A DNA stretch of 64,000 nt. It comes from an uncultured Bacteroidales bacterium (GTDB taxonomy: Bacteria > Bacteroidota > Bacteroidia > Bacteroidales > Paludibacteraceae). The notes beneath the pieces are model-generated. The model searched no databases. It was not told the origin of the DNA and saw only the letters and a list, made by a program, of their open reading frames with translations. The stretch lies in contig CACZEL010000002.1 of NCBI GenBank assembly GCA_902780235.1, forward strand, positions 88,069 through 152,068, in the 5' to 3' direction. How positions within the stretch are numbered: position 1 is the first letter of the stretch; each line of letters begins with the position of its first letter. A program made the translations under genes and the position numbers. Shown in pieces: positions 1 through 64,000 of the stretch.

Positions 1-1
1 A

Positions 2-1429
2 CCGCAAGCCGCAGGCGCGGTTATCGAAGTGGACGGAAAGCAGATTACGGTTCTTGAAGACGTGCCTGCCGGACATAAGATTGCCATTAAAGATCTCGCA
101 GAGGGCGAGAACGTCATCAAGTACGGTTTTCCAATCGGTCATGCACGCGAAGCGAAGAAAGCGGGTTCGTGGATGAACGAGAACAATATCAAGACCAACC
201 TCGCAGGTTTGCTCTCCTATGAGTATCATCCGAAAGAGGTCGTGCTCAACATCCCGGACGAGAAACGTACGTTCATGGGTTATCGCCGCAAGGACGGTCA
301 GGTAGGTATCCGTAACGAAGTATGGATCATCCCGACCGTAGGTTGCGTGAACGGTATCATCCAGAAATGTGCCGAGCGTCTGCGTCAGGAAACCGGCGCG
401 GACAATATCTTCGCCTTCACCCATAACTATGGTTGTTCGCAACTCGGAGACGACCACGAGAACACGAAGAAGATCCTGCGCGACATGATCCATCACCCGA
501 ACGCAGGGGCTATCCTTGTCGTTTCGCTCGGTTGCGAAAACAACCAACCGGATGTGTTCAAAGAGTTCTGCGGCGAGATCGACGAAGAGCGTGTCAAGTT
601 CGTTACGACGCAGAAGATCCAAGGCGACGAGGTGGAGTACTGCATGCCTATCTTGCGTGAATTATACACCAAGACCACCCATGACAAACGGATTGAAGTG
701 CCGCTGAGTGAACTGCGTGTCGGTCTCAAATGCGGCGGAAGTGACGGTTTCAGCGGTATCACCGCGAACCCGCTCCTCGGTTGTCTGTCCGACTGGTTGG
801 TAGCGCAGGGCGGTACAACCGTGCTGACCGAAGTGCCGGAGATGTTCGGCGCGGAGACCATCCTTATGGACCGTTGTGAGAACAAGGACCTCTTCGATCA
901 GACCGTGCACCTCATCAATGACTTCAAGGATTATTTCCTCAGTCACGGTGAACCGGTAGGCGAGAATCCGAGTCCTGGTAACAAAGCCGGCGGTATATCG
1001 ACCCTCGAGGACAAAGCCCTCGGTTGCACCCAGAAATGCGGTAAGTCGCTCGTGCGCGGCGTGATGCCTTATGGCGAGCGGCTGCAAGTGAAAGGACTCA
1101 ACCTGCTTTCTGCGCCGGGTAATGACCTCGTGGCTTCTACCGCTTTGGCTTCCTGCGGATGCCATATGGTGCTCTTTACGACCGGTCGCGGTACGCCGTT
1201 CGGTACCTACGTCCCGACGATGAAGATCTCTACCAATTCGAACTTGTATCACAACAAACCGAACTGGATCGATTTCAATGCCGGCGTGATCGCGGAAGGT
1301 GAACCGATGGACGAGGTGGCTAAACGCTTTGCCGAGTTCGTGATCGAGGTGGCTAACGGCGCCAAGACCAACAATGAGAAGAACGGCTATCACGAGATAG
1401 CGATCTTCAAGAATGGTGTTACCCTCTAA
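2..1429 (+). CDS. uxaA: Altronate dehydratase, 5' end outside window
   Basis: Dehydrates D-altronate to 2-keto-3-deoxy-D-gluconate in hexuronate catabolism (cytoplasm). The frame is open from the first bases of the window, so the true start lies upstream; the GTG at 29 is internal. What remains has the end of the SAF-type N-terminal domain followed by the long UxaA/GarD catalytic domain, with family motifs such as TVGCVNG, HNYGCSQ, SLGCENNQ and KCGGSDGFSG and the Cys-rich ALGCTQKCGKS segment. About 475 residues are visible, against roughly 495 for complete family members. It belongs functionally with uxaC (16.3 kb), kdgK and kdgA in this window. Confidence 0.93.
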   Translation, partial: PQAAGAVIEVDGKQITVLEDVPAGHKIAIKDLAEGENVIKYGFPIGHAREAKKAGSWMNENNIKTNLAGLLSYEYHPKEVVLNIPDEKRTFMGYRRKDGQVGIRNEVWIIPTVGCVNGIIQKCAERLRQETGADNIFAFTHNYGCSQLGDDHENTKKILRDMIHHPNAGAILVVSLGCENNQPDVFKEFCGEIDEERVKFVTTQKIQGDEVEYCMPILRELYTKTTHDKRIEVPLSELRVGLKCGGSDGFSGITANPLLGCLSDWLVAQGGTTVLTEVPEMFGAETILMDRCENKDLFDQTVHLINDFKDYFLSHGEPVGENPSPGNKAGGISTLEDKALGCTQKCGKSLVRGVMPYGERLQVKGLNLLSAPGNDLVASTALASCGCHMVLFTTGRGTPFGTYVPTMKISTNSNLYHNKPNWIDFNAGVIAEGEPMDEVAKRFAEFVIEVANGAKTNNEKNGYHEIAIFKNGVTL

Positions 1430-1433
1430 AAGT

Positions 1434-2129
1434 ATGAACCTCCTATACCCGCGCACGTGTCCTGCGTGCGCGCGGTATATAGGTGGGCAGCAGAATCTGT
1501 TCTGCGATCGTTGTATGCACCGCTTGCCACGCACAGAGCAAGCACATATGCGGCAGAACGTGACGGAGACCACCCTCATCGGTCCGGTCTCGGACATCGT
1601 AGCGGGAGCCAAAGTGATGCACTTGGAGAAAGCGGCGGCTTTTCTCTTTTACGACAAGGATCATCCGATTCAGCGGGTGATTCATAAGATGAAATATGCG
1701 GATCAACCGATGATTGGTTATTTCCTCGGGCGGCAAGCGGCGATCGAGTTTCAATATGCGGATTTCTTCGATGAAATCGACGTAATTATACCCATCCCCC
1801 TGCATCCGAAACGATTGAATGAGCGAGGATATAACCAATCGGAGTATATCGCCAAAGGGATCAGTGACGTGACGGGTATTCCGATCGATCTGACGCATGT
1901 GACGCGAACGCGTAATACCCCTAAGCAAGCCTTGCAGAGAGGAGAGGAACGTCGCGAAAATATGGCGGAAGCCTTTGCAGTCAATCATCCCGAACAGTTG
2001 TATCACAAGCATATACTGGTGGTGGACGACCTGATAACAACAGGAGAAACAATGCGGAGTTGTCTGAAGGCAATGAAAATCATCCGCGGAACAAAAATTA
2101 CAGTCTTTGCTTTATGCAAAGCACGATGA
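1434..2129 (+). CDS. ComF-family amidophosphoribosyltransferase-like protein
   Basis: About 231 residues. It opens with a double CxxC zinc-finger-like element (CPAC and CDRC) and ends with a type I phosphoribosyltransferase fold whose PRPP-binding loop is VVDDLITTGET. ComF proteins are needed for DNA uptake in naturally competent bacteria, but in most Bacteroidetes the role is unproven. I start at ATG 1434, since MNLLYPRTCPAC matches the usual ComF opening; the in-frame ATG at 1413 would add seven residues and overlap uxaA. It ends one base before nadB, so the two are probably cotranscribed. Confidence 0.85.
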   Translation: MNLLYPRTCPACARYIGGQQNLFCDRCMHRLPRTEQAHMRQNVTETTLIGPVSDIVAGAKVMHLEKAAAFLFYDKDHPIQRVIHKMKYADQPMIGYFLGRQAAIEFQYADFFDEIDVIIPIPLHPKRLNERGYNQSEYIAKGISDVTGIPIDLTHVTRTRNTPKQALQRGEERRENMAEAFAVNHPEQLYHKHILVVDDLITTGETMRSCLKAMKIIRGTKITVFALCKAR

Positions 2130-2130
2130 T

Positions 2131-3732
2131 ATGACAAAACATTTTGATTTTTTGATTATTGGCGGCGGTGTAGCCGGTATGAGTTTTGCGCTCAAGGTGG
2201 CGCGTGCAGGTAAATACAAGATCGCTTTGTGCTGCAAGACCACCCTCGAAGAAGCCAACACTGCCAAAGCACAGGGAGGCATCGCCTCCGTGACCAACTT
2301 ATTAGTCGATGATTTCGACAAACATATCCACGACACGATGGTAGCCGGTGACTGGTTAAGCGACCCGGCAGCCGTGGAACAAGTGGTTCGTAATGCCCCC
2401 AAAGGCATCGAAGAACTCGTCAACTGGGGAGTCAATTTCGACAAGAAAGAGGACGGACAGTTCGACCTGCACCGCGAAGGCGGCCACTCGGAGTTTCGTA
2501 TCTTGCACCATGCCGATGATACCGGTTTTGAGATCCAACGCGGCTTGATGGAGGCGGTGCGTAACAACCCCTTCATCGAGGTGTTGGAGCATCATTTTGC
2601 GGTAGAGATCATCACGCAACACCATCTTGGTGTGCGCGTCACGCGTCGTACGCCGGATATCGAGTGTTACGGAGCCTATATCCTCAATCCCGAGACACAG
2701 AAGATAGACACCTACCTCAGCCGTATCACCCTTATGGCTACCGGCGGAACGGGGGCGGTCTATGCAACTACCACCAACCCCGAGATAGCTACCGGTGACG
2801 GAATAGCGATGGTCTATCGTGCCAAGGGACAAGTGAAGGATATGGAGTTTGTACAGTTCCACCCGACGAGTCTCTTCAACCCCGCCGAGACCCATCCTGC
2901 CTATCTCATCACAGAAGCCATGCGCGGATACGGAGGTATCCTGCGTCTGCCGAATGGGGAAGAGTTCATGCAGAAATACGATCCGCGTTTGAGCCTCGCG
3001 CCGCGTGACATCGTCGCTCGTGCAATCGACAACGAGATGAAGATCCATGCCATCGATCATGTGTGCCTTGACGTGACCCATAAAGATCCGGAAGAGACCA
3101 AGCATCACTTCCCCAATATCTACGCCAAGTGCCTGAGTATCGGCATCGATATCACCAAGCAGTATATCCCTGTCGCTCCATGTGCGCATTACATGTGCGG
3201 CGGTATCAAGGTTGATTTGGACGGTCAGTCGTCCATCAAACGTCTGTACGCCGTAGGTGAGTGCTCGTGCACCGGTTTGCATGGAGGAAACCGTCTGGCA
3301 TCCAATTCGCTCATCGAAGCAGTCGTCTATGCCGATGCAGCAGCCAAACATAGCTTGTCGGTGATAGAATCCTACGATTTCAACGAACAAATTCCGGCTT
3401 GGAATGACGAAGGAACACTGTCCAACGAGGAGCGTGTGTTGATCGCGCAGGACGTCAAAGAGGTAGGACAGATCATGTCCACCTATGTTGGTATCGTTCG
3501 TTCGGATCTGCGTCTGCGTCGTGCATGGGAACGTCTCGATCTGCTCTACGAAGAGACCGAAGACCTCTTCAAACGGGTCAAGGCAGACAAAGAGATCTGC
3601 GAATTGCGTAATATGATCAATGTAGGGTATCTCATTACCCGTCAAGCGATCGAACGCAAGGAGAGTCGCGGACTGCATTATTCGATTGACTACCCGAAGA
3701 AAGAATCCGAGCATCCGCAGGAAGTTTGGTAA
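2131..3732 (+). CDS. nadB: L-aspartate oxidase
   Basis: FAD enzyme that oxidises L-aspartate to iminoaspartate, the first step of de novo NAD synthesis. 533 residues. The N-terminal dinucleotide-binding motif IIGGGVAGMSFAL, the TAKAQGGIAS segment, the substrate-loop HREGGHSEFRILH and QFHPTSL are characteristic. The C-terminal helical domain (from about residue 425, with RSDLRLRRAWERL) is complete. The start is ATG 2131, because this places the FAD motif near the N terminus; an upstream TTG at 2107 would overlap comF. nadA and nadC are not in this window. The stop is followed at once by a heptamer array. Confidence 0.95.
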   Translation: MTKHFDFLIIGGGVAGMSFALKVARAGKYKIALCCKTTLEEANTAKAQGGIASVTNLLVDDFDKHIHDTMVAGDWLSDPAAVEQVVRNAPKGIEELVNWGVNFDKKEDGQFDLHREGGHSEFRILHHADDTGFEIQRGLMEAVRNNPFIEVLEHHFAVEIITQHHLGVRVTRRTPDIECYGAYILNPETQKIDTYLSRITLMATGGTGAVYATTTNPEIATGDGIAMVYRAKGQVKDMEFVQFHPTSLFNPAETHPAYLITEAMRGYGGILRLPNGEEFMQKYDPRLSLAPRDIVARAIDNEMKIHAIDHVCLDVTHKDPEETKHHFPNIYAKCLSIGIDITKQYIPVAPCAHYMCGGIKVDLDGQSSIKRLYAVGECSCTGLHGGNRLASNSLIEAVVYADAAAKHSLSVIESYDFNEQIPAWNDEGTLSNEERVLIAQDVKEVGQIMSTYVGIVRSDLRLRRAWERLDLLYEETEDLFKRVKADKEICELRNMINVGYLITRQAIERKESRGLHYSIDYPKKESEHPQEVW

Positions 3733-3733
3733 G

Positions 3734-3754
3734 TTGAAAGGTGAAAGGTGAAAG
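3734..3754. repeat. 7-bp tandem array, 3 units (TTGAAAG/GTGAAAG)
   Basis: Three heptamers fill the nadB-to-peptidase junction. The last unit supplies the GTG start codon (3748) of the downstream peptidase gene. Confidence 0.8.
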
Positions 3755-4548
3755 GAATTTCATTATATAGTGTGACGCCGGTACGAACGGAGGCTAGTGA
3801 GGCGGCGGAGCAGAGTACGCAGATCTTGTTCGGCGAGACGTTTGCCATATTGGAGCAAAAACCCCGATGGACTCGCGTTAAACTGGACTCGGACGCTCAG
3901 GAAGGATGGGTGGATGCGAAGATGATTTGTCCGATGAAAGCGGAGGAATATGCATCTTATCGTCAGGCTTTGAACGGTGCTGCGACCGTGGTCATGCCGA
4001 TGGCTTATGCCGTGAGTGAGAACAACGGTCAGACCATCCCGCTTACTGCCGGTACCCGCTTGACGAACTATCAAGCCGGAAGGTTCGAAGTGCTCGGTGT
4101 CGGTTTTCGTATCGATCCGGGCATGGTGATTGCAAAAAGTCTCGATTTGAACGAACAAAATCTGCTGCAAGCGGTGCGTTTTTTCCTCAATATCCCTTAC
4201 CTTTGGGGAGGCAAGAATGCGATGGGAATGGACTGCTCGGGCTTTACGCAGATCATCCTGAGTCTCTTTGGTAAAAAACTTCCGCGTAATGCTTCCGAAC
4301 AAGCCACTTGCGGACGTAAGATAAGTGCGCTTACAAAGGTCAAAGCCGGCGACCTCGTTTTCTTTAATCACCAATCACCAATGACCAATGACCAATCACC
4401 AATCTCCCACGTAGGCATCGTGATAGATGCAGAACGCGTGATTCATTGTTCAGGACGCGTGAAAGTGGAAAAACTCGATGAAACCGGCATTTTTAATGCA
4501 GAGACCGGTCAATATTCGCATCATTTAGTCAGTATCCGAAGAATATGA
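3748..4548 (+). CDS. SH3 / NlpC-P60 cysteine peptidase
   Basis: 266 residues with two parts: bacterial SH3-like segments (about 1-125) and a C-terminal NlpC/P60 domain. The catalytic Cys is residue 163 in MGMDCSGF, and the catalytic His lies in ISHVGIVID. I see no signal peptide, so cleavage of imported murein peptides in the cytoplasm (YkfC-like dipeptidyl-peptidase VI) is more likely than cell-wall cutting; this is inference. Residues about 208-219 (HQSPMTNDQSPI) are encoded by a heptamer array and insert just before the catalytic His strand. The start is GTG 3748, which lies inside a repeat unit, so its exact position is uncertain. It overlaps the sirtuin gene by 4 bp (ATGA). Confidence 0.85.
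   Translation: MKGISLYSVTPVRTEASEAAEQSTQILFGETFAILEQKPRWTRVKLDSDAQEGWVDAKMICPMKAEEYASYRQALNGAATVVMPMAYAVSENNGQTIPLTAGTRLTNYQAGRFEVLGVGFRIDPGMVIAKSLDLNEQNLLQAVRFFLNIPYLWGGKNAMGMDCSGFTQIILSLFGKKLPRNASEQATCGRKISALTKVKAGDLVFFNHQSPMTNDQSPISHVGIVIDAERVIHCSGRVKVEKLDETGIFNAETGQYSHHLVSIRRI
4369..4403. repeat. 7-bp tandem array, 5 units (CACCAAT/GACCAAT), coding
   Basis: Five heptamers, C,C,G,G,C at the first base and otherwise identical. They lie inside the peptidase gene, encode a polar insertion before the catalytic His, and do not interrupt the frame. Confidence 0.9.
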
Positions 4549-5246
4549 AACGTATTGTTGTTTTTACCGGCGCAGGTGTCAGCGCAGAGAGTGGTCTGGG
4601 TACCTTCCGTGACTCAGACGGGTTATGGGAAAAATACCGCATCGAAGATGTATGTACCCATGAGGCGTGGATAAGAAACCCGCAGTTATGTGTCGATTTT
4701 TACAATGCCCGACGTAAGGATACTTTGGCTGCCCAACCGAACGCAGCGCATATGGCGATCGCCAAACTGCAGCAAGCCATCTCCGGTACGCGTATCATCA
4801 CGCAGAATATAGACGACCTGCACGAACGTGCCGGTGCTACCGATGTGGTTCACCTGCATGGTGAGATCACCAAACTGCGTTCCGAACGCAATGAGACGGC
4901 GACAGTGCCTCTAGAAGGATGGGAGCAACATTACGGTGACCGTCATCCCGATGGTTCGTTATTGCGCCCGTACATTGTCTTCTTCGGGGAAGGTGTGCCG
5001 TACTTTGAAGAGGCATGCCATATCGCATCGCAAGCCGATATCATGGTGGTAGTGGGTACCAGCCTGAATGTCTATCCGGCCGCTTCGCTGATCCATTATG
5101 CGCCGGCGAATTGTGCGATCTATTTTGTGGATCCCGGTCAACCGGAGTTCGGCATGTGGGCAGATCGTATCACCCATATCCGTAAGAAAGCCACCGAAGG
5201 TGTACCCGAGTTGGTGGATAAATTGATTAGTGAATTAGAGAATTAG
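4545..5246 (+). CDS. cobB: Sir2-type NAD-dependent protein deacylase (CobB-like)
   Basis: 233 residues. Removes acyl groups from lysines using NAD+. It has GAGVSAESGLGTFRD (NAD binding), TQNIDDLHERAG, the catalytic His in HLHGE, and VVGTSLNVYPAA. The FYNARR motif carries the Tyr and Arg that in class III sirtuins (SIRT5, E. coli CobB) favour succinyl and malonyl lysine. The four zinc cysteines usual between HLHGE and the FFGE strand are absent (that segment has no Cys), so it looks like a zinc-less sirtuin. The ATGA overlap with the peptidase gene suggests translational coupling. The last residues (ISELEN) and the stop codon are encoded by an 8-bp repeat array. Confidence 0.92.
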   Translation: MKRIVVFTGAGVSAESGLGTFRDSDGLWEKYRIEDVCTHEAWIRNPQLCVDFYNARRKDTLAAQPNAAHMAIAKLQQAISGTRIITQNIDDLHERAGATDVVHLHGEITKLRSERNETATVPLEGWEQHYGDRHPDGSLLRPYIVFFGEGVPYFEEACHIASQADIMVVVGTSLNVYPAASLIHYAPANCAIYFVDPGQPEFGMWADRITHIRKKATEGVPELVDKLISELEN

Positions 5247-5257
5247 TGAATTAGGGA
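5226..5257. repeat. 8-bp tandem array, 4 units (ATTAGNGA)
   Basis: Four 8-mers with T, A, T, G at the sixth base. The array covers the sirtuin stop codon and ends on the base before the ATG of the next gene at 5258. Confidence 0.9.
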
Positions 5258-5629
5258 ATGAACGCTCTTTATACGATTTTATTGCTTTTGGCGTCGAATA
5301 TCTTCATGACGGTAGCTTGGTATGGTCATTTGAAACTGCAGCAGACGGGATTTTTTACCAATGCTACGCCTTTGATCTTCGTGATTCTGTTGTCTTGGGG
5401 AATCGCTTTCTTTGAGTACTGCCTCCAAGTACCGGCCAATCGCATGGGTTTTGAAGGAAACGGCGGTTCGTTCAGTCTGATGCAACTCAAAGTGATACAA
5501 GAGGTGATCACACTTGTCGTGTTTGTTATCTTCTCAGCACTCGCTTTTCACATGCCGCTGAGGTGGAATCATTTCGTGGCATGTCTGTTGCTGATCGCTG
5601 CCGTCTATTTTGTGTTCGGCTTCAAATAA
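5258..5629 (+). CDS. DMT-family (DUF486) small membrane protein
   Basis: 123 residues with four predicted membrane helices (about 3-20, 35-53, 75-97, 103-121). This matches the DUF486 branch of the drug/metabolite transporter superfamily, whose members are about 110-120 residues long. The motif SWGIAFFEYCLQVPANRMG is typical. The substrate is unknown; such short four-helix proteins usually work as dimers. ATG 5258 follows an 8-bp array directly. The 3' end overlaps the convergent ttcA-like gene by 8 bp. Confidence 0.85.
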   Translation: MNALYTILLLLASNIFMTVAWYGHLKLQQTGFFTNATPLIFVILLSWGIAFFEYCLQVPANRMGFEGNGGSFSLMQLKVIQEVITLVVFVIFSALAFHMPLRWNHFVACLLLIAAVYFVFGFK

Positions 5630-6398
5630 GTTTCGGAAGATACTCTGTTTTGATGTTTGTAAGCGCTCCATACATGGAGTCAATCGCTTCCGGGTTAAGG
5701 GCTTTTATCTGCGATAAGAGCTCTTTTACTTTCTCTCGCGAACTGACATGCTCGAAGGGGCATAACTTCGTTTGCTTCTCATATCCCCGCATCTCGGCAT
5801 AGCGGATGATGTCCGCTTCATCGATCAGGCAAAGCGGCCGGATGAGTTGTAGCGGCATCTTGTCCAATTGCAATATCGGCGGCATGGTGGCAAACGTACC
5901 TTGATAGATCAGGTTCATCAGTAAGGTCTCGGCGATGTCATCGCGGTGATGCCCGAAAGCGATCTTGTTGCACCCGATCTCTTGGGCTACATTAAATAGC
6001 GTCTTGCGCCGATACCACGAGCAGAGAAAACAAGGGTTCTCGATTTTCGATTTTCGATTTTCGATTTTTGATTCAGGAACTTCGCCGATCTCCACGTCGT
6101 GTACCAGAAGCGGAACACCTGCTTCGGCGCAGAAGGCTTCCAGGTAAGAGAGGTCAGTGTGATAATCCCGCTCTTTGACGCGCACGTGGAGCGCACTTAC
6201 TTTAAAAGAAGGCACATGAATCCGTGCGCGGCGACCCAATAACTCGGTCAGCAGCAAGGAGTCTTTGCCTCCGCTCAAACCGATTAGGATATGATCACCG
6301 TCAGCGATCAATCGGTAGTCGGCACAGGCTTTATGAAAGCGCTTGGTGAGCCGGTCGCGTTGTTTGTCGAGTGCTATTTGTTCCAGAGTCTTAGGCAC
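5622..6398 (-). CDS. ttcA: TtcA-family tRNA 2-thiocytidine synthetase
   Basis: 258 residues. ATP-dependent PP-loop enzyme; the family thiolates cytidine 32 of tRNA using a [4Fe-4S] cluster. The PP-loop is GLSGGKDSLLL. The cluster cysteines are in CFLCSW and in the later KLCPFE, equivalent to the three Cys of E. coli TtcA, and IAFGHHRDDIAETLL is the conserved ATP-site stretch. A heptamer array encodes an extra ESKIENRKSKIEN stretch (about residues 109-120) just ahead of the CxxC. The GTG start at 6398 overlaps the end of prsW by 8 bp, so the genes are likely cotranscribed. A true TtcA function is probable, but a related thiolase specificity is not excluded. Confidence 0.85.
   Translation of the reverse strand: MPKTLEQIALDKQRDRLTKRFHKACADYRLIADGDHILIGLSGGKDSLLLTELLGRRARIHVPSFKVSALHVRVKERDYHTDLSYLEAFCAEAGVPLLVHDVEIGEVPESKIENRKSKIENPCFLCSWYRRKTLFNVAQEIGCNKIAFGHHRDDIAETLLMNLIYQGTFATMPPILQLDKMPLQLIRPLCLIDEADIIRYAEMRGYEKQTKLCPFEHVSSREKVKELLSQIKALNPEAIDSMYGALTNIKTEYLPKLI
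6040..6074. repeat. 7-bp tandem array, 5 units (TCGATTT), coding
   Basis: Four exact TCGATTT copies and a fifth, TTGATTC, inside the ttcA-like gene (read on the minus strand). It is the most uniform array in the window and keeps the frame open. Confidence 0.92.
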
Positions 6399-7116
6399 CG
6401 AGGAGATTCTTTTTTGCTTCGTTTCGCTTGTTCTGCGCTACCATGTCGGTGATCTTGCGGCTCGCCTCTTTCTGCAGTTTGATGCAGAAATAAACCAGTA
6501 CGAGCGTACATACGCTGGCAGCAATCGGGTTGACGCCTCCGCTCATAGCGATCGAGTCATAGACACCGTGCGCTAAAACAGGGATGAGCAGGATCTTCCA
6601 TGCGTTCTTGCGGGATTTGTCCACGAAGAGATAGACAGCGTAGTAGAAACCCATCAGGATCGCAAACGCATAGTGACCGGGAACGGCTAACAGCGCACGC
6701 ATGATGGCCGTACCCATCCACCCTTCACCGCTCGTGAGGACATATCCGACGTTCTCTACCGTCGCAAAACCCAGACTGATGAAGACCGCATAGACGATGC
6801 AGTCAAAATCTTCGTCGAACTCAGGACAGCGTTTGAGGAAAAGCCATAAGGCAAGGAGTTTCATACCTTCTTCAGGAATGGCTGCCACGAAGAATGCTAC
6901 CGTGGTAGAACCGAAAAGAGTGGTCGGTTCACCGGCACCGAAAAGCATGGCATGGATATATTGCTCGATGGTAGCCACCGGCATACAGATGGCCATTCCA
7001 AGGAGAAAAGCGCGGAAGACCCAACGGAAGGGTTCGGGGTGCGGATCTTTACGCCAGATATACAATCCTAATAACAATGCTGGCAAGACAGCCGCTGCGA
7101 TCATGATGCTGTACAT
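6391..7116 (-). CDS. prsW: PrsW-family glutamic-type intramembrane protease
   Basis: About 241 residues with seven to eight membrane helices. The family cleaves membrane proteins such as anti-sigma factors (PrsW/RsiW in Bacillus). Visible catalytic motifs are EEGMKLLAL (Glu-Glu), PGHYAFAILMG (His) and the late HGVYDS (His). I start at the minus-strand ATG at 7116 (MYSIMIAAAVLPALL), because an upstream in-frame ATG at 7161 lies inside the stem of the tRNA-Leu terminator hairpin. No anti-sigma gene is adjacent. It is followed by the overlapping ttcA-like gene. Confidence 0.85.
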   Translation of the reverse strand: MYSIMIAAAVLPALLLGLYIWRKDPHPEPFRWVFRAFLLGMAICMPVATIEQYIHAMLFGAGEPTTLFGSTTVAFFVAAIPEEGMKLLALWLFLKRCPEFDEDFDCIVYAVFISLGFATVENVGYVLTSGEGWMGTAIMRALLAVPGHYAFAILMGFYYAVYLFVDKSRKNAWKILLIPVLAHGVYDSIAMSGGVNPIAASVCTLVLVYFCIKLQKEASRKITDMVAQNKRNEAKKNLLGA

Positions 7117-7151
7117 AGATATCTTAATTTGGTGTTTCTTTTCAATAGAAA

Positions 7152-7182
7152 AGCGGGGCATAGTTTTGTACTATACCCCGCT
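7152..7182 (-). terminator. Rho-independent terminator of tRNA-Leu
   Basis: On the minus strand a 12-bp stem (AGCGGGGTATAG against CTATGCCCCGCT, one G-U pair) closes a 7-base loop and is followed by TTTCT. It lies directly after the tRNA 3' end. Confidence 0.75.
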
Positions 7183-7185
7183 CGG

Positions 7186-7271
7186 TACCGCGAGCCGGGG
7201 TCGAACCGGCACGCCCATCACTGGGCAAAAGATTTTAAGTCTTTCTTGTCTACCTATTCCAACATCGCGGC
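7186..7271 (-). tRNA. tRNA-Leu (anticodon TAA)
   Basis: 86 nt. The acceptor stem GCCGCGA pairs with TCGCGGT (G-U at the first pair). The anticodon loop holds TAA within an AAGA/TCTT stem, a long variable arm (GCCCA/TGGGC) marks a class II tRNA, and GGTTCGA is in the T arm. The 3' CCA is not encoded. This is the Leu UUA/UUG decoder. Confidence 0.93.
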
Positions 7272-7340
7272 AGACAGATTTTATCGGCTAAAAGAGCCGT
7301 TTCTCGCAAGCAATTATTGCTTTCGATTAAAAATCGGCTG

Positions 7341-7371
7341 CAAAAGTACTGCTTTTTTTTGACATATGCAA
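7341..7371 (-). promoter_or_regulatory. Promoter of tRNA-Leu
   Basis: Minus-strand TTG, exactly 20 bp, then TACTTTTG; the -33 side reads TTGCATATGTCAAAA. The start of transcription would be about 60 bases upstream of the tRNA. Confidence 0.75.
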
Positions 7372-7411
7372 GAAAAAACGCAAAAAGTAGTAATTTTTTT
7401 ATATATTATAC

Positions 7412-7442
7412 TTGCGTATTTCATTTTTTTTTAGTACTTTTG
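7412..7442 (+). promoter_or_regulatory. Promoter of the HD-lpxDCA cluster
   Basis: TTG (7412), 20 bp, TACTTTTG (7435-7442), with the extended TTGCGTATTTCATTTTTT form. It is the only promoter seen ahead of the HD gene and the lipid A genes. Confidence 0.75.
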
Positions 7443-7458
7443 CACGCAATTTTGTACT

Positions 7459-8691
7459 ATGGCAAATAAACGAAAGATTATTAACGACCCGGTGTTTGGT
7501 TTTTTATCCATTCCTAACGAGTTGATTTACGATGTACTGCAGCATCCATATGTGCAGCGTTTGAACCGTATTCGGCAGTTGGGTTTGTCTTATTTGGTCT
7601 ATCCGGGCGCGATGCATAGCCGTTTCGGTCACTCGTTGGGCGCGATGCACCTGATGCATGAGGCGATCGCTTCGCTGCGGTTGAAAGGGGTAGAGATCAC
7701 GGAGAAAGAGGAGACGAGCGCTATGATCGCGATTTTGCTGCACGACATCGGTCATGGCCCTTTCTCGCATGTGCTGGAGCATACGATCGTCGATGGCGTA
7801 ACGCACGAAGATATATCGCTTCTGATGATGGAGCGTATCAATTTGGATCTCCATGGTCAGCTGGATATGGCGATCGCTATCTTCAAGAACGAATACAAGA
7901 AGCATTTCCTGCATCAGTTGATTTCAAGCCAGTTGGATGTGGATCGGATGGATTACCTGTGCCGTGATTCATTCTTTACCGGCGTACAGGAAGGTCGTGT
8001 GGCGAGTGAACGTCTGTTGAAGATGCTCGACGTCCGCAATGACCGTCTGGTGGTCCAGGTGAAAGGTATCTACAGCGTGGAGAAATTTCTGGTAGCCCGC
8101 CGTCTGATGTATTGGCAGGTCTATCTGCATAAGACCTCCGTGGCTGCGGAGCAGCATCTGATCAAGATCCTGAGTCGTGCCAAAGAATTGGCGCACGAAG
8201 GCAAGCAACTCTTCTGCTCGCCGTCTTTGCGTTATTTCCTTTACCAGCATGTGACGTTTGAGCTTTTCAGCCCAACCAGCGAGGCGCTGGAGCAGTATGC
8301 GTTGTTGGATGACAATGATGTGTTGTCGGCTATCAAAGCATGGATAGCAAGCGATGATAAGGTGCTCAGTTTGCTTAGCCGAAGTTTTATCAACCGTCAG
8401 TTGTTCCGCGGCGAAGTACTCAACGAACCGCTGACAGAAGCGCAGAAAACGGCGCTGAACAAGCAGTATGCTTCGGCGCTCGGTGTGACAGAGAAAGATG
8501 CGGAATACCTCTGGAGCGAACATGTATCCACCAGTAATACCTATTCGGAGAAAGCAGATTCGATAGATATCTTGTATTCTGATGGTACCGTACGCGATAT
8601 CGCTGAAGCAAGCGAGATCCTTGATCTTGAAGCGCTGACGCGCAAACCGAAAAAAATGTATATCTTTAAATATCGAATAGATGGAATTTAG
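7459..8691 (+). CDS. HD-domain phosphohydrolase (dNTPase/SAMHD1-like)
   Basis: 410 residues. The metal-binding HD motif is LLHDIGHGPFSHVLEH, with an upstream His in HSRFGHSLGAMHL and a downstream Asp in SSQLDVDRMDYL, as in the dGTPase/SAMHD1 family. In Bacteroidetes this gene commonly sits before lpxD, as here. The true substrate (dNTP or other nucleotide) is unknown. Its 3' end overlaps lpxD by 11 bp, so the two are one transcription unit. Confidence 0.88.
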   Translation: MANKRKIINDPVFGFLSIPNELIYDVLQHPYVQRLNRIRQLGLSYLVYPGAMHSRFGHSLGAMHLMHEAIASLRLKGVEITEKEETSAMIAILLHDIGHGPFSHVLEHTIVDGVTHEDISLLMMERINLDLHGQLDMAIAIFKNEYKKHFLHQLISSQLDVDRMDYLCRDSFFTGVQEGRVASERLLKMLDVRNDRLVVQVKGIYSVEKFLVARRLMYWQVYLHKTSVAAEQHLIKILSRAKELAHEGKQLFCSPSLRYFLYQHVTFELFSPTSEALEQYALLDDNDVLSAIKAWIASDDKVLSLLSRSFINRQLFRGEVLNEPLTEAQKTALNKQYASALGVTEKDAEYLWSEHVSTSNTYSEKADSIDILYSDGTVRDIAEASEILDLEALTRKPKKMYIFKYRIDGI

Positions 8692-9691
8692 TGCAGGACA
8701 AATCACGGCCTTGTTGGGCGGACAGTTGTATGGCAATGCGAATGCCATGGTGAGTGATGTAGCGCCGATCGAGCATGCGGAGGCAAAACATCTGACCTTC
8801 ATTACGGACGAGAAATACTTGCCCTATCTGCAAGATACCAAGGCAGGTGTCGTGTTGATCACACGCAGTGTGGTGGAAGGTAAGATCGCTTTTCCGGAAG
8901 GAGAAGGCAAAGCCGGAGGAGCGGTGATCGTGGTGGAGAACGCCCGTGGCGCCATGGGACAACTCTTGTCCATGGTATCAAAAGCCATGTTCCCTGCCAA
9001 GAAAGGTATTGAGCAACCCAGCTTTATCAGCGAAGGAGTGGAGATTCCTGCCGATGCGTACGTAGGTGCGTTCGCCTATATCGGTCGCAATGTGCGTTTA
9101 GGCGCAGGAGTACAGATTTATCCGAATGCCTATATCGGCGATAATGTGGTGATCGGCGAAGGAACGATCCTCTATTCGGGTGTTCGTGTCTATGCCAACT
9201 GCAAGGTAGGTAAGCAATGTATCCTGCATGCCGGTGTGGTGGTAGGTGCCGACGGTTTCGGCTTTGAACCCGATGCACAGGGCGTGAACCAAAAGATCCC
9301 CCAGATCGGAAATGTGATCATCGAGGATGATGTAGAGATAGGTGCTAACAGTTGTATCGACCGCGCCATGATGGGGTCGACCATCGTGCGTAAGAATGCG
9401 AAAATCGATAACCTCGTTCAGATCGCGCATAATGTCGAAGTGGGTGAGTCCACGTTCTGTTGCGCCCAGGTGGGTATAGCCGGAAGCACAAAGATCGGCA
9501 AACATTGTATCCTGGCGGGTCAAGTAGGCGTTGCCGGACATATCGAGGTGGCGGATAACTGCATCTTCGGTGCCCAAACAGGCGTGGCAGGAAACATCAA
9601 ACAACCGGGTATGTACAGCGGTAGCCCGGCTATCGATGCCGCTACTTGGCGTCGTGCGGTCATCAAATTCAAACAATCTGGAAAACATTAA
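8681..9691 (+). CDS. lpxD: UDP-3-O-acylglucosamine N-acyltransferase
   Basis: 336 residues. Adds the second acyl chain, on nitrogen, in lipid A synthesis; a cytoplasmic trimer. The N-terminal uridine-binding domain (about 1-100) is followed by a left-handed beta-helix of hexapeptide repeats (for example IGRNVRLGAGVQIYPNAYI). The catalytic His is in QIAHNVEVGE, and the C-terminal helix ends TWRRAVIKFKQ. The start at 8681 overlaps the HD gene; lpxC follows 8 bp after its stop. Confidence 0.95.
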   Translation: MEFSAGQITALLGGQLYGNANAMVSDVAPIEHAEAKHLTFITDEKYLPYLQDTKAGVVLITRSVVEGKIAFPEGEGKAGGAVIVVENARGAMGQLLSMVSKAMFPAKKGIEQPSFISEGVEIPADAYVGAFAYIGRNVRLGAGVQIYPNAYIGDNVVIGEGTILYSGVRVYANCKVGKQCILHAGVVVGADGFGFEPDAQGVNQKIPQIGNVIIEDDVEIGANSCIDRAMMGSTIVRKNAKIDNLVQIAHNVEVGESTFCCAQVGIAGSTKIGKHCILAGQVGVAGHIEVADNCIFGAQTGVAGNIKQPGMYSGSPAIDAATWRRAVIKFKQSGKH

Positions 9692-9699
9692 ATCCATAT

Positions 9700-10605
9700 A
9701 TGAAACAACACACTATCAAAGAGAGTTTTTCTCTCAGTTCGGTCGGCCTGCACACAGGTTTGCAGATAACCGCCACTTTTAATCCCGCGCCGGAAAACAC
9801 CGGTATTCGTTTACGACGTATTGACTTGCCTAAACAGCCTTGCCATCAAGCCTTGGCGGACTTTGTATCGGGTACAGAGCGAGGCACTGTCCTGGAGCGC
9901 GGTAAGTGGAAGATCAGTACGGTAGAGCATGCGTTGAGTGCGCTCTATGCCATGGGTGTGGATAACTGTATCATCGATGTGGACGCTCCGGAGATGCCTA
10001 TTCTGGACGGTAGCGCACGTATGTTCGTCAAAGAGATTCAGCGTGTGGGACTCGAAGAGCAGGAGGCGGAGCAGCAGGTTTATATCGTGACCGAACCGAT
10101 TGAGTACGTGTCTGAGCACGGAAATATCTTGCGTATTGAACCATGTGACCATTATGAGGTAGATGTGACCATTGCTTTCCGCTCGGTTCTGCTGCGTGAG
10201 CAACATGCTACCTTGACCGATCTTACCAAATATCCCAAAGAGATCGCTGCTGCGCGTACCTTCTGTTTCGTACGAGAGATAGAACCGCTGTTGCGGGTCG
10301 GACTCATCAAGGGTGGAGACCTCAAGAATGCACTCGTGATCTATGAGACGGAGATGTCGCAAGACGGTATGGATTATTTCTGCGACAAGATGGGACAGCC
10401 GCATCTGGATGCCACCAAACTGGGATACCTCTCGCCGCTGAACTACCAGAACGAACCGGCGCGGCATAAACTGTTAGATGTCATCGGCGACCTCTCTTTG
10501 CTCGGTATGCGCATCCAAGGCCGTATCGTGGCATACAAACCCGGACACACGTTCAATACGCAATGCGTACGCCGTCTGCGTAACCAGATCATCAACGAAG
10601 AGTAA
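9700..10605 (+). CDS. lpxC: UDP-3-O-acyl-N-acetylglucosamine deacetylase, without FabZ domain
   Basis: 301 residues. Zinc deacetylase for the committed step of lipid A synthesis. Zinc ligands and catalytic residues are visible: His in STVEHALSAL, His and Asp in HKLLDVIGDLSLLG, and the late PGHTFNTQ. SSVGLHTG is the N-terminal signature. In most Bacteroidetes LpxC is fused to FabZ (about 460 residues); here the protein stops after the LpxC part and lpxA follows 40 bp later with no FabZ-like frame between them. I start at ATG 9700, since an earlier in-frame start would overlap lpxD and add residues unlike the family. Confidence 0.93.
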   Translation: MKQHTIKESFSLSSVGLHTGLQITATFNPAPENTGIRLRRIDLPKQPCHQALADFVSGTERGTVLERGKWKISTVEHALSALYAMGVDNCIIDVDAPEMPILDGSARMFVKEIQRVGLEEQEAEQQVYIVTEPIEYVSEHGNILRIEPCDHYEVDVTIAFRSVLLREQHATLTDLTKYPKEIAAARTFCFVREIEPLLRVGLIKGGDLKNALVIYETEMSQDGMDYFCDKMGQPHLDATKLGYLSPLNYQNEPARHKLLDVIGDLSLLGMRIQGRIVAYKPGHTFNTQCVRRLRNQIINEE

Positions 10606-10613
10606 ATAATATA

Positions 10614-10641
10614 TTTGAAACCATAAATTTGAAATCATAAA
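10614..10641. repeat. 7-bp tandem array, 4 units (TTTGAAA/NCATAAA)
   Basis: Four heptamers forming two 14-bp copies that differ at one base, between lpxC and lpxA. Four bases separate the array from the lpxA ATG. Confidence 0.8.
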
Positions 10642-10645
10642 TCTT

Positions 10646-11416
10646 ATGATAAGTCCATTAGCAAGTATTCATCCTGAAGCCAAGATAGGCGAGAATGTAG
10701 AGATCGGTCCGTTCGTCTTCATTGACAAGGACGTAGAGATCGGTGACGGTTGTGTCATTGATGCGAGTGCTACCATCTGTCAGTACACCAAGTTGGGCAA
10801 AAACTGCCATGTCTTCCCTTCGGCTGTCATTGGCGCTATCCCGCAGGATCTGAAGTTCCACGGAGAAGAGACCTGGACGCTCATCGGCGACAACTGTGTG
10901 TTGCGTGAGTTCGTTACCGTTCACCGCGGTACCTTCAGTAAAGGCAAGACCGTGATCGGAAACAACAACCTCATCATGGCTTATTGTCACGTGGCGCACG
11001 ACTGCGTGTTAGGTAATAACATCATCATGTCCAACACGACCCAATTGGCAGGAGAGGTAGTAGTAGATGATTTCGCTATCATCGGCGGCGGTACACTCGT
11101 TCACCAGTTCAGCCATATCGGTAGCCATGTAATGGTACAGGGTGGTTCGCGTATCAATAAAGATGTACCGCCGTATATCATTGCGGCTCGTGAACCGATC
11201 GCTTATTGCGGTGTCAACTCGGTCGGACTCAACCGTCGCGGTTTCACGCCTGAGCAGATTCACACGATCCAAGAGGTCTATCGTCTGTTATACCAAGGAG
11301 GAATGAATACCACCCAGGCGTTGGCGCATATCGAAGCAACCATGCCGCAGAGTGCTGAACGCGATACGATTGTGGAGTTCGTCAAACAATCAACCAGAGG
11401 AGTAGTAAGAGCCTGA
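10646..11416 (+). CDS. lpxA: UDP-N-acetylglucosamine acyltransferase
   Basis: 256 residues. First acylation of UDP-GlcNAc in lipid A synthesis. Hexapeptide-repeat beta-helix (about 1-190) with the catalytic His in CHVAHDCVLG, and the C-terminal helical part starting at GLNRRGFTPEQIHTIQE. Length and order are normal for the family. It lies last in the HD-lpxD-lpxC-lpxA series, which gives the early lipid A enzymes in one operon; an 11-bp array follows. Confidence 0.95.
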   Translation: MISPLASIHPEAKIGENVEIGPFVFIDKDVEIGDGCVIDASATICQYTKLGKNCHVFPSAVIGAIPQDLKFHGEETWTLIGDNCVLREFVTVHRGTFSKGKTVIGNNNLIMAYCHVAHDCVLGNNIIMSNTTQLAGEVVVDDFAIIGGGTLVHQFSHIGSHVMVQGGSRINKDVPPYIIAAREPIAYCGVNSVGLNRRGFTPEQIHTIQEVYRLLYQGGMNTTQALAHIEATMPQSAERDTIVEFVKQSTRGVVRA

Positions 11417-11448
11417 GGAAATTCAAGGGCATTCGTAGGGATGCTATT

Positions 11449-11492
11449 GGGTGATTATAGGGTGATTATTGCGTGATTATAGTGTGATTCGA
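11449..11492. repeat. 11-bp tandem array, 4 units (GNGTGATTATA)
   Basis: Four 11-mers in the lpxA-glnS gap (98 bp). The core GTGATT is identical in all four and the flanks vary. The glnS ATG is 22 bp downstream. Confidence 0.9.
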
Positions 11493-11514
11493 TAAATATA
11501 CAGAACAACAATAT

Positions 11515-13236
11515 ATGGAAGAGCAAGAAAAAAGTCTCAATTTTATTGAGCAAATCGTAGAAAAAGACTTGGCAGAAGGAGTGAATGACGGACGTATTCA
11601 GACCCGTTTCCCGCCGGAGCCGAACGGATACTTGCATATCGGTCACGTCAAGGCCATTTGCATGGACTTCGGTATCGCGGAGAAATACAACGGTGTTTGC
11701 AACCTCCGTTTTGATGATACCAACCCTGCCAAGGAAGATACGGAATATGTAGAGACCATCGAGCGTGATATCCGCTGGCTTGGTTTCAAATGGGGACAGA
11801 TCTTCTATGCCTCTGACTATTTCCAGCAACTCTACGATCTGGCGATCATGTTCATCAAACAAGGCAAGGCTTATGTGGACGAGCAGACAGCCGAGCAGAT
11901 CGCTGAGCAGAAAGGTACGCCTACCGAACCCGGTGTGGCTTCGCCCTATCGCGACCGACCGATCGAAGAGAACCTGCGTCTCTTTGAGGCCATGCAGCGT
12001 GGCGAGATAGAGGAAGGTAAGATGGTTCTCCGTGCCAAGATCGATATGGCGAACCCGAACATGCATTTCCGTGATCCGATCATGTATCGTATCATCACTT
12101 CGCACCCGCATCATCGTACGGGTACCAAATGGAAAGTATATCCGATGTATGATTTCGCCCATGGTCAGAGCGACTATTTCGAAGGGGTGACCCATAGTAT
12201 CTGTACGCTCGAGTTCGAAGTGCATCGTCCGTTGTACGACTATTTTATTGATCAGTTCAGCGGTGAGAACTTCTGCGGCTTGAGTCCGTACGGACCGAAC
12301 TATCGTCCGAAACAGCGTGAGTTCAACCGCCTCAATATCACCTATACGGTCATGTCCAAGCGTAAGATGCTGCAACTCGTCAAAGAAGGTCTTGTTGCCG
12401 GTTGGGACGACCCGCGTATGCCGACCGTTTGCGGTCTGCGTCGTCGCGGTTACACCCCGCAAGCCATCCGCACGTTCATGGACAAGATCGGTTATACCAA
12501 GGTAGAAGGTATGATTGATCAAGGCTTATTGGAGCACACGATCCGCGAAGACCTCAAAGAGACCGCACCGCGTGTATGTGCTATCTTCGATCCGGTCAAA
12601 CTGATCATCACCAACTACGAAGGCGAAGGGGAGACCATCATCGCGGAGAATATAGACGGACACGAAGAACTTGGTACGCGTGAGATGCGTTTCGGTCGTG
12701 AGTTATGGATCGAGCGTGGCGACTTCCTCGAAGAGGCAGACAATAAGTTCTACCGACTCAGCCCGGGTGGTCGTGAGGTGCGTCTCAAAGCGTCCTATAT
12801 CATCCAAGCTACCGGTTGCGAGAAAGATGCGAACGGCAATATTACAACCGTTTATGCAACTTACGATCCGAACTCCAAATCGGGTACCGAAGGAGGAAAC
12901 CGCAAGACCAAAGCGACGATCAACTGGGTAGAGTGCAACAGCGCGTTGGATGCAGAGGTGCGTCTGTACGACCGCTTGTTTGCTTGCGAGAACCCGAGTG
13001 CCGAAGAAGGTGACTTCCGTGACCTGCTCAACCCAAACAGCCTGGAGGTGAAGACGATCAAGATAGAGAGCGCCCTTCGTTCGGAGCTGCATGAACCGGT
13101 TCTTGTGGATGGAATCGAGCAGGAGAACCACTACCAGCTGCTCAAGCAAGGTTATTTCGTAGTGGATCCCGACACGACGGCTGATCACCTTGTGCTCAAC
13201 CGTACTTGTTCGCTCAAGGATAACTATCTTAAATGA
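11515..13236 (+). CDS. glnS: Glutaminyl-tRNA synthetase
   Basis: 573 residues, normal for the family. Class I synthetase with the HIGH motif in PPEPNGYLHIGHVKAI and the KMSKS equivalent VMSKRKML. The catalytic domain runs to about residue 340 and a two-part anticodon-binding beta-barrel region follows, ending with VDPDTTADHLVLNRT. Attaches glutamine directly to tRNA-Gln, so the organism does not depend on the GatCAB route for this tRNA. The stop overlaps the next gene by ATGA. Confidence 0.97.
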   Translation: MEEQEKSLNFIEQIVEKDLAEGVNDGRIQTRFPPEPNGYLHIGHVKAICMDFGIAEKYNGVCNLRFDDTNPAKEDTEYVETIERDIRWLGFKWGQIFYASDYFQQLYDLAIMFIKQGKAYVDEQTAEQIAEQKGTPTEPGVASPYRDRPIEENLRLFEAMQRGEIEEGKMVLRAKIDMANPNMHFRDPIMYRIITSHPHHRTGTKWKVYPMYDFAHGQSDYFEGVTHSICTLEFEVHRPLYDYFIDQFSGENFCGLSPYGPNYRPKQREFNRLNITYTVMSKRKMLQLVKEGLVAGWDDPRMPTVCGLRRRGYTPQAIRTFMDKIGYTKVEGMIDQGLLEHTIREDLKETAPRVCAIFDPVKLIITNYEGEGETIIAENIDGHEELGTREMRFGRELWIERGDFLEEADNKFYRLSPGGREVRLKASYIIQATGCEKDANGNITTVYATYDPNSKSGTEGGNRKTKATINWVECNSALDAEVRLYDRLFACENPSAEEGDFRDLLNPNSLEVKTIKIESALRSELHEPVLVDGIEQENHYQLLKQGYFVVDPDTTADHLVLNRTCSLKDNYLK

Positions 13237-13661
13237 ACACACGCGTCTTTAACGGCAAAGAGCAGATATTCTGCGAATGGCGTCATCGTTGGGTGCGCCT
13301 GACGCCGGAAGAGTGGGTACGTCAACAGTTGCTTCACTTCTTAGTGGAGCAACTTGACTTTCCTGCCTCGCTCATGGCTGTGGAACAGGCGATCACGGTA
13401 GGGGCGGCGAACAAACGCTGTGATGCTGTAGTCTATGACCGAACCATGCAACCGTTGGTTCTGATCGAATGTAAGGCGGAGACCGTTACTTTGACACAGA
13501 AGACGCTCGACCAAGCGGTGACGTATAACCGAAAACTGAATGTGCCGTATCTTTTGTTGTATAATGGCCCACAAATGATTTTTGTAACAATTAAAGCAGA
13601 TGGAACAAATACTATCTCTCAACGATGCCCTCGATACGCCGACCTTCTACGGCGTGAATAA
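13233..13661 (+). CDS. HsdR N-terminal-domain-like PD-(D/E)xK protein
   Basis: 142 residues resembling only the N-terminal nuclease domain of type I restriction HsdR subunits. The fold signature is visible as KRCDAVVYD followed by LIECKAE. No HsdR helicase, HsdM or HsdS lies nearby, so this is a stand-alone domain; similar short proteins are widespread in Bacteroidetes and have no established role. Its start overlaps the glnS stop (ATGA) and its last 62 bp overlap phoH in another frame, so three genes are tightly packed. Repair or RNA/DNA processing is possible, but that is inference. Confidence 0.75.
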   Translation: MNTRVFNGKEQIFCEWRHRWVRLTPEEWVRQQLLHFLVEQLDFPASLMAVEQAITVGAANKRCDAVVYDRTMQPLVLIECKAETVTLTQKTLDQAVTYNRKLNVPYLLLYNGPQMIFVTIKADGTNTISQRCPRYADLLRRE

Positions 13662-14550
13662 CCAAAATATCCTCTGTCTCAAGAACCAACATCCCGATGT
13701 GCGGGTAGTAGCCCGAGGGTATCAGGTGAAAGTGACAGGCGCCGAGAAAGCGATTGATAATTTCGAAGAGGCCCTGCGCAAATGTGAGCAGTTCTGTATC
13801 CGCAATAATCGGCTTACGGAACAAGATATATTGATGTTGCTGCATGGTGAAAAACCGCACGAGCAAGCGACGGATAACCTTATCCTGCATGGTGTGAACG
13901 GAAAGTCTATCTACGCGCGTTCCATAAATCAACAGGCGCTTGTGCGCGCGTACGAAGAGAATGATCTGCTCTTTGCGGTCGGACCTGCAGGTTCCGGTAA
14001 GACCTACACGGCGATTGCATTGGCCGTTAGAGCTTTGAAAAACAAAGAGGTACGCCGAATCATTCTCTCCCGTCCTGCCGTAGAAGCAGGGGAAAAACTG
14101 GGTTTCCTGCCGGGTGATATGAAAGAGAAAATCGATCCGTATCTCCAACCGCTCTATGATGCCTTGCAAGATATGATCCCTGCCGCCAAGTTAGCCGAAT
14201 ACATGGAGAAAGGTACGATCCAGATAGCTCCTCTCGCGTTCATGCGCGGACGTACGCTGTCGGAGGCGGTAGTTATTCTCGATGAGGCGCAGAACACCAC
14301 GGCGCTCCAACTGAAGATGTTCCTTACCCGACTTGGACTTGGCGGAAAGATGATCGTTACCGGTGATATGACCCAGATCGATTTGCCACCGACTCAGAAG
14401 TCCGGACTCCGTGATGCTTTGGAACGATTTAAAGGAATCAAGGGCATCAAGATCATTGAGTTCAACGAAAAAGACATCGTTCGTCACCCGCTCGTCAAAC
14501 GCATTGTGGCAGCATATGAGGGTGAAAAATCTGCGAAGGATGTGGAATAA
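13600..14550 (+). CDS. phoH: PhoH-family ATPase
   Basis: 316 residues. An N-terminal KH-like segment (about 1-85) precedes the PhoH P-loop domain with Walker A GPAGSGKTYTAIAL, Walker B VVILDEAQN and the sensor-like TGDMTQIDLP. PhoH/PhoL proteins are linked to RNA handling (YbeZ partners the YbeY endonuclease), but the exact role is unsettled. The ATG at 13600 is the likely start because it gives the family N terminus, even though it lies inside the upstream gene. Confidence 0.9.
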   Translation: MEQILSLNDALDTPTFYGVNNQNILCLKNQHPDVRVVARGYQVKVTGAEKAIDNFEEALRKCEQFCIRNNRLTEQDILMLLHGEKPHEQATDNLILHGVNGKSIYARSINQQALVRAYEENDLLFAVGPAGSGKTYTAIALAVRALKNKEVRRIILSRPAVEAGEKLGFLPGDMKEKIDPYLQPLYDALQDMIPAAKLAEYMEKGTIQIAPLAFMRGRTLSEAVVILDEAQNTTALQLKMFLTRLGLGGKMIVTGDMTQIDLPPTQKSGLRDALERFKGIKGIKIIEFNEKDIVRHPLVKRIVAAYEGEKSAKDVE

Positions 14551-14592
14551 TTGACAAAAATGGTAGAAAAGCATACAAAGTGGCATATACAT

Positions 14593-14623
14593 TTGTATAT
14601 GTCATTTTTTTTTAGTACCTTTG
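14593..14623 (+). promoter_or_regulatory. Promoter of the 14.66 kb membrane protein gene
   Basis: TTG (14593), 20 bp, TACCTTTG (14616-14623); the -33 side reads TTGTATATGTCATTTT. It lies in the 107-bp gap after phoH. Confidence 0.75.
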
Positions 14624-14657
14624 CCGTCGCAAAAAATCGGTTAAAATCTATACGCAC

Positions 14658-16226
14658 ATGAAAATTAACAAATTTCCCCATGCCGCAACGATTGTAGGTG
14701 TTGTTGTTCTTGTTTTGACACTTGTCGGTCAGCGTGTTTTTTTGAAGAAGAGTTTTCCGGATCAACCTCTGAAGATCGTACTGGAGAAGAATATTTCCTT
14801 GGAGTCCATCGTCGCGAATGACGATGCGGTAGTTGCCAAACTCAAAAAAGGGGATACGGTTCGTTTTTTAGGTGTGGTGGAAGGCTCTCATTATTATCCC
14901 TATGGACTTTTAGTGCAAACCCAAGATGGGGAACGCGGACTCCTGCCTGCTGCAGATATGGGCTTTCCGATGATGATGACCAATAAGAAAGACAGCCTGC
15001 CCGTGACCGTCAAGAGTCTCTTCCGGGAAAAATCGAAAGTCAAAGGCGACAAAGGAACGCTGAAGTACAATATCGTCAAGGCGAACGGCGAAAAGGCTGC
15101 TGTTAATGTGGCAGCTGTACGTCCGATTTTGCCGGACAGCCTGAGTGACATGCAGTTACGCAGAGAAGGCGATTATTATATGACCAAAGAGAAGTTCCAA
15201 CGTCTCTATATGGGGCATAAGTTGGCAGAGAATGATGCGCGCTATCGCCAGGCTTGGGTCATTGATAAGACGAAAAAAGGATTTTTGGCCTATTATCCGA
15301 ATATAGAACTTGTAGATACCGATGACGGTAAAATATATAACCCTATCGTTGTCTATGATGCAGACAGTGTGGCTGTGACATGCGGCTATGAGTCGGGACA
15401 TGGTAATAACCGCTATATCCTCAAATGGATGCCTTTCTTGGGAAAAATCGTAGATACGGATTTCTTCGCGCATTTCATTGAAGGTTCGATATATGGTTCA
15501 TGGACCAATGCCGACACCGAGAACTACACCGAGAAAGCCAAGATGACATGGAAAGACGTGCCGTTCTATATGTGGATTGCACTGATCTTGTGGGTGGTGT
15601 GCGGTCTGGCATGGATGTTCCTCATGGAGACCCTTCCGTTATTGATCTTGGAAGCCGGACTCTACTGCCGATATCTCTATTTCCACCTCAACGATGGCGC
15701 GATCGCTTCTATCTTTGGTGTCGTTGCCGCGGTGGCTATCTATTTGTGGCTTGCTCTGATGGCGGTATGGGGGTGCTTATGGCTCTTCCTGCCTATCATC
15801 GTGATAGCCGGAATAAGTGCGTGGGCTTACGCCGAACGCATGTTAGGCACTCATCCTCATACCCGTTGTCCCGATTGTCGCCGAATGGAAACGATCGAGT
15901 TTGTGAATCGTACGTTCGATCGCGAATATAACGAATGGAGACATGATTCGCAAGCGATTGATTCCCATACGGAAAGATGGAAGACCTGGACCGATGTGAC
16001 GACCAAATGGAGTGACGGACGAACTACCCATTCGACTGAAAATGAACGAAATCATAGCCGTACGACCACCCTTTACAACGATTACGATGTGTTCTACCAT
16101 GTCAAGGTGTACCACAAGAATTATAAATGTGCAGGGTGCGGACATTCGGAGTATGTTCCGGAAGAAGAATTGACGGAATTGGATCGTAAATTTACCGGTA
16201 GACATACTACCGTTACAGAAACCTGA
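14658..16226 (+). CDS. Unrecognised membrane protein with SH3-like and zinc-ribbon-like parts
   Basis: 522 residues; I do not recognise the family. Seen in order: an N-terminal membrane helix (about 8-25); an SH3-like beta segment (about 50-100, KKGDTVRFLGVVEGSHYYPYG); a soluble domain to about 290 with repeated Tyr/Lys-rich strands; three hydrophobic helices (about 300-395); then a Cys pair CPDC at 404-407 and a second pair CAGC at 491-494, separated by a charged His/Thr-rich stretch. The two pairs could bind one zinc ion. It has its own promoter, and uxaC follows 42 bp later without an obvious terminator. A regulatory or stress role is only a guess. Confidence 0.6.
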   Translation: MKINKFPHAATIVGVVVLVLTLVGQRVFLKKSFPDQPLKIVLEKNISLESIVANDDAVVAKLKKGDTVRFLGVVEGSHYYPYGLLVQTQDGERGLLPAADMGFPMMMTNKKDSLPVTVKSLFREKSKVKGDKGTLKYNIVKANGEKAAVNVAAVRPILPDSLSDMQLRREGDYYMTKEKFQRLYMGHKLAENDARYRQAWVIDKTKKGFLAYYPNIELVDTDDGKIYNPIVVYDADSVAVTCGYESGHGNNRYILKWMPFLGKIVDTDFFAHFIEGSIYGSWTNADTENYTEKAKMTWKDVPFYMWIALILWVVCGLAWMFLMETLPLLILEAGLYCRYLYFHLNDGAIASIFGVVAAVAIYLWLALMAVWGCLWLFLPIIVIAGISAWAYAERMLGTHPHTRCPDCRRMETIEFVNRTFDREYNEWRHDSQAIDSHTERWKTWTDVTTKWSDGRTTHSTENERNHSRTTTLYNDYDVFYHVKVYHKNYKCAGCGHSEYVPEEELTELDRKFTGRHTTVTET

Positions 16227-16268
16227 TAAACAGCATATTATTAATCATTTAACTAAAAATCATACATT

Positions 16269-17684
16269 ATGAAGTCTTTCATGGACAAAGATTTCCTGTT
16301 GCAAACAGAAACCGCACAGGAGTTGTATCACGAGCATGCAGAGCACATGCCGATCATTGATTACCATTGTCACTTAATCCCGCAGATGGTTGCCGAGAAC
16401 AAGCGTTTCGAATCCATCGCACAAATCTGGCTCATGGGCGACCACTACAAATGGCGTGCTATGCGTTCGAACGGTGTGGACGAGAAATATTGCACCGGCA
16501 AGGACACGACCGACTGGGAGAAGTTCGAGAAATGGGCAGAGACCGTTCCTTACACTTTCCGCAATCCGCTCTACCACTGGACGCATCTGGAGCTTAAGAC
16601 CGCTTTCGGTATCGAAGAGCGTCTGAATCCGGAGACCGCACGTGCGATCTACGATAAGTGTAATGACCTGATTGCCAACGATCCGAAGTTCTGTCCGCGT
16701 GGACTCATGAAACACTACGGTGTGGAACTCGTTTGTACGACCGATGATCCGGCTGACAGCCTCGAGTGGCACAAGATGGTCAAAGAAGATCCGACCGCAG
16801 AGGTACGAATGTTGCCGACTTGGCGTCCGGATGCAGGTATGAATATTGAAGCCGCTACTTGGAAAGCATACATTGAGAAACTGGCTAAGGTTGCCGGTGT
16901 GGAGATCCGTAACTTCGCCGACATGGTAGATGCCCTCCAGAAACGTCATGACTTCTTTGAGTCGATGGGTTGCCGCCTCTCTGACCACGGAATCGAGGAG
17001 TTCTACGATGAGCCGTACACCGACGCAGAGATCAACGCGATCTTCGAGAAAGCACTGGCCGGCAAGGCACTGAGCACACTCGAGATTCGTCAGTACAAGC
17101 ACGCTTATCTGCACGCACAGGCTGAGATGGATTATGCTTCGGGCTGGACACAACAATACCACTACGGCGCGATCCGTAACAATAACAGCAAGATGTTTGC
17201 TCAACTCGGAGCAGACACCGGTTTCGACTCCATCGGTGAGTTTACAACCGCAAAAGCCATGAGTCATTTCCTCGATGAGATGAACAGCGAAGGACATCTG
17301 GCAAAGACCATTCTCTACAACCTCAACCCCTGCGCCAACGAAGTGATTGCTACCATGCTCGGTAACTTCCAGGACGGCAGTGTTCCGGGTAAGATTCAGT
17401 TCGGTAGCGGTTGGTGGTTCTTGGATCAGAAAGACGGAATGGAGAAGCAGATGATGGCGCTCTCGAACCTCGGTCTATTGAGCCGCCTCGTCGGCATGTT
17501 GACCGATAGCCGCTCGTTCCTCAGCTATCCGCGTCATGAGTACTTCCGTCGCACGCTCTGTAACGTCCTCGGCAACGACATCGAGAACGGTATGATCCCG
17601 TACACCGGCTACGAGAAAGCCCGCGTTCAACAGATGGTAGAAGACATCTGCTACAACAACGCAAAGAATTACTTCAAGTTCTAA
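16269..17684 (+). CDS. uxaC: Glucuronate/galacturonate isomerase
   Basis: 471 residues, normal length. Converts D-galacturonate to D-tagaturonate and D-glucuronate to D-fructuronate, the entry step of hexuronate use. Amidohydrolase-related fold with the metal-binding IIDYHCHLIPQ near the N terminus, LTDSRSFLSYPRHEYFRR near the C terminus, and the family segment NGMIPYTGYEKA. It works with UxaA at the left edge and with KdgK/KdgA downstream; UxaB is not in the window. Confidence 0.96.
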   Translation: MKSFMDKDFLLQTETAQELYHEHAEHMPIIDYHCHLIPQMVAENKRFESIAQIWLMGDHYKWRAMRSNGVDEKYCTGKDTTDWEKFEKWAETVPYTFRNPLYHWTHLELKTAFGIEERLNPETARAIYDKCNDLIANDPKFCPRGLMKHYGVELVCTTDDPADSLEWHKMVKEDPTAEVRMLPTWRPDAGMNIEAATWKAYIEKLAKVAGVEIRNFADMVDALQKRHDFFESMGCRLSDHGIEEFYDEPYTDAEINAIFEKALAGKALSTLEIRQYKHAYLHAQAEMDYASGWTQQYHYGAIRNNNSKMFAQLGADTGFDSIGEFTTAKAMSHFLDEMNSEGHLAKTILYNLNPCANEVIATMLGNFQDGSVPGKIQFGSGWWFLDQKDGMEKQMMALSNLGLLSRLVGMLTDSRSFLSYPRHEYFRRTLCNVLGNDIENGMIPYTGYEKARVQQMVEDICYNNAKNYFKF

Positions 17685-17696
17685 TCCCTCTCACAC

Positions 17697-17729
17697 CCCG
17701 CTTGCCTCTCAAGACGAGGGGCAGGCGGG
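17697..17729 (+). terminator. GC-rich inverted repeat after uxaC, possible terminator
   Basis: 14-base arms CCCGCTTGCCTCTC and GAGGGGCAGGCGGG (two mismatches, both G-U in RNA) around AAGAC. It begins 12 bp after the uxaC stop. The tail is G/T-rich rather than a clean U run, so a dispersed palindromic element is the alternative. Confidence 0.45.
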
Positions 17730-17743
17730 TGGTTGTTGGTTGT

Positions 17744-17799
17744 CGCATATTTTGCGTGTACCAAGAAGAACAAATTCTTGTTATGTGCAAATTTTGCAC
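17744..17799. promoter_or_regulatory. Three clustered palindromes ahead of RhuM-Fic gene
   Basis: CGCA-N5-TGCG (17744-17756), CAAGAA-N7-TTCTTG (17762-17780) and GTGCAAA-T-TTTGCAC (17785-17799) lie in a row before the GTG start at 17822. They could be operators for self-regulation; this is inference from symmetry only. Confidence 0.4.
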
Positions 17800-17821
17800 T
17801 ACCCAAGAAAATAGAATAAGA

Positions 17822-18835
17822 GTGAACGAGAAATCCATTGAAAATAGAGGCGAGATAATTATTTATCGTGCGGAAGATAACACGGTACAACTCGATGTGC
17901 GCATGGAGAACGAAACCGTGTGGCTGAGTTTGAATCAATTGGCTATGCTATTTGATCGTGATAAATCTGTTATATCTCGTCACATTAAGCGTATCTTCGA
18001 GACTGAAGAACTCAATCCGAAAGAGGTTGTTGCATTTTTTGCAACTACCACTCAACATGGCTTTATGAAAGGCCAGACGCAGCTACATGAGGTGACATAT
18101 TATAACTTGGACATGATAATTTCCGTCGGCTATCGTGTTAACTCTAAGCGTGCTGTGGCATTCCGTCAATGGTCAACTAAGATACTTAAGGATTATCTCA
18201 TCAAAGGCTATGCTATCAATGAGAAGATTCGTCGTGAGCAGTTGTCGGATCTGCGGCAGTTGGTTCAGATTGTAGGAAGGACGGTACAAAGTAAAGCGGT
18301 AGAGAGCGAGGATGAGACGCAAGCTATTTTTGATGTCGTATTGGATTACACGTACGCGTTGGACACGCTTGATAACTATGATTACGAGCGTCTGACCGTC
18401 AAAGAGACCACGCCTGAAGAACGCTTCCATGCTACATATGAGAACGCGATGCAAACGATTAGTGCGCTGCGTGAGAAATTCGGCGGTAGCACTTTGTTTG
18501 GCAACGAAAAAGATGATTCGTTCAAAAGCAGTATAGGTCAGATTTATCAGACCTTTGGAGGTTCAGACCTCTATCCGAGTGTGGAGGAGAAAGCGGCGAT
18601 GTTGTTGTATTTAGTGACCAAGAATCACTCTTTTTCGGATGGCAACAAACGTATAGCAGCAACTTTGTTCCTCTGGTTCTTGAACAACAACGGCATTCTC
18701 TACCGCGAAGATGGCACCAAACGTCTGGCGGACAATACCCTTGTCGCGCTAACCCTTATGATTGCTGAAAGCCGCACAGAAGAAAAAGACACCATGGTCA
18801 AAGTAGTAGTGAATTTGATTAACCAAAAGAACTAA
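17822..18835 (+). CDS. RhuM-family protein with C-terminal Fic/Doc domain
   Basis: About 337 residues. The N-terminal part (GEIIIYRAEDNTVQLDVR, then ETVWLSLNQLAMLFDRDKS) is the RhuM domain with a helix-turn-helix-like stretch. The C-terminal part has the Fic/Doc active-site motif HSFSDGNKR. Fic enzymes transfer AMP or phosphate to target proteins. RhuM-Fic proteins are common on islands and may act as toxin-like modules; no antitoxin gene is seen next to it. I choose GTG 17822, since homologous proteins start just before GEIIIY; ATG 17783 would add 13 residues and overlap a palindrome. The gene sits as an insert between uxaC and the rest of the hexuronate genes, which suggests acquisition. 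Confidence 0.8.
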   Translation: MNEKSIENRGEIIIYRAEDNTVQLDVRMENETVWLSLNQLAMLFDRDKSVISRHIKRIFETEELNPKEVVAFFATTTQHGFMKGQTQLHEVTYYNLDMIISVGYRVNSKRAVAFRQWSTKILKDYLIKGYAINEKIRREQLSDLRQLVQIVGRTVQSKAVESEDETQAIFDVVLDYTYALDTLDNYDYERLTVKETTPEERFHATYENAMQTISALREKFGGSTLFGNEKDDSFKSSIGQIYQTFGGSDLYPSVEEKAAMLLYLVTKNHSFSDGNKRIAATLFLWFLNNNGILYREDGTKRLADNTLVALTLMIAESRTEEKDTMVKVVVNLINQKN

Positions 18836-18893
18836 GAAGATGTAATATAATAAAGCAAGAAATTGTTTAATTGGATAAAACGAATAATTATCT

Positions 18894-20327
18894 ATGAAAA
18901 AATCAATCTTTCTTTTAATCATTTTGGTTTGTGCGATGAGTGCTCAGGCATATGATTTCAAAGTTGCTAATGATGACGGTTGTGAAATTGCCTACAATAT
19001 CAACTCCGACGGAGCAACCGTATCTGTGACATATACTGACATAGGAGATCAAACGAATTATGCAGATTTTCAGTGTGATACAATGCGTATCCCTGAATCT
19101 GTAGTCTATGAAAACAAACAATATGTTGTTGCCGGTTTAGGGAATCGGTGTTTCAGATTCCTGAATCCGGATATTAAAGTATTGGTGTTGCCTGCTACTA
19201 TTGATACTATTCCTTTTTTTGCAAAATACAATGGAGAATACTTTGCTGAAGGTGGTGCTTTGCATGGGACTGGTCTGCATTCCATTATAATGGCGGAAAA
19301 TTGTCCTAAATACGCTACAGAAGACGGTATTCTGTATTCCAAAGACAAGAAAGTATTGCTTGCCTATCCGGCAGGAAATCCAAAAGATTCTGTTGTCTTA
19401 GAGGAAGGGATTATAATGTTGGGCTACGGTTCTATGGCTTACGCAAAAAATATTAGATACCTTGAATTGCCCTTAACGTTGAAAGAGTTAGGAGATGAAG
19501 CTCTGGAAGAAGTGAATGCTCTTACGCATTTAGTTATTAAAGATAGTGTAGAACGGATTGGTGATTGGGCTTTTGCATGCAGGCAACTGGCTCATCTTAC
19601 CATTGGGAGCGGAGTAAAGGACGTGGGCATGAACTTTATTGTATCTCCTTTAATTTTTGGCAGAAAAGAATTTGACATTCATATATATTCGAGAGTCGTC
19701 ACTCCCCCTGCCATTTATAATTGGACGGATCAATATCCGTTTATAAGTGAACTTCCGCGCGAAAGAACATATCTCTACGTACCTGCAAAAAGTATAAATG
19801 CATATAGACAAGCAACCGGTTGGAACCAGTTGCCAAATATCTTGCCTATCGAACCGCCTGTTGTTACCGGCATAGATAATGTGCAGGTGTCGTGGGTGCA
19901 GAATTTCTCTGCAACGGGCTATGTCTGGATTCTCTATACGGACGAGGCACACACGCAGCGGTATATGACGCTTACCTTTGATGCAAACGGACATTTGACA
20001 GGTATTGACTTGGCGGGAAATCAAGCACCAGCACGTGTACCGGCTTTGAATGAAGAGGACGAAGAAGAATCAACGCAATTCGCAGAGTATTACTCGTTTA
20101 CGATTACAGGTCTCTCTGCGAACACGACCTATTATTTCGTCCGCCAGAGCCTGAACGGAACAGATGTTATTGACGAGGAAAACGGTACATTTGAAACACT
20201 ATCCAGTACTGAGGCTATTGAAAAAATCAACGATGCCTCTGCTCCCATAAAAGTCATCAGCAACGGTGGTATATTTATTAAACAAGGTGATAAAACCTAT
20301 ACTCTCCAAGGTCAAGAGGTAAGATGA
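18894..20327 (+). CDS. Secreted BspA-like leucine-rich-repeat protein with FnIII-like domain
   Basis: 477 residues. Signal peptide (about 1-19, ending SAQA). BspA-type LRR_5 repeats span about 60-260 (for example HLVIKDSVERIGDWAFA). A fibronectin III-like domain follows at about 320-430 (TITGLSANTTYYF). The C-terminal tail NGGIFIKQGDKTYTLQGQEV resembles the start of a type IX secretion sorting domain and is shared in pattern with the protein at 56.8 kb. Probably surface-exposed and adhesive; the ligand is unknown. The 3' end overlaps the next gene by ATGA. Codons are more A/T-rich than in its neighbours, consistent with recent gain. Confidence 0.82.
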   Translation: MKKSIFLLIILVCAMSAQAYDFKVANDDGCEIAYNINSDGATVSVTYTDIGDQTNYADFQCDTMRIPESVVYENKQYVVAGLGNRCFRFLNPDIKVLVLPATIDTIPFFAKYNGEYFAEGGALHGTGLHSIIMAENCPKYATEDGILYSKDKKVLLAYPAGNPKDSVVLEEGIIMLGYGSMAYAKNIRYLELPLTLKELGDEALEEVNALTHLVIKDSVERIGDWAFACRQLAHLTIGSGVKDVGMNFIVSPLIFGRKEFDIHIYSRVVTPPAIYNWTDQYPFISELPRERTYLYVPAKSINAYRQATGWNQLPNILPIEPPVVTGIDNVQVSWVQNFSATGYVWILYTDEAHTQRYMTLTFDANGHLTGIDLAGNQAPARVPALNEEDEEESTQFAEYYSFTITGLSANTTYYFVRQSLNGTDVIDEENGTFETLSSTEAIEKINDASAPIKVISNGGIFIKQGDKTYTLQGQEVR

Positions 20328-20671
20328 AAGCGAAGTGGGTGAATATAGTGGATAGCTTGCAGGGGAATGTGGATCAGAGACATTATGCACGGCGGATTCC
20401 GGGAAACGGGGAATACGGGGCAGTGTGTGCGAAGCCGGAGTTGAGCAAGAGGGTCAAAAAGGCAAAAGCGGAACACCCGACGGCAAAGGCCTTTGCGGAG
20501 CTGATGGCGGAGACAAAGGCAATCATGCATGATCCGGAGCGGAAAGCAGAATGGCAGGCTCGATATGAGGAGGCACTAAAGAAAGCGAGGAAATATAACA
20601 AGCCTATACAAGGACGGCTGTACGATTATATCAAGCATGAGTTGAGTGAAGAGCGTAAGGGTAAAGGATAA
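20324..20671 (+). CDS. Hypothetical basic protein, 115 residues
   Basis: Not recognised. It is Lys/Arg-rich and largely helical by composition (AKAFAELMAETKAIMHD, then WQARYEEALKKARKY), with no signal peptide, membrane helix or Cys cluster. The ATGA overlap with the surface-protein gene suggests cotranslation, but the product looks cytoplasmic. It opens with WVNIVDSLQGNVDQRHYARR, which might be a DNA- or RNA-contacting face; that is a guess. It is likely real because of its codon pattern and its coupling to the upstream gene. Confidence 0.6.
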   Translation: MKAKWVNIVDSLQGNVDQRHYARRIPGNGEYGAVCAKPELSKRVKKAKAEHPTAKAFAELMAETKAIMHDPERKAEWQARYEEALKKARKYNKPIQGRLYDYIKHELSEERKGKG

Positions 20672-20772
20672 AGGACGGCCTGCGGCCTACAGGACGCGGC
20701 AAGCCGCTACAGAGGAAAGTGAAAGGATGAAAACAGGGTATTCTCCCGTAGATGTTAGGGTGACGTCATAGT

Positions 20773-20838
20773 GAGCACCCGATGAGCATCCGATGAGCAC
20801 CCGATCAGCATCCGATGGAGACAGATGGAAGACAGGTG
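20773..20838. repeat. 11-bp tandem array, 4 + 2 units (GAGCAYCCGAT)
   Basis: Four 11-mers alternating CACCC and CATCC, followed without a break by two 11-mers of a second type (GGAGACAGATG, GAAGACAGGTG). It fills most of the 261-bp gap before kdgK; I see no gene or promoter in that gap. Confidence 0.88.
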
Positions 20839-20932
20839 GAGGTATGTCGGAAATTCCGACAAACCACTTGAAAGAGAAAACAAATAGCAAATAACAATTA
20901 ACACAAATATAAATCATTTAATTTTTAGATCT

Positions 20933-21963
20933 ATGGCTAAAATTATTACGTTGGGCGAGATTATGCTCCGCCTGAGTCCGGAAGGACAAGATCGTTTCAT
21001 TCAGTCTGATCATTTCCGTATCATCCCCGGTGGTGGTGAGGCTAACGTGGCTATTTCGTGCGCTAACTACGGTCACGAGGCGTATCTGGTTACCAAACTG
21101 CCGAAACATGAGATCGGTCAGATTGCTGTTAACTCGCTGCGTCGTTACGGCGTGAAGGACGATTATATCGTTCGTGGCGGTGACCGCGTGGGTCTGTATT
21201 ACTGCGAGACAGGTGCTTCGATGCGTCCGTCGAAGGTTATCTACGACCGTGCACACAGCGCTATCGCTGAGGCTGATCCGAAGGATTTTGACTTCGACAA
21301 GATCATGGAAGGTGCAGCATGGTTCCACTGGAGCGGTATCACTCCGGCTATCCTATCTCGGACAAGGCTGCTGAGATCACGAAACTCGCTTGCGAGGCTG
21401 CAAAACGTCACGGCGTAACCGTATCGGTTGACCTGAACTTCCGTAAGAAACTGTGGACCAGCGAGAAAGCTATCTCGATCATGCGTCCGTTGATGAAGTA
21501 CGTGGATGTATGTATCGGTAACGAGGAAGATGCAGAGCTGTGTCTCGGCTTCAAGCCCGATGCAGATGTAGAAGGCGGCGAGACCAACGCTGAGGGCTAC
21601 AAGGGCATCTTCGAGCAGATGATGAAAGAGTTCGGCTTCAAGTATGTTGTTTCGACGCTTCGCGAGAGCTACAGCGCTACTTTCAACGGCTGGAAGGCAA
21701 TGATCTACAACGGTAAGGAGTTCTATCAGAGCAAGCGTTACGAGATCAACCCGATCATCGACCGCGTAGGTGGTGGTGACAGCTTCTCCGGCGGTCTGAT
21801 CCACGGTATGCTCAAGTATCCGGATAACCAGGGTGCAGCTCTTGAGTTCGCAGTGGCTGCTTCGGCTCTGAAGCACACCATCAACGGCGACTACAACCTT
21901 GTCAGCGAGGATGAGGTCCTGAGCCTTGCAGGTGGTAACGCGAATGGACGAGTTCAAAGATAA
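20933..21963 (+). pseudogene. kdgK: 2-keto-3-deoxygluconate kinase, frameshifted by 5-bp duplication
   Basis: PfkB-family sugar kinase, normally phosphorylating 2-keto-3-deoxygluconate to KDPG. The frame is intact from ATG 20933 (GEIMLRLSPEG) to residue about 141. It is then broken by a tandem duplication CTATC-CTATC at 21348-21357; translation as written ends at 21418. Removing one 5-bp copy restores a single 341-residue reading frame to 21963, including the C-terminal anion-hole/catalytic motif GGGDSFSGGL. It lies directly before kdgA and the hexuronate carrier. Either the gene is inactive, or it switches by slippage, or this is a sequencing/assembly error. The remainder shows no other damage, which argues that the change is very recent or artefactual. 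Confidence 0.88.
21348..21357. repeat. 5-bp tandem duplication breaking kdgK
   Basis: CTATC occurs twice head to tail, where the protein family expects an alignment with a single copy (TPAISDKAAE). Confidence 0.9.
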
Positions 21964-21966
21964 ATC

Positions 21967-21998
21967 CGATATATCGATATTTCGATAAATCGATATAC
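21967..21998. repeat. 8-bp tandem array, 4 units (CGATANAT)
   Basis: Four 8-mers starting 4 bp after the kdgK stop. Another CGA-type 8-mer array follows kdgA, so the gene is bracketed by related arrays. Confidence 0.9.
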
Positions 21999-22024
21999 CG
22001 AAGTTTTAACAAGAAAAGAAAATT

Positions 22025-22693
22025 ATGGCTAAATTCGATAAATTTGAGGTGATGGCCAAGATTAAGGCTGCACCGATGGTTCCTGTTTTCTACCACAAAG
22101 ATGTAGAGGTTTGCAAGAACGTGATTAAGGCTTGTTACGAAGGCGGCGTGCGCGCTTTCGAGTTCACCAACCGTGGTGATTTTGCACATGAGGTGTTCGG
22201 TGAATTGAGCAAGTGGGTAGCTGTTGAGTGTCCGGAACTGGCACTCGGTATCGGTAGCGTGGTAGATGCTCCGACCGCTGCTCTGTACTTGCAGTTGGGT
22301 GCTAACTTCGTTGTAGGTCCGTTGTTCAACAAGGATATCGCAGTTGTCTGCAACCGTCGTTGCGTGACGTATTGTCCGGGTTGCTTGACACCGAGCGAGA
22401 TCGGTGCTGCACAGGAAGTGGGTTGCGACTTCACGAAAGTGTTCCCGGGTGATGTAGTAGGTCCGAACCTCGTGAAGGGTCTGATGGCTCCGATGCCGTG
22501 GTCGAAGATCATGGTTACCGGCGGTGTGGCTCCGGAGAAAGAGAACCTCGAGAAATGGTTCGCAGCAGGTGTTTACTGCGTCGGCATGGGCAGCAAGTTG
22601 TTCCCGAGCGACAAAGTAAAAGCCGGCGACTGGGCTTATGTTACCGATAAGTGCAAAGAGTGCTTTGAGATTATTGCTAATTGTAAAAAATAA
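22025..22693 (+). CDS. kdgA: KDPG/KHG aldolase
   Basis: 222 residues. Cleaves 2-keto-3-deoxy-6-phosphogluconate to pyruvate and glyceraldehyde-3-phosphate. Class I aldolase barrel with the Glu in [12 protein letters not shown] and the Schiff-base Lys in [18 protein letters not shown] is the family signature and VTGGVAP binds phosphate. Length is normal. The gene sits between kdgK and an MFS hexuronate carrier with 8-bp arrays on both sides, forming a kdgK-kdgA-carrier group. Confidence 0.95.
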
Positions 22694-22695
22694 TC

Positions 22696-22727
22696 CGATA
22701 TATCGAGAAATCGAGATATCGAAATAT
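22696..22727. repeat. 8-bp tandem array, 4 units (CGANATAT)
   Basis: Four 8-mers between kdgA and the MFS gene. Same length and CGA start as the array before kdgA, but different inner bases. Confidence 0.9.
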
Positions 22728-22750
22728 CGAATCTTTTAAAGAAAACAAAA

Positions 22751-24202
22751 ATGAATGACGTTAAGAAAGCTGTCATGACCAACTGGCGTTGGGTCATGTG
22801 TGCGATGCTCTTCTTCGCCACCACGGTCAATTATATGGACCGCCAAGTGCTGTCCCTGACCTTCAAAGAGTTCATTCAACCGGAATTCCACTGGACGGAT
22901 AACCATTATGGAACGATCACCGGTGTGTTCTCTATCGCGTACGCTATCTTCTGCCTCTTCGCCGGTAAGTTCATCGACTGGATGGGTACGAAGAAGGGTT
23001 ACCTCTGGGCGATTGTTATCTGGTCGCTGGGAGCTGTGATGCACGCAGGTTGCGGTATTGCTACCACTTGGTTCGTGAATGGTGTGGACAGCGTAGAGGC
23101 TTTGCGTGCCGTAGAAGCAGGTTCTGCTCTCGCCAGTTCGATAGCGATGGTGAGTGTGTGGCTGTTCTTGGCTTGCCGTATGATCTTGGGTCTCGGTGAG
23201 GCAGGTAACTTCCCTGCTGCCATCAAGGTAACCGCAGAGTATTTCCCGAAAAAAGACCGTGCTTTTGCTACTGCATTGTTCAACGCTGGTGCATCAGTTG
23301 GAGCGCTCGCTGCTCCGGCTACTATCCCTCTGTTGGCGAAAGCTATGGGATGGGAAATGGCGTTCATCATCATCGGTGCGCTGGGCTTCCTGTGGGCCGG
23401 TATCTGGGTGTTTGTCTATGACAAACCGCAAGAGAGCAAGCATGTGAACGAGGCAGAATTGGCTTATATCCACTCGGACGAGGCTGAGGCTCCGAAAGAG
23501 GCTGTCAAGGAAGAGAAACAGATGTCCTTCAAAGAGGCTTTCAAGCACAAACAGACATGGTCGTTTGCGTTTGGTAAGTTCATGACGGATGGTGTTTGGT
23601 GGTTCTTCCTCTTCTGGGCTCCGGCTTATTTCCAGGATCAGTTCGGTATCAAGGCTTCCGATCCGCAAGGTATCGCGTTGATTTTCACGCTCTATGCCAT
23701 CGTGACGGTAGTATCGTTGTTCGGTGGATACCTGCCGAAGATCTTCGTGGAGAAGAAAGGCATGGAGCCTTATGCGGGTCGTATGTTGGCGATGTTGATC
23801 TTCGCCTTCTTCCCGATCATTGCCCTCTTCGCTCAACCGTTGGGCGGCATCTGGGGACCGTGGGCAGTAGCCATCATCATTGGTATCGTAGGCGCAGCTC
23901 ACCAGAGTTGGAGTGCGAACATCTTCTCGACCACAGGTGACATGTTCCCGAAATCGGCAGTAGCTACTATTACCGGTATCGGAGCTATGGCCGGTGGTAT
24001 CGGTTCGTTCCTGATCAACAAGGGTTCGGGTATGCTCTTTACCCACGCAGAAGAGATGGGTGAAGCATTCCAGTTCATGGGCTTCAGTGGCAAACCGGCA
24101 GGATACATGATTATCTTCTGCATCTGTGCCGTTGCTTACCTGATCGGCTGGACGGTAATGAAAACTTTAGTGCCGAAGTACGAGCCGGTAGTGGTTAAAT
24201 AA
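22751..24202 (+). CDS. exuT: MFS hexuronate-type transporter
   Basis: 483 residues with twelve predicted membrane helices and a charged central loop (about 235-260). The N-terminal VNYMDRQVLSLTF and LGLGEAGNFPAAIKV motifs place it in the anion:cation symporter branch, which includes ExuT (galacturonate/glucuronate) and related sugar-acid carriers. Its position after kdgK and kdgA supports hexuronate or 2-keto-3-deoxygluconate as substrate; the exact choice cannot be read from sequence. The 3' end overlaps convergent aroC by 8 bp. Confidence 0.88.
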   Translation: MNDVKKAVMTNWRWVMCAMLFFATTVNYMDRQVLSLTFKEFIQPEFHWTDNHYGTITGVFSIAYAIFCLFAGKFIDWMGTKKGYLWAIVIWSLGAVMHAGCGIATTWFVNGVDSVEALRAVEAGSALASSIAMVSVWLFLACRMILGLGEAGNFPAAIKVTAEYFPKKDRAFATALFNAGASVGALAAPATIPLLAKAMGWEMAFIIIGALGFLWAGIWVFVYDKPQESKHVNEAELAYIHSDEAEAPKEAVKEEKQMSFKEAFKHKQTWSFAFGKFMTDGVWWFFLFWAPAYFQDQFGIKASDPQGIALIFTLYAIVTVVSLFGGYLPKIFVEKKGMEPYAGRMLAMLIFAFFPIIALFAQPLGGIWGPWAVAIIIGIVGAAHQSWSANIFSTTGDMFPKSAVATITGIGAMAGGIGSFLINKGSGMLFTHAEEMGEAFQFMGFSGKPAGYMIIFCICAVAYLIGWTVMKTLVPKYEPVVVK

Positions 24203-25127
24203 ACTGAATAATAGTTAAAGCCGTCATGGCTTCGACGACGGGCACGGCGCGAGTGGCAACACACGCGTCGTGTCTTCCTTTTACACCGGCTTTGGGAGTG
24301 GAAGGCGTGGGTTTGAAGACGCAGCGGAAGACGATCTCTGAACCATCGGAGATGCCACCGGAGATGCCGCCGGAGAGGTGGTTGATGGCAGAGCCGGGTT
24401 GGGTGACACCTCTAAAACCGGTACCGTACTCAAAGCCTTTGCAGGCATTGATGCTCATGACGGCAAAAGCGAGGTGGGCTTGCAGTTTGTCGAAGATGGG
24501 TTCACCTGTACCGACGGGCAGACCGTTGATACGGCACTCGATGATGCCGCCGATCGAGTCACCGTCTTTCTGATACGTGGCGATCGTGTCGGCGAATTTT
24601 GCCGGATCGGTCTCTGCGCCTACTTGAACCAAGGTCGCTGAGATACAGATTCCTTTTTGTGCCAATTGCTGTTTGGCGATACAGCCGGCCACAACGCGGG
24701 CTGCTGTTTCGCGGGCTGAGGCTCTACCGCCGCCTCTCCAATCGCGGATACCGTATTTCTGTTCATAGACCCGATCGGCATGGCCGACGCGATAGGTGTG
24801 CTTAAATATTTCGTAATCCTCCGGTCGTGCGTCTTTATTGCGAATGATAAAAGCGATCGGTGTACCGAGGGTCACTAAAGAACTTTGGCTGTTGGCTGTT
24901 GGCTGTTGGCTTATCACCCCTGAGAGCCATTCCACTTCGTCGGGTTCGTTTTTGGCACGAGCGGAGGCACCTACCACTCCTTTTCCGGCACGGCGCTCCA
25001 ACTCTTCGCGGATCTTCTCGAAGTTAATAGGAAGACCTGCAGGTACGCCGTCCAGTACACCGCCTATCGCTGCTCCGTGGGACTCACCGAAGCTCGTAAA
25101 CGTCCATTTTTCGCCAAATGTATTCAT
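24195..25127 (-). CDS. aroC: Chorismate synthase, compact form
   Basis: 310 residues against about 355-360 for most bacteria. Converts EPSP to chorismate with reduced FMN. Signatures present: SFGESHGAAIGGVLDG at the N terminus, RDWRGGGRASARETAARV in the middle, and GRHDACVATRAVPVVEA at the C terminus. The shortening is mainly in the loops between about residues 170 and 290, where other family members have insertions. Residues about 72-81 (SQQPTANSQS) come from a heptamer array. All core motifs remain, so activity is likely. It has its own promoter, divergent from the PCMD gene. Confidence 0.92.
   Translation of the reverse strand: MNTFGEKWTFTSFGESHGAAIGGVLDGVPAGLPINFEKIREELERRAGKGVVGASARAKNEPDEVEWLSGVISQQPTANSQSSLVTLGTPIAFIIRNKDARPEDYEIFKHTYRVGHADRVYEQKYGIRDWRGGGRASARETAARVVAGCIAKQQLAQKGICISATLVQVGAETDPAKFADTIATYQKDGDSIGGIIECRINGLPVGTGEPIFDKLQAHLAFAVMSINACKGFEYGTGFRGVTQPGSAINHLSGGISGGISDGSEIVFRCVFKPTPSTPKAGVKGRHDACVATRAVPVVEAMTALTIIQFI
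24885..24912. repeat. 7-bp tandem array, 4 units (TTGGCTG), coding
   Basis: Three exact TTGGCTG and one TTGGCTT within aroC. On the coding strand it reads as Gln/Pro/Asn/Ser-rich codons in a surface loop. Confidence 0.9.
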
Positions 25128-25146
25128 TGCTCATTTATTTTCGGCA

Positions 25147-25177
25147 CAAAAGTACTAAAATATTTGCATATATGCAA
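25147..25177 (-). promoter_or_regulatory. aroC promoter
   Basis: Minus-strand TTG, 20 bp, TACTTTTG. Its TTG is one end of the palindrome TTGCATATATGCAA (25164-25177), whose other end is the TTG of the opposite promoter. Confidence 0.78.
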
Positions 25178-25194
25178 ATTATTTTGTAACTTTG
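25164..25194 (+). promoter_or_regulatory. Promoter of the PCMD gene
   Basis: TTG (25164), 20 bp, TAACTTTG (25187-25194). It shares the 14-bp palindrome with the aroC promoter, so RNA polymerase cannot occupy both at once. Confidence 0.78.
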
Positions 25195-25224
25195 CGCCAA
25201 ATTTTATAAATAGAAAGGTGAAAA

Positions 25225-26322
25225 ATGAAAATTGAAAGGATAAATATAACTATTATATTCTTATTTGCTCTTCTTCAGCCGCTTTCGGCGCAGCAGTTGC
25301 CGGATAATCATTTTGAGAACTGGTCGGATAAATTCAAGAACGACGCTCAGCTGGTAGATTGGCATGGCAGTAATGTGTACCAAGTCGGTTCGAAATTCAC
25401 GTTTATGTATCAGAAACCGGGTCGTACGGGTTTTTGCGCGTACGTGACCGATCGGTCTATCGGTATCCCGAAACTGAACTTGGGTGCTACAGGTCCCGGA
25501 TATATGAGTTTAGGTGTGCCTTGGCAATACCTGAAGGGTTTGAATCTGAATAGTGCGACGGCGGGTACGGAAGGTGGTATCAATTGGAAATACCGCCCGG
25601 ACACGATGTCGGTATGGATCAAGCGTGTGGGACCGGCGACCGATATAGAGGATTTTCATTTGTTGTACTATTCATGGATCGGTACTGCCAAGAGTTCGCA
25701 GTACAAGAATAAAGTAGGCGGTTGCACGACCACGGAGCGTATCAACGAGGAGTCGGACATCCGTTCGGCGACAGACGGCAACGAGTGCGGCATTGACCAA
25801 CCGGTGAAGCAGGTAGCGGAAGGGTGGTATCGTGCGCGTGCGAAATATAATGAGTGGACGCAGATCAAGGTGCCTATCCTGTATAAGAACGACGGTCGTC
25901 CGACGATGTGTAACGTCATTTTCTCGGCGGGTAACTATCCGGCTTTTCGCGCCAACGATGGTTTGTATGACGGCAACGCGCTGTATGTGGATGATGTGGA
26001 ACTGATCTACTCGTCCCGTATTGACAAACTGACCATCAACGGCAAGGAATGGAAGGGTTTTAACCCAAACAGCGAGAAAGAGCAAGTGGTTAAGTTATCT
26101 GAGCTGGGTGTACAGACTTCGGAAATCAGGATAGCCGGCTATCGGGGTATCGGTACGCTGATCAATATCAAAGGCGAGAAGGCGAAATTCAACGGCCGCA
26201 AACTGGATACGCAGGAGATGACCGTGATGCCCGGTGAGATCAACGGCAAACCGTGGGTGATCACCGTAAAAGCGGAAGACGGAAGCAGTGCACACACGTA
26301 TAAGGTGAGAGTTGAAAGGTGA
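25225..26322 (+). CDS. Secreted PCMD-domain protein
   Basis: 365 residues. Signal peptide (about 1-24, ending LSAQ). The main part (about 30-260) resembles the PCMD domain (putative carbohydrate metabolism domain) of Bacteroidetes: it opens with HFENWSD and ends with NALYVDDVELIY, a jelly-roll-like carbohydrate-binding pattern. A short Ig-like tail ends ITVKAEDGSSAHTYKVRV. No lipobox Cys and no catalytic residues are recognised, so a glycan-binding or surface-layer role is likely but unproven. The stop codon falls inside a heptamer array that leads into the glycosyltransferase gene. Confidence 0.75.
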   Translation: MKIERINITIIFLFALLQPLSAQQLPDNHFENWSDKFKNDAQLVDWHGSNVYQVGSKFTFMYQKPGRTGFCAYVTDRSIGIPKLNLGATGPGYMSLGVPWQYLKGLNLNSATAGTEGGINWKYRPDTMSVWIKRVGPATDIEDFHLLYYSWIGTAKSSQYKNKVGGCTTTERINEESDIRSATDGNECGIDQPVKQVAEGWYRARAKYNEWTQIKVPILYKNDGRPTMCNVIFSAGNYPAFRANDGLYDGNALYVDDVELIYSSRIDKLTINGKEWKGFNPNSEKEQVVKLSELGVQTSEIRIAGYRGIGTLINIKGEKAKFNGRKLDTQEMTVMPGEINGKPWVITVKAEDGSSAHTYKVRVER

Positions 26323-26332
26323 AAAGTGAAAG
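26312..26332. repeat. 7-bp tandem array, 3 units (TTGAAAG/GTGAAAR)
   Basis: Same unit type as the array at 3.73 kb. It covers the PCMD stop codon (26320-26322) and precedes the GTG start at 26339. Confidence 0.82.
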
Positions 26333-26338
26333 GGAATA

Positions 26339-27526
26339 GTGAAAGTGTTTGGATTGGATTTTAATACGGTTGACTATATCCTTTTAGGGACGTTATTGGT
26401 ACTTTTCCTGGCGCAGATTTATTGGTACGCGCGCTATATGTGTGCCCCTGCGCGCAAGATGAGGAAGAGTCGAAAGTCAAAAGTCGAAAGTCAAAAGACA
26501 GCCGAAACGCCCGGAGTGACGGTGGTCTTGTGTGCGCATAATGAGGCATATAATATATCGAACTACCTGCAAGCCCTTTTGACGCAGGACTACCCGGAGT
26601 ATGAGGTGATCGTGGTGGATGATGGTTCGGAGGACGAGACCCGTGCGATGATCGAGCGGTATATGGTTCACGACGAGCGTCTGCACATGACTTTTGTGCC
26701 TTACGGCGCACGTGTGGGATCGACGAAGAAATTAGCCTTGACCCTTGCGGCAAAGGCGGCGAAGTACGACTATCTGTTGCTTACCGATGCCGATTGCGTT
26801 CCGGAGAGCAATCAATGGATCCGCACGATGATGGCGGGATTTGAGGAAGTACAAAGTGACAAGGTACAAAGTACAAAGGATCTTGTCTTGGGCTTTAGTC
26901 CGTATTTTATTGAAAAAGGACACGTGAATCGTTTGATTCGTTTTGATACTTTGTTCAACGGGTTACATTATTTGGGCGATGCTCTCTGCGGACACCCGTA
27001 TATGGGCGTGGGACGTAACTTGGCGTACCGCAAGTCGCTCTTCTTTGAGTCGGGTGGTTTTACCCATTCGATGACGAGTAAGGCCGGAGATGATGACCTG
27101 TTCGTGAACCATCTGGCTACCAAAACGAACACGGCGGTAGTGGTGACACCGGAGAGTTACATGTGGTCGCTGCCCAAGCGAACGATGAAAGAGTGGATTC
27201 AGCAGAAACGCAGACATCTGTCCGTCTCGCCGAACTACCGTTGGGGCACGAAGATCCGTTTGCTCATGGAGCCTCTCACGCGCGGATTGTTCTATGCAGC
27301 GGTGCTGTATGTAGTGGTCAGTTATCAGTTATCAGTTGTCAGTTTGGCAGCACTCGGCTTGTTCCTGTTGCGGTGGATGATCCAGACGATGATACTCAAT
27401 ATATCCGCTCGCAAGATGGGGATGAAACGATTCTGCATGGCGAGTGTGTTGTGGTTTGATGTCACGCTTCCACTGGTGAACCTTTGGATGCTGATTGTCC
27501 CGAAAAGAAAGAATACAAAATGGTAA
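26339..27526 (+). CDS. Family-2 glycosyltransferase, membrane-bound
   Basis: 395 residues. An N-terminal membrane helix (about 11-30), then a GT2 domain: VVLCAHNEAYNISNYL, IVVDDGSEDET, the DxD-type LTDADC, AGDDDLFVN and the acceptor-side QQKRRHL. C-terminal membrane helices follow (about 315-345 and 365-388). Probably a polysaccharide or lipid glycosyltransferase; donor and acceptor are unknown. Three separate heptamer arrays lie inside it (about residues 44-52, 170-179 and 327-335), in the linker after the first helix, a loop, and a membrane helix. The start is GTG 26339. Confidence 0.85.
   Translation: MKVFGLDFNTVDYILLGTLLVLFLAQIYWYARYMCAPARKMRKSRKSKVESQKTAETPGVTVVLCAHNEAYNISNYLQALLTQDYPEYEVIVVDDGSEDETRAMIERYMVHDERLHMTFVPYGARVGSTKKLALTLAAKAAKYDYLLLTDADCVPESNQWIRTMMAGFEEVQSDKVQSTKDLVLGFSPYFIEKGHVNRLIRFDTLFNGLHYLGDALCGHPYMGVGRNLAYRKSLFFESGGFTHSMTSKAGDDDLFVNHLATKTNTAVVVTPESYMWSLPKRTMKEWIQQKRRHLSVSPNYRWGTKIRLLMEPLTRGLFYAAVLYVVVSYQLSVVSLAALGLFLLRWMIQTMILNISARKMGMKRFCMASVLWFDVTLPLVNLWMLIVPKRKNTKW
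26468..26495. repeat. 7-bp tandem array, 4 units (AGTCRAA), coding
   Basis: AGTCGAA and AGTCAAA alternate. The array encodes a Lys/Ser-rich linker between the first membrane helix and the catalytic domain. Confidence 0.9.
26848..26876. repeat. 7-bp tandem array, 4 units (AGTACAA), coding
   Basis: Three heptamers and one 8-mer (AGTGACAA). Encodes EVQSDKVQSTK in the glycosyltransferase; nearly the same peptide occurs in the AroA-GT fusion. Confidence 0.85.
27317..27344. repeat. 7-bp tandem array, 4 units (RTCAGTT), coding
   Basis: G, A, A, G at the first base. Encodes part of a C-terminal hydrophobic segment (SYQLSVVS). Confidence 0.9.
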
Positions 27527-27532
27527 AATAAA

Positions 27533-27553
27533 GTTTAATGTTTAAAGTTCAAA
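27533..27553. repeat. 7-bp tandem array, 3 units (GTTTAAA)
   Basis: GTTTAAT, GTTTAAA, GTTCAAA in the 31-bp gap before the DUF3467 start codon. Confidence 0.75.
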
Positions 27554-27557
27554 GAAT

Positions 27558-27866
27558 ATGGCAGAACAGAAAGAATTAAAGATTAACATCGCCCAAGACA
27601 AGGCACAGGGCGTGTTCGCAAACTTAGCGCTTATCGCGCATACTCCGACGGAGTTCGTGTTGGATTTCGCACAACTGATGCCGGGTGTTCCGCAGGCAAA
27701 CGTAGTAGCTCGCGTAGTAGTAACGCCGGATCAGGCAAAGAAGATCCTTGGCGCATTGCAGAATAATATCGGTCAATACGAGCAGAAGTTCGGTACGATC
27801 CAACCGATCGGCGGCCCTGCTCATGGAAATACATTACCGTTGACCTTCACAGGTGGTGAAGCCTAA
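27558..27866 (+). CDS. DUF3467 protein
   Basis: 102 residues. Short cytoplasmic protein of a family conserved in Bacteroidetes and some other bacteria, with the typical FANLALIAHTPTEFVLDFAQ and VVVTPDQAKKILGALQ stretches. Function unknown. It sits between a glycosyltransferase and a nucleoside phosphorylase, with heptamer arrays on each side. Start and stop are unambiguous. Confidence 0.88.
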   Translation: MAEQKELKINIAQDKAQGVFANLALIAHTPTEFVLDFAQLMPGVPQANVVARVVVTPDQAKKILGALQNNIGQYEQKFGTIQPIGGPAHGNTLPLTFTGGEA

Positions 27867-27870
27867 ATGA

Positions 27871-27891
27871 ATTGAAAATTGAAAATTGAAA
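27871..27891. repeat. 7-bp tandem array, 3 units (ATTGAAA)
   Basis: Three identical heptamers immediately after the DUF3467 stop; 12 bp remain to the next ATG. Confidence 0.85.
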
Positions 27892-27903
27892 ATTATTGAT
27901 ACT

Positions 27904-28779
27904 ATGAAAACTTTCCCAGCATCGCAGTTGATCATCAATGCAGATGGTTCTGCGTTTCATTTACATCTTAAGCCGGAGTTCTTGGCGGACAAGATCATTC
28001 TTGTCGGCGACCAGGACCGTGTGAATATGGTAGCATCTTTCTTCGACGAAGGATCTATCGAGTGCGACGTACAGAGTCGTGAGTTCCATACTATTACCGG
28101 TAAGTTCCAAGGCAAACGTATCTCGTGTATCTCGACGGGTATCGGTACCGACAACTGCGATATTGTGATGAACGAGATCGACGCGTTGGCGAACATCGAT
28201 TTTGAGACCCGTACGGAGAAGGAGAACAAGCGCTGCTTGGACATCGTGCGTATCGGTACCTGCGGCGGTATGCAAGAGGACATCCCTCTGGGTACGTTCC
28301 TGGTAAGCCAGAAATCGATCGGTTTCGATGGTGTCTTGGCTTTTTATGAGGACCGCGACAAGATCGCTGATGTAGGTTTTGAGAAAGCCTTAGTGGACTT
28401 TATCGGATACCCGAAGAAAGCCGCTGTGCCGTACGTGGTAGCAGCTAATCCGGAGTTGGTAGATCGTATAGCGAAGGACGATATGATGCGTGGTTGCACG
28501 ATCGCAGCGAACGGATTCTATGGTCCGCAAGGCCGTGTACTGCGCGTACCTCTGGCAGTACCCGATATCAATGAGAAGATCACCGCTTTCCGTTACGAAG
28601 GTCAGCGTATCACGAACTACGAGATGGAAGGTAGCTGTATCGCCGGTCTGGCACTTCACATGGGCCACCGCGCTATGACCGTTTGTTGCGTGATCGCACA
28701 GCGTAAGATCGAAGCGGCTAACACCGATTATAAACCGCGTATCAAAGAGTTGGTACGCACTGTACTAGAGAGAATTTAA
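27904..28779 (+). CDS. Nucleoside phosphorylase (uridine-phosphorylase-like)
   Basis: 291 residues. Phosphorolysis of a nucleoside to free base and ribose-1-phosphate. Motifs: ISTGIGTDNCDIVMNE, VRIGTCGGMQEDIPLGT (phosphate site) and ITNYEMEGSCIAGLA (ribose site, EMEG). Closest to the uridine phosphorylase branch, but base choice is not certain. The start is ATG 27904; a TTG at 27886 falls within the preceding repeat array. The next gene follows after a 28-bp array. Confidence 0.88.
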   Translation: MKTFPASQLIINADGSAFHLHLKPEFLADKIILVGDQDRVNMVASFFDEGSIECDVQSREFHTITGKFQGKRISCISTGIGTDNCDIVMNEIDALANIDFETRTEKENKRCLDIVRIGTCGGMQEDIPLGTFLVSQKSIGFDGVLAFYEDRDKIADVGFEKALVDFIGYPKKAAVPYVVAANPELVDRIAKDDMMRGCTIAANGFYGPQGRVLRVPLAVPDINEKITAFRYEGQRITNYEMEGSCIAGLALHMGHRAMTVCCVIAQRKIEAANTDYKPRIKELVRTVLERI

Positions 28780-28781
28780 CT

Positions 28782-28809
28782 TTAGCCCTTAGCTTTTAGC
28801 TATTAGCTT
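28782..28809. repeat. 7-bp tandem array, 4 units (TTAGCNN)
   Basis: TTAGCCC, TTAGCTT, TTAGCTA, TTAGCTT. It fills the gap between the two genes almost exactly and ends on the base before ATG 28810. Confidence 0.9.
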
Positions 28810-30795
28810 ATGAAGAAATTATGTGTTATCTTGGCAGCCGTAGGGATTCTCTGCGGCTGTCGAAAGAAAGAAACTTCTTTCCAATACAACGTGGATAAGT
28901 TCTATGACCTTGAGATCCTTCGGTATGACGTGCCGGAGTTTGAGAGTTTGACGCTGCAACAGAAGCAGTTAGTGTATTGCCTGAGTGAGGCTGCTTTGTG
29001 GGGACGCGATATCTTGTATGACCAGAACGGTCGTTATAACCTGCGTATCCGTCGGGCGTTAGAGGCATTGTATCTCAATTATCCGTACGAGAAGGATACC
29101 GAGGAGTTCGCCGCTTTTGAGCGTTACCTCAAGCGTGTATGGTTCTCCAACGGTATTCACCATCATTATTCGGAGGATAAGTTCTTGCCGGAATTTGACC
29201 AAGGATGGTTCGAGAAGGCTTGCGAGAAAGCACATGTGGAGTATGATCCGGAGATCCTGCCCGTTATGTTCGATGGGAAAGTGATGCCGAAACGAATGAC
29301 CGCTCAGGATGGTATCGACCTTGTGGCTAACTCTGCCGGTAACTATTACGGCGAAGGTGTCACGCAAGCGGAGGCGGAGGCATGGTATGCTGTGCATAAG
29401 GACAATAGTCCTGAACCGCTTTGGATTGGTTTGAACTCCCAACTTGTCAAGAACGAGAAAGGTGAGATCGAGGAGCGCGTGTATAAAGTAGGCGGACTGT
29501 ACGGTGAGGCTTTGGATAAAATAGTAACTTGGCTCAATGAGGCTTTGCAGTTTGCGGAGAACGAAGAGCAACGCACGGTCATCAAGTATCTGATCGAGTT
29601 CAATCAGACAGGTAACTTGCAAGCTTTCAATGACTATTGCATTGCTTGGGTAAAGGATCTGGAGAGCCGCGTGGACTTCGTGAACGGTTTCACCGAGACC
29701 TATTCCGACCCGTTGGGTATCACCGGTACATGGGAGTCGATGGTTAACTTCAAAGACCTTGCGGCTACCAAGCGTACGCAGTTGATCTCCGACAATGCAC
29801 AATGGTTTGAGGATCACTCAACGACCGATCCGAAGTACAAGAAAGAAGAGGTGAAGGGTGTAACGGCGAAGGTTATTACGGCAGCTATCCTTGCCGGTGA
29901 CTGTTATCCCGCAACGCCGATCGGTATCAACCTGCCGAACGCCAACTGGATCCGCAAAGAGTACGGTTCCAAGTCCGTGACGATCGACAACTTGATGCAT
30001 GCATATAACGAGGCTGCCAAGGGTAACGGTTTCAACGAAGAGTTCATGATCGACGATGAGATCCGCGCGATCTACGAGAAATATGGCGCGATGTGCGGCG
30101 ACCTGCATACCGATTTGCACGAATGTGTCGGTCATGGTAGCGGTAAATTGATGCCGGGCGTCACCAAAGACGCGTTGAAGGAGCACGCTTCGACGATCGA
30201 AGAGGCGCGTGCCGACTTGTTCGGACTCTATTATCTGGCTGATCCCAAACTCGTTGAGTTGGGTCTGCTGCCGAACAAAGAGGCGTATAAAGCCGGTTAT
30301 TACCAGCAGATGATGAATGGTCTGATGACGCAGTTGGTACGTATCGAGCCGGGTAAGGACATCGAGGAAGCGCATATGCGAAATCGTCAACTCATCGCCA
30401 ACTGGTGTTATGCCCACGCGAATGGTGAGATGGAGATCATCGAGCGGGACGGTAAGCACTATTTGCAGATCAATGACTACGAAGGTGTTCGTCGTTTGTA
30501 TGGTGAACTGCTTGCAGAGATCCAACGGATCACTTCGGAAGGTGACTATACTGCTGCCAAAGAGATGGTTGAGACGTACGCGGTGAAGGTGAATCAAGAT
30601 CTTCACAAAGAGATTCTGGAGCGCTATCAAAAACTCAACTTGGCGCCGTATAAAGGTTTCGTGAATCCCAGATATATCGTAGAGCGCAATAAGAAAGGCG
30701 AGATCACGGACATCAAACTGGACTTCACCGAAGGTTATATCGAGCAGCATCTGCGTTATTCGAAAGAATATAGTCCGCTACCGGATGTCAATTAA
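28810..30795 (+). CDS. Dipeptidyl-peptidase III (M49), lipoprotein
   Basis: 661 residues, normal for bacterial DPP III. Zinc peptidase that removes dipeptides from peptide N termini. The metal motif is HECVGHGSGKL (His 437 and His 442 by count) with the second Glu in EEARADLFGLYYL. The N terminus (MKKLCVILAAVGILCGCRK) has a lipobox with Cys at about 19, so it is probably anchored in the periplasm or outer membrane. It may feed on peptides during growth in the gut or on plant material; that is inference. Its TAA stop overlaps the ATG of the next gene by one base. Confidence 0.93.
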   Translation: MKKLCVILAAVGILCGCRKKETSFQYNVDKFYDLEILRYDVPEFESLTLQQKQLVYCLSEAALWGRDILYDQNGRYNLRIRRALEALYLNYPYEKDTEEFAAFERYLKRVWFSNGIHHHYSEDKFLPEFDQGWFEKACEKAHVEYDPEILPVMFDGKVMPKRMTAQDGIDLVANSAGNYYGEGVTQAEAEAWYAVHKDNSPEPLWIGLNSQLVKNEKGEIEERVYKVGGLYGEALDKIVTWLNEALQFAENEEQRTVIKYLIEFNQTGNLQAFNDYCIAWVKDLESRVDFVNGFTETYSDPLGITGTWESMVNFKDLAATKRTQLISDNAQWFEDHSTTDPKYKKEEVKGVTAKVITAAILAGDCYPATPIGINLPNANWIRKEYGSKSVTIDNLMHAYNEAAKGNGFNEEFMIDDEIRAIYEKYGAMCGDLHTDLHECVGHGSGKLMPGVTKDALKEHASTIEEARADLFGLYYLADPKLVELGLLPNKEAYKAGYYQQMMNGLMTQLVRIEPGKDIEEAHMRNRQLIANWCYAHANGEMEIIERDGKHYLQINDYEGVRRLYGELLAEIQRITSEGDYTAAKEMVETYAVKVNQDLHKEILERYQKLNLAPYKGFVNPRYIVERNKKGEITDIKLDFTEGYIEQHLRYSKEYSPLPDVN

Positions 30796-32453
30796 TGTAC
30801 AATGTACAAAGGACAATGTACAAAGGGATAACTCTTCCCATATCAAAAAGTATCGCCAACAGAATTCTGTTGTTGCAAGCTATCCATGGAGATCCGCTTA
30901 TGCGGGTCTCTTCGGATATGCCGGACGATGTGATCGTGCTGCACGATGCCCTGATGGCATTGCGTGCACATAAGAAAGACGAACCGCTGACGCTCTATCT
31001 GAAGAACTGCGGTACGGCATTGCGATTCTTGCAAGTTCATCTCGCCAAATGCTATCCGGGCGAACCGATCACTCTTACCGGTGATCCGCGTCTTATAGAG
31101 CGGGACGGCAAACCGACAAGTCAGACTACTTCGGCAAGGATATTGCATGGCGAGAATATTCCTGTTGAACCCAACGAGTCGCCCTATATCACGATGTCCC
31201 GTAAAATCGCTGAGGCGTATCCGAATGTTTCGCTCGAAGCCGATTGGTCTGCCGCGGCTTTTTGGTATGAGTATGTCGCGATTCATGGCGGGGAGTTGAT
31301 GATAGAGGGCTTGAACCCGGATAGTTTGCAGGGCGATAAGATTGTTGCCGACATTTATTCAAAATATTTTGGTGTGACCACCACTTTCACCCCTACCGGC
31401 GCTGTGGTCAACAAGGGGGCATCAGCTATGCATCAGCTATGCATCCTAGACTTTAGTAATACCCCCGACCTATTCCCACCGATAGCATTGACGTGTGAGC
31501 GCTTGGGAATAGAGTTGCAGGCTACCGGCATAGAGAATCTTCGCCATAAAGAGTCTGATCGCATTGAGGCTGTACGTTTGCGCGAAGTGCGTAATGACCA
31601 TCGAATGGCGATGAGTCTTATGTGCGCCGACTTTCCGGTGTCGATCGAAGAACAAGCATGTATCGCGAAGAGTTATCCCAATTTTGTTCCGCAACATATT
31701 ACGCCGATTAAAGGTGTCAATGATGACAATTTAGGCAAAAAACACGCATTGTCCAAACTAATTCACGCGGCAACGAGCGAGTATGTGTGGTTGCACGATG
31801 ATGATGTGGTGTTGCCTGAGGCAGTTAATGTACAAAGTGACAAAGTACAATGTACAAAGGCTGATTTAATCATTTTGCCGCTTCGCATGGAGAGTCTTTA
31901 CGACAAACCTTCTTTATTAGAGCGACTCCAGATAGCCGAATACGCGGCGATACAGGAACTCACAATGCGTTCTGCCAAACGCGGCAAAGCTGTTATGTGT
32001 TCGGGGGCAAACCTGATTGTAAAGCGGGAGGTGTGGTTGGAATGCGAGAAGGACTTGCTCCCTGAGATACCGAGCGGCGACGATATGTTTCTTCTCGAAG
32101 CCATTAAACGTCGCGGGTATAAGATTGGAGTGATAGATGAGCCGGCTTATACAGCTATCGTTCGTCCGCTGACGAGTTGGAAGGCGTTCTTTAAGCAGCG
32201 AATGCGTTGGGCAGGGAAAGCTCCGAAATACACGGATCTGGATATTATTCGTTGTGGAAGGCTTGTGGCATTTGCTAATGTCCTTCAGCTGATTTGCCCG
32301 CTGATCATTCTGATTAAGTTCCCCATAGAGTGGTCACTCATTAAAGCTCGCGAACCACAAACCAAGTGGTACATGGCGTTGCTGCTTGAAATTGTCTATC
32401 CGTTCTATCTTCTTATCTGCCTTATCGGCGGTTTATTTCGTAAGAGTTGGTAG
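30795..32453 (+). CDS. aroA: EPSP synthase fused to truncated family-2 glycosyltransferase
   Basis: 552 residues. Residues 1 to about 298 are a shortened EPSP synthase: LPISKSIANR (catalytic Lys), NCGTALRFL, TGDPRLIER, SNTPDLFPP (catalytic Asp), LRHKESDRIEA, EVRNDHRMAMS and IAKSYPNF. Compared with Bacteroides AroA of about 410 residues, roughly 45-50 residues are missing after TGDPRLIER, where the RPI helix lies. From about 305 on it is a GT2 domain lacking its first 50 or so residues (no nucleotide-loop VVDDGS), but with GKKHALSK, LHDDDVVLP, GDDMF and KQRMRW, then two or three membrane helices. Its start codon is supplied by a heptamer array (30795, or 30816). EPSP synthase activity is uncertain; a real fusion versus an assembly join must be tested. 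Confidence 0.8.
   Translation: MYNVQRTMYKGITLPISKSIANRILLLQAIHGDPLMRVSSDMPDDVIVLHDALMALRAHKKDEPLTLYLKNCGTALRFLQVHLAKCYPGEPITLTGDPRLIERDGKPTSQTTSARILHGENIPVEPNESPYITMSRKIAEAYPNVSLEADWSAAAFWYEYVAIHGGELMIEGLNPDSLQGDKIVADIYSKYFGVTTTFTPTGAVVNKGASAMHQLCILDFSNTPDLFPPIALTCERLGIELQATGIENLRHKESDRIEAVRLREVRNDHRMAMSLMCADFPVSIEEQACIAKSYPNFVPQHITPIKGVNDDNLGKKHALSKLIHAATSEYVWLHDDDVVLPEAVNVQSDKVQCTKADLIILPLRMESLYDKPSLLERLQIAEYAAIQELTMRSAKRGKAVMCSGANLIVKREVWLECEKDLLPEIPSGDDMFLLEAIKRRGYKIGVIDEPAYTAIVRPLTSWKAFFKQRMRWAGKAPKYTDLDIIRCGRLVAFANVLQLICPLIILIKFPIEWSLIKAREPQTKWYMALLLEIVYPFYLLICLIGGLFRKSW
30796..30823. repeat. 7-bp tandem array, 4 units (TGTACAA)
   Basis: Three TGTACAA and one AGGACAA at the junction of the DPP III and aroA-GT genes. 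It encodes or precedes the first residues (MYNVQRTMYK). Confidence 0.88.
31829..31857. repeat. 7-bp tandem array, 4 units (TGTACAA), coding
   Basis: Same unit as at the start of this gene. Here it is in frame in the glycosyltransferase half (about residues 345-354, NVQSDKVQCT). One unit is 8 bp. Confidence 0.85.
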
Positions 32454-32490
32454 GCATTGCTATCAATATGCAGAGGTGATCCCACCGTGA

Positions 32491-32534
32491 ATCATTAAGC
32501 AATCAATAAGTAATATCTAAGTAATCACTAAAGT
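32491..32534. repeat. 11-bp tandem array, 4 units (ATCANTAAGTA)
   Basis: Four 11-mers in the 272-bp gene-free gap between aroA-GT and tRNA-Ala. The rest of that gap holds palindromes and another array, listed separately; no gene is visible there. Confidence 0.85.
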
Positions 32535-32545
32535 TTTAACGTCCT

Positions 32546-32570
32546 GTATTATATACATAGTATATAATAC
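32546..32570. repeat. Perfect 25-bp palindrome
   Basis: Arms GTATTATATAC and GTATATAATAC around ATA. There is no T-run, so an intrinsic terminator is unlikely. Confidence 0.7.
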
Positions 32571-32577
32571 TATAGAT

Positions 32578-32594
32578 GTCGGATGTGATCCGAC
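32578..32594. repeat. Inverted repeat GTCGGAT-N3-ATCCGAC
   Basis: Seven-base arms, 7 bp after the preceding palindrome and followed by GAAAAAAG. It is G/C-rich in an A/T-rich gap. Confidence 0.65.
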
Positions 32595-32617
32595 GAAAAA
32601 AGACGGAGGAAAAATTC

Positions 32618-32671
32618 GCATGAGAATTGTGAGAAAAGTGAGAAATCTCACAATTCTCACTTTTCTCATGC
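32618..32671. repeat. Nested inverted repeat
   Basis: GAGAATTGTGAGA (32622-32634) matches TCTCACAATTCTC (32646-32658) perfectly. Inside is GTGAGA-AA-TCTCAC (32638-32651), and outside are GCATGAG and CTCATGC at the two ends. Two alternative hairpins can form. Confidence 0.75.
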
Positions 32672-32679
32672 AAAAATTC

Positions 32680-32711
32680 GTTATGACGTTATGAGGTCAT
32701 GACGAGATGAC
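32680..32711. repeat. 8-bp tandem array, 4 units (GTTATGAC-like)
   Basis: GTTATGAC, GTTATGAG, GTCATGAC, GAGATGAC, ending 14 bp from the tRNA-Ala 3' end. Confidence 0.85.
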
Positions 32712-32725
32712 GATGGGAAAAAATG

Positions 32726-32799
32726 TGGAGTATAGCGGACTCGAACCGCTCACCTCGACACTGCCAGTGTCGCGCTCTAGCCAGATGAGCTAATACCCC
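32726..32799 (-). tRNA. tRNA-Ala (anticodon GGC)
   Basis: 74 nt. The acceptor stem GGGGTAT/ATACTCC contains the G3-U70 pair that is the alanine identity element. The anticodon stem is CGACA/TGTCG with loop CTGGCAG, and GGTTCGA is in the T arm. The CCA end is not encoded. It follows the rnf operon on the same strand and may be read from it. Confidence 0.93.
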
Positions 32800-32802
32800 G
32801 TA

Positions 32803-32832
32803 GGTACGCACACGCATGAGCGTGCGCGTACC
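32803..32832 (-). terminator. Hairpin between rnfA and tRNA-Ala
   Basis: Arms GGTACGCNCACGC and GCGTGNGCGTACC around ATGA (one internal mismatch). Strong stem but no U-run, so it may attenuate or mark a processing site rather than terminate. Confidence 0.5.
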
Positions 32833-32844
32833 TTATTGAATAGA

Positions 32845-33438
32845 TTATACTACTCCGCTGAAGCCCATGAAGGCCATGGCGAGGAGGCCGGCGGTGAGAA
32901 GGGCGATAGGTGTGCCCTTCATTGCTTCGGGCACTTTGGCAAGGGCTAATTGCTCGCGGATACCTGCGAAGAGGATGAGTGCGAGGCCGAAGCCGAGTGC
33001 GGTTGCGAAAGCGAAGAGAGTGCCGGTTAACATGCCGTGCTCAGCGCCCATCGGCAGTTTCTCCGTGCCGTTCGCTACGAGAATAGCTACACCGAGGATA
33101 CAGCAGTTGGTGGTGATCAGCGGCAGGAAGACACCGAGTGCCTGATAAAGCGACGGGCTGATCTTCTTCAGGATGATCTCGATCATCTGCACAAGGGCAG
33201 CGATGATGAGGATGAAGAGGATGGTCTGGAGGAACTCGAGTCCCCAAGCGACGAGTAACATCTGCAGCAGATAGGTAACGACGGTTGCCAGCGTGAGGAC
33301 GAATACCACAGCGGCACTCATACCCATGGCGGTGTCGATCTTCTTGCTGACGCCGAGGAACGGGCAGATACCCAAGAACTGGCTCAATACGATATTATTA
33401 ACAAATATCGCAGAGATGAAAATCAAAAAGTATACCAT
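32845..33438 (-). CDS. rnfA: Rnf complex subunit RnfA
   Basis: 197 residues with six predicted membrane helices. Integral subunit of the Rnf complex, which couples electron transfer between ferredoxin and NAD+ to export of Na+ or H+. Family stretches VLSQFLGICPFLGVS, PLITTNCCILGVAI (Cys pair facing the membrane [2Fe-2S] site shared with RnfE) and FAGIREQL are present. It is the last gene of the rseC-rnfBCDGEA operon. A short 7/8-bp array separates it from rnfE. Confidence 0.95.
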   Translation of the reverse strand: MVYFLIFISAIFVNNIVLSQFLGICPFLGVSKKIDTAMGMSAAVVFVLTLATVVTYLLQMLLVAWGLEFLQTILFILIIAALVQMIEIILKKISPSLYQALGVFLPLITTNCCILGVAILVANGTEKLPMGAEHGMLTGTLFAFATALGFGLALILFAGIREQLALAKVPEAMKGTPIALLTAGLLAMAFMGFSGVV

Positions 33439-33442
33439 AAAA

Positions 33443-33480
33443 TCATTTACAATTTAATCATTTACCATTTTTTCATTTAT
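33443..33480. repeat. 7/8-bp array at rnfE-rnfA junction (ATCATTT/ACCATTT)
   Basis: About five units of mixed 7 and 8 bp. It covers the rnfE stop codon and the gap up to rnfA. Confidence 0.65.
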
Positions 33481-34060
33481 TCTGCAACTTGTTGATAATA
33501 ACCATCAAGTATGCCAGTGCGATGAAGGCACCCGGGGCGAGGACGAAGACGAGTGCTCCGTAGTTATCCGGGAAGAGGTGGAAGCCGAAGCATGCACCTG
33601 TTCCGAGCAGTTCACGAACTGCGCCGAGAAGGGTGAGGGCGAGGGTAAACCCAAGACCCATACCGATTCCGTCGAGTGCGCTGAGGCCTACGCTGTTCTT
33701 CGCTGCAAACGCCTCTGCACGACCGAGAACGATACAGTTCACTACGATCAGCGGGATGAAGAGTCCCAACACGTCATAGATAGCGGGCAGATAAGCCTGC
33801 ATGAGGAGCTGAACCATCGTCACGAAGGTAGCGATGACGACGATGAACGCCGGGATACGTACTTTATCCGGGATGAGGTTCTTGAGGAGCGAGATCACTA
33901 CGTTCGAGCAGATGAGCACGAACATGGTAGCCAAGCCCATAGACATACCGTTGATAGCACTGGTGGTAGTAGCCAGGGTCGGACACATACCGAGTACCAG
34001 TACAAAGGTCGGATTCTCTTTGAGAATGCCGTTCGTTAAAACTTTTAATCCGTTACTCAT
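33473..34060 (-). CDS. rnfE: Rnf complex subunit RnfE
   Basis: 195 residues with six predicted membrane helices. Paralogue of RnfA with the opposite membrane orientation; together they hold a membrane iron-sulfur site. LGMCPTLATTTSA near the N terminus and PLIVVNCIVLGRAEAFA are the family signatures with the conserved Cys residues. Overlaps rnfG by 4 bp (translation coupled). Confidence 0.95.
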   Translation of the reverse strand: MSNGLKVLTNGILKENPTFVLVLGMCPTLATTTSAINGMSMGLATMFVLICSNVVISLLKNLIPDKVRIPAFIVVIATFVTMVQLLMQAYLPAIYDVLGLFIPLIVVNCIVLGRAEAFAAKNSVGLSALDGIGMGLGFTLALTLLGAVRELLGTGACFGFHLFPDNYGALVFVLAPGAFIALAYLMVIINKLQNK

Positions 34061-34683
34061 AATACGTCCTCCTTAACTTCATTTACCATTTGGTCATTTA
34101 CCATTTCTTTACTCACTTCGTTCATACGATCTGCTTCGCCGTATGGGTCATTTATTGAATCATTTTGTGATTTATCCAACTGGCTGGCACCGGTATGTGC
34201 CTCTACGCCGAACTGCTCTGCGTAAGCTTGGTTGATAGCCTTGAGGAATGCGCGGGACGAGATGGTAGCTGCTGTGATAGCATCTACGTCACCACCGTCT
34301 TTTGATACTTGGAGTGCGCCACCTTTGCGGCCGATGATGTTCTGACCGGGTTTGTCGGCGTTCTTGAACCAATGCTCCATGTGCGAACCGAGGCCCGGAG
34401 TCTCTTGATGCTCGAGAATCTCGTAGCCGAGGATGTTTCCTTCTTTATCGAAGCCGACCATTACGCGGAACTGGCCACCGAAACCATCTACAGCGGTCTC
34501 GACAGCATAGCCTTCCTGACCGTTCAAAACGGCGAGTTTGGCTGCCTCCTGTTTGGCTTTCTTTTGTGCCTCGATATTTCCGAGCGTCAACATATAAACG
34601 CCGGCGAGGGCAGCAGCAGCAACCATCGCGATGATGGTGAGGCTGAGTGCCATGTTCTTAAATGAACTTTGTAACTTTTCCAT
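34057..34683 (-). CDS. rnfG: Rnf complex subunit RnfG
   Basis: 208 residues. One N-terminal membrane helix (about 12-34) and a periplasmic FMN-binding domain. FMN is attached covalently to the Thr in DAITAATISS. The core ends near residue 175; the tail beyond it is rich in Asn, Asp, Met and Val, partly encoded by 7/8-bp arrays (about residues 192-201), and is not part of the family fold. It precedes rnfE with a 4-bp overlap. Confidence 0.93.
   Translation of the reverse strand: MEKLQSSFKNMALSLTIIAMVAAAALAGVYMLTLGNIEAQKKAKQEAAKLAVLNGQEGYAVETAVDGFGGQFRVMVGFDKEGNILGYEILEHQETPGLGSHMEHWFKNADKPGQNIIGRKGGALQVSKDGGDVDAITAATISSRAFLKAINQAYAEQFGVEAHTGASQLDKSQNDSINDPYGEADRMNEVSKEMVNDQMVNEVKEDVL
34081..34109. 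repeat. 7/8-bp array in the rnfG 3' end (ATTTACC/ATTTGGTC), coding
   Basis: ATTTACC, ATTTGGTC, ATTTACC, then a diverged unit. On the coding strand it gives KEMVNDQMVN. The same unit pair appears between rnfD, rnfC and rnfB. Confidence 0.8.
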
Positions 34684-34694
34684 AGTTGTCCTCC

Positions 34695-35699
34695 TTATTT
34701 CTTTTTAGGTTCGCCGAAACGTTGCGGACGAATCTTGTTCAACAATGGAACGCAAGCGTTCATGATCAGGATAGCGAAGGACATACCTTCGGGGTACGCA
34801 CCCCATGTACGGATGACCATCATGATGAAGCCGATACCGATACCGAAGATGATCTTACCCCACGCGCTCATCGGGCTGGTGACGTAGTCGGTAGCCATGA
34901 AGAAGGCACCGAGCATGAGACCACCGGAGAGGAGCTCGTACGCTACATATTGACCCGCTTCCATGCCTGCCGGCGTACCGATCCAAGCGAAGAGAGCCAC
35001 AGTAGCGATGATCGATACCGGGATATGCCATGTGATGACGCGGCAGCAGATGAGGAACAGACCGCCGATGATGAGTGCGAGTGCGCAGACCTCACCGAGC
35101 GAACCGCCCATGACACCAAGGAACGCGTCCTTGAGAGCCGGCAGTTGATCTACGAACGAGGTATCACCTGTTTTAGCAATATGCTTGAGGTAATAGAGCG
35201 GGGTAGCACCTGTCTCTGCGTCGAGGTAGGACGTGTTGAATCCTTGCGGCACAGGCCAAGTGGTCATCTGCGCAGGGAAGGAGATGAGCAGGAATACACG
35301 ACCTACGAGAGCGGGGTTGAAGGGGTTTTGTCCCAGACCGCCGAAGGTCATCTTACCTACACCGATAGCTACAACCGCGCCGATGAGTACGATCCACCAA
35401 TCGAGGCTGGACGGGAGGTTGAAGGCGAGGAGCAGACCCGTGAGGACTGCGGAGAGGTCGCCGATCGTTTGTCTTTGCTCTTTGAGCAAGAAACGGCTGA
35501 TGAGCCATTCGGTGAGCACGCAAGCGCAAACCGAGATAGCCGCCGTGATGAGAGCTCCTACACCAAACTCGATCACTGATACCACGTAAGCGGGCAGCAG
35601 TGCGAGAATGACGAGTAACATGTTCCTGCGAACGCTGTCACCGCTATGTGCGTGAGGAGCCGGAGCAACAATTAATTTTTTCATATTGTCATTTACCAT
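34695..35699 (-). CDS. rnfD: Rnf complex subunit RnfD
   Basis: 334 residues with about nine or ten membrane helices. FMN is bound covalently at the Thr in ETGATPLYY. PNALVGRVFLL-like sequence (FNPALVGRVFLLISF) and GGMLMGAFFMATD-like sequence (GGLMLGAFFMATDYVTSP) are conserved and match NqrB/RnfD. The start codon at 35699 lies within the array between rnfC and rnfD; an internal ATG a few codons in (MKKLIVAPAPHAHSG) is the more typical start. Confidence 0.94.
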   Translation of the reverse strand: MVNDNMKKLIVAPAPHAHSGDSVRRNMLLVILALLPAYVVSVIEFGVGALITAAISVCACVLTEWLISRFLLKEQRQTIGDLSAVLTGLLLAFNLPSSLDWWIVLIGAVVAIGVGKMTFGGLGQNPFNPALVGRVFLLISFPAQMTTWPVPQGFNTSYLDAETGATPLYYLKHIAKTGDTSFVDQLPALKDAFLGVMGGSLGEVCALALIIGGLFLICCRVITWHIPVSIIATVALFAWIGTPAGMEAGQYVAYELLSGGLMLGAFFMATDYVTSPMSAWGKIIFGIGIGFIMMVIRTWGAYPEGMSFAILIMNACVPLLNKIRPQRFGEPKKK

Positions 35700-35741
35700 T
35701 TGTTCATTTATTTATTCATTTGACCATTTGGTCATTTTTTC
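35691..35741. repeat. 7/8-bp array at rnfC-rnfD junction (ATTTACC/ATTTGNCC)
   Basis: About six units of 7-8 bp, each starting ATTT. The rnfC stop codon and the first codons of the longer rnfD frame fall inside it. Confidence 0.8.
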
Positions 35742-37087
35742 TCGGCTGCGGCAGCGGCGGCACGTTCGCGGAGGATAGCGCCGACTTTTGCTTTGGCAGG
35801 ACGGATACCGTCGAGCAGACGACGATGCGCAGGACAAGCGAAGACGCAGCAACCGCAATCAATACAATCCATTACGTCGTGCTTCTCGCAGTCTTCCCAC
35901 ATCTCGAGTTGACTCATTCGCTGGAGCAGATAGGGTTCGAGACCCATCGGGCAAGCCTGAACGCACTTACCGCAACGGATACAGTTCTCTTCCTCCGGAC
36001 GGATAGATTCCGCTTCGGGCAAGAAGAGCAGGCCGCTGAGGCGTTTGTTAGCCGGCATGCCTTCGATATGATCCATCGCGCGACCCATCATCGGACCGCC
36101 GCCAATGATCTTACCGGTGTCAACAGGTACACCACCTGCGAGGGCGATGACCTCCTCGATCGGCGTACCGAAACGAACGGAGTAGTTACCCGGTTTAGCC
36201 ACTTTCTTACCGGTAACAGTCATGACGCGGCTGATGAGCGGTTTGTTCTTCTGAACGGCCTCGTAAACGGCATAGATGGTAGCAACGTTATCCACTACAG
36301 CGCCCACTTCGATAGGCAGCGCACCCGAAGGTACCTGACGACCGATACAAGCGTCGATGAGTTGTTTCTCACCACCTTGCGGATATTTGAGTTTGAGAGG
36401 CACTACCTCGATGCCCAGTTTGGATTGCGCCAACTTGGTCATATGTTCGATCGCATCTTTCTTGTTGTTCTCGATACCGATGATCGCGCGATCGACGCCC
36501 AGGGCACGCTTGAGGATCTCGATTCCGACGATGATCTCTTCGCCATGCTCAAGCATCAACTGATGGTCGCAGGTCAGGTACGGTTCACACTCTACACCGT
36601 TGACGATCAGCACTTCTGCTTTCTTACCCGGAGGCGGCAACAGTTTGACATGTGTCGGGAAACAAGCGCCACCGAGTCCTACTATACCGGCAGCAGCGAT
36701 CTTGTCGATGATGGCTTTTGGCTCCAACGGGCACGAACGGATGAGGTCCGGCGTACGGTCAATCTCCGGCAACCACTCGTCACCTTGTACATCGATGAAG
36801 ATAGCTTGTCCGGGAGCACCCCATGCGTCGGTCCAATCACCGATCTTAGCGACCGTACCACTAACCGGCGAGCAGATGTTCGCACTTACGAATCCACCGG
36901 CTTTCGCCAGCAGTTCGCCTACTTTCACTTTCGCTCCGACTTCCACTACAGCTTGTGCGGGTGCACCGATATGTTGCACAAGCGGGATGATGGCTTGCTT
37001 GGGCAGCGGGCACTCCGTGATACGCTGGTGTGCGGAGAATTGTTTGTTGTCACGCGGATGAACTCCGCCTATTTTAAATGTCTTCAT
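35732..37087 (-). CDS. rnfC: Rnf complex subunit RnfC
   Basis: 451 residues. Peripheral subunit that binds NADH and FMN and carries two [4Fe-4S] clusters. GGAPAQAVVEVGAKVKVGE-like barrel at the N terminus, GLGGACFPTHVKL (NADH/FMN site), and two ferredoxin motifs near the C terminus: CIRCGKCVQACP and CIDCGCCVFACP. These clusters are complete, in contrast to the reduced RnfB. Length is normal for a Bacteroidetes RnfC. Confidence 0.95.
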   Translation of the reverse strand: MKTFKIGGVHPRDNKQFSAHQRITECPLPKQAIIPLVQHIGAPAQAVVEVGAKVKVGELLAKAGGFVSANICSPVSGTVAKIGDWTDAWGAPGQAIFIDVQGDEWLPEIDRTPDLIRSCPLEPKAIIDKIAAAGIVGLGGACFPTHVKLLPPPGKKAEVLIVNGVECEPYLTCDHQLMLEHGEEIIVGIEILKRALGVDRAIIGIENNKKDAIEHMTKLAQSKLGIEVVPLKLKYPQGGEKQLIDACIGRQVPSGALPIEVGAVVDNVATIYAVYEAVQKNKPLISRVMTVTGKKVAKPGNYSVRFGTPIEEVIALAGGVPVDTGKIIGGGPMMGRAMDHIEGMPANKRLSGLLFLPEAESIRPEEENCIRCGKCVQACPMGLEPYLLQRMSQLEMWEDCEKHDVMDCIDCGCCVFACPAHRRLLDGIRPAKAKVGAILRERAAAAAAEKK

Positions 37088-37093
37088 AATTCC

Positions 37094-37135
37094 ATTTGGT
37101 CATTTACCATTTACCATTTATTTGACCATTTGGTC
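37094..37135. repeat. 7/8-bp array at rnfB-rnfC junction (ATTTACC/ATTTGGTC)
   Basis: About five units; the outer ATTTGGTC copies flank ATTTACC copies. It fills the gap before rnfC and reaches the rnfB stop. Confidence 0.82.
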
Positions 37136-37550
37136 ATTTTGCTTGCACTCTTGCGGTTACATTCGGGAAGACAGCTCTCGGTGTCGGCAGTGCTTTGATC
37201 TTAGCGGCAATAGCGGGATCGAATCCCTTCTTCTCACCACCTTCTGCTGCCGGCGCTGCCTCTTCAGCCGCTGCAGGCGTCAGGATTTTCTTTACCTCGT
37301 CCATGGTAGGATCACCACCTACAGGGCAAGCCAAACCGTCCGTGTTGCCCGCTTTGACGCACGCTTCTGCGAAATTACGGCAACCGGCGAATCCACATCC
37401 GCCGCAGTTAGCACCCGGTAACACAGCGGTCACAAGGTCAATGCGCGGATCTTCTTCCACTTTGAAGTACAGGCTGACCACATACAGCAGGCACGCTGCC
37501 AAGAAGGCGATCACACCTAAGACTCCCATAGAAATCAGAATTAAATTCAT
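37134..37550 (-). CDS. rnfB: Rnf complex subunit RnfB, short form without ferredoxin domain
   Basis: 138 residues, against roughly 190-330 for RnfB in other bacteria. It keeps the N-terminal membrane helix (about 4-26) and the Fe4S domain with Cys in NCGGCGFAGC and LACPVGG. It then ends in an Ala/Glu-rich stretch (TPAAAEEAAPAAEGG) and a short conserved-looking tail. The two ferredoxin-type CxxCxxC motifs, through which RnfB normally takes electrons from ferredoxin, are absent, and no second frame supplies them. First rnf gene after rseC. Confidence 0.9.
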   Translation of the reverse strand: MNLILISMGVLGVIAFLAACLLYVVSLYFKVEEDPRIDLVTAVLPGANCGGCGFAGCRNFAEACVKAGNTDGLACPVGGDPTMDEVKKILTPAAAEEAAPAAEGGEKKGFDPAIAAKIKALPTPRAVFPNVTARVQAK

Positions 37551-37571
37551 GTCGTTTATTATTTAAAGTTA

Positions 37572-37991
37572 TTATAATTTTCGAGCTGTGAACGAGAACT
37601 GCGTCTGCAGGCGGTGCTTAAAGACGCTGAGGCCGATGTAATAGAGCGCGATGCCGCAGAGGGATAGTGTCCCGACGACGGCTTCGCTCCATTGAGTAGT
37701 AAAATCAAGGATGGCGATGATGGCGAGCATCACAATAAAAGGCAGAATGTACGCGAGTAGTACAGCTTTCCATGCCAGACGTTCGCGAACTTCTACCTCT
37801 ACCTTATCGCCTACTTGAACAGGCTCCAGAAGGATGACATCCATCTCTTTCTGTTGGCTCTCGGATGACATACACATCGAGCGGGCTTTACAAGCCGAAC
37901 AGGCACTGGTTTGCACGATCTCAACGTGCGCCTTATTGCCGTTGATGCTTAACACCACACCCTCATGTCTGATCATTTCGTCCATGTTCAT
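37572..37991 (-). CDS. rseC: RseC/SoxR-reducing-system family protein
   Basis: 139 residues. A CxxC-rich N-terminal soluble part (SACSACKARSMC) followed by two membrane helices (about 78-97 and 104-122). RseC-like proteins precede rnf operons in many Bacteroidetes and help keep the Rnf/Rsx system active, in E. coli in reducing SoxR. Its own promoter lies just upstream, so it heads the operon. ATG at 37985 (two codons in) is an equally good start. Confidence 0.88.
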   Translation of the reverse strand: MNMDEMIRHEGVVLSINGNKAHVEIVQTSACSACKARSMCMSSESQQKEMDVILLEPVQVGDKVEVEVRERLAWKAVLLAYILPFIVMLAIIAILDFTTQWSEAVVGTLSLCGIALYYIGLSVFKHRLQTQFSFTARKL

Positions 37992-38005
37992 AATTTTTGC
38001 GGCTG

Positions 38006-38036
38006 CAAAGATACAAATTCTTTTTCACATACGCAA
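38006..38036 (-). promoter_or_regulatory. rnf operon promoter
   Basis: Minus-strand TTG, 20 bp, TATCTTTG. The -33 side reads TTGCGTATGTGAAAA. It lies 15 bp before the rseC start codon and is the only promoter seen for all seven genes. Confidence 0.75.
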
Positions 38037-38105
38037 GTGCGCGCGTACTTTTTATAAAAAATTACACGTTTTTTGTCAAAAAGTACAAAAATTTCAACAT
38101 TGTAT

Positions 38106-38136
38106 TTTCCTCTTTCAACTTTTTTTCGTACCTTTG
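38106..38136 (+). promoter_or_regulatory. ftsK promoter (weak -33)
   Basis: TACCTTTG (38129-38136) with 20 bp upstream of it, but the -33 position reads TTT instead of TTG. Confidence 0.6.
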
Positions 38137-38156
38137 CATGCTAAATTTGAGATAAT

Positions 38157-40703
38157 ATGCCTAGAACCTCATCTAAGATTACAAATACGCCCACGGATAC
38201 GGCTCGCAGAGCGATCAAAGTGGAGAAACCCGGAGTATGGGAGTCGGTGCAGCGTTTTTTTGCTGCCCGTGAGACCCGTATCGTCTTGGGGATTGTGTTG
38301 CTGACGTTTGCCGTGATAGCTTTGTTGGCGTACATCAGTTATTTATTCACCGGAACCTATGATCAATCGATCCTGTCGATGGACAGGCCGGATCGGATTG
38401 CTAACCGTCTGCAGATCCGCAATATGTTGGGTTTGCCGGGCGCGATGTTGGCGTCGTTCTTGATTGACGGCAGTTTTGGTTTTGTATCTCTGTTGCTGAT
38501 CGTGATGATCGCTATTTACGCTTTGCGTCTGATGCATGTGGTCAAAGATATCCCTGCCATCAAGTTGTTCCTATGCGGTTCGTTCTGGGTGTTATGGGGT
38601 TCGATCACGTTAGGTTTTGCGCATAACACGGTTCATCAGTTGGGCGTGTTCCTCTGGGGCGGTGCTTTTGGCGCTACCTGCGCACAATGGTTAGTGGGCT
38701 ATGTGCGTGAATTGGGTACAGGATTGATTCTGTTGGCTTCGCTGACGATTTTCCTGATCGTGACCGATCCGCGTTTCATTGACCGCTGCAAAGCGTTTGG
38801 AGTTTGGGTAGCAGGTTTGTTTGCCAAGAAGCCGAAAGTAGAGCCCGAAGAACCCGAAACGCCGGAGACCCCTGCAGAGCCGGAAGGAGGCGAGATCGTG
38901 GTGGATATTCCTATTGACAAGGAGCCGGAGGATGAGGGCAAGCAAGATGATGTGGCGTTCACGATCGAGCCTGTTGCCGAGGAACCGGAGTCGGAAGAAT
39001 CGGAAGTGACGGACGAACCGCTTGGCGATGAGCCGCTGCCGATGGATGAACCGATCGAGGAAGGCAAGAAAGACGCGGAATTGGAGATCGAGGATGTCGT
39101 AGAAGAAGAGTTGTACGACAAAGATCCGGACAAGTTGTTGGAGAAGTTAGGTCCGTACGACCCGCGCAAAGATCTGGAGTTCTTTAAGTTCCCGAGTCTG
39201 AACCTGCTGAAGGTGTATGACAATGAGAACGCGCCGATCATCGATCAGGAGGAACAACGTGCGAACGGCGCACGTATTGTGACCACTTTGCGTAACTATG
39301 GCATAGAAATTGATAGTATCAAAGCAACGGTCGGACCGACCGTGACGCTCTATGAAATAGTGCCGAAGGCAGGTATCCGCGTGGCGAAGATCCAAGCGCT
39401 GGAGAACGATATCATGATGAGTCTGAGTGCAACGGGTATTCGTATCATTGCGCCGATGCCGGGTAAGGGAACGATCGGTATTGAGGTGCCGAACGAGAAA
39501 CCGCAGGTGGTGAGCATGCACTCGGTGATCGCGTCCAAGCGTTTCCAAGAGGAGCAGAAGATGAAACTGCCTATCGCGTATGGTCGAACGATCACGAATG
39601 AGGTGTTTATGTTCGACTTGGCGAAGACGCCGCACTTGTTGGTAGCCGGTGCAACCGGTACGGGTAAGTCGGTGGCAATCAACGCGATCATCACTTCGCT
39701 GCTGTACAAAAAACACCCGGCGGAGTTGAAGTTGGTGATGGTGGACCCGAAGATGGTTGAGTTCGCGCCTTACAAGCCGCTGTTGAAACATTACTTGGCG
39801 GCGATGCCGGACACCGATCCCGAGCAGATTGTCATCACCGATTGCGACAAGGTGGTCAATACTCTGAACTCGCTCGTGATCGAGATGGAGAACCGTTATA
39901 AACTGCTGATGGACGCCGGTGTACGTAACTTGGAGGACTACAACGATAAGTTCGTGAGACGTCGTCTGAATCCGGCTAAGTTGGTAGGCGATAGCCTGCA
40001 TCACCAGTACCTGCCGTATATCGTGATTATCATCGACGAGTATGGTGATTTCATCATGCAGGCCGGCAAGCAGGTGGAGACGCCGATTGCCCGTATCACG
40101 CAGAAAGCGCGTGCGGTCGGAATGCACATGATCTTGGCAACGCAACGTCCGTCGGTGAACATCGTCACGGGTGTCATCAAAGCCAATATCCCGACGCGAA
40201 TTGCCTTGCGTACGCAGAGTGTGATTGACTCGCGAACGGTGCTTGACGCCAAGGGTGCGGAGCAGTTGATCGGTCGCGGAGACTCCTTATACGCAGGTAA
40301 CGCCAGCATCACGCGTGTGCAGTGTGCGTTCGTCGATACGCCGGAGGTCGATGAGATCGTCAAACATATCTCGAAGCAGCAGCGTTATACCGAGCCGTAT
40401 CAGTTGCCGGAATATGTCGGCGAAGGCGGTGAAGGCGAGGCGCTGGCGCCGGGATCGGTGGATCTGAAGCGTCTGGATCCGATGTTTGCCGATGTGGCAC
40501 GTTATGTGGTCAGCAAGCAAGAGGGGTCGACGAGTCGCCTGCAACGTGCGTTCGAGATCGGTTATAACCGCGCCGGTAAATTGAGCGACCAGTTGGAAGC
40601 AGCCGGTGTGGTTGGCCCGAACAAAGGTCCGAAGGGTCGTGACGTGCTCATCACCGATCTGGATGCACTGGAGAAATTGTTGGAAGAGCTGGGCGTTAAG
40701 TAG
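38157..40703 (+). CDS. ftsK: DNA translocase FtsK
   Basis: 848 residues. Four to five N-terminal membrane helices (to about 210) anchor it at the septum; an acidic Pro/Glu-rich linker (about 220-325) follows; then the alpha/beta motor with Walker A VAGATGTGKS and Walker B YIVIIIDEYGDF, and the C-terminal gamma winged helix that reads KOPS-type sites (STSRLQRAFEIGYNRAG). It pumps chromosome ends apart at division and activates XerCD. Start ATG 38157. Confidence 0.96.
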   Translation: MPRTSSKITNTPTDTARRAIKVEKPGVWESVQRFFAARETRIVLGIVLLTFAVIALLAYISYLFTGTYDQSILSMDRPDRIANRLQIRNMLGLPGAMLASFLIDGSFGFVSLLLIVMIAIYALRLMHVVKDIPAIKLFLCGSFWVLWGSITLGFAHNTVHQLGVFLWGGAFGATCAQWLVGYVRELGTGLILLASLTIFLIVTDPRFIDRCKAFGVWVAGLFAKKPKVEPEEPETPETPAEPEGGEIVVDIPIDKEPEDEGKQDDVAFTIEPVAEEPESEESEVTDEPLGDEPLPMDEPIEEGKKDAELEIEDVVEEELYDKDPDKLLEKLGPYDPRKDLEFFKFPSLNLLKVYDNENAPIIDQEEQRANGARIVTTLRNYGIEIDSIKATVGPTVTLYEIVPKAGIRVAKIQALENDIMMSLSATGIRIIAPMPGKGTIGIEVPNEKPQVVSMHSVIASKRFQEEQKMKLPIAYGRTITNEVFMFDLAKTPHLLVAGATGTGKSVAINAIITSLLYKKHPAELKLVMVDPKMVEFAPYKPLLKHYLAAMPDTDPEQIVITDCDKVVNTLNSLVIEMENRYKLLMDAGVRNLEDYNDKFVRRRLNPAKLVGDSLHHQYLPYIVIIIDEYGDFIMQAGKQVETPIARITQKARAVGMHMILATQRPSVNIVTGVIKANIPTRIALRTQSVIDSRTVLDAKGAEQLIGRGDSLYAGNASITRVQCAFVDTPEVDEIVKHISKQQRYTEPYQLPEYVGEGGEGEALAPGSVDLKRLDPMFADVARYVVSKQEGSTSRLQRAFEIGYNRAGKLSDQLEAAGVVGPNKGPKGRDVLITDLDALEKLLEELGVK

Positions 40704-40713
40704 GCAAATCAGA

Positions 40714-40790
40714 CTAGCGAGACACTATCGAGAGAGAATCGGATCGGGGGAATCTCGGGGGTGTCTCGGGAGCAAATAGGGAGTAATATG
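40714..40790. repeat. 11-bp tandem array, 7 units, ending on a start codon
   Basis: Seven consecutive 11-mers drifting from CTAGCGAGACA through GGGGAATCTCG to GGAGTAATATG. The last three bases of the last unit are the ATG of the LolA-like gene. It is the longest array in the window. Confidence 0.85.
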
Positions 40791-41372
40791 GGTTCATTAC
40801 TAATCATTTTAACCATTCTCAGTTCGTTCTTGACGAACTTGGAGACGAAGACTTTGCAATCGGAGTTTACGGTGACGGTTGCCGAAGAGGTGAACGCACC
40901 GATGAACTTTCCCGGTACGCTGACCATGCATGGCCAGTTGTTCCGCTTGGAGATGTTCAATATCGAAGCGGCTTACGACGGCAAAACGCTGTATATGTAC
41001 TCGCCGGAAACGGACGAGTTGACGCTGACCAATCCGACGGAAGCGGAGTTGGTGGAAGCGAATCCGCTGTTGTATGCGAAAGCCTTGATTCCGGTATGCA
41101 ATGTAGTCGAGAAAACAAGCAACGACGGGTTACAAACGATCGTGACCTTAACGCCTAAAGATCAATCAATTGGCATCAACCGATTTGTGTTGCGAATAAG
41201 AAATAACGACCTGATGCCTATGCAGTTGGAGATCAAAGAAGGCAAGAAGATCTCGACGCTCAAACTGAAGGAGCCGAAGTATCTGGAGTCGAAAGAAGAA
41301 AGTCAAAAGTCGAAAGAAACATACGTGGTCAAAGGAAGTAAAGACACGTATATAAATGATATGCGCTTATGA
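40788..41372 (+). CDS. LolA-like lipoprotein carrier
   Basis: 194 residues. A short hydrophobic start (MGSLLIILTIL), then a beta-rich domain typical of the LolA family (LQSEFTVTVAEEV, then PGTLTMHGQLFRLEMF and YMYSPETDELTLTNP). LolA carries outer-membrane lipoproteins across the periplasm. Similarity is by pattern and position, since Bacteroidetes LolA proteins are commonly next to ftsK. An array at 41289-41316 adds a Ser/Lys-rich stretch near the C terminus. It overlaps trxB by ATGA. Confidence 0.8.
   Translation: MGSLLIILTILSSFLTNLETKTLQSEFTVTVAEEVNAPMNFPGTLTMHGQLFRLEMFNIEAAYDGKTLYMYSPETDELTLTNPTEAELVEANPLLYAKALIPVCNVVEKTSNDGLQTIVTLTPKDQSIGINRFVLRIRNNDLMPMQLEIKEGKKISTLKLKEPKYLESKEESQKSKETYVVKGSKDTYINDMRL
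41289..41316. repeat. 7-bp tandem array, 4 units (GTCGAAA), coding
   Basis: GTCGAAA, GAAGAAA, GTCAAAA, GTCGAAA in frame in the LolA-like gene, encoding SKEESQKSKE. It resembles the array at 26.47 kb. Confidence 0.85.
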
Positions 41373-42298
41373 GAGTAAAATGTTTGATAATAGGTTCAGG
41401 ACCGGCAGGTTATACAGCTGCTATCTATGCGAGTCGTGCGAACTTGGAGCCGGTACTGATTGAAGGTCCGCAGTTAGGCGGACAGTTGACAACCACGACC
41501 GAGGTGGAGAATTTCCCCGGGTATCCGGACGGCGTAGAACCGTTCACGATGATGGACGATATGCGTCGTCAGGCAGAGCGTTTCGGTACGCAATTCGTTT
41601 CCGGCATTGTGACGAAAGTGGATTTTTCGACATCCCCGAAGAAGGTGATCGTGGAAGATGAGATCGAGTACGAAGCTGATGCGGTTATTGTAGCAACGGG
41701 AGCTTCGGCACGCTATCTGGGCTTGGAGTCCGAGCGTACCTACCGCGGTCGTGGTGTGAGTGCTTGTGCAACTTGCGACGGATTCTTCTATCGCAAGAAA
41801 ACGGTAGCCGTAGTAGGCGGCGGTGATACGGCTTGTGAAGAGGCGAATTACCTCGCAGGCTTGTGCGCGAAAGTATATATGATCGTGCGTAAGCCGTACC
41901 TGCGTGCGTCGGAGATCATGCAGCAGCGCGTGCTGAACAATCCGAAGATCGAAGTGCTCTTCGAGCATAACACTTTGCAGCTGACCGGCGAAGGAAAAGT
42001 GCAGGGAGCCGACCTTATTTACCGCAAAGGTGAACCGGACGAAGAAATACGTCATATCGATATTGACGGATTCTTCCTGGCGATCGGTCATCATCCGAAT
42101 ACGGACTTGTTCAAGGACTATCTGAACCGTGACGCAGAGGGTTATATTTTGGTAGATGGCGACAGTCCGCGTACGAACGTGCCGGGTGTTTTTGCAGCCG
42201 GTGATTGCGCCGATCCCCATTACCGTCAGGCGATCGTGGCAGCCGGTTCGGGTGCGAAAGCCGCTATTGAAGCAGACAAATATATCAAGAGTCTGTAA
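41369..42298 (+). CDS. trxB: Thioredoxin reductase
   Basis: 309 residues, normal. FAD/NADPH disulfide reductase. FAD motif IIGSGPAGYTAAIYA, redox-active CATC in SACATCDGFF, NADPH motif VVGGGDTACEEA, and GVFAAGDC before the C terminus. Starts by ATGA overlap with the LolA-like gene. A strong hairpin terminator follows. Confidence 0.96.
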   Translation: MRVKCLIIGSGPAGYTAAIYASRANLEPVLIEGPQLGGQLTTTTEVENFPGYPDGVEPFTMMDDMRRQAERFGTQFVSGIVTKVDFSTSPKKVIVEDEIEYEADAVIVATGASARYLGLESERTYRGRGVSACATCDGFFYRKKTVAVVGGGDTACEEANYLAGLCAKVYMIVRKPYLRASEIMQQRVLNNPKIEVLFEHNTLQLTGEGKVQGADLIYRKGEPDEEIRHIDIDGFFLAIGHHPNTDLFKDYLNRDAEGYILVDGDSPRTNVPGVFAAGDCADPHYRQAIVAAGSGAKAAIEADKYIKSL

Positions 42299-42314
42299 GG
42301 AACATTATGATACG

Positions 42315-42353
42315 AAAAAACGCTCGATGGATGAACCATTGAGCGTTTTTTTG
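42315..42353. terminator. Bidirectional terminator between trxB and secG
   Basis: Stem AACGCTCNATGG / CCATNGAGCGTT around ATGA, with A-run on one side and T7 on the other. It serves trxB and secG, which converge here. Confidence 0.85.
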
Positions 42354-42369
42354 TTAGGGAGCGGTTGTA

Positions 42370-42681
42370 TTACTCACCCTCTACCGGCAGTTCAGCAGCC
42401 GGAGCAGCCGGAGCCTCGTCGATAACGATAGCCGATTGCTCTTCATTAACTACTTCCTGTCCTTTGCTGAAGCCTACAGCAGCAATGCTGAAGACGATGA
42501 TGAGGGCGATAAGCGTCCAAGTTGCTTTCTCCAGGAAGTCAGCCGTCTTGGGGGCGCCCATCACTTGGTTACCGCTCGCGAAACCGGCAGCCAAGCCTCC
42601 GCCTTTACTATTCTGAACCAACACCAAAAGGGTCAGCAGGATAGCAGCGATGACGATTAAGATAGTAATAAAAATGTACAT
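42370..42681 (-). CDS. secG: Preprotein translocase subunit SecG
   Basis: 103 residues with two membrane helices (about 2-22 and 52-72). VLVQNSKGGGLAAGF between them is the SecG signature. The C-terminal tail is acidic and Ala/Pro-rich (EAPAAPAAELPVEGE). Transcribed from its own promoter, away from lptE. Confidence 0.92.
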   Translation of the reverse strand: MYIFITILIVIAAILLTLLVLVQNSKGGGLAAGFASGNQVMGAPKTADFLEKATWTLIALIIVFSIAAVGFSKGQEVVNEEQSAIVIDEAPAAPAAELPVEGE

Positions 42682-42721
42682 AGTTATTAATTTAAAATGT
42701 TATTTTCTACAAAATCGGCTG

Positions 42722-42752
42722 CAAAGGTACTGCTTTTTTTTGAATTATGCAA
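42722..42752 (-). promoter_or_regulatory. secG promoter
   Basis: Minus-strand TTG, 20 bp, TACCTTTG; the -33 side reads TTGCATAATTCAAAA. It lies between lptE and secG. Confidence 0.77.
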
Positions 42753-42768
42753 GCATTTGCCAAATTTT

Positions 42769-43284
42769 TTACCATTTTGCTACCGTATCGTTGTATATAT
42801 TCTCCGCTATTTCGGTGACGATGATGTCGCATAACTCATCTTGTACGTCGGTAAGTAGCCGGCTGGCGTCGAAGGTCTGCGAAGCCGAATAGGTCTTGTC
42901 AAACGACTCTTCGGGGTATATGTTATTGGTGAAATGAACGGTCACGCGAATGGTCAGTTTGCTCTCCGAAGCGTAACTGTCCACGGAGATAGCTCCTTGC
43001 GTGATGTCGTATCCGACGATCTCGCCTTCCAGTTCAAGGTCTCCGCCTTTGCTGAGGATGATCAAGCGCGTCTGGCGTTGGAATAAGTCGCGGATACCTT
43101 CCGAGAGGTGCGGACTCAAGTTCGGATTCACCATCGCGGCATTGTTGGGGAAGTCGGCGATAGAGATCGAGTGCGTGGTCTCGTAGTTGATGTTGGCGCC
43201 GTTGAACTTATAGCTGATCGAGCAGCCGGAGAACGATAGCAGCGTCAGACAGCAGATCCATATGTTTCGATTAATCCAAGCCAT
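42769..43284 (-). CDS. lptE: LptE-family outer-membrane lipoprotein
   Basis: 171 residues. Lipobox LLSFSGC (Cys about 21). LptE-type domain in the Bacteroidetes form (GCSISYKFNGANI, then SEGIRDLFQRQTRLII). With LptD it inserts LPS in the outer membrane. Its start overlaps the upstream sigma-54 activator by 14 bp, so both are expressed together; secG follows with a separate promoter. This activator-lptE-secG order recurs in Bacteroidetes. Confidence 0.88.
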   Translation of the reverse strand: MAWINRNIWICCLTLLSFSGCSISYKFNGANINYETTHSISIADFPNNAAMVNPNLSPHLSEGIRDLFQRQTRLIILSKGGDLELEGEIVGYDITQGAISVDSYASESKLTIRVTVHFTNNIYPEESFDKTYSASQTFDASRLLTDVQDELCDIIVTEIAENIYNDTVAKW

Positions 43285-44458
43285 ACTCCTTTATTTTACG
43301 ATATAATGTTCTTTCCGAGCGACCGAGTCGTGCCGCTGCCTCTTTGCGGTTGCCTCCGGATAGCTCGAGCGCACGACGGATAAGTTCTTTCTCGCTGTCA
43401 TCGACGCGAAGAGATGCCTCTTCGACGGGAAGGATATCCTCGGTCTCGCGGGAAGGCGCAATGTCTTCGGGCTCGCGAAGAGGCGATTCGTCGATCGTAC
43501 GAGATGTCGAAATCTCGAGATGTCGATTGTTAGTGAGCAGTGCTTTGAGTTCCTCGAGGTCTTTCTTGTTCTGCATCACCATGTTATAGAGAATGCCGAT
43601 CTCATGAGAGTAGTCTTTGCCGGTCGGTTCTTTGCTGGACGTACGAAGGACGATTCCTTGCTGGTTTTCTTCCGCAGGCAGGTAGCGCTGCAGGGTCTCG
43701 GCGTTGATCTGGTGATCCAACTCGATGGTAGCGATCTGCTCGGCAAGGTTCTTGAGTTGGCGGATGTTTCCCCTCCAATAACTGTTTTGCAGCAGACGTG
43801 TCGCCTCTTCGTTGAGCGAAAGCGGCGGCATCTGGTAGCGGTTGCAGAAATCCACGGCGAATTTACGGAAGAGCATAGGAATGTCTTCTTTGCGCTCGCG
43901 CAAGGCTGGTACACGTATCTCAACGGTGTTGAGACGGTAATATAGATCCTCACGGAAACGGCCGTCATCGATGGCTTGCCGCATGTTGAGGTTAGTGGCC
44001 GCCACAACGCGCACGTTCGTTTTGCGCACTTGGCTCGATCCCATGCGCAGGTATTCGCCGGTCTCCAATACACGGAGCAGACGCACTTGTGTCTGCAGCG
44101 GCAATTCGCCCACTTCGTCCAAGAAGAGCGTACCGCCGTCGGCTATCTCGAAGTAACCCTTATGCTCATTTTTGGCATCTGTGAAGGCACCTTTCTCGTG
44201 TCCGAATAGTTCGCTATCGATCGTTCCTTCAGGGATCGCGCCGCAGTTGACGGCGAAATACGGTCCATGTTTGCGGGCTGAGAAAGCGTGAATGATTTTC
44301 GGGAAATGCTCTTTACCGACACCGGATTCTCCGGTGATGAGCACACTCAAATCGGTGCGCGCTACTTGCACGGCTATTTCGATGTCGCGATTTAGGAGCG
44401 GACTCTGTCCGATGATCCCAAAACGCTGCTTGATACTTAATAATTCTTGCTGTGTCAT
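43271..44458 (-). CDS. Sigma-54-dependent transcriptional activator, no receiver domain
   Basis: 395 residues. An AAA+ domain begins near residue 10 (no N-terminal sensory domain): Walker A GESGVGKE, the sigma-54 contact loop GAFTDA, Walker B GTLFLDEVGEL, then a Fis-type helix-turn-helix at the C terminus (GGNRKEAAARLGRSERTLYR). A linker (about 300-350) includes an 8-bp repeat array. It may respond through the linker or a partner protein. Target promoters are not apparent in this window. It precedes lptE with overlap. Confidence 0.9.
   Translation of the reverse strand: MTQQELLSIKQRFGIIGQSPLLNRDIEIAVQVARTDLSVLITGESGVGKEHFPKIIHAFSARKHGPYFAVNCGAIPEGTIDSELFGHEKGAFTDAKNEHKGYFEIADGGTLFLDEVGELPLQTQVRLLRVLETGEYLRMGSSQVRKTNVRVVAATNLNMRQAIDDGRFREDLYYRLNTVEIRVPALRERKEDIPMLFRKFAVDFCNRYQMPPLSLNEEATRLLQNSYWRGNIRQLKNLAEQIATIELDHQINAETLQRYLPAEENQQGIVLRTSSKEPTGKDYSHEIGILYNMVMQNKKDLEELKALLTNNRHLEISTSRTIDESPLREPEDIAPSRETEDILPVEEASLRVDDSEKELIRRALELSGGNRKEAAARLGRSERTLYRKIKEYGLD
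43485..43532. repeat. 8-bp tandem array, about 6 units (GANNTNTC), coding
   Basis: Six 8-mers beginning GA (48 bp, 16 codons) in the linker of the sigma-54 activator, reading HLEISTSRTIDE on the coding strand. The last unit is diverged. Confidence 0.75.
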
Positions 44459-44481
44459 ACCAAATCTGACAAAATGTCATG

Positions 44482-44512
44482 CAAAAGTACAACAAAATTT
44501 GCATATATGCAA
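44482..44512 (-). promoter_or_regulatory. Promoter of sigma-54 activator-lptE
   Basis: Minus-strand TTG, 20 bp, TACTTTTG. Its TTG lies in the 16-bp palindrome TTTGCATATATGCAAA (44498-44513), as at aroC, but no promoter follows from the other arm here. Confidence 0.77.
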
Positions 44513-44539
44513 ATATTTTGCCTAAAAAAGTCAAAAAAC

Positions 44540-44570
44540 TTGCATATGTCAAATATATTTCGTAATTTTG
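44540..44570 (+). promoter_or_regulatory. Promoter of the export/chain-length genes
   Basis: TTG (44540), 20 bp, TAATTTTG (44563-44570), with TTGCATATGTCAAAT on the -33 side. Confidence 0.77.
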
Positions 44571-44599
44571 CACGCTAAATTAGATAAAACTGCGAAATT

Positions 44600-45391
44600 A
44601 TGTATAAACAGGTTAAACTTTTTGCGTTGGGTATGGTGGCCTTTCTGGCTGCGAGTTGCGTAACGCAAAAACAGATTACTTACCTACAAGATGCAAATGC
44701 TGCGAAGGCAGATTCCATCAATGCGCATTTTGTTCCCCGGACAGAGACGATTATTCGTTGCGGAGACGCACTGACAGTATTTATTTCAGCGTTGGATAAA
44801 GAGGCTGTTGCTCCGTATAATTTGCCGGTAGCTGTATTCAATTCTCCGGGTTCGACACAAGTTCAGACGACTCCGATGTTGCAATATTATACGGTGGATG
44901 AGGCGGGCGATCTTGAATTGCCTGTCCTGGGCAAGGTGCATGTAGCCGGTCTGAAACGTCCGGAAGTGGAGGCTGTGATTAAGCAAAAATTGGAGACGCA
45001 GGTGGTTAATCCGCTGGTGCAAGTGAACTTGATTGGAGCGAAAGTGTCGGTAATGGGCGAAGTGGCTCATCCCGGACAGGTAGGAATGCCTAAAGGACGT
45101 ATCACGATTTTGGAAGCTATTGCTGCATCCGGTGATCTGACACCTTACGGCCGTCGAGACAATGTGTTGGTAACGCGTGAGGTAGATGGAAAAATGGAAA
45201 TGGCGCGTGTAGATTTGCGCAGTGCTGATTTATATACTTCGCCTTATTATTACTTGCAGCAGAACGACGTGATCTATGTATCGCCTAATAAAGTGCGCGC
45301 TATCGGCAGTACCAACTCCGGTTTGTGGTTAAGCATTGTATCGACCGCTTTGAGTGCGGCTACAGTAATTGTAACGGTTGTTAAAAAATAA
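44600..45391 (+). CDS. Polysaccharide export lipoprotein (Wza-like)
   Basis: 263 residues. Lipobox in LAASCVTQKQITYLQD (Cys about 20). A polysaccharide export domain (RCGDALTVFISAL, YYTVDEAGDLELPVLGKVHVAG) and a SLBB-type beta-grasp domain (VMGEVAHPGQVGMPKGRITILEAI) follow. It forms the outer-membrane pore for surface polysaccharide together with the next gene's product. A C-terminal hydrophobic helix (about 238-260) spans the outer membrane. No other capsule genes follow in the window. Confidence 0.9.
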   Translation: MYKQVKLFALGMVAFLAASCVTQKQITYLQDANAAKADSINAHFVPRTETIIRCGDALTVFISALDKEAVAPYNLPVAVFNSPGSTQVQTTPMLQYYTVDEAGDLELPVLGKVHVAGLKRPEVEAVIKQKLETQVVNPLVQVNLIGAKVSVMGEVAHPGQVGMPKGRITILEAIAASGDLTPYGRRDNVLVTREVDGKMEMARVDLRSADLYTSPYYYLQQNDVIYVSPNKVRAIGSTNSGLWLSIVSTALSAATVIVTVVKK

Positions 45392-45396
45392 GCAGA

Positions 45397-47670
45397 ATGG
45401 AAAATAAGACGAACGAGATAGATGTACGCAAGATTTTGCGTTTGGTATGGGAGCACTGGTGGTGGTTTGCCGTAGGTGTAGGTGTGTGCGTACTTTTGGG
45501 TACAGCGTATTTTTTGCGTAAAACGCCCAAATGGACGACAGATGCCAGTGTGATGTTACGTCAGAAAGAAGGGGAGACTGGCTTGAATGCTTTGTCTATG
45601 TTAGGCCTATCCGGAAACACGGCTGCAGAGGATGAAGTGGTCGTTTTTTCTTCGCGCGGTTTGTTATACCAAGCGATCGATGCCTTGAATATTTGGGATG
45701 CCTCTTCCAAACGCGGAGGTTTGCGTTGGGAAGGTGAGTTCCGCAATCCGGCGTTGTCGATAGATTATTTGTCTTTGACAACAGATGCCAAGAATCGCCC
45801 GTTTGTGGTCAAGGTTAAACCGACGAAGAAAGGTTATACGGTAAAGACCAAGATGGGTTTCTTCTGCCGTTCGACGCGCCGTGTGGCGGATTTGAATGCG
45901 CCGATTGAGACGGGAGTTGGTACCTTGTTGATTCACGCAAACCGCCCGTTGAGTTTGGATACAGCCTATCGGGTAGTGCATAAACGCAGGGAGTTGGTAG
46001 TAGCCGGATATCAGAATGACATCACGGTAGCGCTCAATAAGAAAGAGTCGAATATCATTAAGTTGTCCACGAAGTCCACGAACCCTGAACGTGACAAGGC
46101 CTTGCTGCATCAGATGATTGAGCAATATAACCTGAACGCGATCGTAGACAAGAACCTGTTGGCTACGAATACGGCAGCGTTCATCGACGAGCGTTTGATG
46201 ATCATCAGCAAAGAGTTAGGTGAAGCGGAAGAGGCGGTTTCTGAGTATAAGGAGAAGAATAACATCGCGGATCTGAATACGCAGGCGCATTTGTTCCTGC
46301 AAGCCAGCAGCCAGGAGCAACGGGCGATGGCTGAGATCGAGACACAGTTGAGTTTGGTAGATTATATCGATGATTTCTTGCGTGATGAGACGAAGCGGAA
46401 CAGTTTGATCCCTGCCAATATCGGAGTGACGGACGCTTCTTTGTCCAGCGGTTTGTCGGAGTACAATGCTTTGCAGTTGCAACGGATGCGAATCTTGCGA
46501 ACCGCTACCGATGACAACCCGGTGATTGAGCAGATGAATTCCCAATTGGTTTCCATGCGACAGAATATCATGGAGACGATAGGGTCGGTGCGCGAGAGTC
46601 TGAAGATACGTCAGCGCAGTTTACAGGCACAGGATACGAAGTTCAATCGTCAGATTCAAGATGCGCCTGAGCGTGAACGTGAGTATGTGCGCGTTTTGCG
46701 TCAGCAGAAAATCAAGGAGCAGTTATATATCTATCTGTATGAGAAACGCGAAGAGAACGCGTTGATGTTAGCTGCTACCACGATGCCGGCGAAGATCCTG
46801 GATATGCCGCAACGCGATGTTCGTAGCCAGAGTCCGAAACTGATTAAACTGCTGGTGATATGTATCTTCTTGGGCTTGATGATTCCGGCAGGCTTGCTTT
46901 ACTTGTACGTGCTGTTTAACGACACGATTGATGATGCAAAGGATTTCGAACAACATGTGAAGGCGCCGATGTTGGGCCAGTTGGTACAGAACTCCCGCAA
47001 TGCACATATCGCTATTCACGAAGGCGAATCGACCGTTTCGGCGGAGTTGTTCCGCTTGATTCGTACGAACCTGCGGTTTGTGCTGCCGCCAGAAGCGAAG
47101 AATCCTGTCATCTTGGTGACCAGTTGTATCAACGGAGACGGTAAATCGTACGTTTCCAGTAATATCGCGTTGTCTTTGGCTATACTGGGAAAGAAAGTGG
47201 TGTTGGTCGGCATGGACATCCGCAAACCGATGTTGGCTACTTATTTCGGATTGAAGGACAAAGGTCATCTGACGGATTATCTGGCAGAACCGGAGATTGC
47301 ATTGGAGGATATTATTGTTCCAAGCGGCGAGCATAAGAATCTGGATCTGATTCCGTGCGGTACCGTTCCGCCGAATCCGGCAGAGTTACTGCTCTCGGAG
47401 CGTGTGGATGAGTTGTTCCGTGAGTTGCGTAAGCAGTACGATTACATCATCGTCGATACGGCGCCGGTAGCGTTGGTAAGTGATACGTATCAGTTAGACC
47501 GCATAGCCGATCTGACACTCTTCGTTTGTCGGTATAAATACACGCCGAGCGAGATGGTTGAGTATATCAATAACGTGGTCGAGCAGCAGCGAATGCATAA
47601 TGTGGCTTGTGTGCTCAACGGCGTCAAAGGTCTTCGTGCCGGCTACGGATATGGGGCTACCAAATCGTAA
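45397..47670 (+). CDS. Wzc-like chain-length determinant / BY-kinase
   Basis: 757 residues. Wzz domain with membrane helices near residues 20-40 and 485-510, a long coiled-coil periplasmic part (about 240-440), then a cytoplasmic BY-kinase: Walker A CINGDGKSYVSSNIA, Walker A' LVGMDIRKPML and Walker B YIIVDTAPV. The usual Tyr cluster at the C terminus is reduced to GYGYGATKS. Controls polysaccharide length and export through phosphorylation. Five bases separate it from the wza-like gene. Confidence 0.92.
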   Translation: MENKTNEIDVRKILRLVWEHWWWFAVGVGVCVLLGTAYFLRKTPKWTTDASVMLRQKEGETGLNALSMLGLSGNTAAEDEVVVFSSRGLLYQAIDALNIWDASSKRGGLRWEGEFRNPALSIDYLSLTTDAKNRPFVVKVKPTKKGYTVKTKMGFFCRSTRRVADLNAPIETGVGTLLIHANRPLSLDTAYRVVHKRRELVVAGYQNDITVALNKKESNIIKLSTKSTNPERDKALLHQMIEQYNLNAIVDKNLLATNTAAFIDERLMIISKELGEAEEAVSEYKEKNNIADLNTQAHLFLQASSQEQRAMAEIETQLSLVDYIDDFLRDETKRNSLIPANIGVTDASLSSGLSEYNALQLQRMRILRTATDDNPVIEQMNSQLVSMRQNIMETIGSVRESLKIRQRSLQAQDTKFNRQIQDAPEREREYVRVLRQQKIKEQLYIYLYEKREENALMLAATTMPAKILDMPQRDVRSQSPKLIKLLVICIFLGLMIPAGLLYLYVLFNDTIDDAKDFEQHVKAPMLGQLVQNSRNAHIAIHEGESTVSAELFRLIRTNLRFVLPPEAKNPVILVTSCINGDGKSYVSSNIALSLAILGKKVVLVGMDIRKPMLATYFGLKDKGHLTDYLAEPEIALEDIIVPSGEHKNLDLIPCGTVPPNPAELLLSERVDELFRELRKQYDYIIVDTAPVALVSDTYQLDRIADLTLFVCRYKYTPSEMVEYINNVVEQQRMHNVACVLNGVKGLRAGYGYGATKS

Positions 47671-47695
47671 ATGGTAAATGTCTAAATCGTAAATG
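47667..47695. repeat. 7-bp tandem array, 4 units (GTAAATG)
   Basis: GTAAATG twice, one 8-mer TCTAAATC, then GTAAATG. It covers the Wzc stop (47668-47670); topB's GTG follows 3 bp later. Confidence 0.83.
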
Positions 47696-47697
47696 AC

Positions 47698-49638
47698 GTG
47701 GTAGTTTGTGTAGCAGAGAAACCTTCGGTGGGTGCCTATATAGCTAACGTGCTTGGCGCAAAGCAGAAGCATGACGGCTATTTTGAGGGCAACGGATACC
47801 AGGTGACGTGGACCTTCGGTCATCTGTGTGCGTTGTTGGACCCGCAGGAATACACGGAACAATGGAAGGCATGGAGCCTGAGTTCGCTGCCGATGATTCC
47901 GCCGCGTTTCTCGATCAAGGTGTCCGGTGACGCCGGCGTACACAAACAGTTCAATGTGATCAAGAGTCTGATCGCGCAAGCCGACGAGGTGATTAACTGC
48001 GGTGATGCCGGTCAAGAGGGAGAGTTGATCCAACGCTGGGTCTATCAACAGGCGGGATGCAAATGTCCGGTGAAGCGTCTATGGGTGAACTCGCTGACGG
48101 AAGAGGCGATCCGCGAAGGATTCAAGCAACTCAAAGATCAATCGGAATACCAACATCTGTATGAGGCGGGCATGATGCGCGCGATAGGCGATTGGTTGTT
48201 GGGTATGAATGCTACGCGTGCATATACTATAAGGTACGCGAGCGGGCGCGGGCGCGAGAGACAGGTGCTTTCTGTAGGACGTGTGCAGACGCCGACCTTG
48301 GCCTTGGTGGTAAAACGACAGGCGGAGATTGAACATTTCGTCCCGCGTACGTACTGGGAACTCAAAACACTCTACCGGGATACGCTCTTCAGCGCCCAAT
48401 TGCCGGCGGAGGAAGATGACTATGCCATCACTTCCGAAGAACAAGGACAAGCCTTGGTGGACAGCATCAAAGATCTGCCGCTGACGATCACTTCCGTAGA
48501 GAAGAAGAAAGGGCTTGAGTTCGCACCTAAGTTGTATGACTTGACTTCGCTGCAAGTCGATTGCAATAAGAAATTCGGTTTTTCGGCTGAGCAGACGCTC
48601 CAACTCATTCAATCCTTGTACGAGAAACGCGTGACGACCTATCCGCGTGTGGATACGACCTATCTGAGCGATGACTTGTATCCGAAAGTGCCGGCTACTT
48701 TGGCGGGTATTAAAGATTATTTCCCGGCCATCACGCCGCTCTTGGGCTTGAAAGCCGACGGGAAAAAAGGGGAAGGGTCATTGCCTAAATCCAAGAAAGT
48801 ATTTGACAACAAGAAAGTTACCGACCACCACGCCATTATTCCTACCGGCCAACGACCGGAAGGATTAACGGCAGAAGAGAAGAAAGTGTATGACCTTGTG
48901 GCGCTACATTATATCGCCGCTTTCTATCCCGAATGTGAGGTGAGCAACACGACTGTTTTGGCGAAGGCAGGTGAGATCGATTTCAAGGTGACAGGTCGCG
49001 AAGTGTTGAAACCAGGATGGCGGGTGGTATTTGATGATAAGGATGAGAAGGATGAAGGGGTGAATAGTGAAGGGGAAGAGAATGCCAAATCCCTACCGGC
49101 TTTCACGAAAGGAGAGAGCGGACCTCACGAGCCGGTTTTGAAAGAGAAAACGACAACGCCGCCGAAATATTACACGGAAGCAACGCTCCTACGGGCGATG
49201 GAAACAGCCGGTAAGACGGTGGAGAACGATGAGTTGCGCGAGGCGATGAAGGAGAATGGAATAGGTCGTCCTTCCACGCGTGCAGCGATCATCGAGAAGC
49301 TCTATCAGCGCAAATATATTGTCAAACAAGGTAAGTCTCTTCGTGCGACGGAGACGGGTATCAATCTGATTCATTTGATCATCTCGCCTTTGCTCAAATC
49401 GGCCGAATTGACCGGTCTTTGGGAGAAGAAACTGCGCGAGATCGAGCGAGGCGAATATACCGCGCAGGATTTCTTGGCAGAACTCAAAGAGATGACCTCC
49501 GGCGTGGTCAAAGATGTCAAAACAAACAAAGCCGGCATGCTCTGTCCGGTATGTCGTCAGGGCTTGATTATTCGCGGTAATACGCAGTATGGTTGCTCCC
49601 GTTGGAGGGAAGGATGTACCTATAGAGAACCATTTTGA
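47698..49638 (+). CDS. topB: DNA topoisomerase III
   Basis: 646 residues. TOPRIM domain at the very N terminus (VVCVAEKPSVGAYIANVLGA), the active-site Tyr in RVTTYPRVDTTYLSDD, and a single C-terminal zinc ribbon (CPVCRQGLI then CSRWREGC). Type IA enzyme for decatenation and recombination intermediates. GTG start 47698. An Asp/Glu/Lys/Asn-rich insert (KDEKDEGVNSEGEE, about residues 445-460) has a repetitive DNA sequence of the local heptamer style, although the period is not clean. Confidence 0.94.
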   Translation: MVVCVAEKPSVGAYIANVLGAKQKHDGYFEGNGYQVTWTFGHLCALLDPQEYTEQWKAWSLSSLPMIPPRFSIKVSGDAGVHKQFNVIKSLIAQADEVINCGDAGQEGELIQRWVYQQAGCKCPVKRLWVNSLTEEAIREGFKQLKDQSEYQHLYEAGMMRAIGDWLLGMNATRAYTIRYASGRGRERQVLSVGRVQTPTLALVVKRQAEIEHFVPRTYWELKTLYRDTLFSAQLPAEEDDYAITSEEQGQALVDSIKDLPLTITSVEKKKGLEFAPKLYDLTSLQVDCNKKFGFSAEQTLQLIQSLYEKRVTTYPRVDTTYLSDDLYPKVPATLAGIKDYFPAITPLLGLKADGKKGEGSLPKSKKVFDNKKVTDHHAIIPTGQRPEGLTAEEKKVYDLVALHYIAAFYPECEVSNTTVLAKAGEIDFKVTGREVLKPGWRVVFDDKDEKDEGVNSEGEENAKSLPAFTKGESGPHEPVLKEKTTTPPKYYTEATLLRAMETAGKTVENDELREAMKENGIGRPSTRAAIIEKLYQRKYIVKQGKSLRATETGINLIHLIISPLLKSAELTGLWEKKLREIERGEYTAQDFLAELKEMTSGVVKDVKTNKAGMLCPVCRQGLIIRGNTQYGCSRWREGCTYREPF

Positions 49639-49706
49639 CAAGTCAATTTAGCAAAAATGCACTATTTTGTATTATTTCCGTCAATTTTTCCACATAAAGT
49701 TGACGG
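49635..49706. promoter_or_regulatory. Candidate operator half-sites upstream of susC
   Basis: TTGAC-AA-GTCAA (49635-49646) and CCGTCAA-N15-TTGACGG (49678-49706), the second reaching close to the -7 box. The shared GTCAA half-site suggests one repressor or activator; no regulator gene is adjacent. Confidence 0.5.
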
Positions 49707-49714
49707 ATTTTTTG

Positions 49715-49722
49715 TACCTTTG
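49715..49722 (+). promoter_or_regulatory. Probable -7 element of susC operon
   Basis: TACCTTTG with no TTG at the -33 position (ACA instead), so activator-dependent initiation is plausible. Transcription would run through SusC, SusD and the pectate lyase. Confidence 0.6.
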
Positions 49723-49798
49723 CCGCCGATTTGTAACGCGTATGTGCGTATTAAGAGGAAACAAACAAATAAATTTAATATCAAAACAAAATCTCTTT

Positions 49799-52700
49799 AT
49801 GAAATTGAACTTAAGAGTGTTCCGTACCATGATGCTTTCGGCTCTGCTTTTGGTAGGCATAGCTGCTGAGGCGCGTGTGGTGACCGGAACGGTAAAGGAT
49901 CCTACGGGAGAGACGATTATCTCGGCTTCCGTAGTGGTGAAAGGTACCACGATCGGTACAGTGACGGATTTCGACGGTAATTATACTATCGATGTGCCGG
50001 ATGACGCGAAGGTGCTTATCTTCTCCTACATTGGTATGAAGACGCAGGAGTTGAACATCACCGGCGACGTGATGAACGTGGTGCTCTCTGAGAACAGTGA
50101 AGTTCTGGAAGAAGTCGTTGTAACCGGTTACGGTACAACCAAGAAACGTGACCTCGTGACCGCAGTTGCTTCTGTCAGTGCAGACCAATTGAAGGATGTA
50201 CCGGTAGCTAGTGCTTCTGAGGCATTGCAAGGTAAACTGGCGGGTGTAACGGTTACAACCCCGGAAGGTGATCCGGATGCGGATATCAAGATCCGTGTGC
50301 GTGCCGGAACTTCTTTGACCCAAAGCAATGACCCGTTGTACATCGTGGACGGTTTCCCGGTTAGTTCGATTTCGGATATTGCTCCCGGTGACATCGCATC
50401 CATGGACGTTTTGAAGGATGCTGCTGCTACTGCTATCTATGGTGCGCAAGGTGCCAACGGTGTAATCATCATTACCACAAAGGATGTCGCTTCTTCGGAA
50501 GATGACAAAATGCAGATTCATGTGGACTATACCGGTTATGCAGGTTGGAAAACCATGGCTAAGCGTTACGAGATGATGAATGTGCGTGACTATGTGTTGA
50601 TGCAATATGAGGCGGCTCGTACCCTGAAGGGCGCAGATGGCGCAGATGGCGCTTTCTATGAGTATTTTGACCCGGTTTATAGTCAAACCAAACTGGCTGC
50701 AGACAAGCAAAGCATGCAGGCTATACTTGATTATTGGGACGATGGCACGCACTATCGGAATTGGCAAGAAGAGACCTTTGGTTTTACGGGTATCAACTCG
50801 AACCATAATATTTCCGTATCAGGAGGTAACAAGTTGGCTACCTTCAACTTGACGTACGGTCGTATTGACGACAAGGGTATCATGTACGGCTCGAATTATT
50901 CGCGTAACAATGTTTCTTTCAAAGGTAAATTCAAACCGCTGAAGGGCTTGACGATTGGTGTAACGGCTCGTTATAGTAATACGAATGTGTTGGGTTCCGG
51001 TATGAATACGGCCAATGACGGTGGCGGAACAACGACGGAGAGTCGTGTTCGTAACGCAATTGCTTATTCACCTGTTACCTTGTTTAAGCAAAGTGCATCC
51101 GCTGATCCGGATCATGAGGCGTTTGGTTCGCTCTATGACCCGATCACTACCATTGATCATAACTATAAGAAGAAGACGGATAATAAGTTCTTCATGGACG
51201 GATACGTACAGTATAAGTTCTTGAAAGACTTTACGTTGAAAGCAGATGTAGGTTACGAGAGTCGTGATGTTGCGAAAGATAATTTCTTTGGTTCTACTAC
51301 CTATTTCTCCGGCCCGAATGGCGTAGCTCAAGGTGTTAAGCAGGCCAGTGACGGTCAGCCTATCGGTGCGAATAAAGGCAATGCGGTGGCAACGGATTAC
51401 AAGACTTCGCGTTTCCGCAACGTGAATACGTTTGAGTATGCCCACAAATGGCTTGACGCACATAACTTCTCCGTTTTGGTCGGTGAGGAAATGAATATTT
51501 ACAAGGGAGAGATTCGTACCAACTCGTCTTATGGTTTTGATAAGACGATGACAGGTCCGGAGGTCTTCACGCATTTAGGTTTGGCGGCTGCAGCCAGTAC
51601 GACGAACGTCATTGATCCGACGGATAACATGTTGTCGTTCTTCGCTCGTGCCAACTATGATTACAAAGGACGTTATTATATCACGGCTACTTTCCGTGCA
51701 GATGGTTCTTCCCGTTTCTCGAAACAGAATCGTTGGGGTTACTTCCCCTCTGTAGCAGCTGCATGGCGTATTGTTGATGAGCCGTGGATGGAGCCGGCAC
51801 AGAATGTGATGTCCAACCTCAAACTGCGTTTGAGTTACGGTTCGGTTGGTAATAACCAAGTAGATCTGGGTTATCTCCGTTCGCAGTATTATGCAATTCC
51901 GGCGGATAAGTCCAACCATTCGACTTCCTATTGGACGAATATTATTGCAGATGGTACGGATGGTTCTTCGACCAAGGAGATCATTGCTGCTAACCCGAAT
52001 CTGAAATGGGAAACGACCATCACCCGTGATCTTGGTCTGGACTTCGGTTTCTTCAATGAGCGTTTAAGCGGAACGTTGGATCTCTATTGGAATAACACGA
52101 AAGACCTGATCTTGAAATATAAACTTTCTACAGGTGGTTACAGTTACCAATATCGCAATATCGGTTCGACCCAGAATATGGGTGTTGAGTTCTCTCTTAC
52201 CGGCGTTATCTTGGATAAGCGCACCAAAGATTTGAGTTATTATCTCTCCGTATCGGCGAATATCGCGCATAACCGGAACAAGATTATTGATTTGGGCGGT
52301 ATGGACAACTACCCTGTATGGAGTGGCTGTATCAAGACGAACTATGACAACTCGGACTATGAGTATAACCTGTATGTAGGCGATCCGGTTGGTAATATTT
52401 ACGGTTATAAGACAGACGGTTGGTATACGCCGGAGGACTTTGACTTGTACAATGCTACGACAAAAACATGGATGAAACTCAATCCGACTACCGGTAAATA
52501 TGAGACCATTACCACGAAGTTGGGAACTGCTCGTCCGGGTATGACGAAGTTGGCTTCGGAGGAGCGTACGATATTGGGTAATACCCAGCCGGTTGTCAAT
52601 GGTGGTTTTGGCTTGAACTTCAATATCGGCGGTGACAACTGGGGTAAGTTTGATGTCGCTACCCAGTTTACGTATAGTGTCGGCAATAAAGTGCTGAACC

Positions 52701-53263
52701 TCTCTGCATTGGATTATTCGACGATCATTGAGTTGACCATGTATCGTAACTGTGCAGCATCAGTCGGATATGGTAACCGTTATTCGTTGTATGCCATGAA
52801 CGGCGCTAATTTCGAGTCCATTCCGGAGACCAAGGGTGTTACTACCAGCATGGATAAATCGAATTTTGCCGGTGACGTATATGTAGATCAGGATGTAGTA
52901 GCGGGAACGAATTATGCAGCACTCGCTTCTCTGCTGGCTGAGTCCAATGCGGGCGCGAATGTAGCCAACCCGATTTCTGAGAAATTGGCTTTGACGGACA
53001 AGTATGTAGAGGATGCAAGTTTCTTGAGAATGAATACCTTAACGGTAGGTTACAGCCTTCCGGAGAAGCATCTGAAGAAAGCGCACATCCAGAAATTACG
53101 TGTGTACTTCACTGCTTCCAACCTGTTCTGTATCACCAAGTATTCCGGTCTGGATCCGGAGGTGGATACGCGTTCGAAATTCAACCCGTTGGCAACGAAT
53201 GTAGATTTCTCGGCATTCCCGAAGAGTCGTGCATTTAACTTTGGTTTGAACCTTTCGTTCTAA
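49799..53263 (+). CDS. susC: SusC/RagA TonB-dependent outer-membrane receptor
   Basis: 1154 residues. Signal peptide (about 1-24), a carboxypeptidase-like beta-domain (TGTVKDPTGETIISASVVVKG), TonB-box region EVVVTGYGTTKKRD, plug (ALQGKLAGVTV, YIVDGFPVSS, DVLKDAAATAIYGAQGANG) and a 22-strand barrel ending RAFNFGLNLSF. Imports oligosaccharides together with the SusD lipoprotein; pectin fragments are the likely ligand from the linked PL1 and GH28. I start at ATG 49799, since the upstream part of the longer frame lacks a signal peptide. Confidence 0.94.
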   Translation: MKLNLRVFRTMMLSALLLVGIAAEARVVTGTVKDPTGETIISASVVVKGTTIGTVTDFDGNYTIDVPDDAKVLIFSYIGMKTQELNITGDVMNVVLSENSEVLEEVVVTGYGTTKKRDLVTAVASVSADQLKDVPVASASEALQGKLAGVTVTTPEGDPDADIKIRVRAGTSLTQSNDPLYIVDGFPVSSISDIAPGDIASMDVLKDAAATAIYGAQGANGVIIITTKDVASSEDDKMQIHVDYTGYAGWKTMAKRYEMMNVRDYVLMQYEAARTLKGADGADGAFYEYFDPVYSQTKLAADKQSMQAILDYWDDGTHYRNWQEETFGFTGINSNHNISVSGGNKLATFNLTYGRIDDKGIMYGSNYSRNNVSFKGKFKPLKGLTIGVTARYSNTNVLGSGMNTANDGGGTTTESRVRNAIAYSPVTLFKQSASADPDHEAFGSLYDPITTIDHNYKKKTDNKFFMDGYVQYKFLKDFTLKADVGYESRDVAKDNFFGSTTYFSGPNGVAQGVKQASDGQPIGANKGNAVATDYKTSRFRNVNTFEYAHKWLDAHNFSVLVGEEMNIYKGEIRTNSSYGFDKTMTGPEVFTHLGLAAAASTTNVIDPTDNMLSFFARANYDYKGRYYITATFRADGSSRFSKQNRWGYFPSVAAAWRIVDEPWMEPAQNVMSNLKLRLSYGSVGNNQVDLGYLRSQYYAIPADKSNHSTSYWTNIIADGTDGSSTKEIIAANPNLKWETTITRDLGLDFGFFNERLSGTLDLYWNNTKDLILKYKLSTGGYSYQYRNIGSTQNMGVEFSLTGVILDKRTKDLSYYLSVSANIAHNRNKIIDLGGMDNYPVWSGCIKTNYDNSDYEYNLYVGDPVGNIYGYKTDGWYTPEDFDLYNATTKTWMKLNPTTGKYETITTKLGTARPGMTKLASEERTILGNTQPVVNGGFGLNFNIGGDNWGKFDVATQFTYSVGNKVLNLSALDYSTIIELTMYRNCAASVGYGNRYSLYAMNGANFESIPETKGVTTSMDKSNFAGDVYVDQDVVAGTNYAALASLLAESNAGANVANPISEKLALTDKYVEDASFLRMNTLTVGYSLPEKHLKKAHIQKLRVYFTASNLFCITKYSGLDPEVDTRSKFNPLATNVDFSAFPKSRAFNFGLNLSF

Positions 53264-53301
53264 AAAGTCGATTTATTAACGAATAATAACACAATGATAA
53301 T

Positions 53302-55248
53302 ATGAAAACGAATAAATTGATATGGGGAATTCTCGTTGCTGTTCTGGCAACTTCCTGTAATTTCTTGGAATCGGAATCTCCCTCGGCAATGGATGTGAAA
53401 TCCGTTTTCCAGAATCCATCGTTAACGGGTCAGGCTATAGCCGGCGTATATGATGTGTTCGGCGGAGATAGAGGTTATCGTAACCGTTTGGCTTGCAGTT
53501 ATGCAGGTATGAACACGGATGTAGAGCGCGGTTATAAAGGCCAAGGAAAAGGTGCATGGAATATCTATACGATCACTCCGGTATGTAGCGACCTGACCAA
53601 TGCGGAAGGTAAAGATGCATGGGGTCATTTCAATGTAGGTATTGAGCGCTGCAACAAGATCATTGAGGGCTTGGAGGCTTATGCTGATTTGAAGGATGAG
53701 CAGATGTCCTATTATTTAGGTGAGGCTTATTTCTTGCGTTCTTTCATGTACATGGAGATGGTGAAACTGTGGGGTGATGTACCGGCTCGTTTTGAATCGC
53801 TGGAGAAGAATCCGGAGGGTGCAACAACTCCTAAAACGGATCGTAATGTGATTTACGAGCAGCTCCGTGCGGATCTTAAGAAAGCGGCTGAGTTGTTACC
53901 GTGGTCGAAAGATTGTCCGGGTACTGCAGTGAATAAATCCGATCGTCCGTCGAAGGCGGCTGCTTATGCCTTGCTGATGCGTAACGATATGCTCTATGCC
54001 GGTAAATCCATTCGTCCGGCTACCTACAAGGAAGGTCCTGTTGAGAATGTAGATGCCGCTATGCGTAAGGCTTTGTATGAAGAAGTACTGTGGGCATTCG
54101 CTGAGATCCAGAACGGATCGGGAGAAGACAATAAACTGCTCCAAGACAAGGGTGGTGTTTCCGGTTACGAGCGCGTATTCCGCAATGTATGCGAAGACGT
54201 GAATGATTATTACAACACGGAGATGATCTGGGAGATCCCGTTCAATATCAACTCGCGCGGTCAGGTGCTCCAATACAACTGCCCGAAGAGTTCGGATGCA
54301 TTGAAGGGACTGAAAAACAATACTTCCGGTTCCACCAACTCGGCGGTAATGATCGTTCCTACCTTGTACTACGATTTTGCAGAAGGCGATGTACGTCGTG
54401 ATGTTACCATGGCTCCGTTCCAATGGATATATGATTCGGGAACCAAGTTCAACAAGGATGCGGACAAAGTACAAGCTGCTTTCCCGTCGGTTGATGTGTC
54501 TAAGAAAGAGAAATTCCTGTATCAGAAGATGCAGAATATTGCTGAGTTCTATGGCGCTAAATATCGTGTAGAATGGATGGCTCGCGAACGTCAGGGTAAT
54601 GATGACGGTGTCAATTTCCCGATTATTCGTTATGCTGATGTTCTGCTGATGGCGGCTGAGGCTACGCTGGGCGGTATGACAGGTGATGTACCCGCTAATA
54701 TGTATGGCGTCAATGGTCAGGCTTGTTATGACCGCGTTCGTCAGCGCGCTAAAGTGGCAACCCGCGATTTGACAATGGAGAATATTCAGGAAGAGCGTAA
54801 GTTCGAGTTTACCGGTGAGTATATCCGCAAATATGACTTGATGCGTTGGGGTATTTTACAACCGACATTGGTAGAAGCCCATAAGCGTTTGGACAACATG
54901 AATCAACATATGGGCGAGTTCGCCGGTATGAACGATACGATTTACTATAAGTATAAACGCGCAGACGAGTTCGCTTATGCAGATGGTATCAAAGGATTTG
55001 TGCTCGATTCGATCTATGGATTGAAGAAAGGTGAGAAAGGCAAACCCGAGACTTATGATGCCTCTACCGGTTGGACCTCGAAATGTGTCTATGCGGATGA
55101 AGATGGTCGTTTCTTGTCCTCTTCATCGTATATGCTTTTCGATCGTGAACATCCGGAGTACCTGAATTCCCGTCAGTTGTGGCCGATCTTCAATGTGAAC
55201 TTAGGCGCACCGAATCTGTGGAATGATTATGACTACGCAAACATGTAG
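53302..55248 (+). CDS. susD: SusD/RagB-family outer-membrane lipoprotein
   Basis: 648 residues. Lipobox in LATSCNFLE (Cys about 19). Tetratricopeptide-type core (YLGEAYFLRSFMYMEMVKLWGDVP, EERKFEFTGEYIRKYDLMRW) typical of SusD. Forms the lid over SusC and binds the glycan on the cell surface. Downstream PL1 gene starts 3 bp after the stop, so the three genes form one unit. Confidence 0.94.
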   Translation: MKTNKLIWGILVAVLATSCNFLESESPSAMDVKSVFQNPSLTGQAIAGVYDVFGGDRGYRNRLACSYAGMNTDVERGYKGQGKGAWNIYTITPVCSDLTNAEGKDAWGHFNVGIERCNKIIEGLEAYADLKDEQMSYYLGEAYFLRSFMYMEMVKLWGDVPARFESLEKNPEGATTPKTDRNVIYEQLRADLKKAAELLPWSKDCPGTAVNKSDRPSKAAAYALLMRNDMLYAGKSIRPATYKEGPVENVDAAMRKALYEEVLWAFAEIQNGSGEDNKLLQDKGGVSGYERVFRNVCEDVNDYYNTEMIWEIPFNINSRGQVLQYNCPKSSDALKGLKNNTSGSTNSAVMIVPTLYYDFAEGDVRRDVTMAPFQWIYDSGTKFNKDADKVQAAFPSVDVSKKEKFLYQKMQNIAEFYGAKYRVEWMARERQGNDDGVNFPIIRYADVLLMAAEATLGGMTGDVPANMYGVNGQACYDRVRQRAKVATRDLTMENIQEERKFEFTGEYIRKYDLMRWGILQPTLVEAHKRLDNMNQHMGEFAGMNDTIYYKYKRADEFAYADGIKGFVLDSIYGLKKGEKGKPETYDASTGWTSKCVYADEDGRFLSSSSYMLFDREHPEYLNSRQLWPIFNVNLGAPNLWNDYDYANM

Positions 55249-55251
55249 TCT

Positions 55252-56700
55252 ATGAATGATATGAAACGTATATTCCTGTTGTTGGCAGTGATGTGGATGG
55301 TGCTCTCGTGTAAAGGGACACAGGAGCAACCATCTACACCTGTGATAGATAAAGAGAAGTTAGTCAAAGCCTGCCAGAACATGACAGGCGGAGGCGCAAC
55401 GGCTACCGGAGGTAGAAGCGGATCGGTCTATACGGTGACAACTTTGTCCGACGAGATTAGTCCGGAATCCGGACTACCGCCTGCTGGTTCCCTTCGACAT
55501 GCCGTGAAACAATCGGGAGTACGTTTGATCATCTTCCAAGTAGCAGGTACGATTCATTTGACGAGCCCGCTGACGATTCGTGAACCGAATATCACGATAG
55601 CCGGTCAATCGGCTCCCGGAGATGGTATCTGCGTGGCAGATTATCCGATCGTGGTATCTACCAATAATGTGATTATTCAGTTCATCCGTTGCCGTTTGGG
55701 GAATGCCTCTCTGGAAAAAGATCCGAATACGGATTATGATGCTGTTTCGGTGAATAACGGCAAGAATATAGTCTTGGATCATCTTAGTTGTTCGTGGTCG
55801 GTAGATGAGTGTGTCAGTTGTTACGGCAATGAGAATTTCACCATGCAGTATTGTTTCGTCACGGAAGCTTTGCGTGATGCAGGGCATGTGAAAGGTGCGC
55901 ATGGTTACGGCGGTATATGGGGCGGTAAGAATGCATCCTTCCACCATAATCTGTTGGCGCACCATGATAGCCGTAATCCGCGTTTCGACCATGATTATGT
56001 GGATACCAAGTATGCCGGTCCGATTGATTATGTGAACAACGTGGTGTATAACTGGGGCGGTAACTCTACTTATGGCGGTGAAGGAACGACTAAAGGAGCC
56101 GGTGGACGCCATATCAACATGGTTAATAACTACTATAAGTATGGTCCTTCCACCGGTTATAAGAATCGTTTGGTCGATCCTACGGTAGCCTGCAAAGATA
56201 ATTGTGCGAAATCCCCTGGTGGTACGGTTCAACCCGGTAAGTTCTTCCTGGATGGCAACTATATGTATGGGGATGAGAACGTGACGGCAGATAACTGGAA
56301 GGGCTCTACGCAAGCGAAGAGCAAAGCCGGAACGGATACGCGCTGGACCGAAGGGATGACGCTATTGGCAAATGAGCAGACGGCCGAAGAGGCCTTTGAG
56401 ACCGTTTTGACGAAAGCCGGATGTTCGCTTCATCGAGACGCCGTAGATACGCGTATCGTTAACGACGTGCGTAATGGAACCGGACGTCTCATTGATAAAC
56501 CCGCTGATGTGGGAGGATACCCCGAATTGGATCCGGGTACGCTTCCACAAGATTCGGATGGCGATGGTATACCGGATGAATGGGAGAGCAAGTACGGCAT
56601 GGATCCTAAAAAGTATACCGACTCGTACCAATCCACATTGGTTACAGGATATACCAATTTAGAGGTTTATCTGAATGAAATAGTTGCTCATTTGTACTAA
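55252..56700 (+). CDS. Pectate lyase, PL1 family, lipoprotein
   Basis: 482 residues. Lipobox in MVLSCKGTQ (Cys about 23). Right-handed beta-helix with VDECVSCYGNENFTMQYCFV, HHNLLAHHDSRNPRFDHD and AGGRHINMVNNYYK, which match PL1 pectate lyases (Ca2+-dependent beta-elimination of polygalacturonate). Near the C terminus a thrombospondin-3-like Ca2+ motif DSDGDGIPDEWE occurs. ATG 55261 (three codons in) is an alternative start. It would cut homogalacturonan at the cell surface for SusCD. Confidence 0.9.
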   Translation: MNDMKRIFLLLAVMWMVLSCKGTQEQPSTPVIDKEKLVKACQNMTGGGATATGGRSGSVYTVTTLSDEISPESGLPPAGSLRHAVKQSGVRLIIFQVAGTIHLTSPLTIREPNITIAGQSAPGDGICVADYPIVVSTNNVIIQFIRCRLGNASLEKDPNTDYDAVSVNNGKNIVLDHLSCSWSVDECVSCYGNENFTMQYCFVTEALRDAGHVKGAHGYGGIWGGKNASFHHNLLAHHDSRNPRFDHDYVDTKYAGPIDYVNNVVYNWGGNSTYGGEGTTKGAGGRHINMVNNYYKYGPSTGYKNRLVDPTVACKDNCAKSPGGTVQPGKFFLDGNYMYGDENVTADNWKGSTQAKSKAGTDTRWTEGMTLLANEQTAEEAFETVLTKAGCSLHRDAVDTRIVNDVRNGTGRLIDKPADVGGYPELDPGTLPQDSDGDGIPDEWESKYGMDPKKYTDSYQSTLVTGYTNLEVYLNEIVAHLY

Positions 56701-56735
56701 AAAGCAAAAAATCTACATTTTTTGACAAAATATAC

Positions 56736-56766
56736 TTGTGTATGTCGGAAAATTGTAGTACTTTTG
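56736..56766 (+). promoter_or_regulatory. Promoter of the 56.8 kb secreted protein
   Basis: TTG (56736), 20 bp, TACTTTTG (56759-56766); the -33 side reads TTGTGTATGTCGGAAA. Confidence 0.75.
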
Positions 56767-56829
56767 CAGCGTGTTTGTAAAATAGACTTTACAATAAACA
56801 ACAATATTAACAATTAAAACTCAACAATT

Positions 56830-57513
56830 ATGAAGAAATTTTTCCTCTTCGCAGCTGCAGCTGTTGCAGCAATGACCGTCAATGCAAAGGTTGTCAACTT
56901 TGCAGGTATCGTTGACAAGGAGTCAGAAGATGGTGCTAAATCCAGCGTTGCTACTGCTTGTACTTTGACTAACATCACACTTGGTGCAGAGCAGAATACT
57001 GGTAAGACCGCTTGGTGCGCAGTAATCAATCAGACCAGTGGTACTGAAGCATGGGATGTAACCAAATTGGTTCTTAAAACTGACAATCAAGTTTATATCA
57101 CCTTCAAAGATGCTCAAGACAACAAGAAGGCTGCTAAATTCTGGGCTGAATATATCCAACCGAACGGTGGTGGTCTGTGCTTGGTTATTACAGGTGTAAA
57201 GAGCGGTGATAAGGTAACCGTTAATTTGAAAGATGCCCTTTCTGCAGAGCCTGTTGTCGAGGGTGCTACCGGTACTTTTGATGGTGCAACAGCAGTTGAG
57301 CTGACCGCTTCTGCAAATGAGATCCGTATCTATTCGAAAGATGCTGGTGGAGATCAAGTAAAATGGAAACTTGTCTCTGTTGAGGTTCCTGATGGTGGCC
57401 AAGGTATCAATAATACCAACGCTGCTGTTAAGGTTGAGAAGTTCTACCGTGACGGTCAACTCATCATCCGCAAGAATGGTGTAGAGTACAACGCTCTTGG
57501 CGCACGTCTCTAA
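56830..57513 (+). CDS. Small secreted protein with short sorting-like tail
   Basis: 227 residues. Signal peptide (about 1-20, ending VNAK). The middle is beta-rich without Cys clusters or recognised domains (GIVDKESEDGAKSS, then WAEYIQPNGGGLC, LTASANEIRIYSKDAGG). The C-terminal tail FYRDGQLIIRKNGVEYNALG resembles the opening strand of a type IX secretion sorting domain and the tail of the protein at 18.9 kb. It has its own promoter and terminator, separate from the pectate-lyase operon. Carbohydrate binding in pectin use is possible from its location only. Confidence 0.65.
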   Translation: MKKFFLFAAAAVAAMTVNAKVVNFAGIVDKESEDGAKSSVATACTLTNITLGAEQNTGKTAWCAVINQTSGTEAWDVTKLVLKTDNQVYITFKDAQDNKKAAKFWAEYIQPNGGGLCLVITGVKSGDKVTVNLKDALSAEPVVEGATGTFDGATAVELTASANEIRIYSKDAGGDQVKWKLVSVEVPDGGQGINNTNAAVKVEKFYRDGQLIIRKNGVEYNALGARL

Positions 57514-57530
57514 TCCCTAACGGACATTTT

Positions 57531-57559
57531 AAAAGGCTCGCAACTGCGAGCCTTTTTTG
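57531..57559 (+). terminator. Rho-independent terminator of the 56.8 kb gene
   Basis: GGCTCGCA-act-TGCGAGCC type stem (arms GGCTCGCA / GCGAGCC) followed by T6. Its stem sequence is the same as the terminator of the convergent GH28 gene. Confidence 0.88.
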
Positions 57560-57586
57560 TTCCCTTTTAGCTATCAACAGCTAGTT

Positions 57587-57630
57587 ATTACTTAGATATT
57601 ACTTGGTTATTGCTTAGTTGTTACCCTTAT
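57587..57630. repeat. 11-bp tandem array, 4 units (ATTACTTAGNT)
   Basis: Four 11-mers in the gap between the two convergent terminators, so it is outside both transcription units. Confidence 0.8.
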
Positions 57631-57687
57631 TGTTACCTATCCGAAACATCGTTCGTTGGGTTGAATGGTATTCGACAATAACATTCA

Positions 57688-57715
57688 TCAAAAAGGCTCG
57701 CATCGCGAGCCTTTA
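57688..57715 (-). terminator. Rho-independent terminator of GH28 gene
   Basis: Minus-strand stem AGGCTCGC / GCGAGCCT around a short loop, followed by TTTTTGATG. Near-identical stem to the terminator 150 bp to the left. Confidence 0.85.
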
Positions 57716-57735
57716 TTGTTGCTATGTATTTGCCT

Positions 57736-59229
57736 TTACTCCAGCGGACTTCCATTCCAAAGGAGGTTCTTGCTATGCTTGATCTCGTTCTCTTTCTGCG
57801 GGGTAATGATGCAGTTCTGGAAGGTGATCTTCTCCGCATAGTCAATATTCATTCCTTCGCGGACGCCATAGAAGCTAACGCCGTCGAAGAGGATGTTGTG
57901 TACCGGAAGACCTTTGAGACCCGTGAGGTCAAGGGCTTTGCGGGCATTGACGCAAGTGATGTTACGGAAGGTGAAATTGCTCCATTCGGGATAGAACTTG
58001 GTCTTGTCATCCGTGTCAGTGGCACCGCGACCTCCGGCCGAACGATCGGCATAACCCGATTGGAAGAGCACGGCAGCTTCGCGGATGTCTTTCATCGTGA
58101 TGTTATAGCAGTAGATATCTTCGCACCAACCGCCACGACCGGGAGCGGACTTGAAACGGCAACCGATATCCGTACCATCGAACATGCAATCTTTAACGAT
58201 CAGACGCTGCATGCCGCCGCAGAACTCGGAACCAATGACGAAACCACCGTGGGCGCGGTAAACGGTGTCGTTCGTAATGAGGAAGTCGCGTTGCGGACCG
58301 GCTGCTACACCTTTGTCGCCTACACCGCCTTTCATACAGATTCCGTCGTCACCGGCGCTCACATGACATCCGGCAATGAGGGCTACTTGTACGTTACCCG
58401 GGTCCATAGCATCGCCGTTCTGCGCCCACCACGGGCAATCGATGGTGACATTCTCAATGATGAGGTTTTGGATACGCGTGGGCACGAGGTGGAACTTAGG
58501 ACTATTGCGAAGGGTGACACCTTCTACCACGACGTTCTTCGAGTCGGTGATATTGACGAGGTGCGGACGCATTTTCTCTTGTGCCTCCGGAGTAGCAGCG
58601 ATATTGGGGATGCCGAGTTCCGGGTTGAGGTTAAACGGATACCAGAGGCTATAGGTTTTGTCATCGGGTTTGAGCGTACCGCCTAAGGCCAATGCTTCGT
58701 CCCAGAACTCACCGGCGCCGCCTTTCTTAAGTTTCTTCTCTTTGATCGGACGCCAGATGAAGCCTTGTCCGTCAATGACACCTTTACCGGTGATACCGAT
58801 ATTCTCACATTTGGACGCGCGGATAAGCGCATAGCATTTTTTGCTACCATCACGCAGGCTGTCGCCTTTCTGTACGTACAACTCTTTATTCTCGCTGAAG
58901 AGCAGCGTTGCGCCTTTGAGGAGGTGCAAATCGATGTTACTGCGTAACTGGATCGGACCTGTTTTCCAAACCCCTTTCGGTACGATCACATGTCCGCCGC
59001 CCTGCTTGCTGAGTTCTTTGATGGCTTTGTTGATGGCCTCGCCGCAATCGGTCTGACCGTCAGGTACAGCGCCATATTGGGCGATATTCACCGATGTAGC
59101 CGGGAACTTGACCTCCTGTACATGCTCGATCTCAATCGGCAGGTTGGTGTAATAATGGTCGTACTTGCTTTGTGCGCTTACCATCAGCGCCGCGCCCAAA
59201 AAGAGGGCGGAGAGAAGGACTCTTTTCAT
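57736..59229 (-). CDS. Polygalacturonase, GH28 family
   Basis: 497 residues. Signal peptide (about 1-19, ending VSAQ). Right-handed beta-helix with the GH28 active-site motifs NGDAMDPGN, AGDDGICMKGG, AHGGFVIGSE and RFKSAPGRGG. Hydrolyses alpha-1,4-galacturonide bonds; probably periplasmic, acting on oligomers brought in by SusCD. It is on the strand opposite to the SusCD-PL1 operon and has its own terminator. Confidence 0.94.
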   Translation of the reverse strand: MKRVLLSALFLGAALMVSAQSKYDHYYTNLPIEIEHVQEVKFPATSVNIAQYGAVPDGQTDCGEAINKAIKELSKQGGGHVIVPKGVWKTGPIQLRSNIDLHLLKGATLLFSENKELYVQKGDSLRDGSKKCYALIRASKCENIGITGKGVIDGQGFIWRPIKEKKLKKGGAGEFWDEALALGGTLKPDDKTYSLWYPFNLNPELGIPNIAATPEAQEKMRPHLVNITDSKNVVVEGVTLRNSPKFHLVPTRIQNLIIENVTIDCPWWAQNGDAMDPGNVQVALIAGCHVSAGDDGICMKGGVGDKGVAAGPQRDFLITNDTVYRAHGGFVIGSEFCGGMQRLIVKDCMFDGTDIGCRFKSAPGRGGWCEDIYCYNITMKDIREAAVLFQSGYADRSAGGRGATDTDDKTKFYPEWSNFTFRNITCVNARKALDLTGLKGLPVHNILFDGVSFYGVREGMNIDYAEKITFQNCIITPQKENEIKHSKNLLWNGSPLE

Positions 59230-59244
59230 GATAATATAATTATG

Positions 59245-59265
59245 AATTCTTAATTCTTAATTTTT
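59245..59265. repeat. 7-bp tandem array, 3 units (AATTCTT)
   Basis: AATTCTT, AATTCTT, AATTTTT in the 44-bp gap between the GH28 gene start and the FAD-protein stop. Confidence 0.78.
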
Positions 59266-59273
59266 AATTACAA

Positions 59274-60770
59274 CTACCGTGCCAACTCGGCTATTTTGAG
59301 AGCGGCATTGATGCCATCGAGGGCGGAAGAGGTGATACCGCCGGCGTAACCGGCTCCTTCACCGCAAGGGTAGAGGTTGGGTGTACTGACCGATTGTAGG
59401 GTTTCCGGATCGCGGGGAATACGCACGGCACTGCTGCTTCTACTCTCGACGCCTACGATAACGGCATCGTTGGTGAGGAAGCCCGGATATTTACGGTCAA
59501 AATCCCGAAAACCTTGCTGTAATCGTTTGCCTATATGGGTAGGTAACCATTGGTCCAAACGGCTTGGAATGATGCCTGGCAGATAACTGCAGGCCGGCAG
59601 ATCTTTCGAGGCACGACCTTCGACAAAATCTTTGAGTCGTTGGCCCGGGGCTTGGGCTTGTGGACCGCCGTGCTCAAAAGCCATTCGTTCTAATTCCTCT
59701 TGAAAGGCTAATCCGCGGAGCGGATCATCGCCGGGGATGTCTTCGGGGTTGATCTGAACGACCATGCCGCTGTTGGCATAGGGCGAGTTGCGATGACTTG
59801 CCGACATACCGTTTACAACGCAACTACCTGCTTCACTTCCTGCCGGTACGATATGTCCGCCCGGACACATACAGAACGAATAGACGCCTCGTCCATCGAC
59901 TTGCGTCACCAAACTATACGAGGCGTTGCCGACATATTCCACATTCGTAGAATGATACATGAGTTTGTTAATCAAACTCTGCGGATGTTCTGCCCGAACG
60001 CCCATCGCAAAGCCTTTTGTCTCGAGGGCGACGCCTTCGGCGGCTAACATCCGATAGGTGTCATGGGCTGAGTGTCCTATCGCCAAAATAACAGGAGTTA
60101 AAGTTTCACCTTTTCCCTCCCCTTGTGGGGAGGTTAGGTGGGGTTTTAGGCTCTCAACTTTGGTCTCAAAATGGATCTCGCCGCCGTGCTCGAGGATACA
60201 TTCGCGCATTCGCTTGATGATACCGGGTAACTTATCGCTGCCGATATGGGCATGGGCTTCGTAAAGGACGGTATCGGGTGCACCGAAGTAATGGAAGAGC
60301 TCCATGACGCGCTGCATGTTCCCGCGTTTCTTGGAGCGTGAGAAGAGTTTTCCGTCCGAGAACGTACCGGCGCCGCCTTCTCCGAAGCAGTAGTTGGACT
60401 CGGGATTGAGTCCTTCGTTCCGGTTGAGTAAAGCGATGTCTTTCTTGCGTTCGCTGACTTCCTTGCCGCGCTCGTAGATGATGGGTTTGATGCCATGCTC
60501 GAGGAGTGTGAGGGCTGCGAACAAACCTGCCGGTCCTGCGCCAATAATGATGGCGGAACGGGTGGCGTGATGTACATCTTGGAAGACAGGAGGTTCGTAA
60601 AGCGGGATCGGTGCGTCCTTGGCGATAGGTTTGCCCTGATCGTCGGTAAGTATAGTAAGATGCACGCGCAACTCGCGTTGCCGTGCATCTACTGAACGTT
60701 TCACTACCCGCCATTGTTGCTCAGCGACAAACGCCTCGCGGGGAGAAAGAATATACTGGACGCTATCCAT
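59274..60770 (-). CDS. FAD-dependent dehydrogenase-like protein
   Basis: 498 residues. Dinucleotide motif AIIIGAGPAGLFAALTLLEHG, then SNYCFGEGGAGTFSDGKLF, AIGHSAHDTYRML and VYSFCMCPGGHIVPAGSEAG. These match the large 'uncharacterised FAD-dependent dehydrogenase' family seen in many bacteria, whose substrate is unknown. Residues about 208-222 (HLTSPQGEGKGETL) replace a loop and are encoded by a palindromic element. C-terminal GEGAGYAGGITSSALDGI is the second FAD contact. It is separated from recA by 26 bp on the same strand, so probably cotranscribed. Confidence 0.83.
   Translation of the reverse strand: MDSVQYILSPREAFVAEQQWRVVKRSVDARQRELRVHLTILTDDQGKPIAKDAPIPLYEPPVFQDVHHATRSAIIIGAGPAGLFAALTLLEHGIKPIIYERGKEVSERKKDIALLNRNEGLNPESNYCFGEGGAGTFSDGKLFSRSKKRGNMQRVMELFHYFGAPDTVLYEAHAHIGSDKLPGIIKRMRECILEHGGEIHFETKVESLKPHLTSPQGEGKGETLTPVILAIGHSAHDTYRMLAAEGVALETKGFAMGVRAEHPQSLINKLMYHSTNVEYVGNASYSLVTQVDGRGVYSFCMCPGGHIVPAGSEAGSCVVNGMSASHRNSPYANSGMVVQINPEDIPGDDPLRGLAFQEELERMAFEHGGPQAQAPGQRLKDFVEGRASKDLPACSYLPGIIPSRLDQWLPTHIGKRLQQGFRDFDRKYPGFLTNDAVIVGVESRSSSAVRIPRDPETLQSVSTPNLYPCGEGAGYAGGITSSALDGINAALKIAELAR
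60116..60133. repeat. Palindromic insert CCTCCCC-TTGT-GGGGAGG, coding
   Basis: Perfect seven-base arms inside the FAD-protein gene, with G/C-rich flanks that differ from the local sequence. Read on the coding strand it gives the peptide TSPQGEGK. Confidence 0.75.
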
Positions 60771-60796
60771 GAATATCCGGGTGTCGAGCCTCTCGA

Positions 60797-61837
60797 CTAC
60801 TTTCCAATCTTACTGAGTACGGTTTCCAGACCCAATTCTTTCACTTTTTCGCCGATCTTCGCTTCCAGTTCTTCGCACAGATCGGGGTTGTCGGCCAGTA
60901 CATCTTTGACTTTGTCACGTCCTTGACCGAGTTTGGTGTCGCCGTAGGAGAAGAACGAACCGGATTTCTTGATGACCTCGGTAGCCACTGCGAAATCGAG
61001 GATTTCACCGATACGCGAGATACCTTCGTTGAACATGAGATCGAACTCGGCTTTCTTGAACGGAGGCGCTACTTTGTTCTTAACGACCTTCACGCGTACT
61101 TGGTTACCCTTGATCTGCTCGCCGTCCTTGATCTGACCCGTACGACGGATGTCAAGACGAACGGAAGCGTAGAACTTAAGGGCGTTACCGCCGGTAGTGG
61201 TCTCTGGGTTACCGAACATGACACCGATTTTTTCGCGGAGCTGGTTGATGAAGATGACGGTAGTACCGGTTTTATTGACGGAAGCGGTCATCTTACGCAA
61301 GGCTTGCGACATCAAACGAGCTTGGAGACCCACTTTGTTGTCTCCCATCTCACCGGTGATCTCTGCTTTCGGGGTGAGGGCTGCTACCGAGTCAATGACG
61401 ATGAGGTCCACTGCTGCCGAACGGATCAGCTCATCTGCGATCTCAAGGGCTTGCTCGCCGGAGTCGGGTTGAGCGATCAGCAGTTCGGCGATGTTAACAC
61501 CGAGTTTCTCCGCATAGAAACGGTCGAAAGCATGCTCGGCATCGATGATCGCGGCAATGCCGCCTGTTTTCTGCACCTCAGCCATCGCGTGGATCGCGAG
61601 GGTGGTCTTACCGGACGACTCCGGACCATAGATCTCGATGATACGTCCTTTGGGGTAACCGCCTACGCCGAGGGCGTAGTTCAAACCCAGACTACCGGTA
61701 GGAATAACCGGTACATTCTCAATATTCTCGTCGCCTAATTTCATGATGGCGCCCTTACCGAACTCTTTGTCGATCTTGGCCATCGCTGCTTGCAGCGCTT
61801 TCAACTTGTCTGCATTTGGAGCTTGTTTCTCTGCCAT
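60797..61837 (-). CDS. recA: Recombinase RecA
   Basis: 346 residues, normal. Walker [15 protein letters not shown]1/L2 DNA-binding region with [20 protein letters not shown], Walker [11 protein letters not shown], and [11 protein letters not shown]. Strand exchange and SOS trigger. Its promoter lies 60 bp upstream; an 8-bp array occupies the 5' leader. Confidence 0.97.
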
Positions 61838-61860
61838 AATATAGTTGTTTTTAATTTTCG

Positions 61861-61892
61861 TAATAACGTTATTACGTCATAACGTAATATCG
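61861..61892. repeat. 8-bp tandem array, 4 units (NNATNACG), in recA leader
   Basis: TAATAACG, TTATTACG, TCATAACG, TAATATCG, placed between the recA -7 element and the start codon. It includes the perfect palindrome TAATAACGTTATTA (61861-61874). Confidence 0.85.
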
Positions 61893-61896
61893 ACTG

Positions 61897-61927
61897 CAAA
61901 GGTACACAAAAAAAATGACATACGCAA
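61897..61927 (-). promoter_or_regulatory. recA promoter
   Basis: Minus-strand TTG, 20 bp, TACCTTTG; the -33 side reads TTGCGTATGTCATTTT. No LexA-like box is recognised. Confidence 0.78.
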
Positions 61928-61935
61928 ATGTTATG

Positions 61936-62571
61936 TCATTTTTTTTCGTGATAGCGACAAAATTCGCTGATTCCGCACGCTTCGCATTTGGGTTTGCGGG
62001 CTTGGCAGATGTACCGGCCATGCAAGAGAAGCCAATGATGGGCTTTGGGGATGACGGAAGCAGGGATGTATTGGACGAGTTGGCGTTCGGTCTGAAGAGG
62101 ATTCTTGCTGTTGGTCGTGAGACCGAGACGTTCGCTGACACGGAAGATATGGGTATCGACCGCCATAGTGGGTTGATTCCATATAACCGCACAAACGACG
62201 TTAGCGGTCTTGCGACCGACACCTTGCAGCGTCTGCAGGTCTTCGATGTTATCGGGAACGATGCCGTTGTAGGCAGAGACCAGACGTTGCGCCATCTGAA
62301 CCAAGTGTTCGGCTTTCGAGCGCGGATAACTGACCGATTTGACGTACTCAAAGACCTCGTCTGAAGTGGCTGAGGCTAAAGCTTCTGGGGTAGGATAGGC
62401 GGCAAAGAGGGCAGGGGTGACCATATTGACACGCTTGTCCGTACATTGCGCGGAGAGCATCACGGCTACCAAGCATTGGAAGGGATTGAGAAAGACCAAT
62501 TCCGATTCTGCAACCGGCATGTTGGTCTCAAACCAAGCCAAAATATTTTCAAACCTCTGTTTGGTCGTCAT
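61936..62571 (-). CDS. nth: Endonuclease III
   Basis: 211 residues. DNA glycosylase/AP lyase for oxidised pyrimidines. Helix-hairpin-helix with catalytic Lys in LQGVGRKTANVVCAV, catalytic Asp in AVDTHIFRVSERLG, and the [4Fe-4S] cysteines at the C terminus (CQARKPKCEACGISEFC). Precedes recA on the strand, but recA has its own promoter. A heptamer array lies just upstream. Confidence 0.96.
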   Translation of the reverse strand: MTTKQRFENILAWFETNMPVAESELVFLNPFQCLVAVMLSAQCTDKRVNMVTPALFAAYPTPEALASATSDEVFEYVKSVSYPRSKAEHLVQMAQRLVSAYNGIVPDNIEDLQTLQGVGRKTANVVCAVIWNQPTMAVDTHIFRVSERLGLTTNSKNPLQTERQLVQYIPASVIPKAHHWLLLHGRYICQARKPKCEACGISEFCRYHEKK

Positions 62572-62572
62572 A

Positions 62573-62607
62573 ACAATTTACAATGTACAATTTACAATGT
62601 ACAATTT
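62573..62607. repeat. 7-bp tandem array, 5 units (ACAATNT)
   Basis: ACAATTT and ACAATGT alternate strictly (three and two copies). It encodes the last eight residues and the stop codon of the DUF4924 protein and ends 2 bp before nth. Confidence 0.92.
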
Positions 62608-63042
62608 ACTTAAATATTGCAGCACTTGGGTGGCTTGTTGTTGGACAGAGGCGGTTTCCCGGGTGATCTCCTTTTTCTGGAGGCGAAGGAGCATGATCTG
62701 ATAGAGAAGCAAGAGACATGCCTCGATGTCCGACATGGTCGGACGGTCGGTTTTGGCCTTGAGCAGGTTGAGCGAGGGTTGAAGACGAATGATCGCGGCG
62801 CGGTACATGGCATCTTCATAGAGAAGGGTAGCATGCAGGTCGATGAGTTCGGTTAAAGCATTGTTGGCTAAAGCCAGATGACCGGACTCAACGATGCCTT
62901 CGCGATGCATCATTTCGTTCAGTTCGTGTAACTCAGGCGTCGCTTCTGCGTTTTGCGGAAACGCACGCAAATAATCTTCCATCTGCCAGAGATAGAGAAT
63001 ATATTCCGCTATGTTGTCTTTTTTACTCCTCATCGTCGTCAA
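62578..63042 (-). CDS. DUF4924 protein
   Basis: 154 residues, helical, cytoplasmic. AEYILYLWQMEDYLRAF at the N terminus and ARTMSDIEACLLLLYQIML-like sequence (TMSDIEACLLLLYQIMLL) match DUF4924, a Bacteroidetes family without known function. The last residues (LYIVNCTL) come from the heptamer array, not from the family domain. Overlaps the S4 gene by 20 bp. Confidence 0.8.
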   Translation of the reverse strand: MTTMRSKKDNIAEYILYLWQMEDYLRAFPQNAEATPELHELNEMMHREGIVESGHLALANNALTELIDLHATLLYEDAMYRAAIIRLQPSLNLLKAKTDRPTMSDIEACLLLLYQIMLLRLQKKEITRETASVQQQATQVLQYLSKLYIVNCTL

Positions 63043-63436
63043 AATCGATATCGTCTAAATAATTATCACTCATAAAGACCTCAATATCTCGTCTGTCTTT
63101 CTTTGTCGGTCTTCCAGTGCCTCTATCCCGACCGCCATTACCGGCAAGACGTGCGAGTTCGAGCAATTCAAGTTGTTGCGGAGAGGTGCAATCTTGCATG
63201 TATTCGGGTACGAGTTTGGCGCCGAGGCGGTTCTCGGTCAGTTGGAGCACCTTATAGGTATAGGTGATCGGACCCTTGCGCACGTTGAACATATCGCCGA
63301 TCTTGAAGGTGCGGCTGGGTTTGAGTTGGACGCCGTTCATTGAAATACGCCCGTTTTTGCAGGCATCAGCAGCGATTGAGCGGGTCTTGTAGATCCGCAT
63401 GGCCCAGAGGTATTTATCGACACGAACTTCGCTCAT
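63023..63436 (-). CDS. S4-domain RNA-binding protein (Hsp15-like)
   Basis: 137 residues. The S4 domain opens RVDKYLWAMRIYKTRS and continues with KNGRISMNGVQLKPSR; the basic stretch GRPTKKDRRDIEVF and an acidic tail (DDIDFDDDEE) follow. E. coli Hsp15 rescues stalled large ribosomal subunits carrying peptidyl-tRNA; a similar ribosome-recycling role is likely. Lies between DUF4924 and the sulfatase gene. Confidence 0.9.
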   Translation of the reverse strand: MSEVRVDKYLWAMRIYKTRSIAADACKNGRISMNGVQLKPSRTFKIGDMFNVRKGPITYTYKVLQLTENRLGAKLVPEYMQDCTSPQQLELLELARLAGNGGRDRGTGRPTKKDRRDIEVFMSDNYLDDIDFDDDEE

Positions 63437-63442
63437 AGAGTA

Positions 63443-63463
63443 TTCAGTTTTCAGTTGTCAGCT
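63443..63463. repeat. 7-bp tandem array, 3 units (TTCAGTT/GTCAGCT)
   Basis: Covers the stop codon of the sulfatase gene and its last codons; the S4 gene begins 6 bp beyond. Same CAGTT core as the array at 27.32 kb. Confidence 0.8.
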
Positions 63464-64000
63464 TATTTCCGATCATTCGTTGGATATATTGTTGGATGTA
63501 CGCCTTGAGATAGCGAACCATATCTTCGGGGGCTTGGGTGGGATCCAAAGGATTTTGTAAGAGCGGATCGGCTTGGTAGTTATAGAGCGCGGTGACTTGC
63601 TTGCCGTCAAACTGCATCAAGAGGCTGTCACTCATGATCTGGAAGACAGGATGGTTGTAGCAAACGGCGTAGTTATGTTGTTTGTTCGCCGTGAGAGCGT
63701 CCTCGCCGAAGGCGAAATAGGGTTTGTCGTATCCTACTGCGCCCAAGACGGAAGGCATGATATCCGTTTGGCTGACGATGTCGGTGCGTTGTTGAGGTTT
63801 TAACAAAGCCGGGCAATAGAAAACGATAGGCACGCGATAAAGACCCAAGGCGTTCGTATATTCGGGTTGGGAGAGTTGGTTGGTATGATCGGCAGTGATG
63901 ACAAAGAGCGTGTGCTCGAACCAAGGTTGGGTTTGGGCGTAAGCGAAGAACTGCCGCAAGGCATGGTCGCTATAGCCGATACATTGGTGTAAAGGTTGGG
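63444..64000 (-). CDS. LTA-synthase-like sulfatase, 5' part outside window
   Basis: The last 185 or so residues of an alkaline-phosphatase-fold enzyme (LTA synthase/MdoB type). FVITADHTNQLSQPEY carries the metal-binding Asp-His of the family, and VSQTDIMPSVLGAVGY follows. The frame stays open to the right edge (YSDHALRQFFAYA), so the N-terminal membrane helices and the nucleophile Thr are beyond the window. In Bacteroidetes such enzymes transfer phosphoglycerol or phosphoethanolamine to surface glycans; the substrate is unknown. Confidence 0.85.
   Translation of the reverse strand, partial: QPLHQCIGYSDHALRQFFAYAQTQPWFEHTLFVITADHTNQLSQPEYTNALGLYRVPIVFYCPALLKPQQRTDIVSQTDIMPSVLGAVGYDKPYFAFGEDALTANKQHNYAVCYNHPVFQIMSDSLLMQFDGKQVTALYNYQADPLLQNPLDPTQAPEDMVRYLKAYIQQYIQRMIGNKLTTEN

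Follow-up and report, generated by a model that had tools for sequence, protein, structure and literature searches.

Cyanobacterial STRRs are degenerate heptamer arrays, and the comparison with them that was drawn in a preliminary description of the DNA studied here has proved a fair one. STRRs, and likewise other heptanucleotide LSSRs (PMC4679880), resemble the present arrays in being degenerate, mostly short, dispersed and abundant in some lineages only, whereas here there are many unit families per genome, periods of 8, 9, 11 and 15 occur as well, the blocks are of similar length, and 58 of the 122 heptamer arrays fall within genes called by a crude caller. The GGGAATC-type repeats, as described for Xanthomonas (about 185 arrays per genome, most with four units) and Nostoc, are likewise mostly of four units, form inverted pairs and vary between close species; however, the accessible text reports one G-rich unit and 89-93% intergenic arrays (PMC4692102), in contrast to the dozens of mostly A-rich units and the in-frame coding insertions found here. 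The TAACTGA repeats of Beggiatoaceae are mostly intergenic heptamers, present in 2-6 copies near start codons, and are also known from five Bacteroidetes, Paludibacter propionicigenes carrying two sets of them; according to the available portion of that report the heptamer is conserved and related heptamers are rare (PMC4679880), whereas here the unit varies by array and by species. Apart from the TAACTGA paper, a literature search, outside of which most subscription journals lay, yielded no work on such families from Bacteroidales or Paludibacteraceae.

Two further systems share the coding insertions. The Rickettsia palindromic elements form dispersed families that have inserted into unrelated genes with the frame kept and that encode a conserved peptide, but they are about 150 bp long and palindromic (PMC10969869), whereas the blocks described here are tandem, ~32 bp long and non-triplet in period. 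The Borg tandem repeats, again as far as the accessible text goes, are fast-evolving, A-rich and peptide-adding arrays found both between and within ORFs, but those in ORFs are perfect amino-acid repeats on extrachromosomal elements (PMC9879509), whereas the coding period here is mainly 7 and the frame shifts with each unit.

Unit length and extent of the arrays

In the window, i.e. the whole 64-kb stretch of DNA that was analysed, 28 arrays (period 4-30, ungapped score of at least 12) were detected, compared to 0.3 per shuffle in 20 dinucleotide shuffles, so that the claim of an above-chance frequency stands. Tandem Repeats Finder places a row within ~15 bp of 29 of the 30 array starts listed in the preliminary description, although at 40714 the row amounts to no more than 1.9 copies; the remaining start, 41289, appears by eye to be that of an imperfect AGTCGAA-type array. 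Rows with at least three copies number 20 for period 7, eight for period 8 and four for period 11 in a hand count in which some rows overlap. The 11-bp row at 31419, which encodes ASAMHQLCI, a peptide that L050 has too, is probably due to chance and was discarded. The arrays of the window are the following (no strand is assigned where none is given):

3731..3755: 7-bp array (AAGGTGA), junction ahead of the NlpC/P60 gene
4366..4404, plus strand: 7-bp array (AATCACC), open frame of the NlpC/P60 protein (FFNHQSPMTNDQSPISHVGIVI)
5226..5259: 8-bp array (ATTAGTGA), gene junction
6040..6073, minus strand: 7-bp array (TCGATTT), open frame of a PP-loop (ATP_bind_3) protein (ESKIENRKSKIENP)
10609..10642: 14-bp row (7-like), almost filling a 40-bp gap between genes that end at 10605 and start at 10646
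11445..11489: 11-bp array, gene junction
20772..20817: 11-bp array (TGAGCAYCCGA), intergenic
21967..22001: 8-bp array (CGATATAT), gene junction
22696..22730: 8-bp array (CGAGATAT), gene junction
24885..24911, minus strand: AGCCAAC array, in-frame insertion in chorismate synthase (VISQQPTANSQSSLVTLGTP)
26302..26345: 7/14-bp array, gene junction
26468..26497, plus strand: AGTCGAA array, in frame in a GT2 linker (RKSKVESQK)
26847..26878, plus strand: GTACAAA-type array, in frame in GT2 (EVQSDKVQSTK)
27318..27344, plus strand: TCAGTTA array, in frame in GT2 (VSYQLSVVSL)
27529..27554: 7-bp array, gene gap
27870..27894: 7-bp array (AATTGAA), gene junction
28781..28809: 7-bp array, filling the gap 28780-28809 almost exactly, ahead of the M49 peptidase ORF
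30794..30826, plus strand: 7-bp array at M49 stop and aroA start, supplying the ORF N-terminus (MYNVQRTMYKG...)
31830..31859, plus strand: GTACAAA array, in frame in an AroA-glycosyltransferase fusion (VQSDKVQCTK); L050 has no array
32490..32531: 11-bp array, part of a composite intergenic repeat
32621..32668: inverted pair of 9-bp arrays (hairpin)
32679..32713: 8-bp array (CGTTATGA), adjoining tRNA-Ala
33441..33479, minus strand: 15-bp (7+8) AAATGAYNAAATGGT-type array, minus-strand gene cluster 32845-37529
34079-34106, 35671-35737 and 37092-37139: rows related to the array at 33441..33479
43500..43526: 8-bp array
47662..47695: 7-bp array (AAATGGT), gene junction
57582..57624: 11-bp array
59237..59269: 7-bp array (TAATTCT), gene junction
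61859..61889: 8-bp array
62573..62609: 14-bp (7x2) array, ACAATTT/ACAATGT
63439..63461: 7-bp array, gene junction

The host is a rumen bacterium, and its array units, of which there are dozens, are mostly A-rich. At gathering score Rfam gives one match, a tRNA.

The census covered 464 kb of this genome (the window and 20 stretches) and 1,460 kb from named kin, with one genome per species. The periods in this genome are 7 (122 arrays), 8 (26), 9 (17), 11 (15), 15 (13), 10 (7), 14 (3), 12 (2) and 5, 6 and 16 (1 each); those in the kin are 7 (215), 11 (78), 8 (35), 9 (31), 15 (23), 16 (16), 14 (9), 10 (8), 6 (7), 12 (5) and 13 (1). Periods 7, 8 and 11 together comprise 163 of 208 and 328 of 428 arrays, respectively, these totals being restricted to periods 5-16, with longer periods left out. 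Thus, the three unit lengths once thought to be the only ones do dominate, but 9, 10 and 15 also occur, and of the two lengths predicted to be depleted, 10 is indeed rare (as are 12 and 13), whereas 9 is not.

The heptamer arrays are dispersed and far above chance (122 in the 464 kb against 0.2 per shuffled set). The median total length in this genome is 32 bp for period 7, 32.5 for 8, 29 for 9, 36 for 10, 38 for 11 and 31 for 15. Unit length and array length are therefore constrained while the sequence varies, as originally proposed; the copy number of four holds for the 7- and 8-mers (mode 4-5 for the heptamers here, 4 in kin), but it follows from a total length that is roughly constant, with medians of 29-38 bp, whatever the unit. 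Isolated two-copy heptamers show no excess in this genome (24 vs 30 in shuffles) and are in excess in kin (149 vs 79), G002 (40 vs 20), G014 (29 vs 18) and G008 (12 vs 7), suggesting that slippage contributes. An inverted partner within 120 bp is found for 2 of the 122 heptamer arrays, equal to the control, and for 5 of the 17 nine-bp arrays, against none in the control; a hairpin was thus rejected as a general architecture, the nine-bp class alone exceeding its control. With a median of 32 bp and so few partners, the arrays are not palindromes of ~100-150 bp with terminal inverted repeats, a hairpin composite (see below) excepted.

Unit families and composites recur within the genome

The 122 heptamer arrays share 45 canonical units, compared to a mean of 113 and a minimum of 106 when noncoding heptamers from outside the arrays were drawn 200 times; accordingly, arrays do not each have a unit of their own, as had been stated, nor is there one conserved unit of the TAACTGA or GGGAATC kind. 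Unit families recur within the genome and differ between species. In particular, the AGCYAAY family accounts for 28 of the 122 arrays here, for 1 of 60 in G275, the closest relative sampled (about 87% alike), and for 1 of 215 in the named kin (Fisher 7e-5 and 1e-12, respectively, for a family chosen after the counts were seen). An exact AAAGGTG trimer is present in 5 of 247 genomes across the order, this one included, and this family is therefore not order-wide. The families do not cluster along contigs; same-family pairs are not enriched at short distance, and local spreading along the chromosome was rejected for this reason.

Irregular composites also recur, at unrelated loci. A 33-bp composite with an irregular GGTTAAA second unit was searched for in six genomes, with up to 2 mismatches. 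This genome has 18 matches at 18 loci, 11 of these with the TTA unit, the recovery of which is favored because the search was seeded with the TTA form; there are 25 matches in G275 (about 18 loci when shifted ones are merged), 6 in G280 (5 loci), 5 in G300 (1 locus) and none in G002 and G003, and the backwards control gave none in all six. The reading KGERLKVKGER is open, exactly or nearly, in 18 of the 19 copies fetched, with a stop in one. One G275 copy has TCA instead of TTA, so that stops can be avoided independently, too. Copies in this genome lie in frame in IspD, DHH, esterase and RluA-type proteins, i.e. dispersed among unrelated genes in the manner of Rickettsia palindromic elements or MITEs. 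The hairpin composite is represented by 9 copies here, 1 in G280 and none in G275, G002, G003 and G300, with outer ends alike at most copies. The ends are rather uniform within each composite, and none is common to both.

Identical irregular stretches shared by arrays not within 3 kb of each other were compared with unit-order shuffles. There are 6 pairs of at least 30 bp (0-3 in 25 shuffles) and 22 of at least 26 bp (4-14); at 28 bp the outcome is less clear, with 6 pairs, a number reached or exceeded by 2 of 25 shuffles, and with a limit of 22 bp an initial version of the test counted 44 (21-35 in shuffles). For example, a 27-bp irregular stretch of the array at 62573..62609 is identical at L039 2696. 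The preliminary description had favored a length-controlled process over copying; units that recur in a genome-specific manner and composites at unrelated loci indicate, instead, the copying of several sequences.

Arrays within genes and at orthologous sites

The arrays are not mainly intergenic, as 58 of the 122 heptamer arrays are placed in genes by the caller, a crude one that relies on an in-house codon score, has uncertain starts and misses genes such as IspD, the array of which (L030 14197) it scored as noncoding. Arrays are found within the Pfam domains of chorismate synthase, IspD, CobW, DHH, aminotransferase and esterase, and in the genes checked (the first three) they are in-frame insertions. 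Orthologous chorismate synthases have a short loop in 23 of 33 kin sequences, PDB 5z9a is gapped at the array site, and the short loops bear, by eye, no resemblance to the AGCCAAC array. The GT2 linker site at 26468..26497 carries other repeat units in several kin among the comparisons listed.

At gene junctions, either strand orientation occurs. An array near the M49 stop is present at 27 of 80 named kin loci, L010-L028 having been dropped from this count, some of which repeat places of named loci. Several arrays at this M49/aroA junction open with a unit that resembles the local TCAATTAA, which fits growth in situ as well as microhomology, and L014 and L053 differ in array length by one unit.

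Elsewhere, the orthologous site in other species often has no array, a shorter one or one with a different unit. For 27 arrays of this genome with both flanks anchored in G275, the G275 counterpart is shorter in 18 cases, equal in 7 and longer in 2. The differences include clean presence or absence of 31 and 34 bp and unit swaps, unpolarised as to gain or loss; no donor-acceptor pair with a proven direction was found. The array oC8 60824 is missing from G275, and its 27-bp irregular stretch recurs at two other C8 loci.

Origin of the arrays

We consider it somewhat probable that the arrays represent many small, lineage-specific families of miniature repeats, ~30-40 bp long, that spread by short ectopic copying. 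A new copy would form by the transfer of some tens of nucleotides from an array already present to a different site, the most likely routes being microhomology-guided template switching or short-patch illegitimate recombination during replication. Because a periodic sequence repeats the same microhomology often, it would be an unusually good donor and acceptor, which would also account for same-site replacement; array length would then be adjusted by whole-unit slippage, and selection would purge inserts except at gene junctions and in tolerant loops, where the frame is kept and stops are avoided. The arrays would need no host function. More tentatively, the ~32-bp periodic blocks might be self-propagating DNA without an encoded enzyme, made copyable by their periodicity, so that families burst in one lineage and keep rewriting junctions and loops of essential enzymes.

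Slippage with a built-in 7-bp preference (the polymerase-contact idea) would build the arrays in situ, and the recurrence of units would reflect sequence-dependent slippage and stop avoidance. Changes by whole units, the local-like opening units at M49/aroA, the scatter of the families and the two-copy excess in kin, G002 and G014 are all consistent with this possibility, as is the observation, attributed to Mrazek 2007 in PMC4679880, that the commonest class of long repeats in the majority of genomes is that of heptanucleotides. Nevertheless, we regard it as doubtful given the contrast in AGCYAAY between this genome and a species about 87% alike, the recurrence of irregular composites and the short chorismate synthase loops that do not look like the array, while the lack of a two-copy excess here strains pure slippage. 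That a dedicated enzyme or a mobile element writes the blocks, by templated repeat synthesis or REP/MITE-type transposition, is unlikely: total length is similar across periods, both composites have fairly uniform ends and abundance is restricted to the clade, but the composites have no ends in common, and RVT_1 occurs in no more than 5 of the 21 genomes of the genus (the present one counted), on which ground a reverse transcriptase was rejected as a conserved generator.

A role of the arrays as regulatory or structural elements of their genes (5' leaders, spacers, terminators or protein-binding sites) seems quite improbable when so many arrays lie within called genes, occur in either orientation and are replaced by unrelated units or by nothing at the equivalent site in other species, even though many are located at gene junctions, one supplies the aroA start region, 5 of the 17 nine-bp arrays have inverted partners, and divergent gaps hold an array in 2 of 17 cases compared to 94 of 265 for other gaps (Fisher 0.06). 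It is hardly credible that arrays are an assembly artefact of metagenome bins; the compared genomes include metagenome assemblies by title and the arrays are short repeats, but they keep the frame in the genes checked, come from loci of many separately assembled genomes, and the ~32-bp blocks are shorter than usual sequencing reads.

If the reading as families spread by ectopic copying is correct, these arrays would offer a tractable case of tandem repeats that act as mobile elements and do not arise by slippage, and they would allow loops of essential bacterial proteins to vary rapidly while the frame is kept; low-complexity protein inserts in these rumen Bacteroidales may then be repeat DNA and not function.

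Loss of mismatch repair was considered as a cause and rejected: the MutS_V domain is present in 20 of 21 genomes of the genus, and the one in which it is missed, G017, is 54% complete. Array abundance is lineage-specific. Array density is high in this species and in G275, and there are almost no arrays in the 200 kb of G008 that were seen; thus, a single genus combines both states and lends itself to the study of the bacterial heptamer preference.

Abundance, unit lengths and copy number of the arrays

The dispersed arrays of the preliminary description are confirmed: a Tandem Repeats Finder row lies near 29 of its 30 listed positions, and an independent ungapped detector found 28 arrays in the window, compared with 0.3 per dinucleotide shuffle. 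The window spans positions 88069-152068 of contig C2. In 464 kb of the same genome (2.28 Mb, 58 contigs), the arrays have periods of 7 (122 arrays), 8 (26), 9 (17), 10 (7), 11 (15) and 15 bp (13). Around the M49 peptidase gene, 1,460 kb from 80 named loci of related Bacteroidales assemblies (kin; many labelled Paludibacteraceae, many ruminant-derived by title) contain arrays of period 7 (215), 11 (78), 8 (35), 9 (31), 15 (23) and 16 (16), and, more rarely, 14 (9), 10 (8), 6 (7), 12 (5) and 13 (1). Other families of the order (n = 16; 303 kb) yield only 8 period-7 arrays; two of these genomes, sampled over 140 and 120 kb that overlap in part with the 303 kb, have none. Given these counts, 7, 8 and 11 bp are indeed prominent but not the only unit lengths, as originally proposed, because 9, 15 and 16 are present; of the expected depletion of 9 and 10, the rarity of 10 holds, likewise that of 12 and 13, but 9 is not absent. 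Heptamer density, based on 100-464 kb per genome, is 26 arrays per 100 kb here, 15 in G275 (the closest relative sampled), 7.5 in G014, 7.3 in G002, 7 in G004, 4 in G007 and 0.5 in G008.

Median array length is similar across periods 7, 8, 9, 10, 11 and 15, both in this genome (32, 32.5, 29, 36, 38 and 31 bp) and in kin (32, 36, 29, 36, 39.5 and 34 bp); for period 16 in kin, the median total is 41.5 bp. The copy number described as usually four, which appears as a peak at 4-5 copies in the heptamer arrays of this genome, is therefore largely a consequence of block length. Isolated exact two-copy heptamers show no excess in this genome (24 vs 30 in shuffles); in kin there are 149 vs 79 and, against one shuffle each, 40 vs 20 in G002, 29 vs 18 in G014, 12 vs 7 in G008, 8 vs 10 in G007 and 8 vs 9 in G004. 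The copy-number result for this genome is not predicted by stepwise slippage alone; slippage probably contributes to its arrays.

Unit families, composites and turnover

Among the 122 heptamer arrays there are 45 canonical units, compared with a mean of 113 and a minimum of 106 in 200 random draws, and the largest family comprises 15 arrays (at most 5 in the draws). The AGCYAAY family, picked for testing once counts had been seen, accounts for 28/122 heptamer arrays here, 1/60 in G275, 1/29 in G002 and 1/215 in kin. Thus, unit families recur and are genome-specific, contradicting the claim that each array has its own unit sequence. Irregular identical stretches common to arrays number 22 at 26 bp (4-14 in unit-order shuffles) and 6 at 30 bp (0-3); at 28 bp (6 vs 0-7) the excess is unclear.

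A 33-bp composite built from GGTGAAA-type units, the second of which is GGTTAAA, encodes KGERLKVKGER, the sole open frame on that strand, with TTA where a TGA stop would fall. At up to 2 mismatches it has 18 matches in this genome (11 with TTA, the form that seeded the search), 25 in G275 (about 18 loci), 6 in G280 (5 loci), 5 in G300 (one locus) and none in G002 or G003; as a control, the reversed sequence matches nowhere in the six genomes. Among 19 copies examined (10 from this genome, 7 from G275, 2 from G280, with two sites common to this genome and G275), 18 stay open across about 35 codons. A hairpin composite of AGCYAAY units, with most copies alike in outer sequence, is found in 9 copies here, one in G280 and none in G275, G002, G003 and G300.

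Around the aroA start, from -12 to +70 relative to the M49 stop, arrays with several different units occur in 27 of the 80 named loci, compared with 1/80 shuffled controls, and loci L014 and L053 differ by exactly one unit. A few arrays are conserved in G275, which aligns to this genome over about 74 kb at 86.8% identity. For 27 arrays with both flanks anchored in G275, the latter is shorter in 18, the same in 7 and longer in 2 (32 further arrays lack one anchor and 85 lie beyond aligned blocks); for 13 G275 arrays anchored here, this genome has the same length in 5, is longer in 5 and shorter in 3 (12 and 65). All these differences are unpolarised, and the miss counts contain double counts because contigs were tried on both strands. 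Unit swaps include CAGTTTT for TTAGCTG, CACCTTT for TTAATTT and TTTGTAC for GGCTGAC.

At the same junction, an identical 35-bp array is present in L053, L091 and L097 and absent from L052, the nearest relative of L053 by identity, a pattern suggestive of gene exchange or old ancestry.

Arrays within genes

Called genes contain 58/122 arrays of period 7, 6/26 of period 8, 3/17 of period 9, 7/13 of period 15 and one each of periods 6 and 12, a distribution without the usual triplet preference. Arrays lie within the Pfam domains of IspD (two arrays), CobW, DHH phosphoesterase, aminotransferase and esterase, between the Toprim and C-terminal domains in RecR, and outside the domain match in a metallophosphoesterase and an RluA-type synthase. 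In chorismate synthase, 10 residues are inserted where 23 of 33 kin orthologues have a short loop and the remaining 10 have their own inserts, at least 4 visibly repetitive (L081, L086, L090, L110); PDB 5z9a has a gap there in the one alignment shown. GT2 was matched in 74 kin loci and, among the matches listed, its linkers vary from species to species, many being visibly periodic. L068, L076 and L127, loci about 91-92% alike, have different short elements in the same GT2 linker near the N-terminus, one of which is a CCCTCCCTAAAAGGAGGGG-type insert.

Possible origin, known repeats and neighbouring features

The families, genome-specific abundance and composites are most simply accounted for by the copying of short blocks: these would be copied to new sites, presumably by template switching, with slippage changing unit number and selection shaping array location and frame. 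Reverse transcriptase and MutS loss were examined as causes and set aside.

Heptamer abundance in bacteria is already known (PMC4679880, citing Mrazek 2007; PMC4692102), as are dispersed in-frame elements in Rickettsia (PMC10969869) and repeats within ORFs of Borgs (PMC9879509); according to a 2025 survey, STRs are on average not enriched in bacteria (PMC12699852). As far as they are described in these sources, none matches in full the combination of many genome-specific unit families, similar block length and non-triplet period in housekeeping genes.

Several other features were noted:
L030 (a stretch of this genome) 10150-10900 and L047 7950-8400, clustered differing 9-bp arrays, several as inverted pairs, with GCATG-like boundaries nearby
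window 14577-14634, about 55 bp of intergenic DNA, lying upstream of the gene at 14658
window 32454-32720, intergenic composite repeat of about 200 bp, with 11-, 10-, 9- (inverted) and 8-bp arrays
window 30795-32453, AroA (EPSP synthase) fused to a C-terminal glycosyltransferase-like segment

No genes are called across the two 9-bp clusters. The 55-bp stretch, which may be promoter-like, has 22 more partial matches in this genome, and parts of the composite repeat recur at C1:32171, C14:21204 and C10:14470. Because kin locus L050 has the same joined frame, the AroA fusion did not arise by faulty assembly of this genome.
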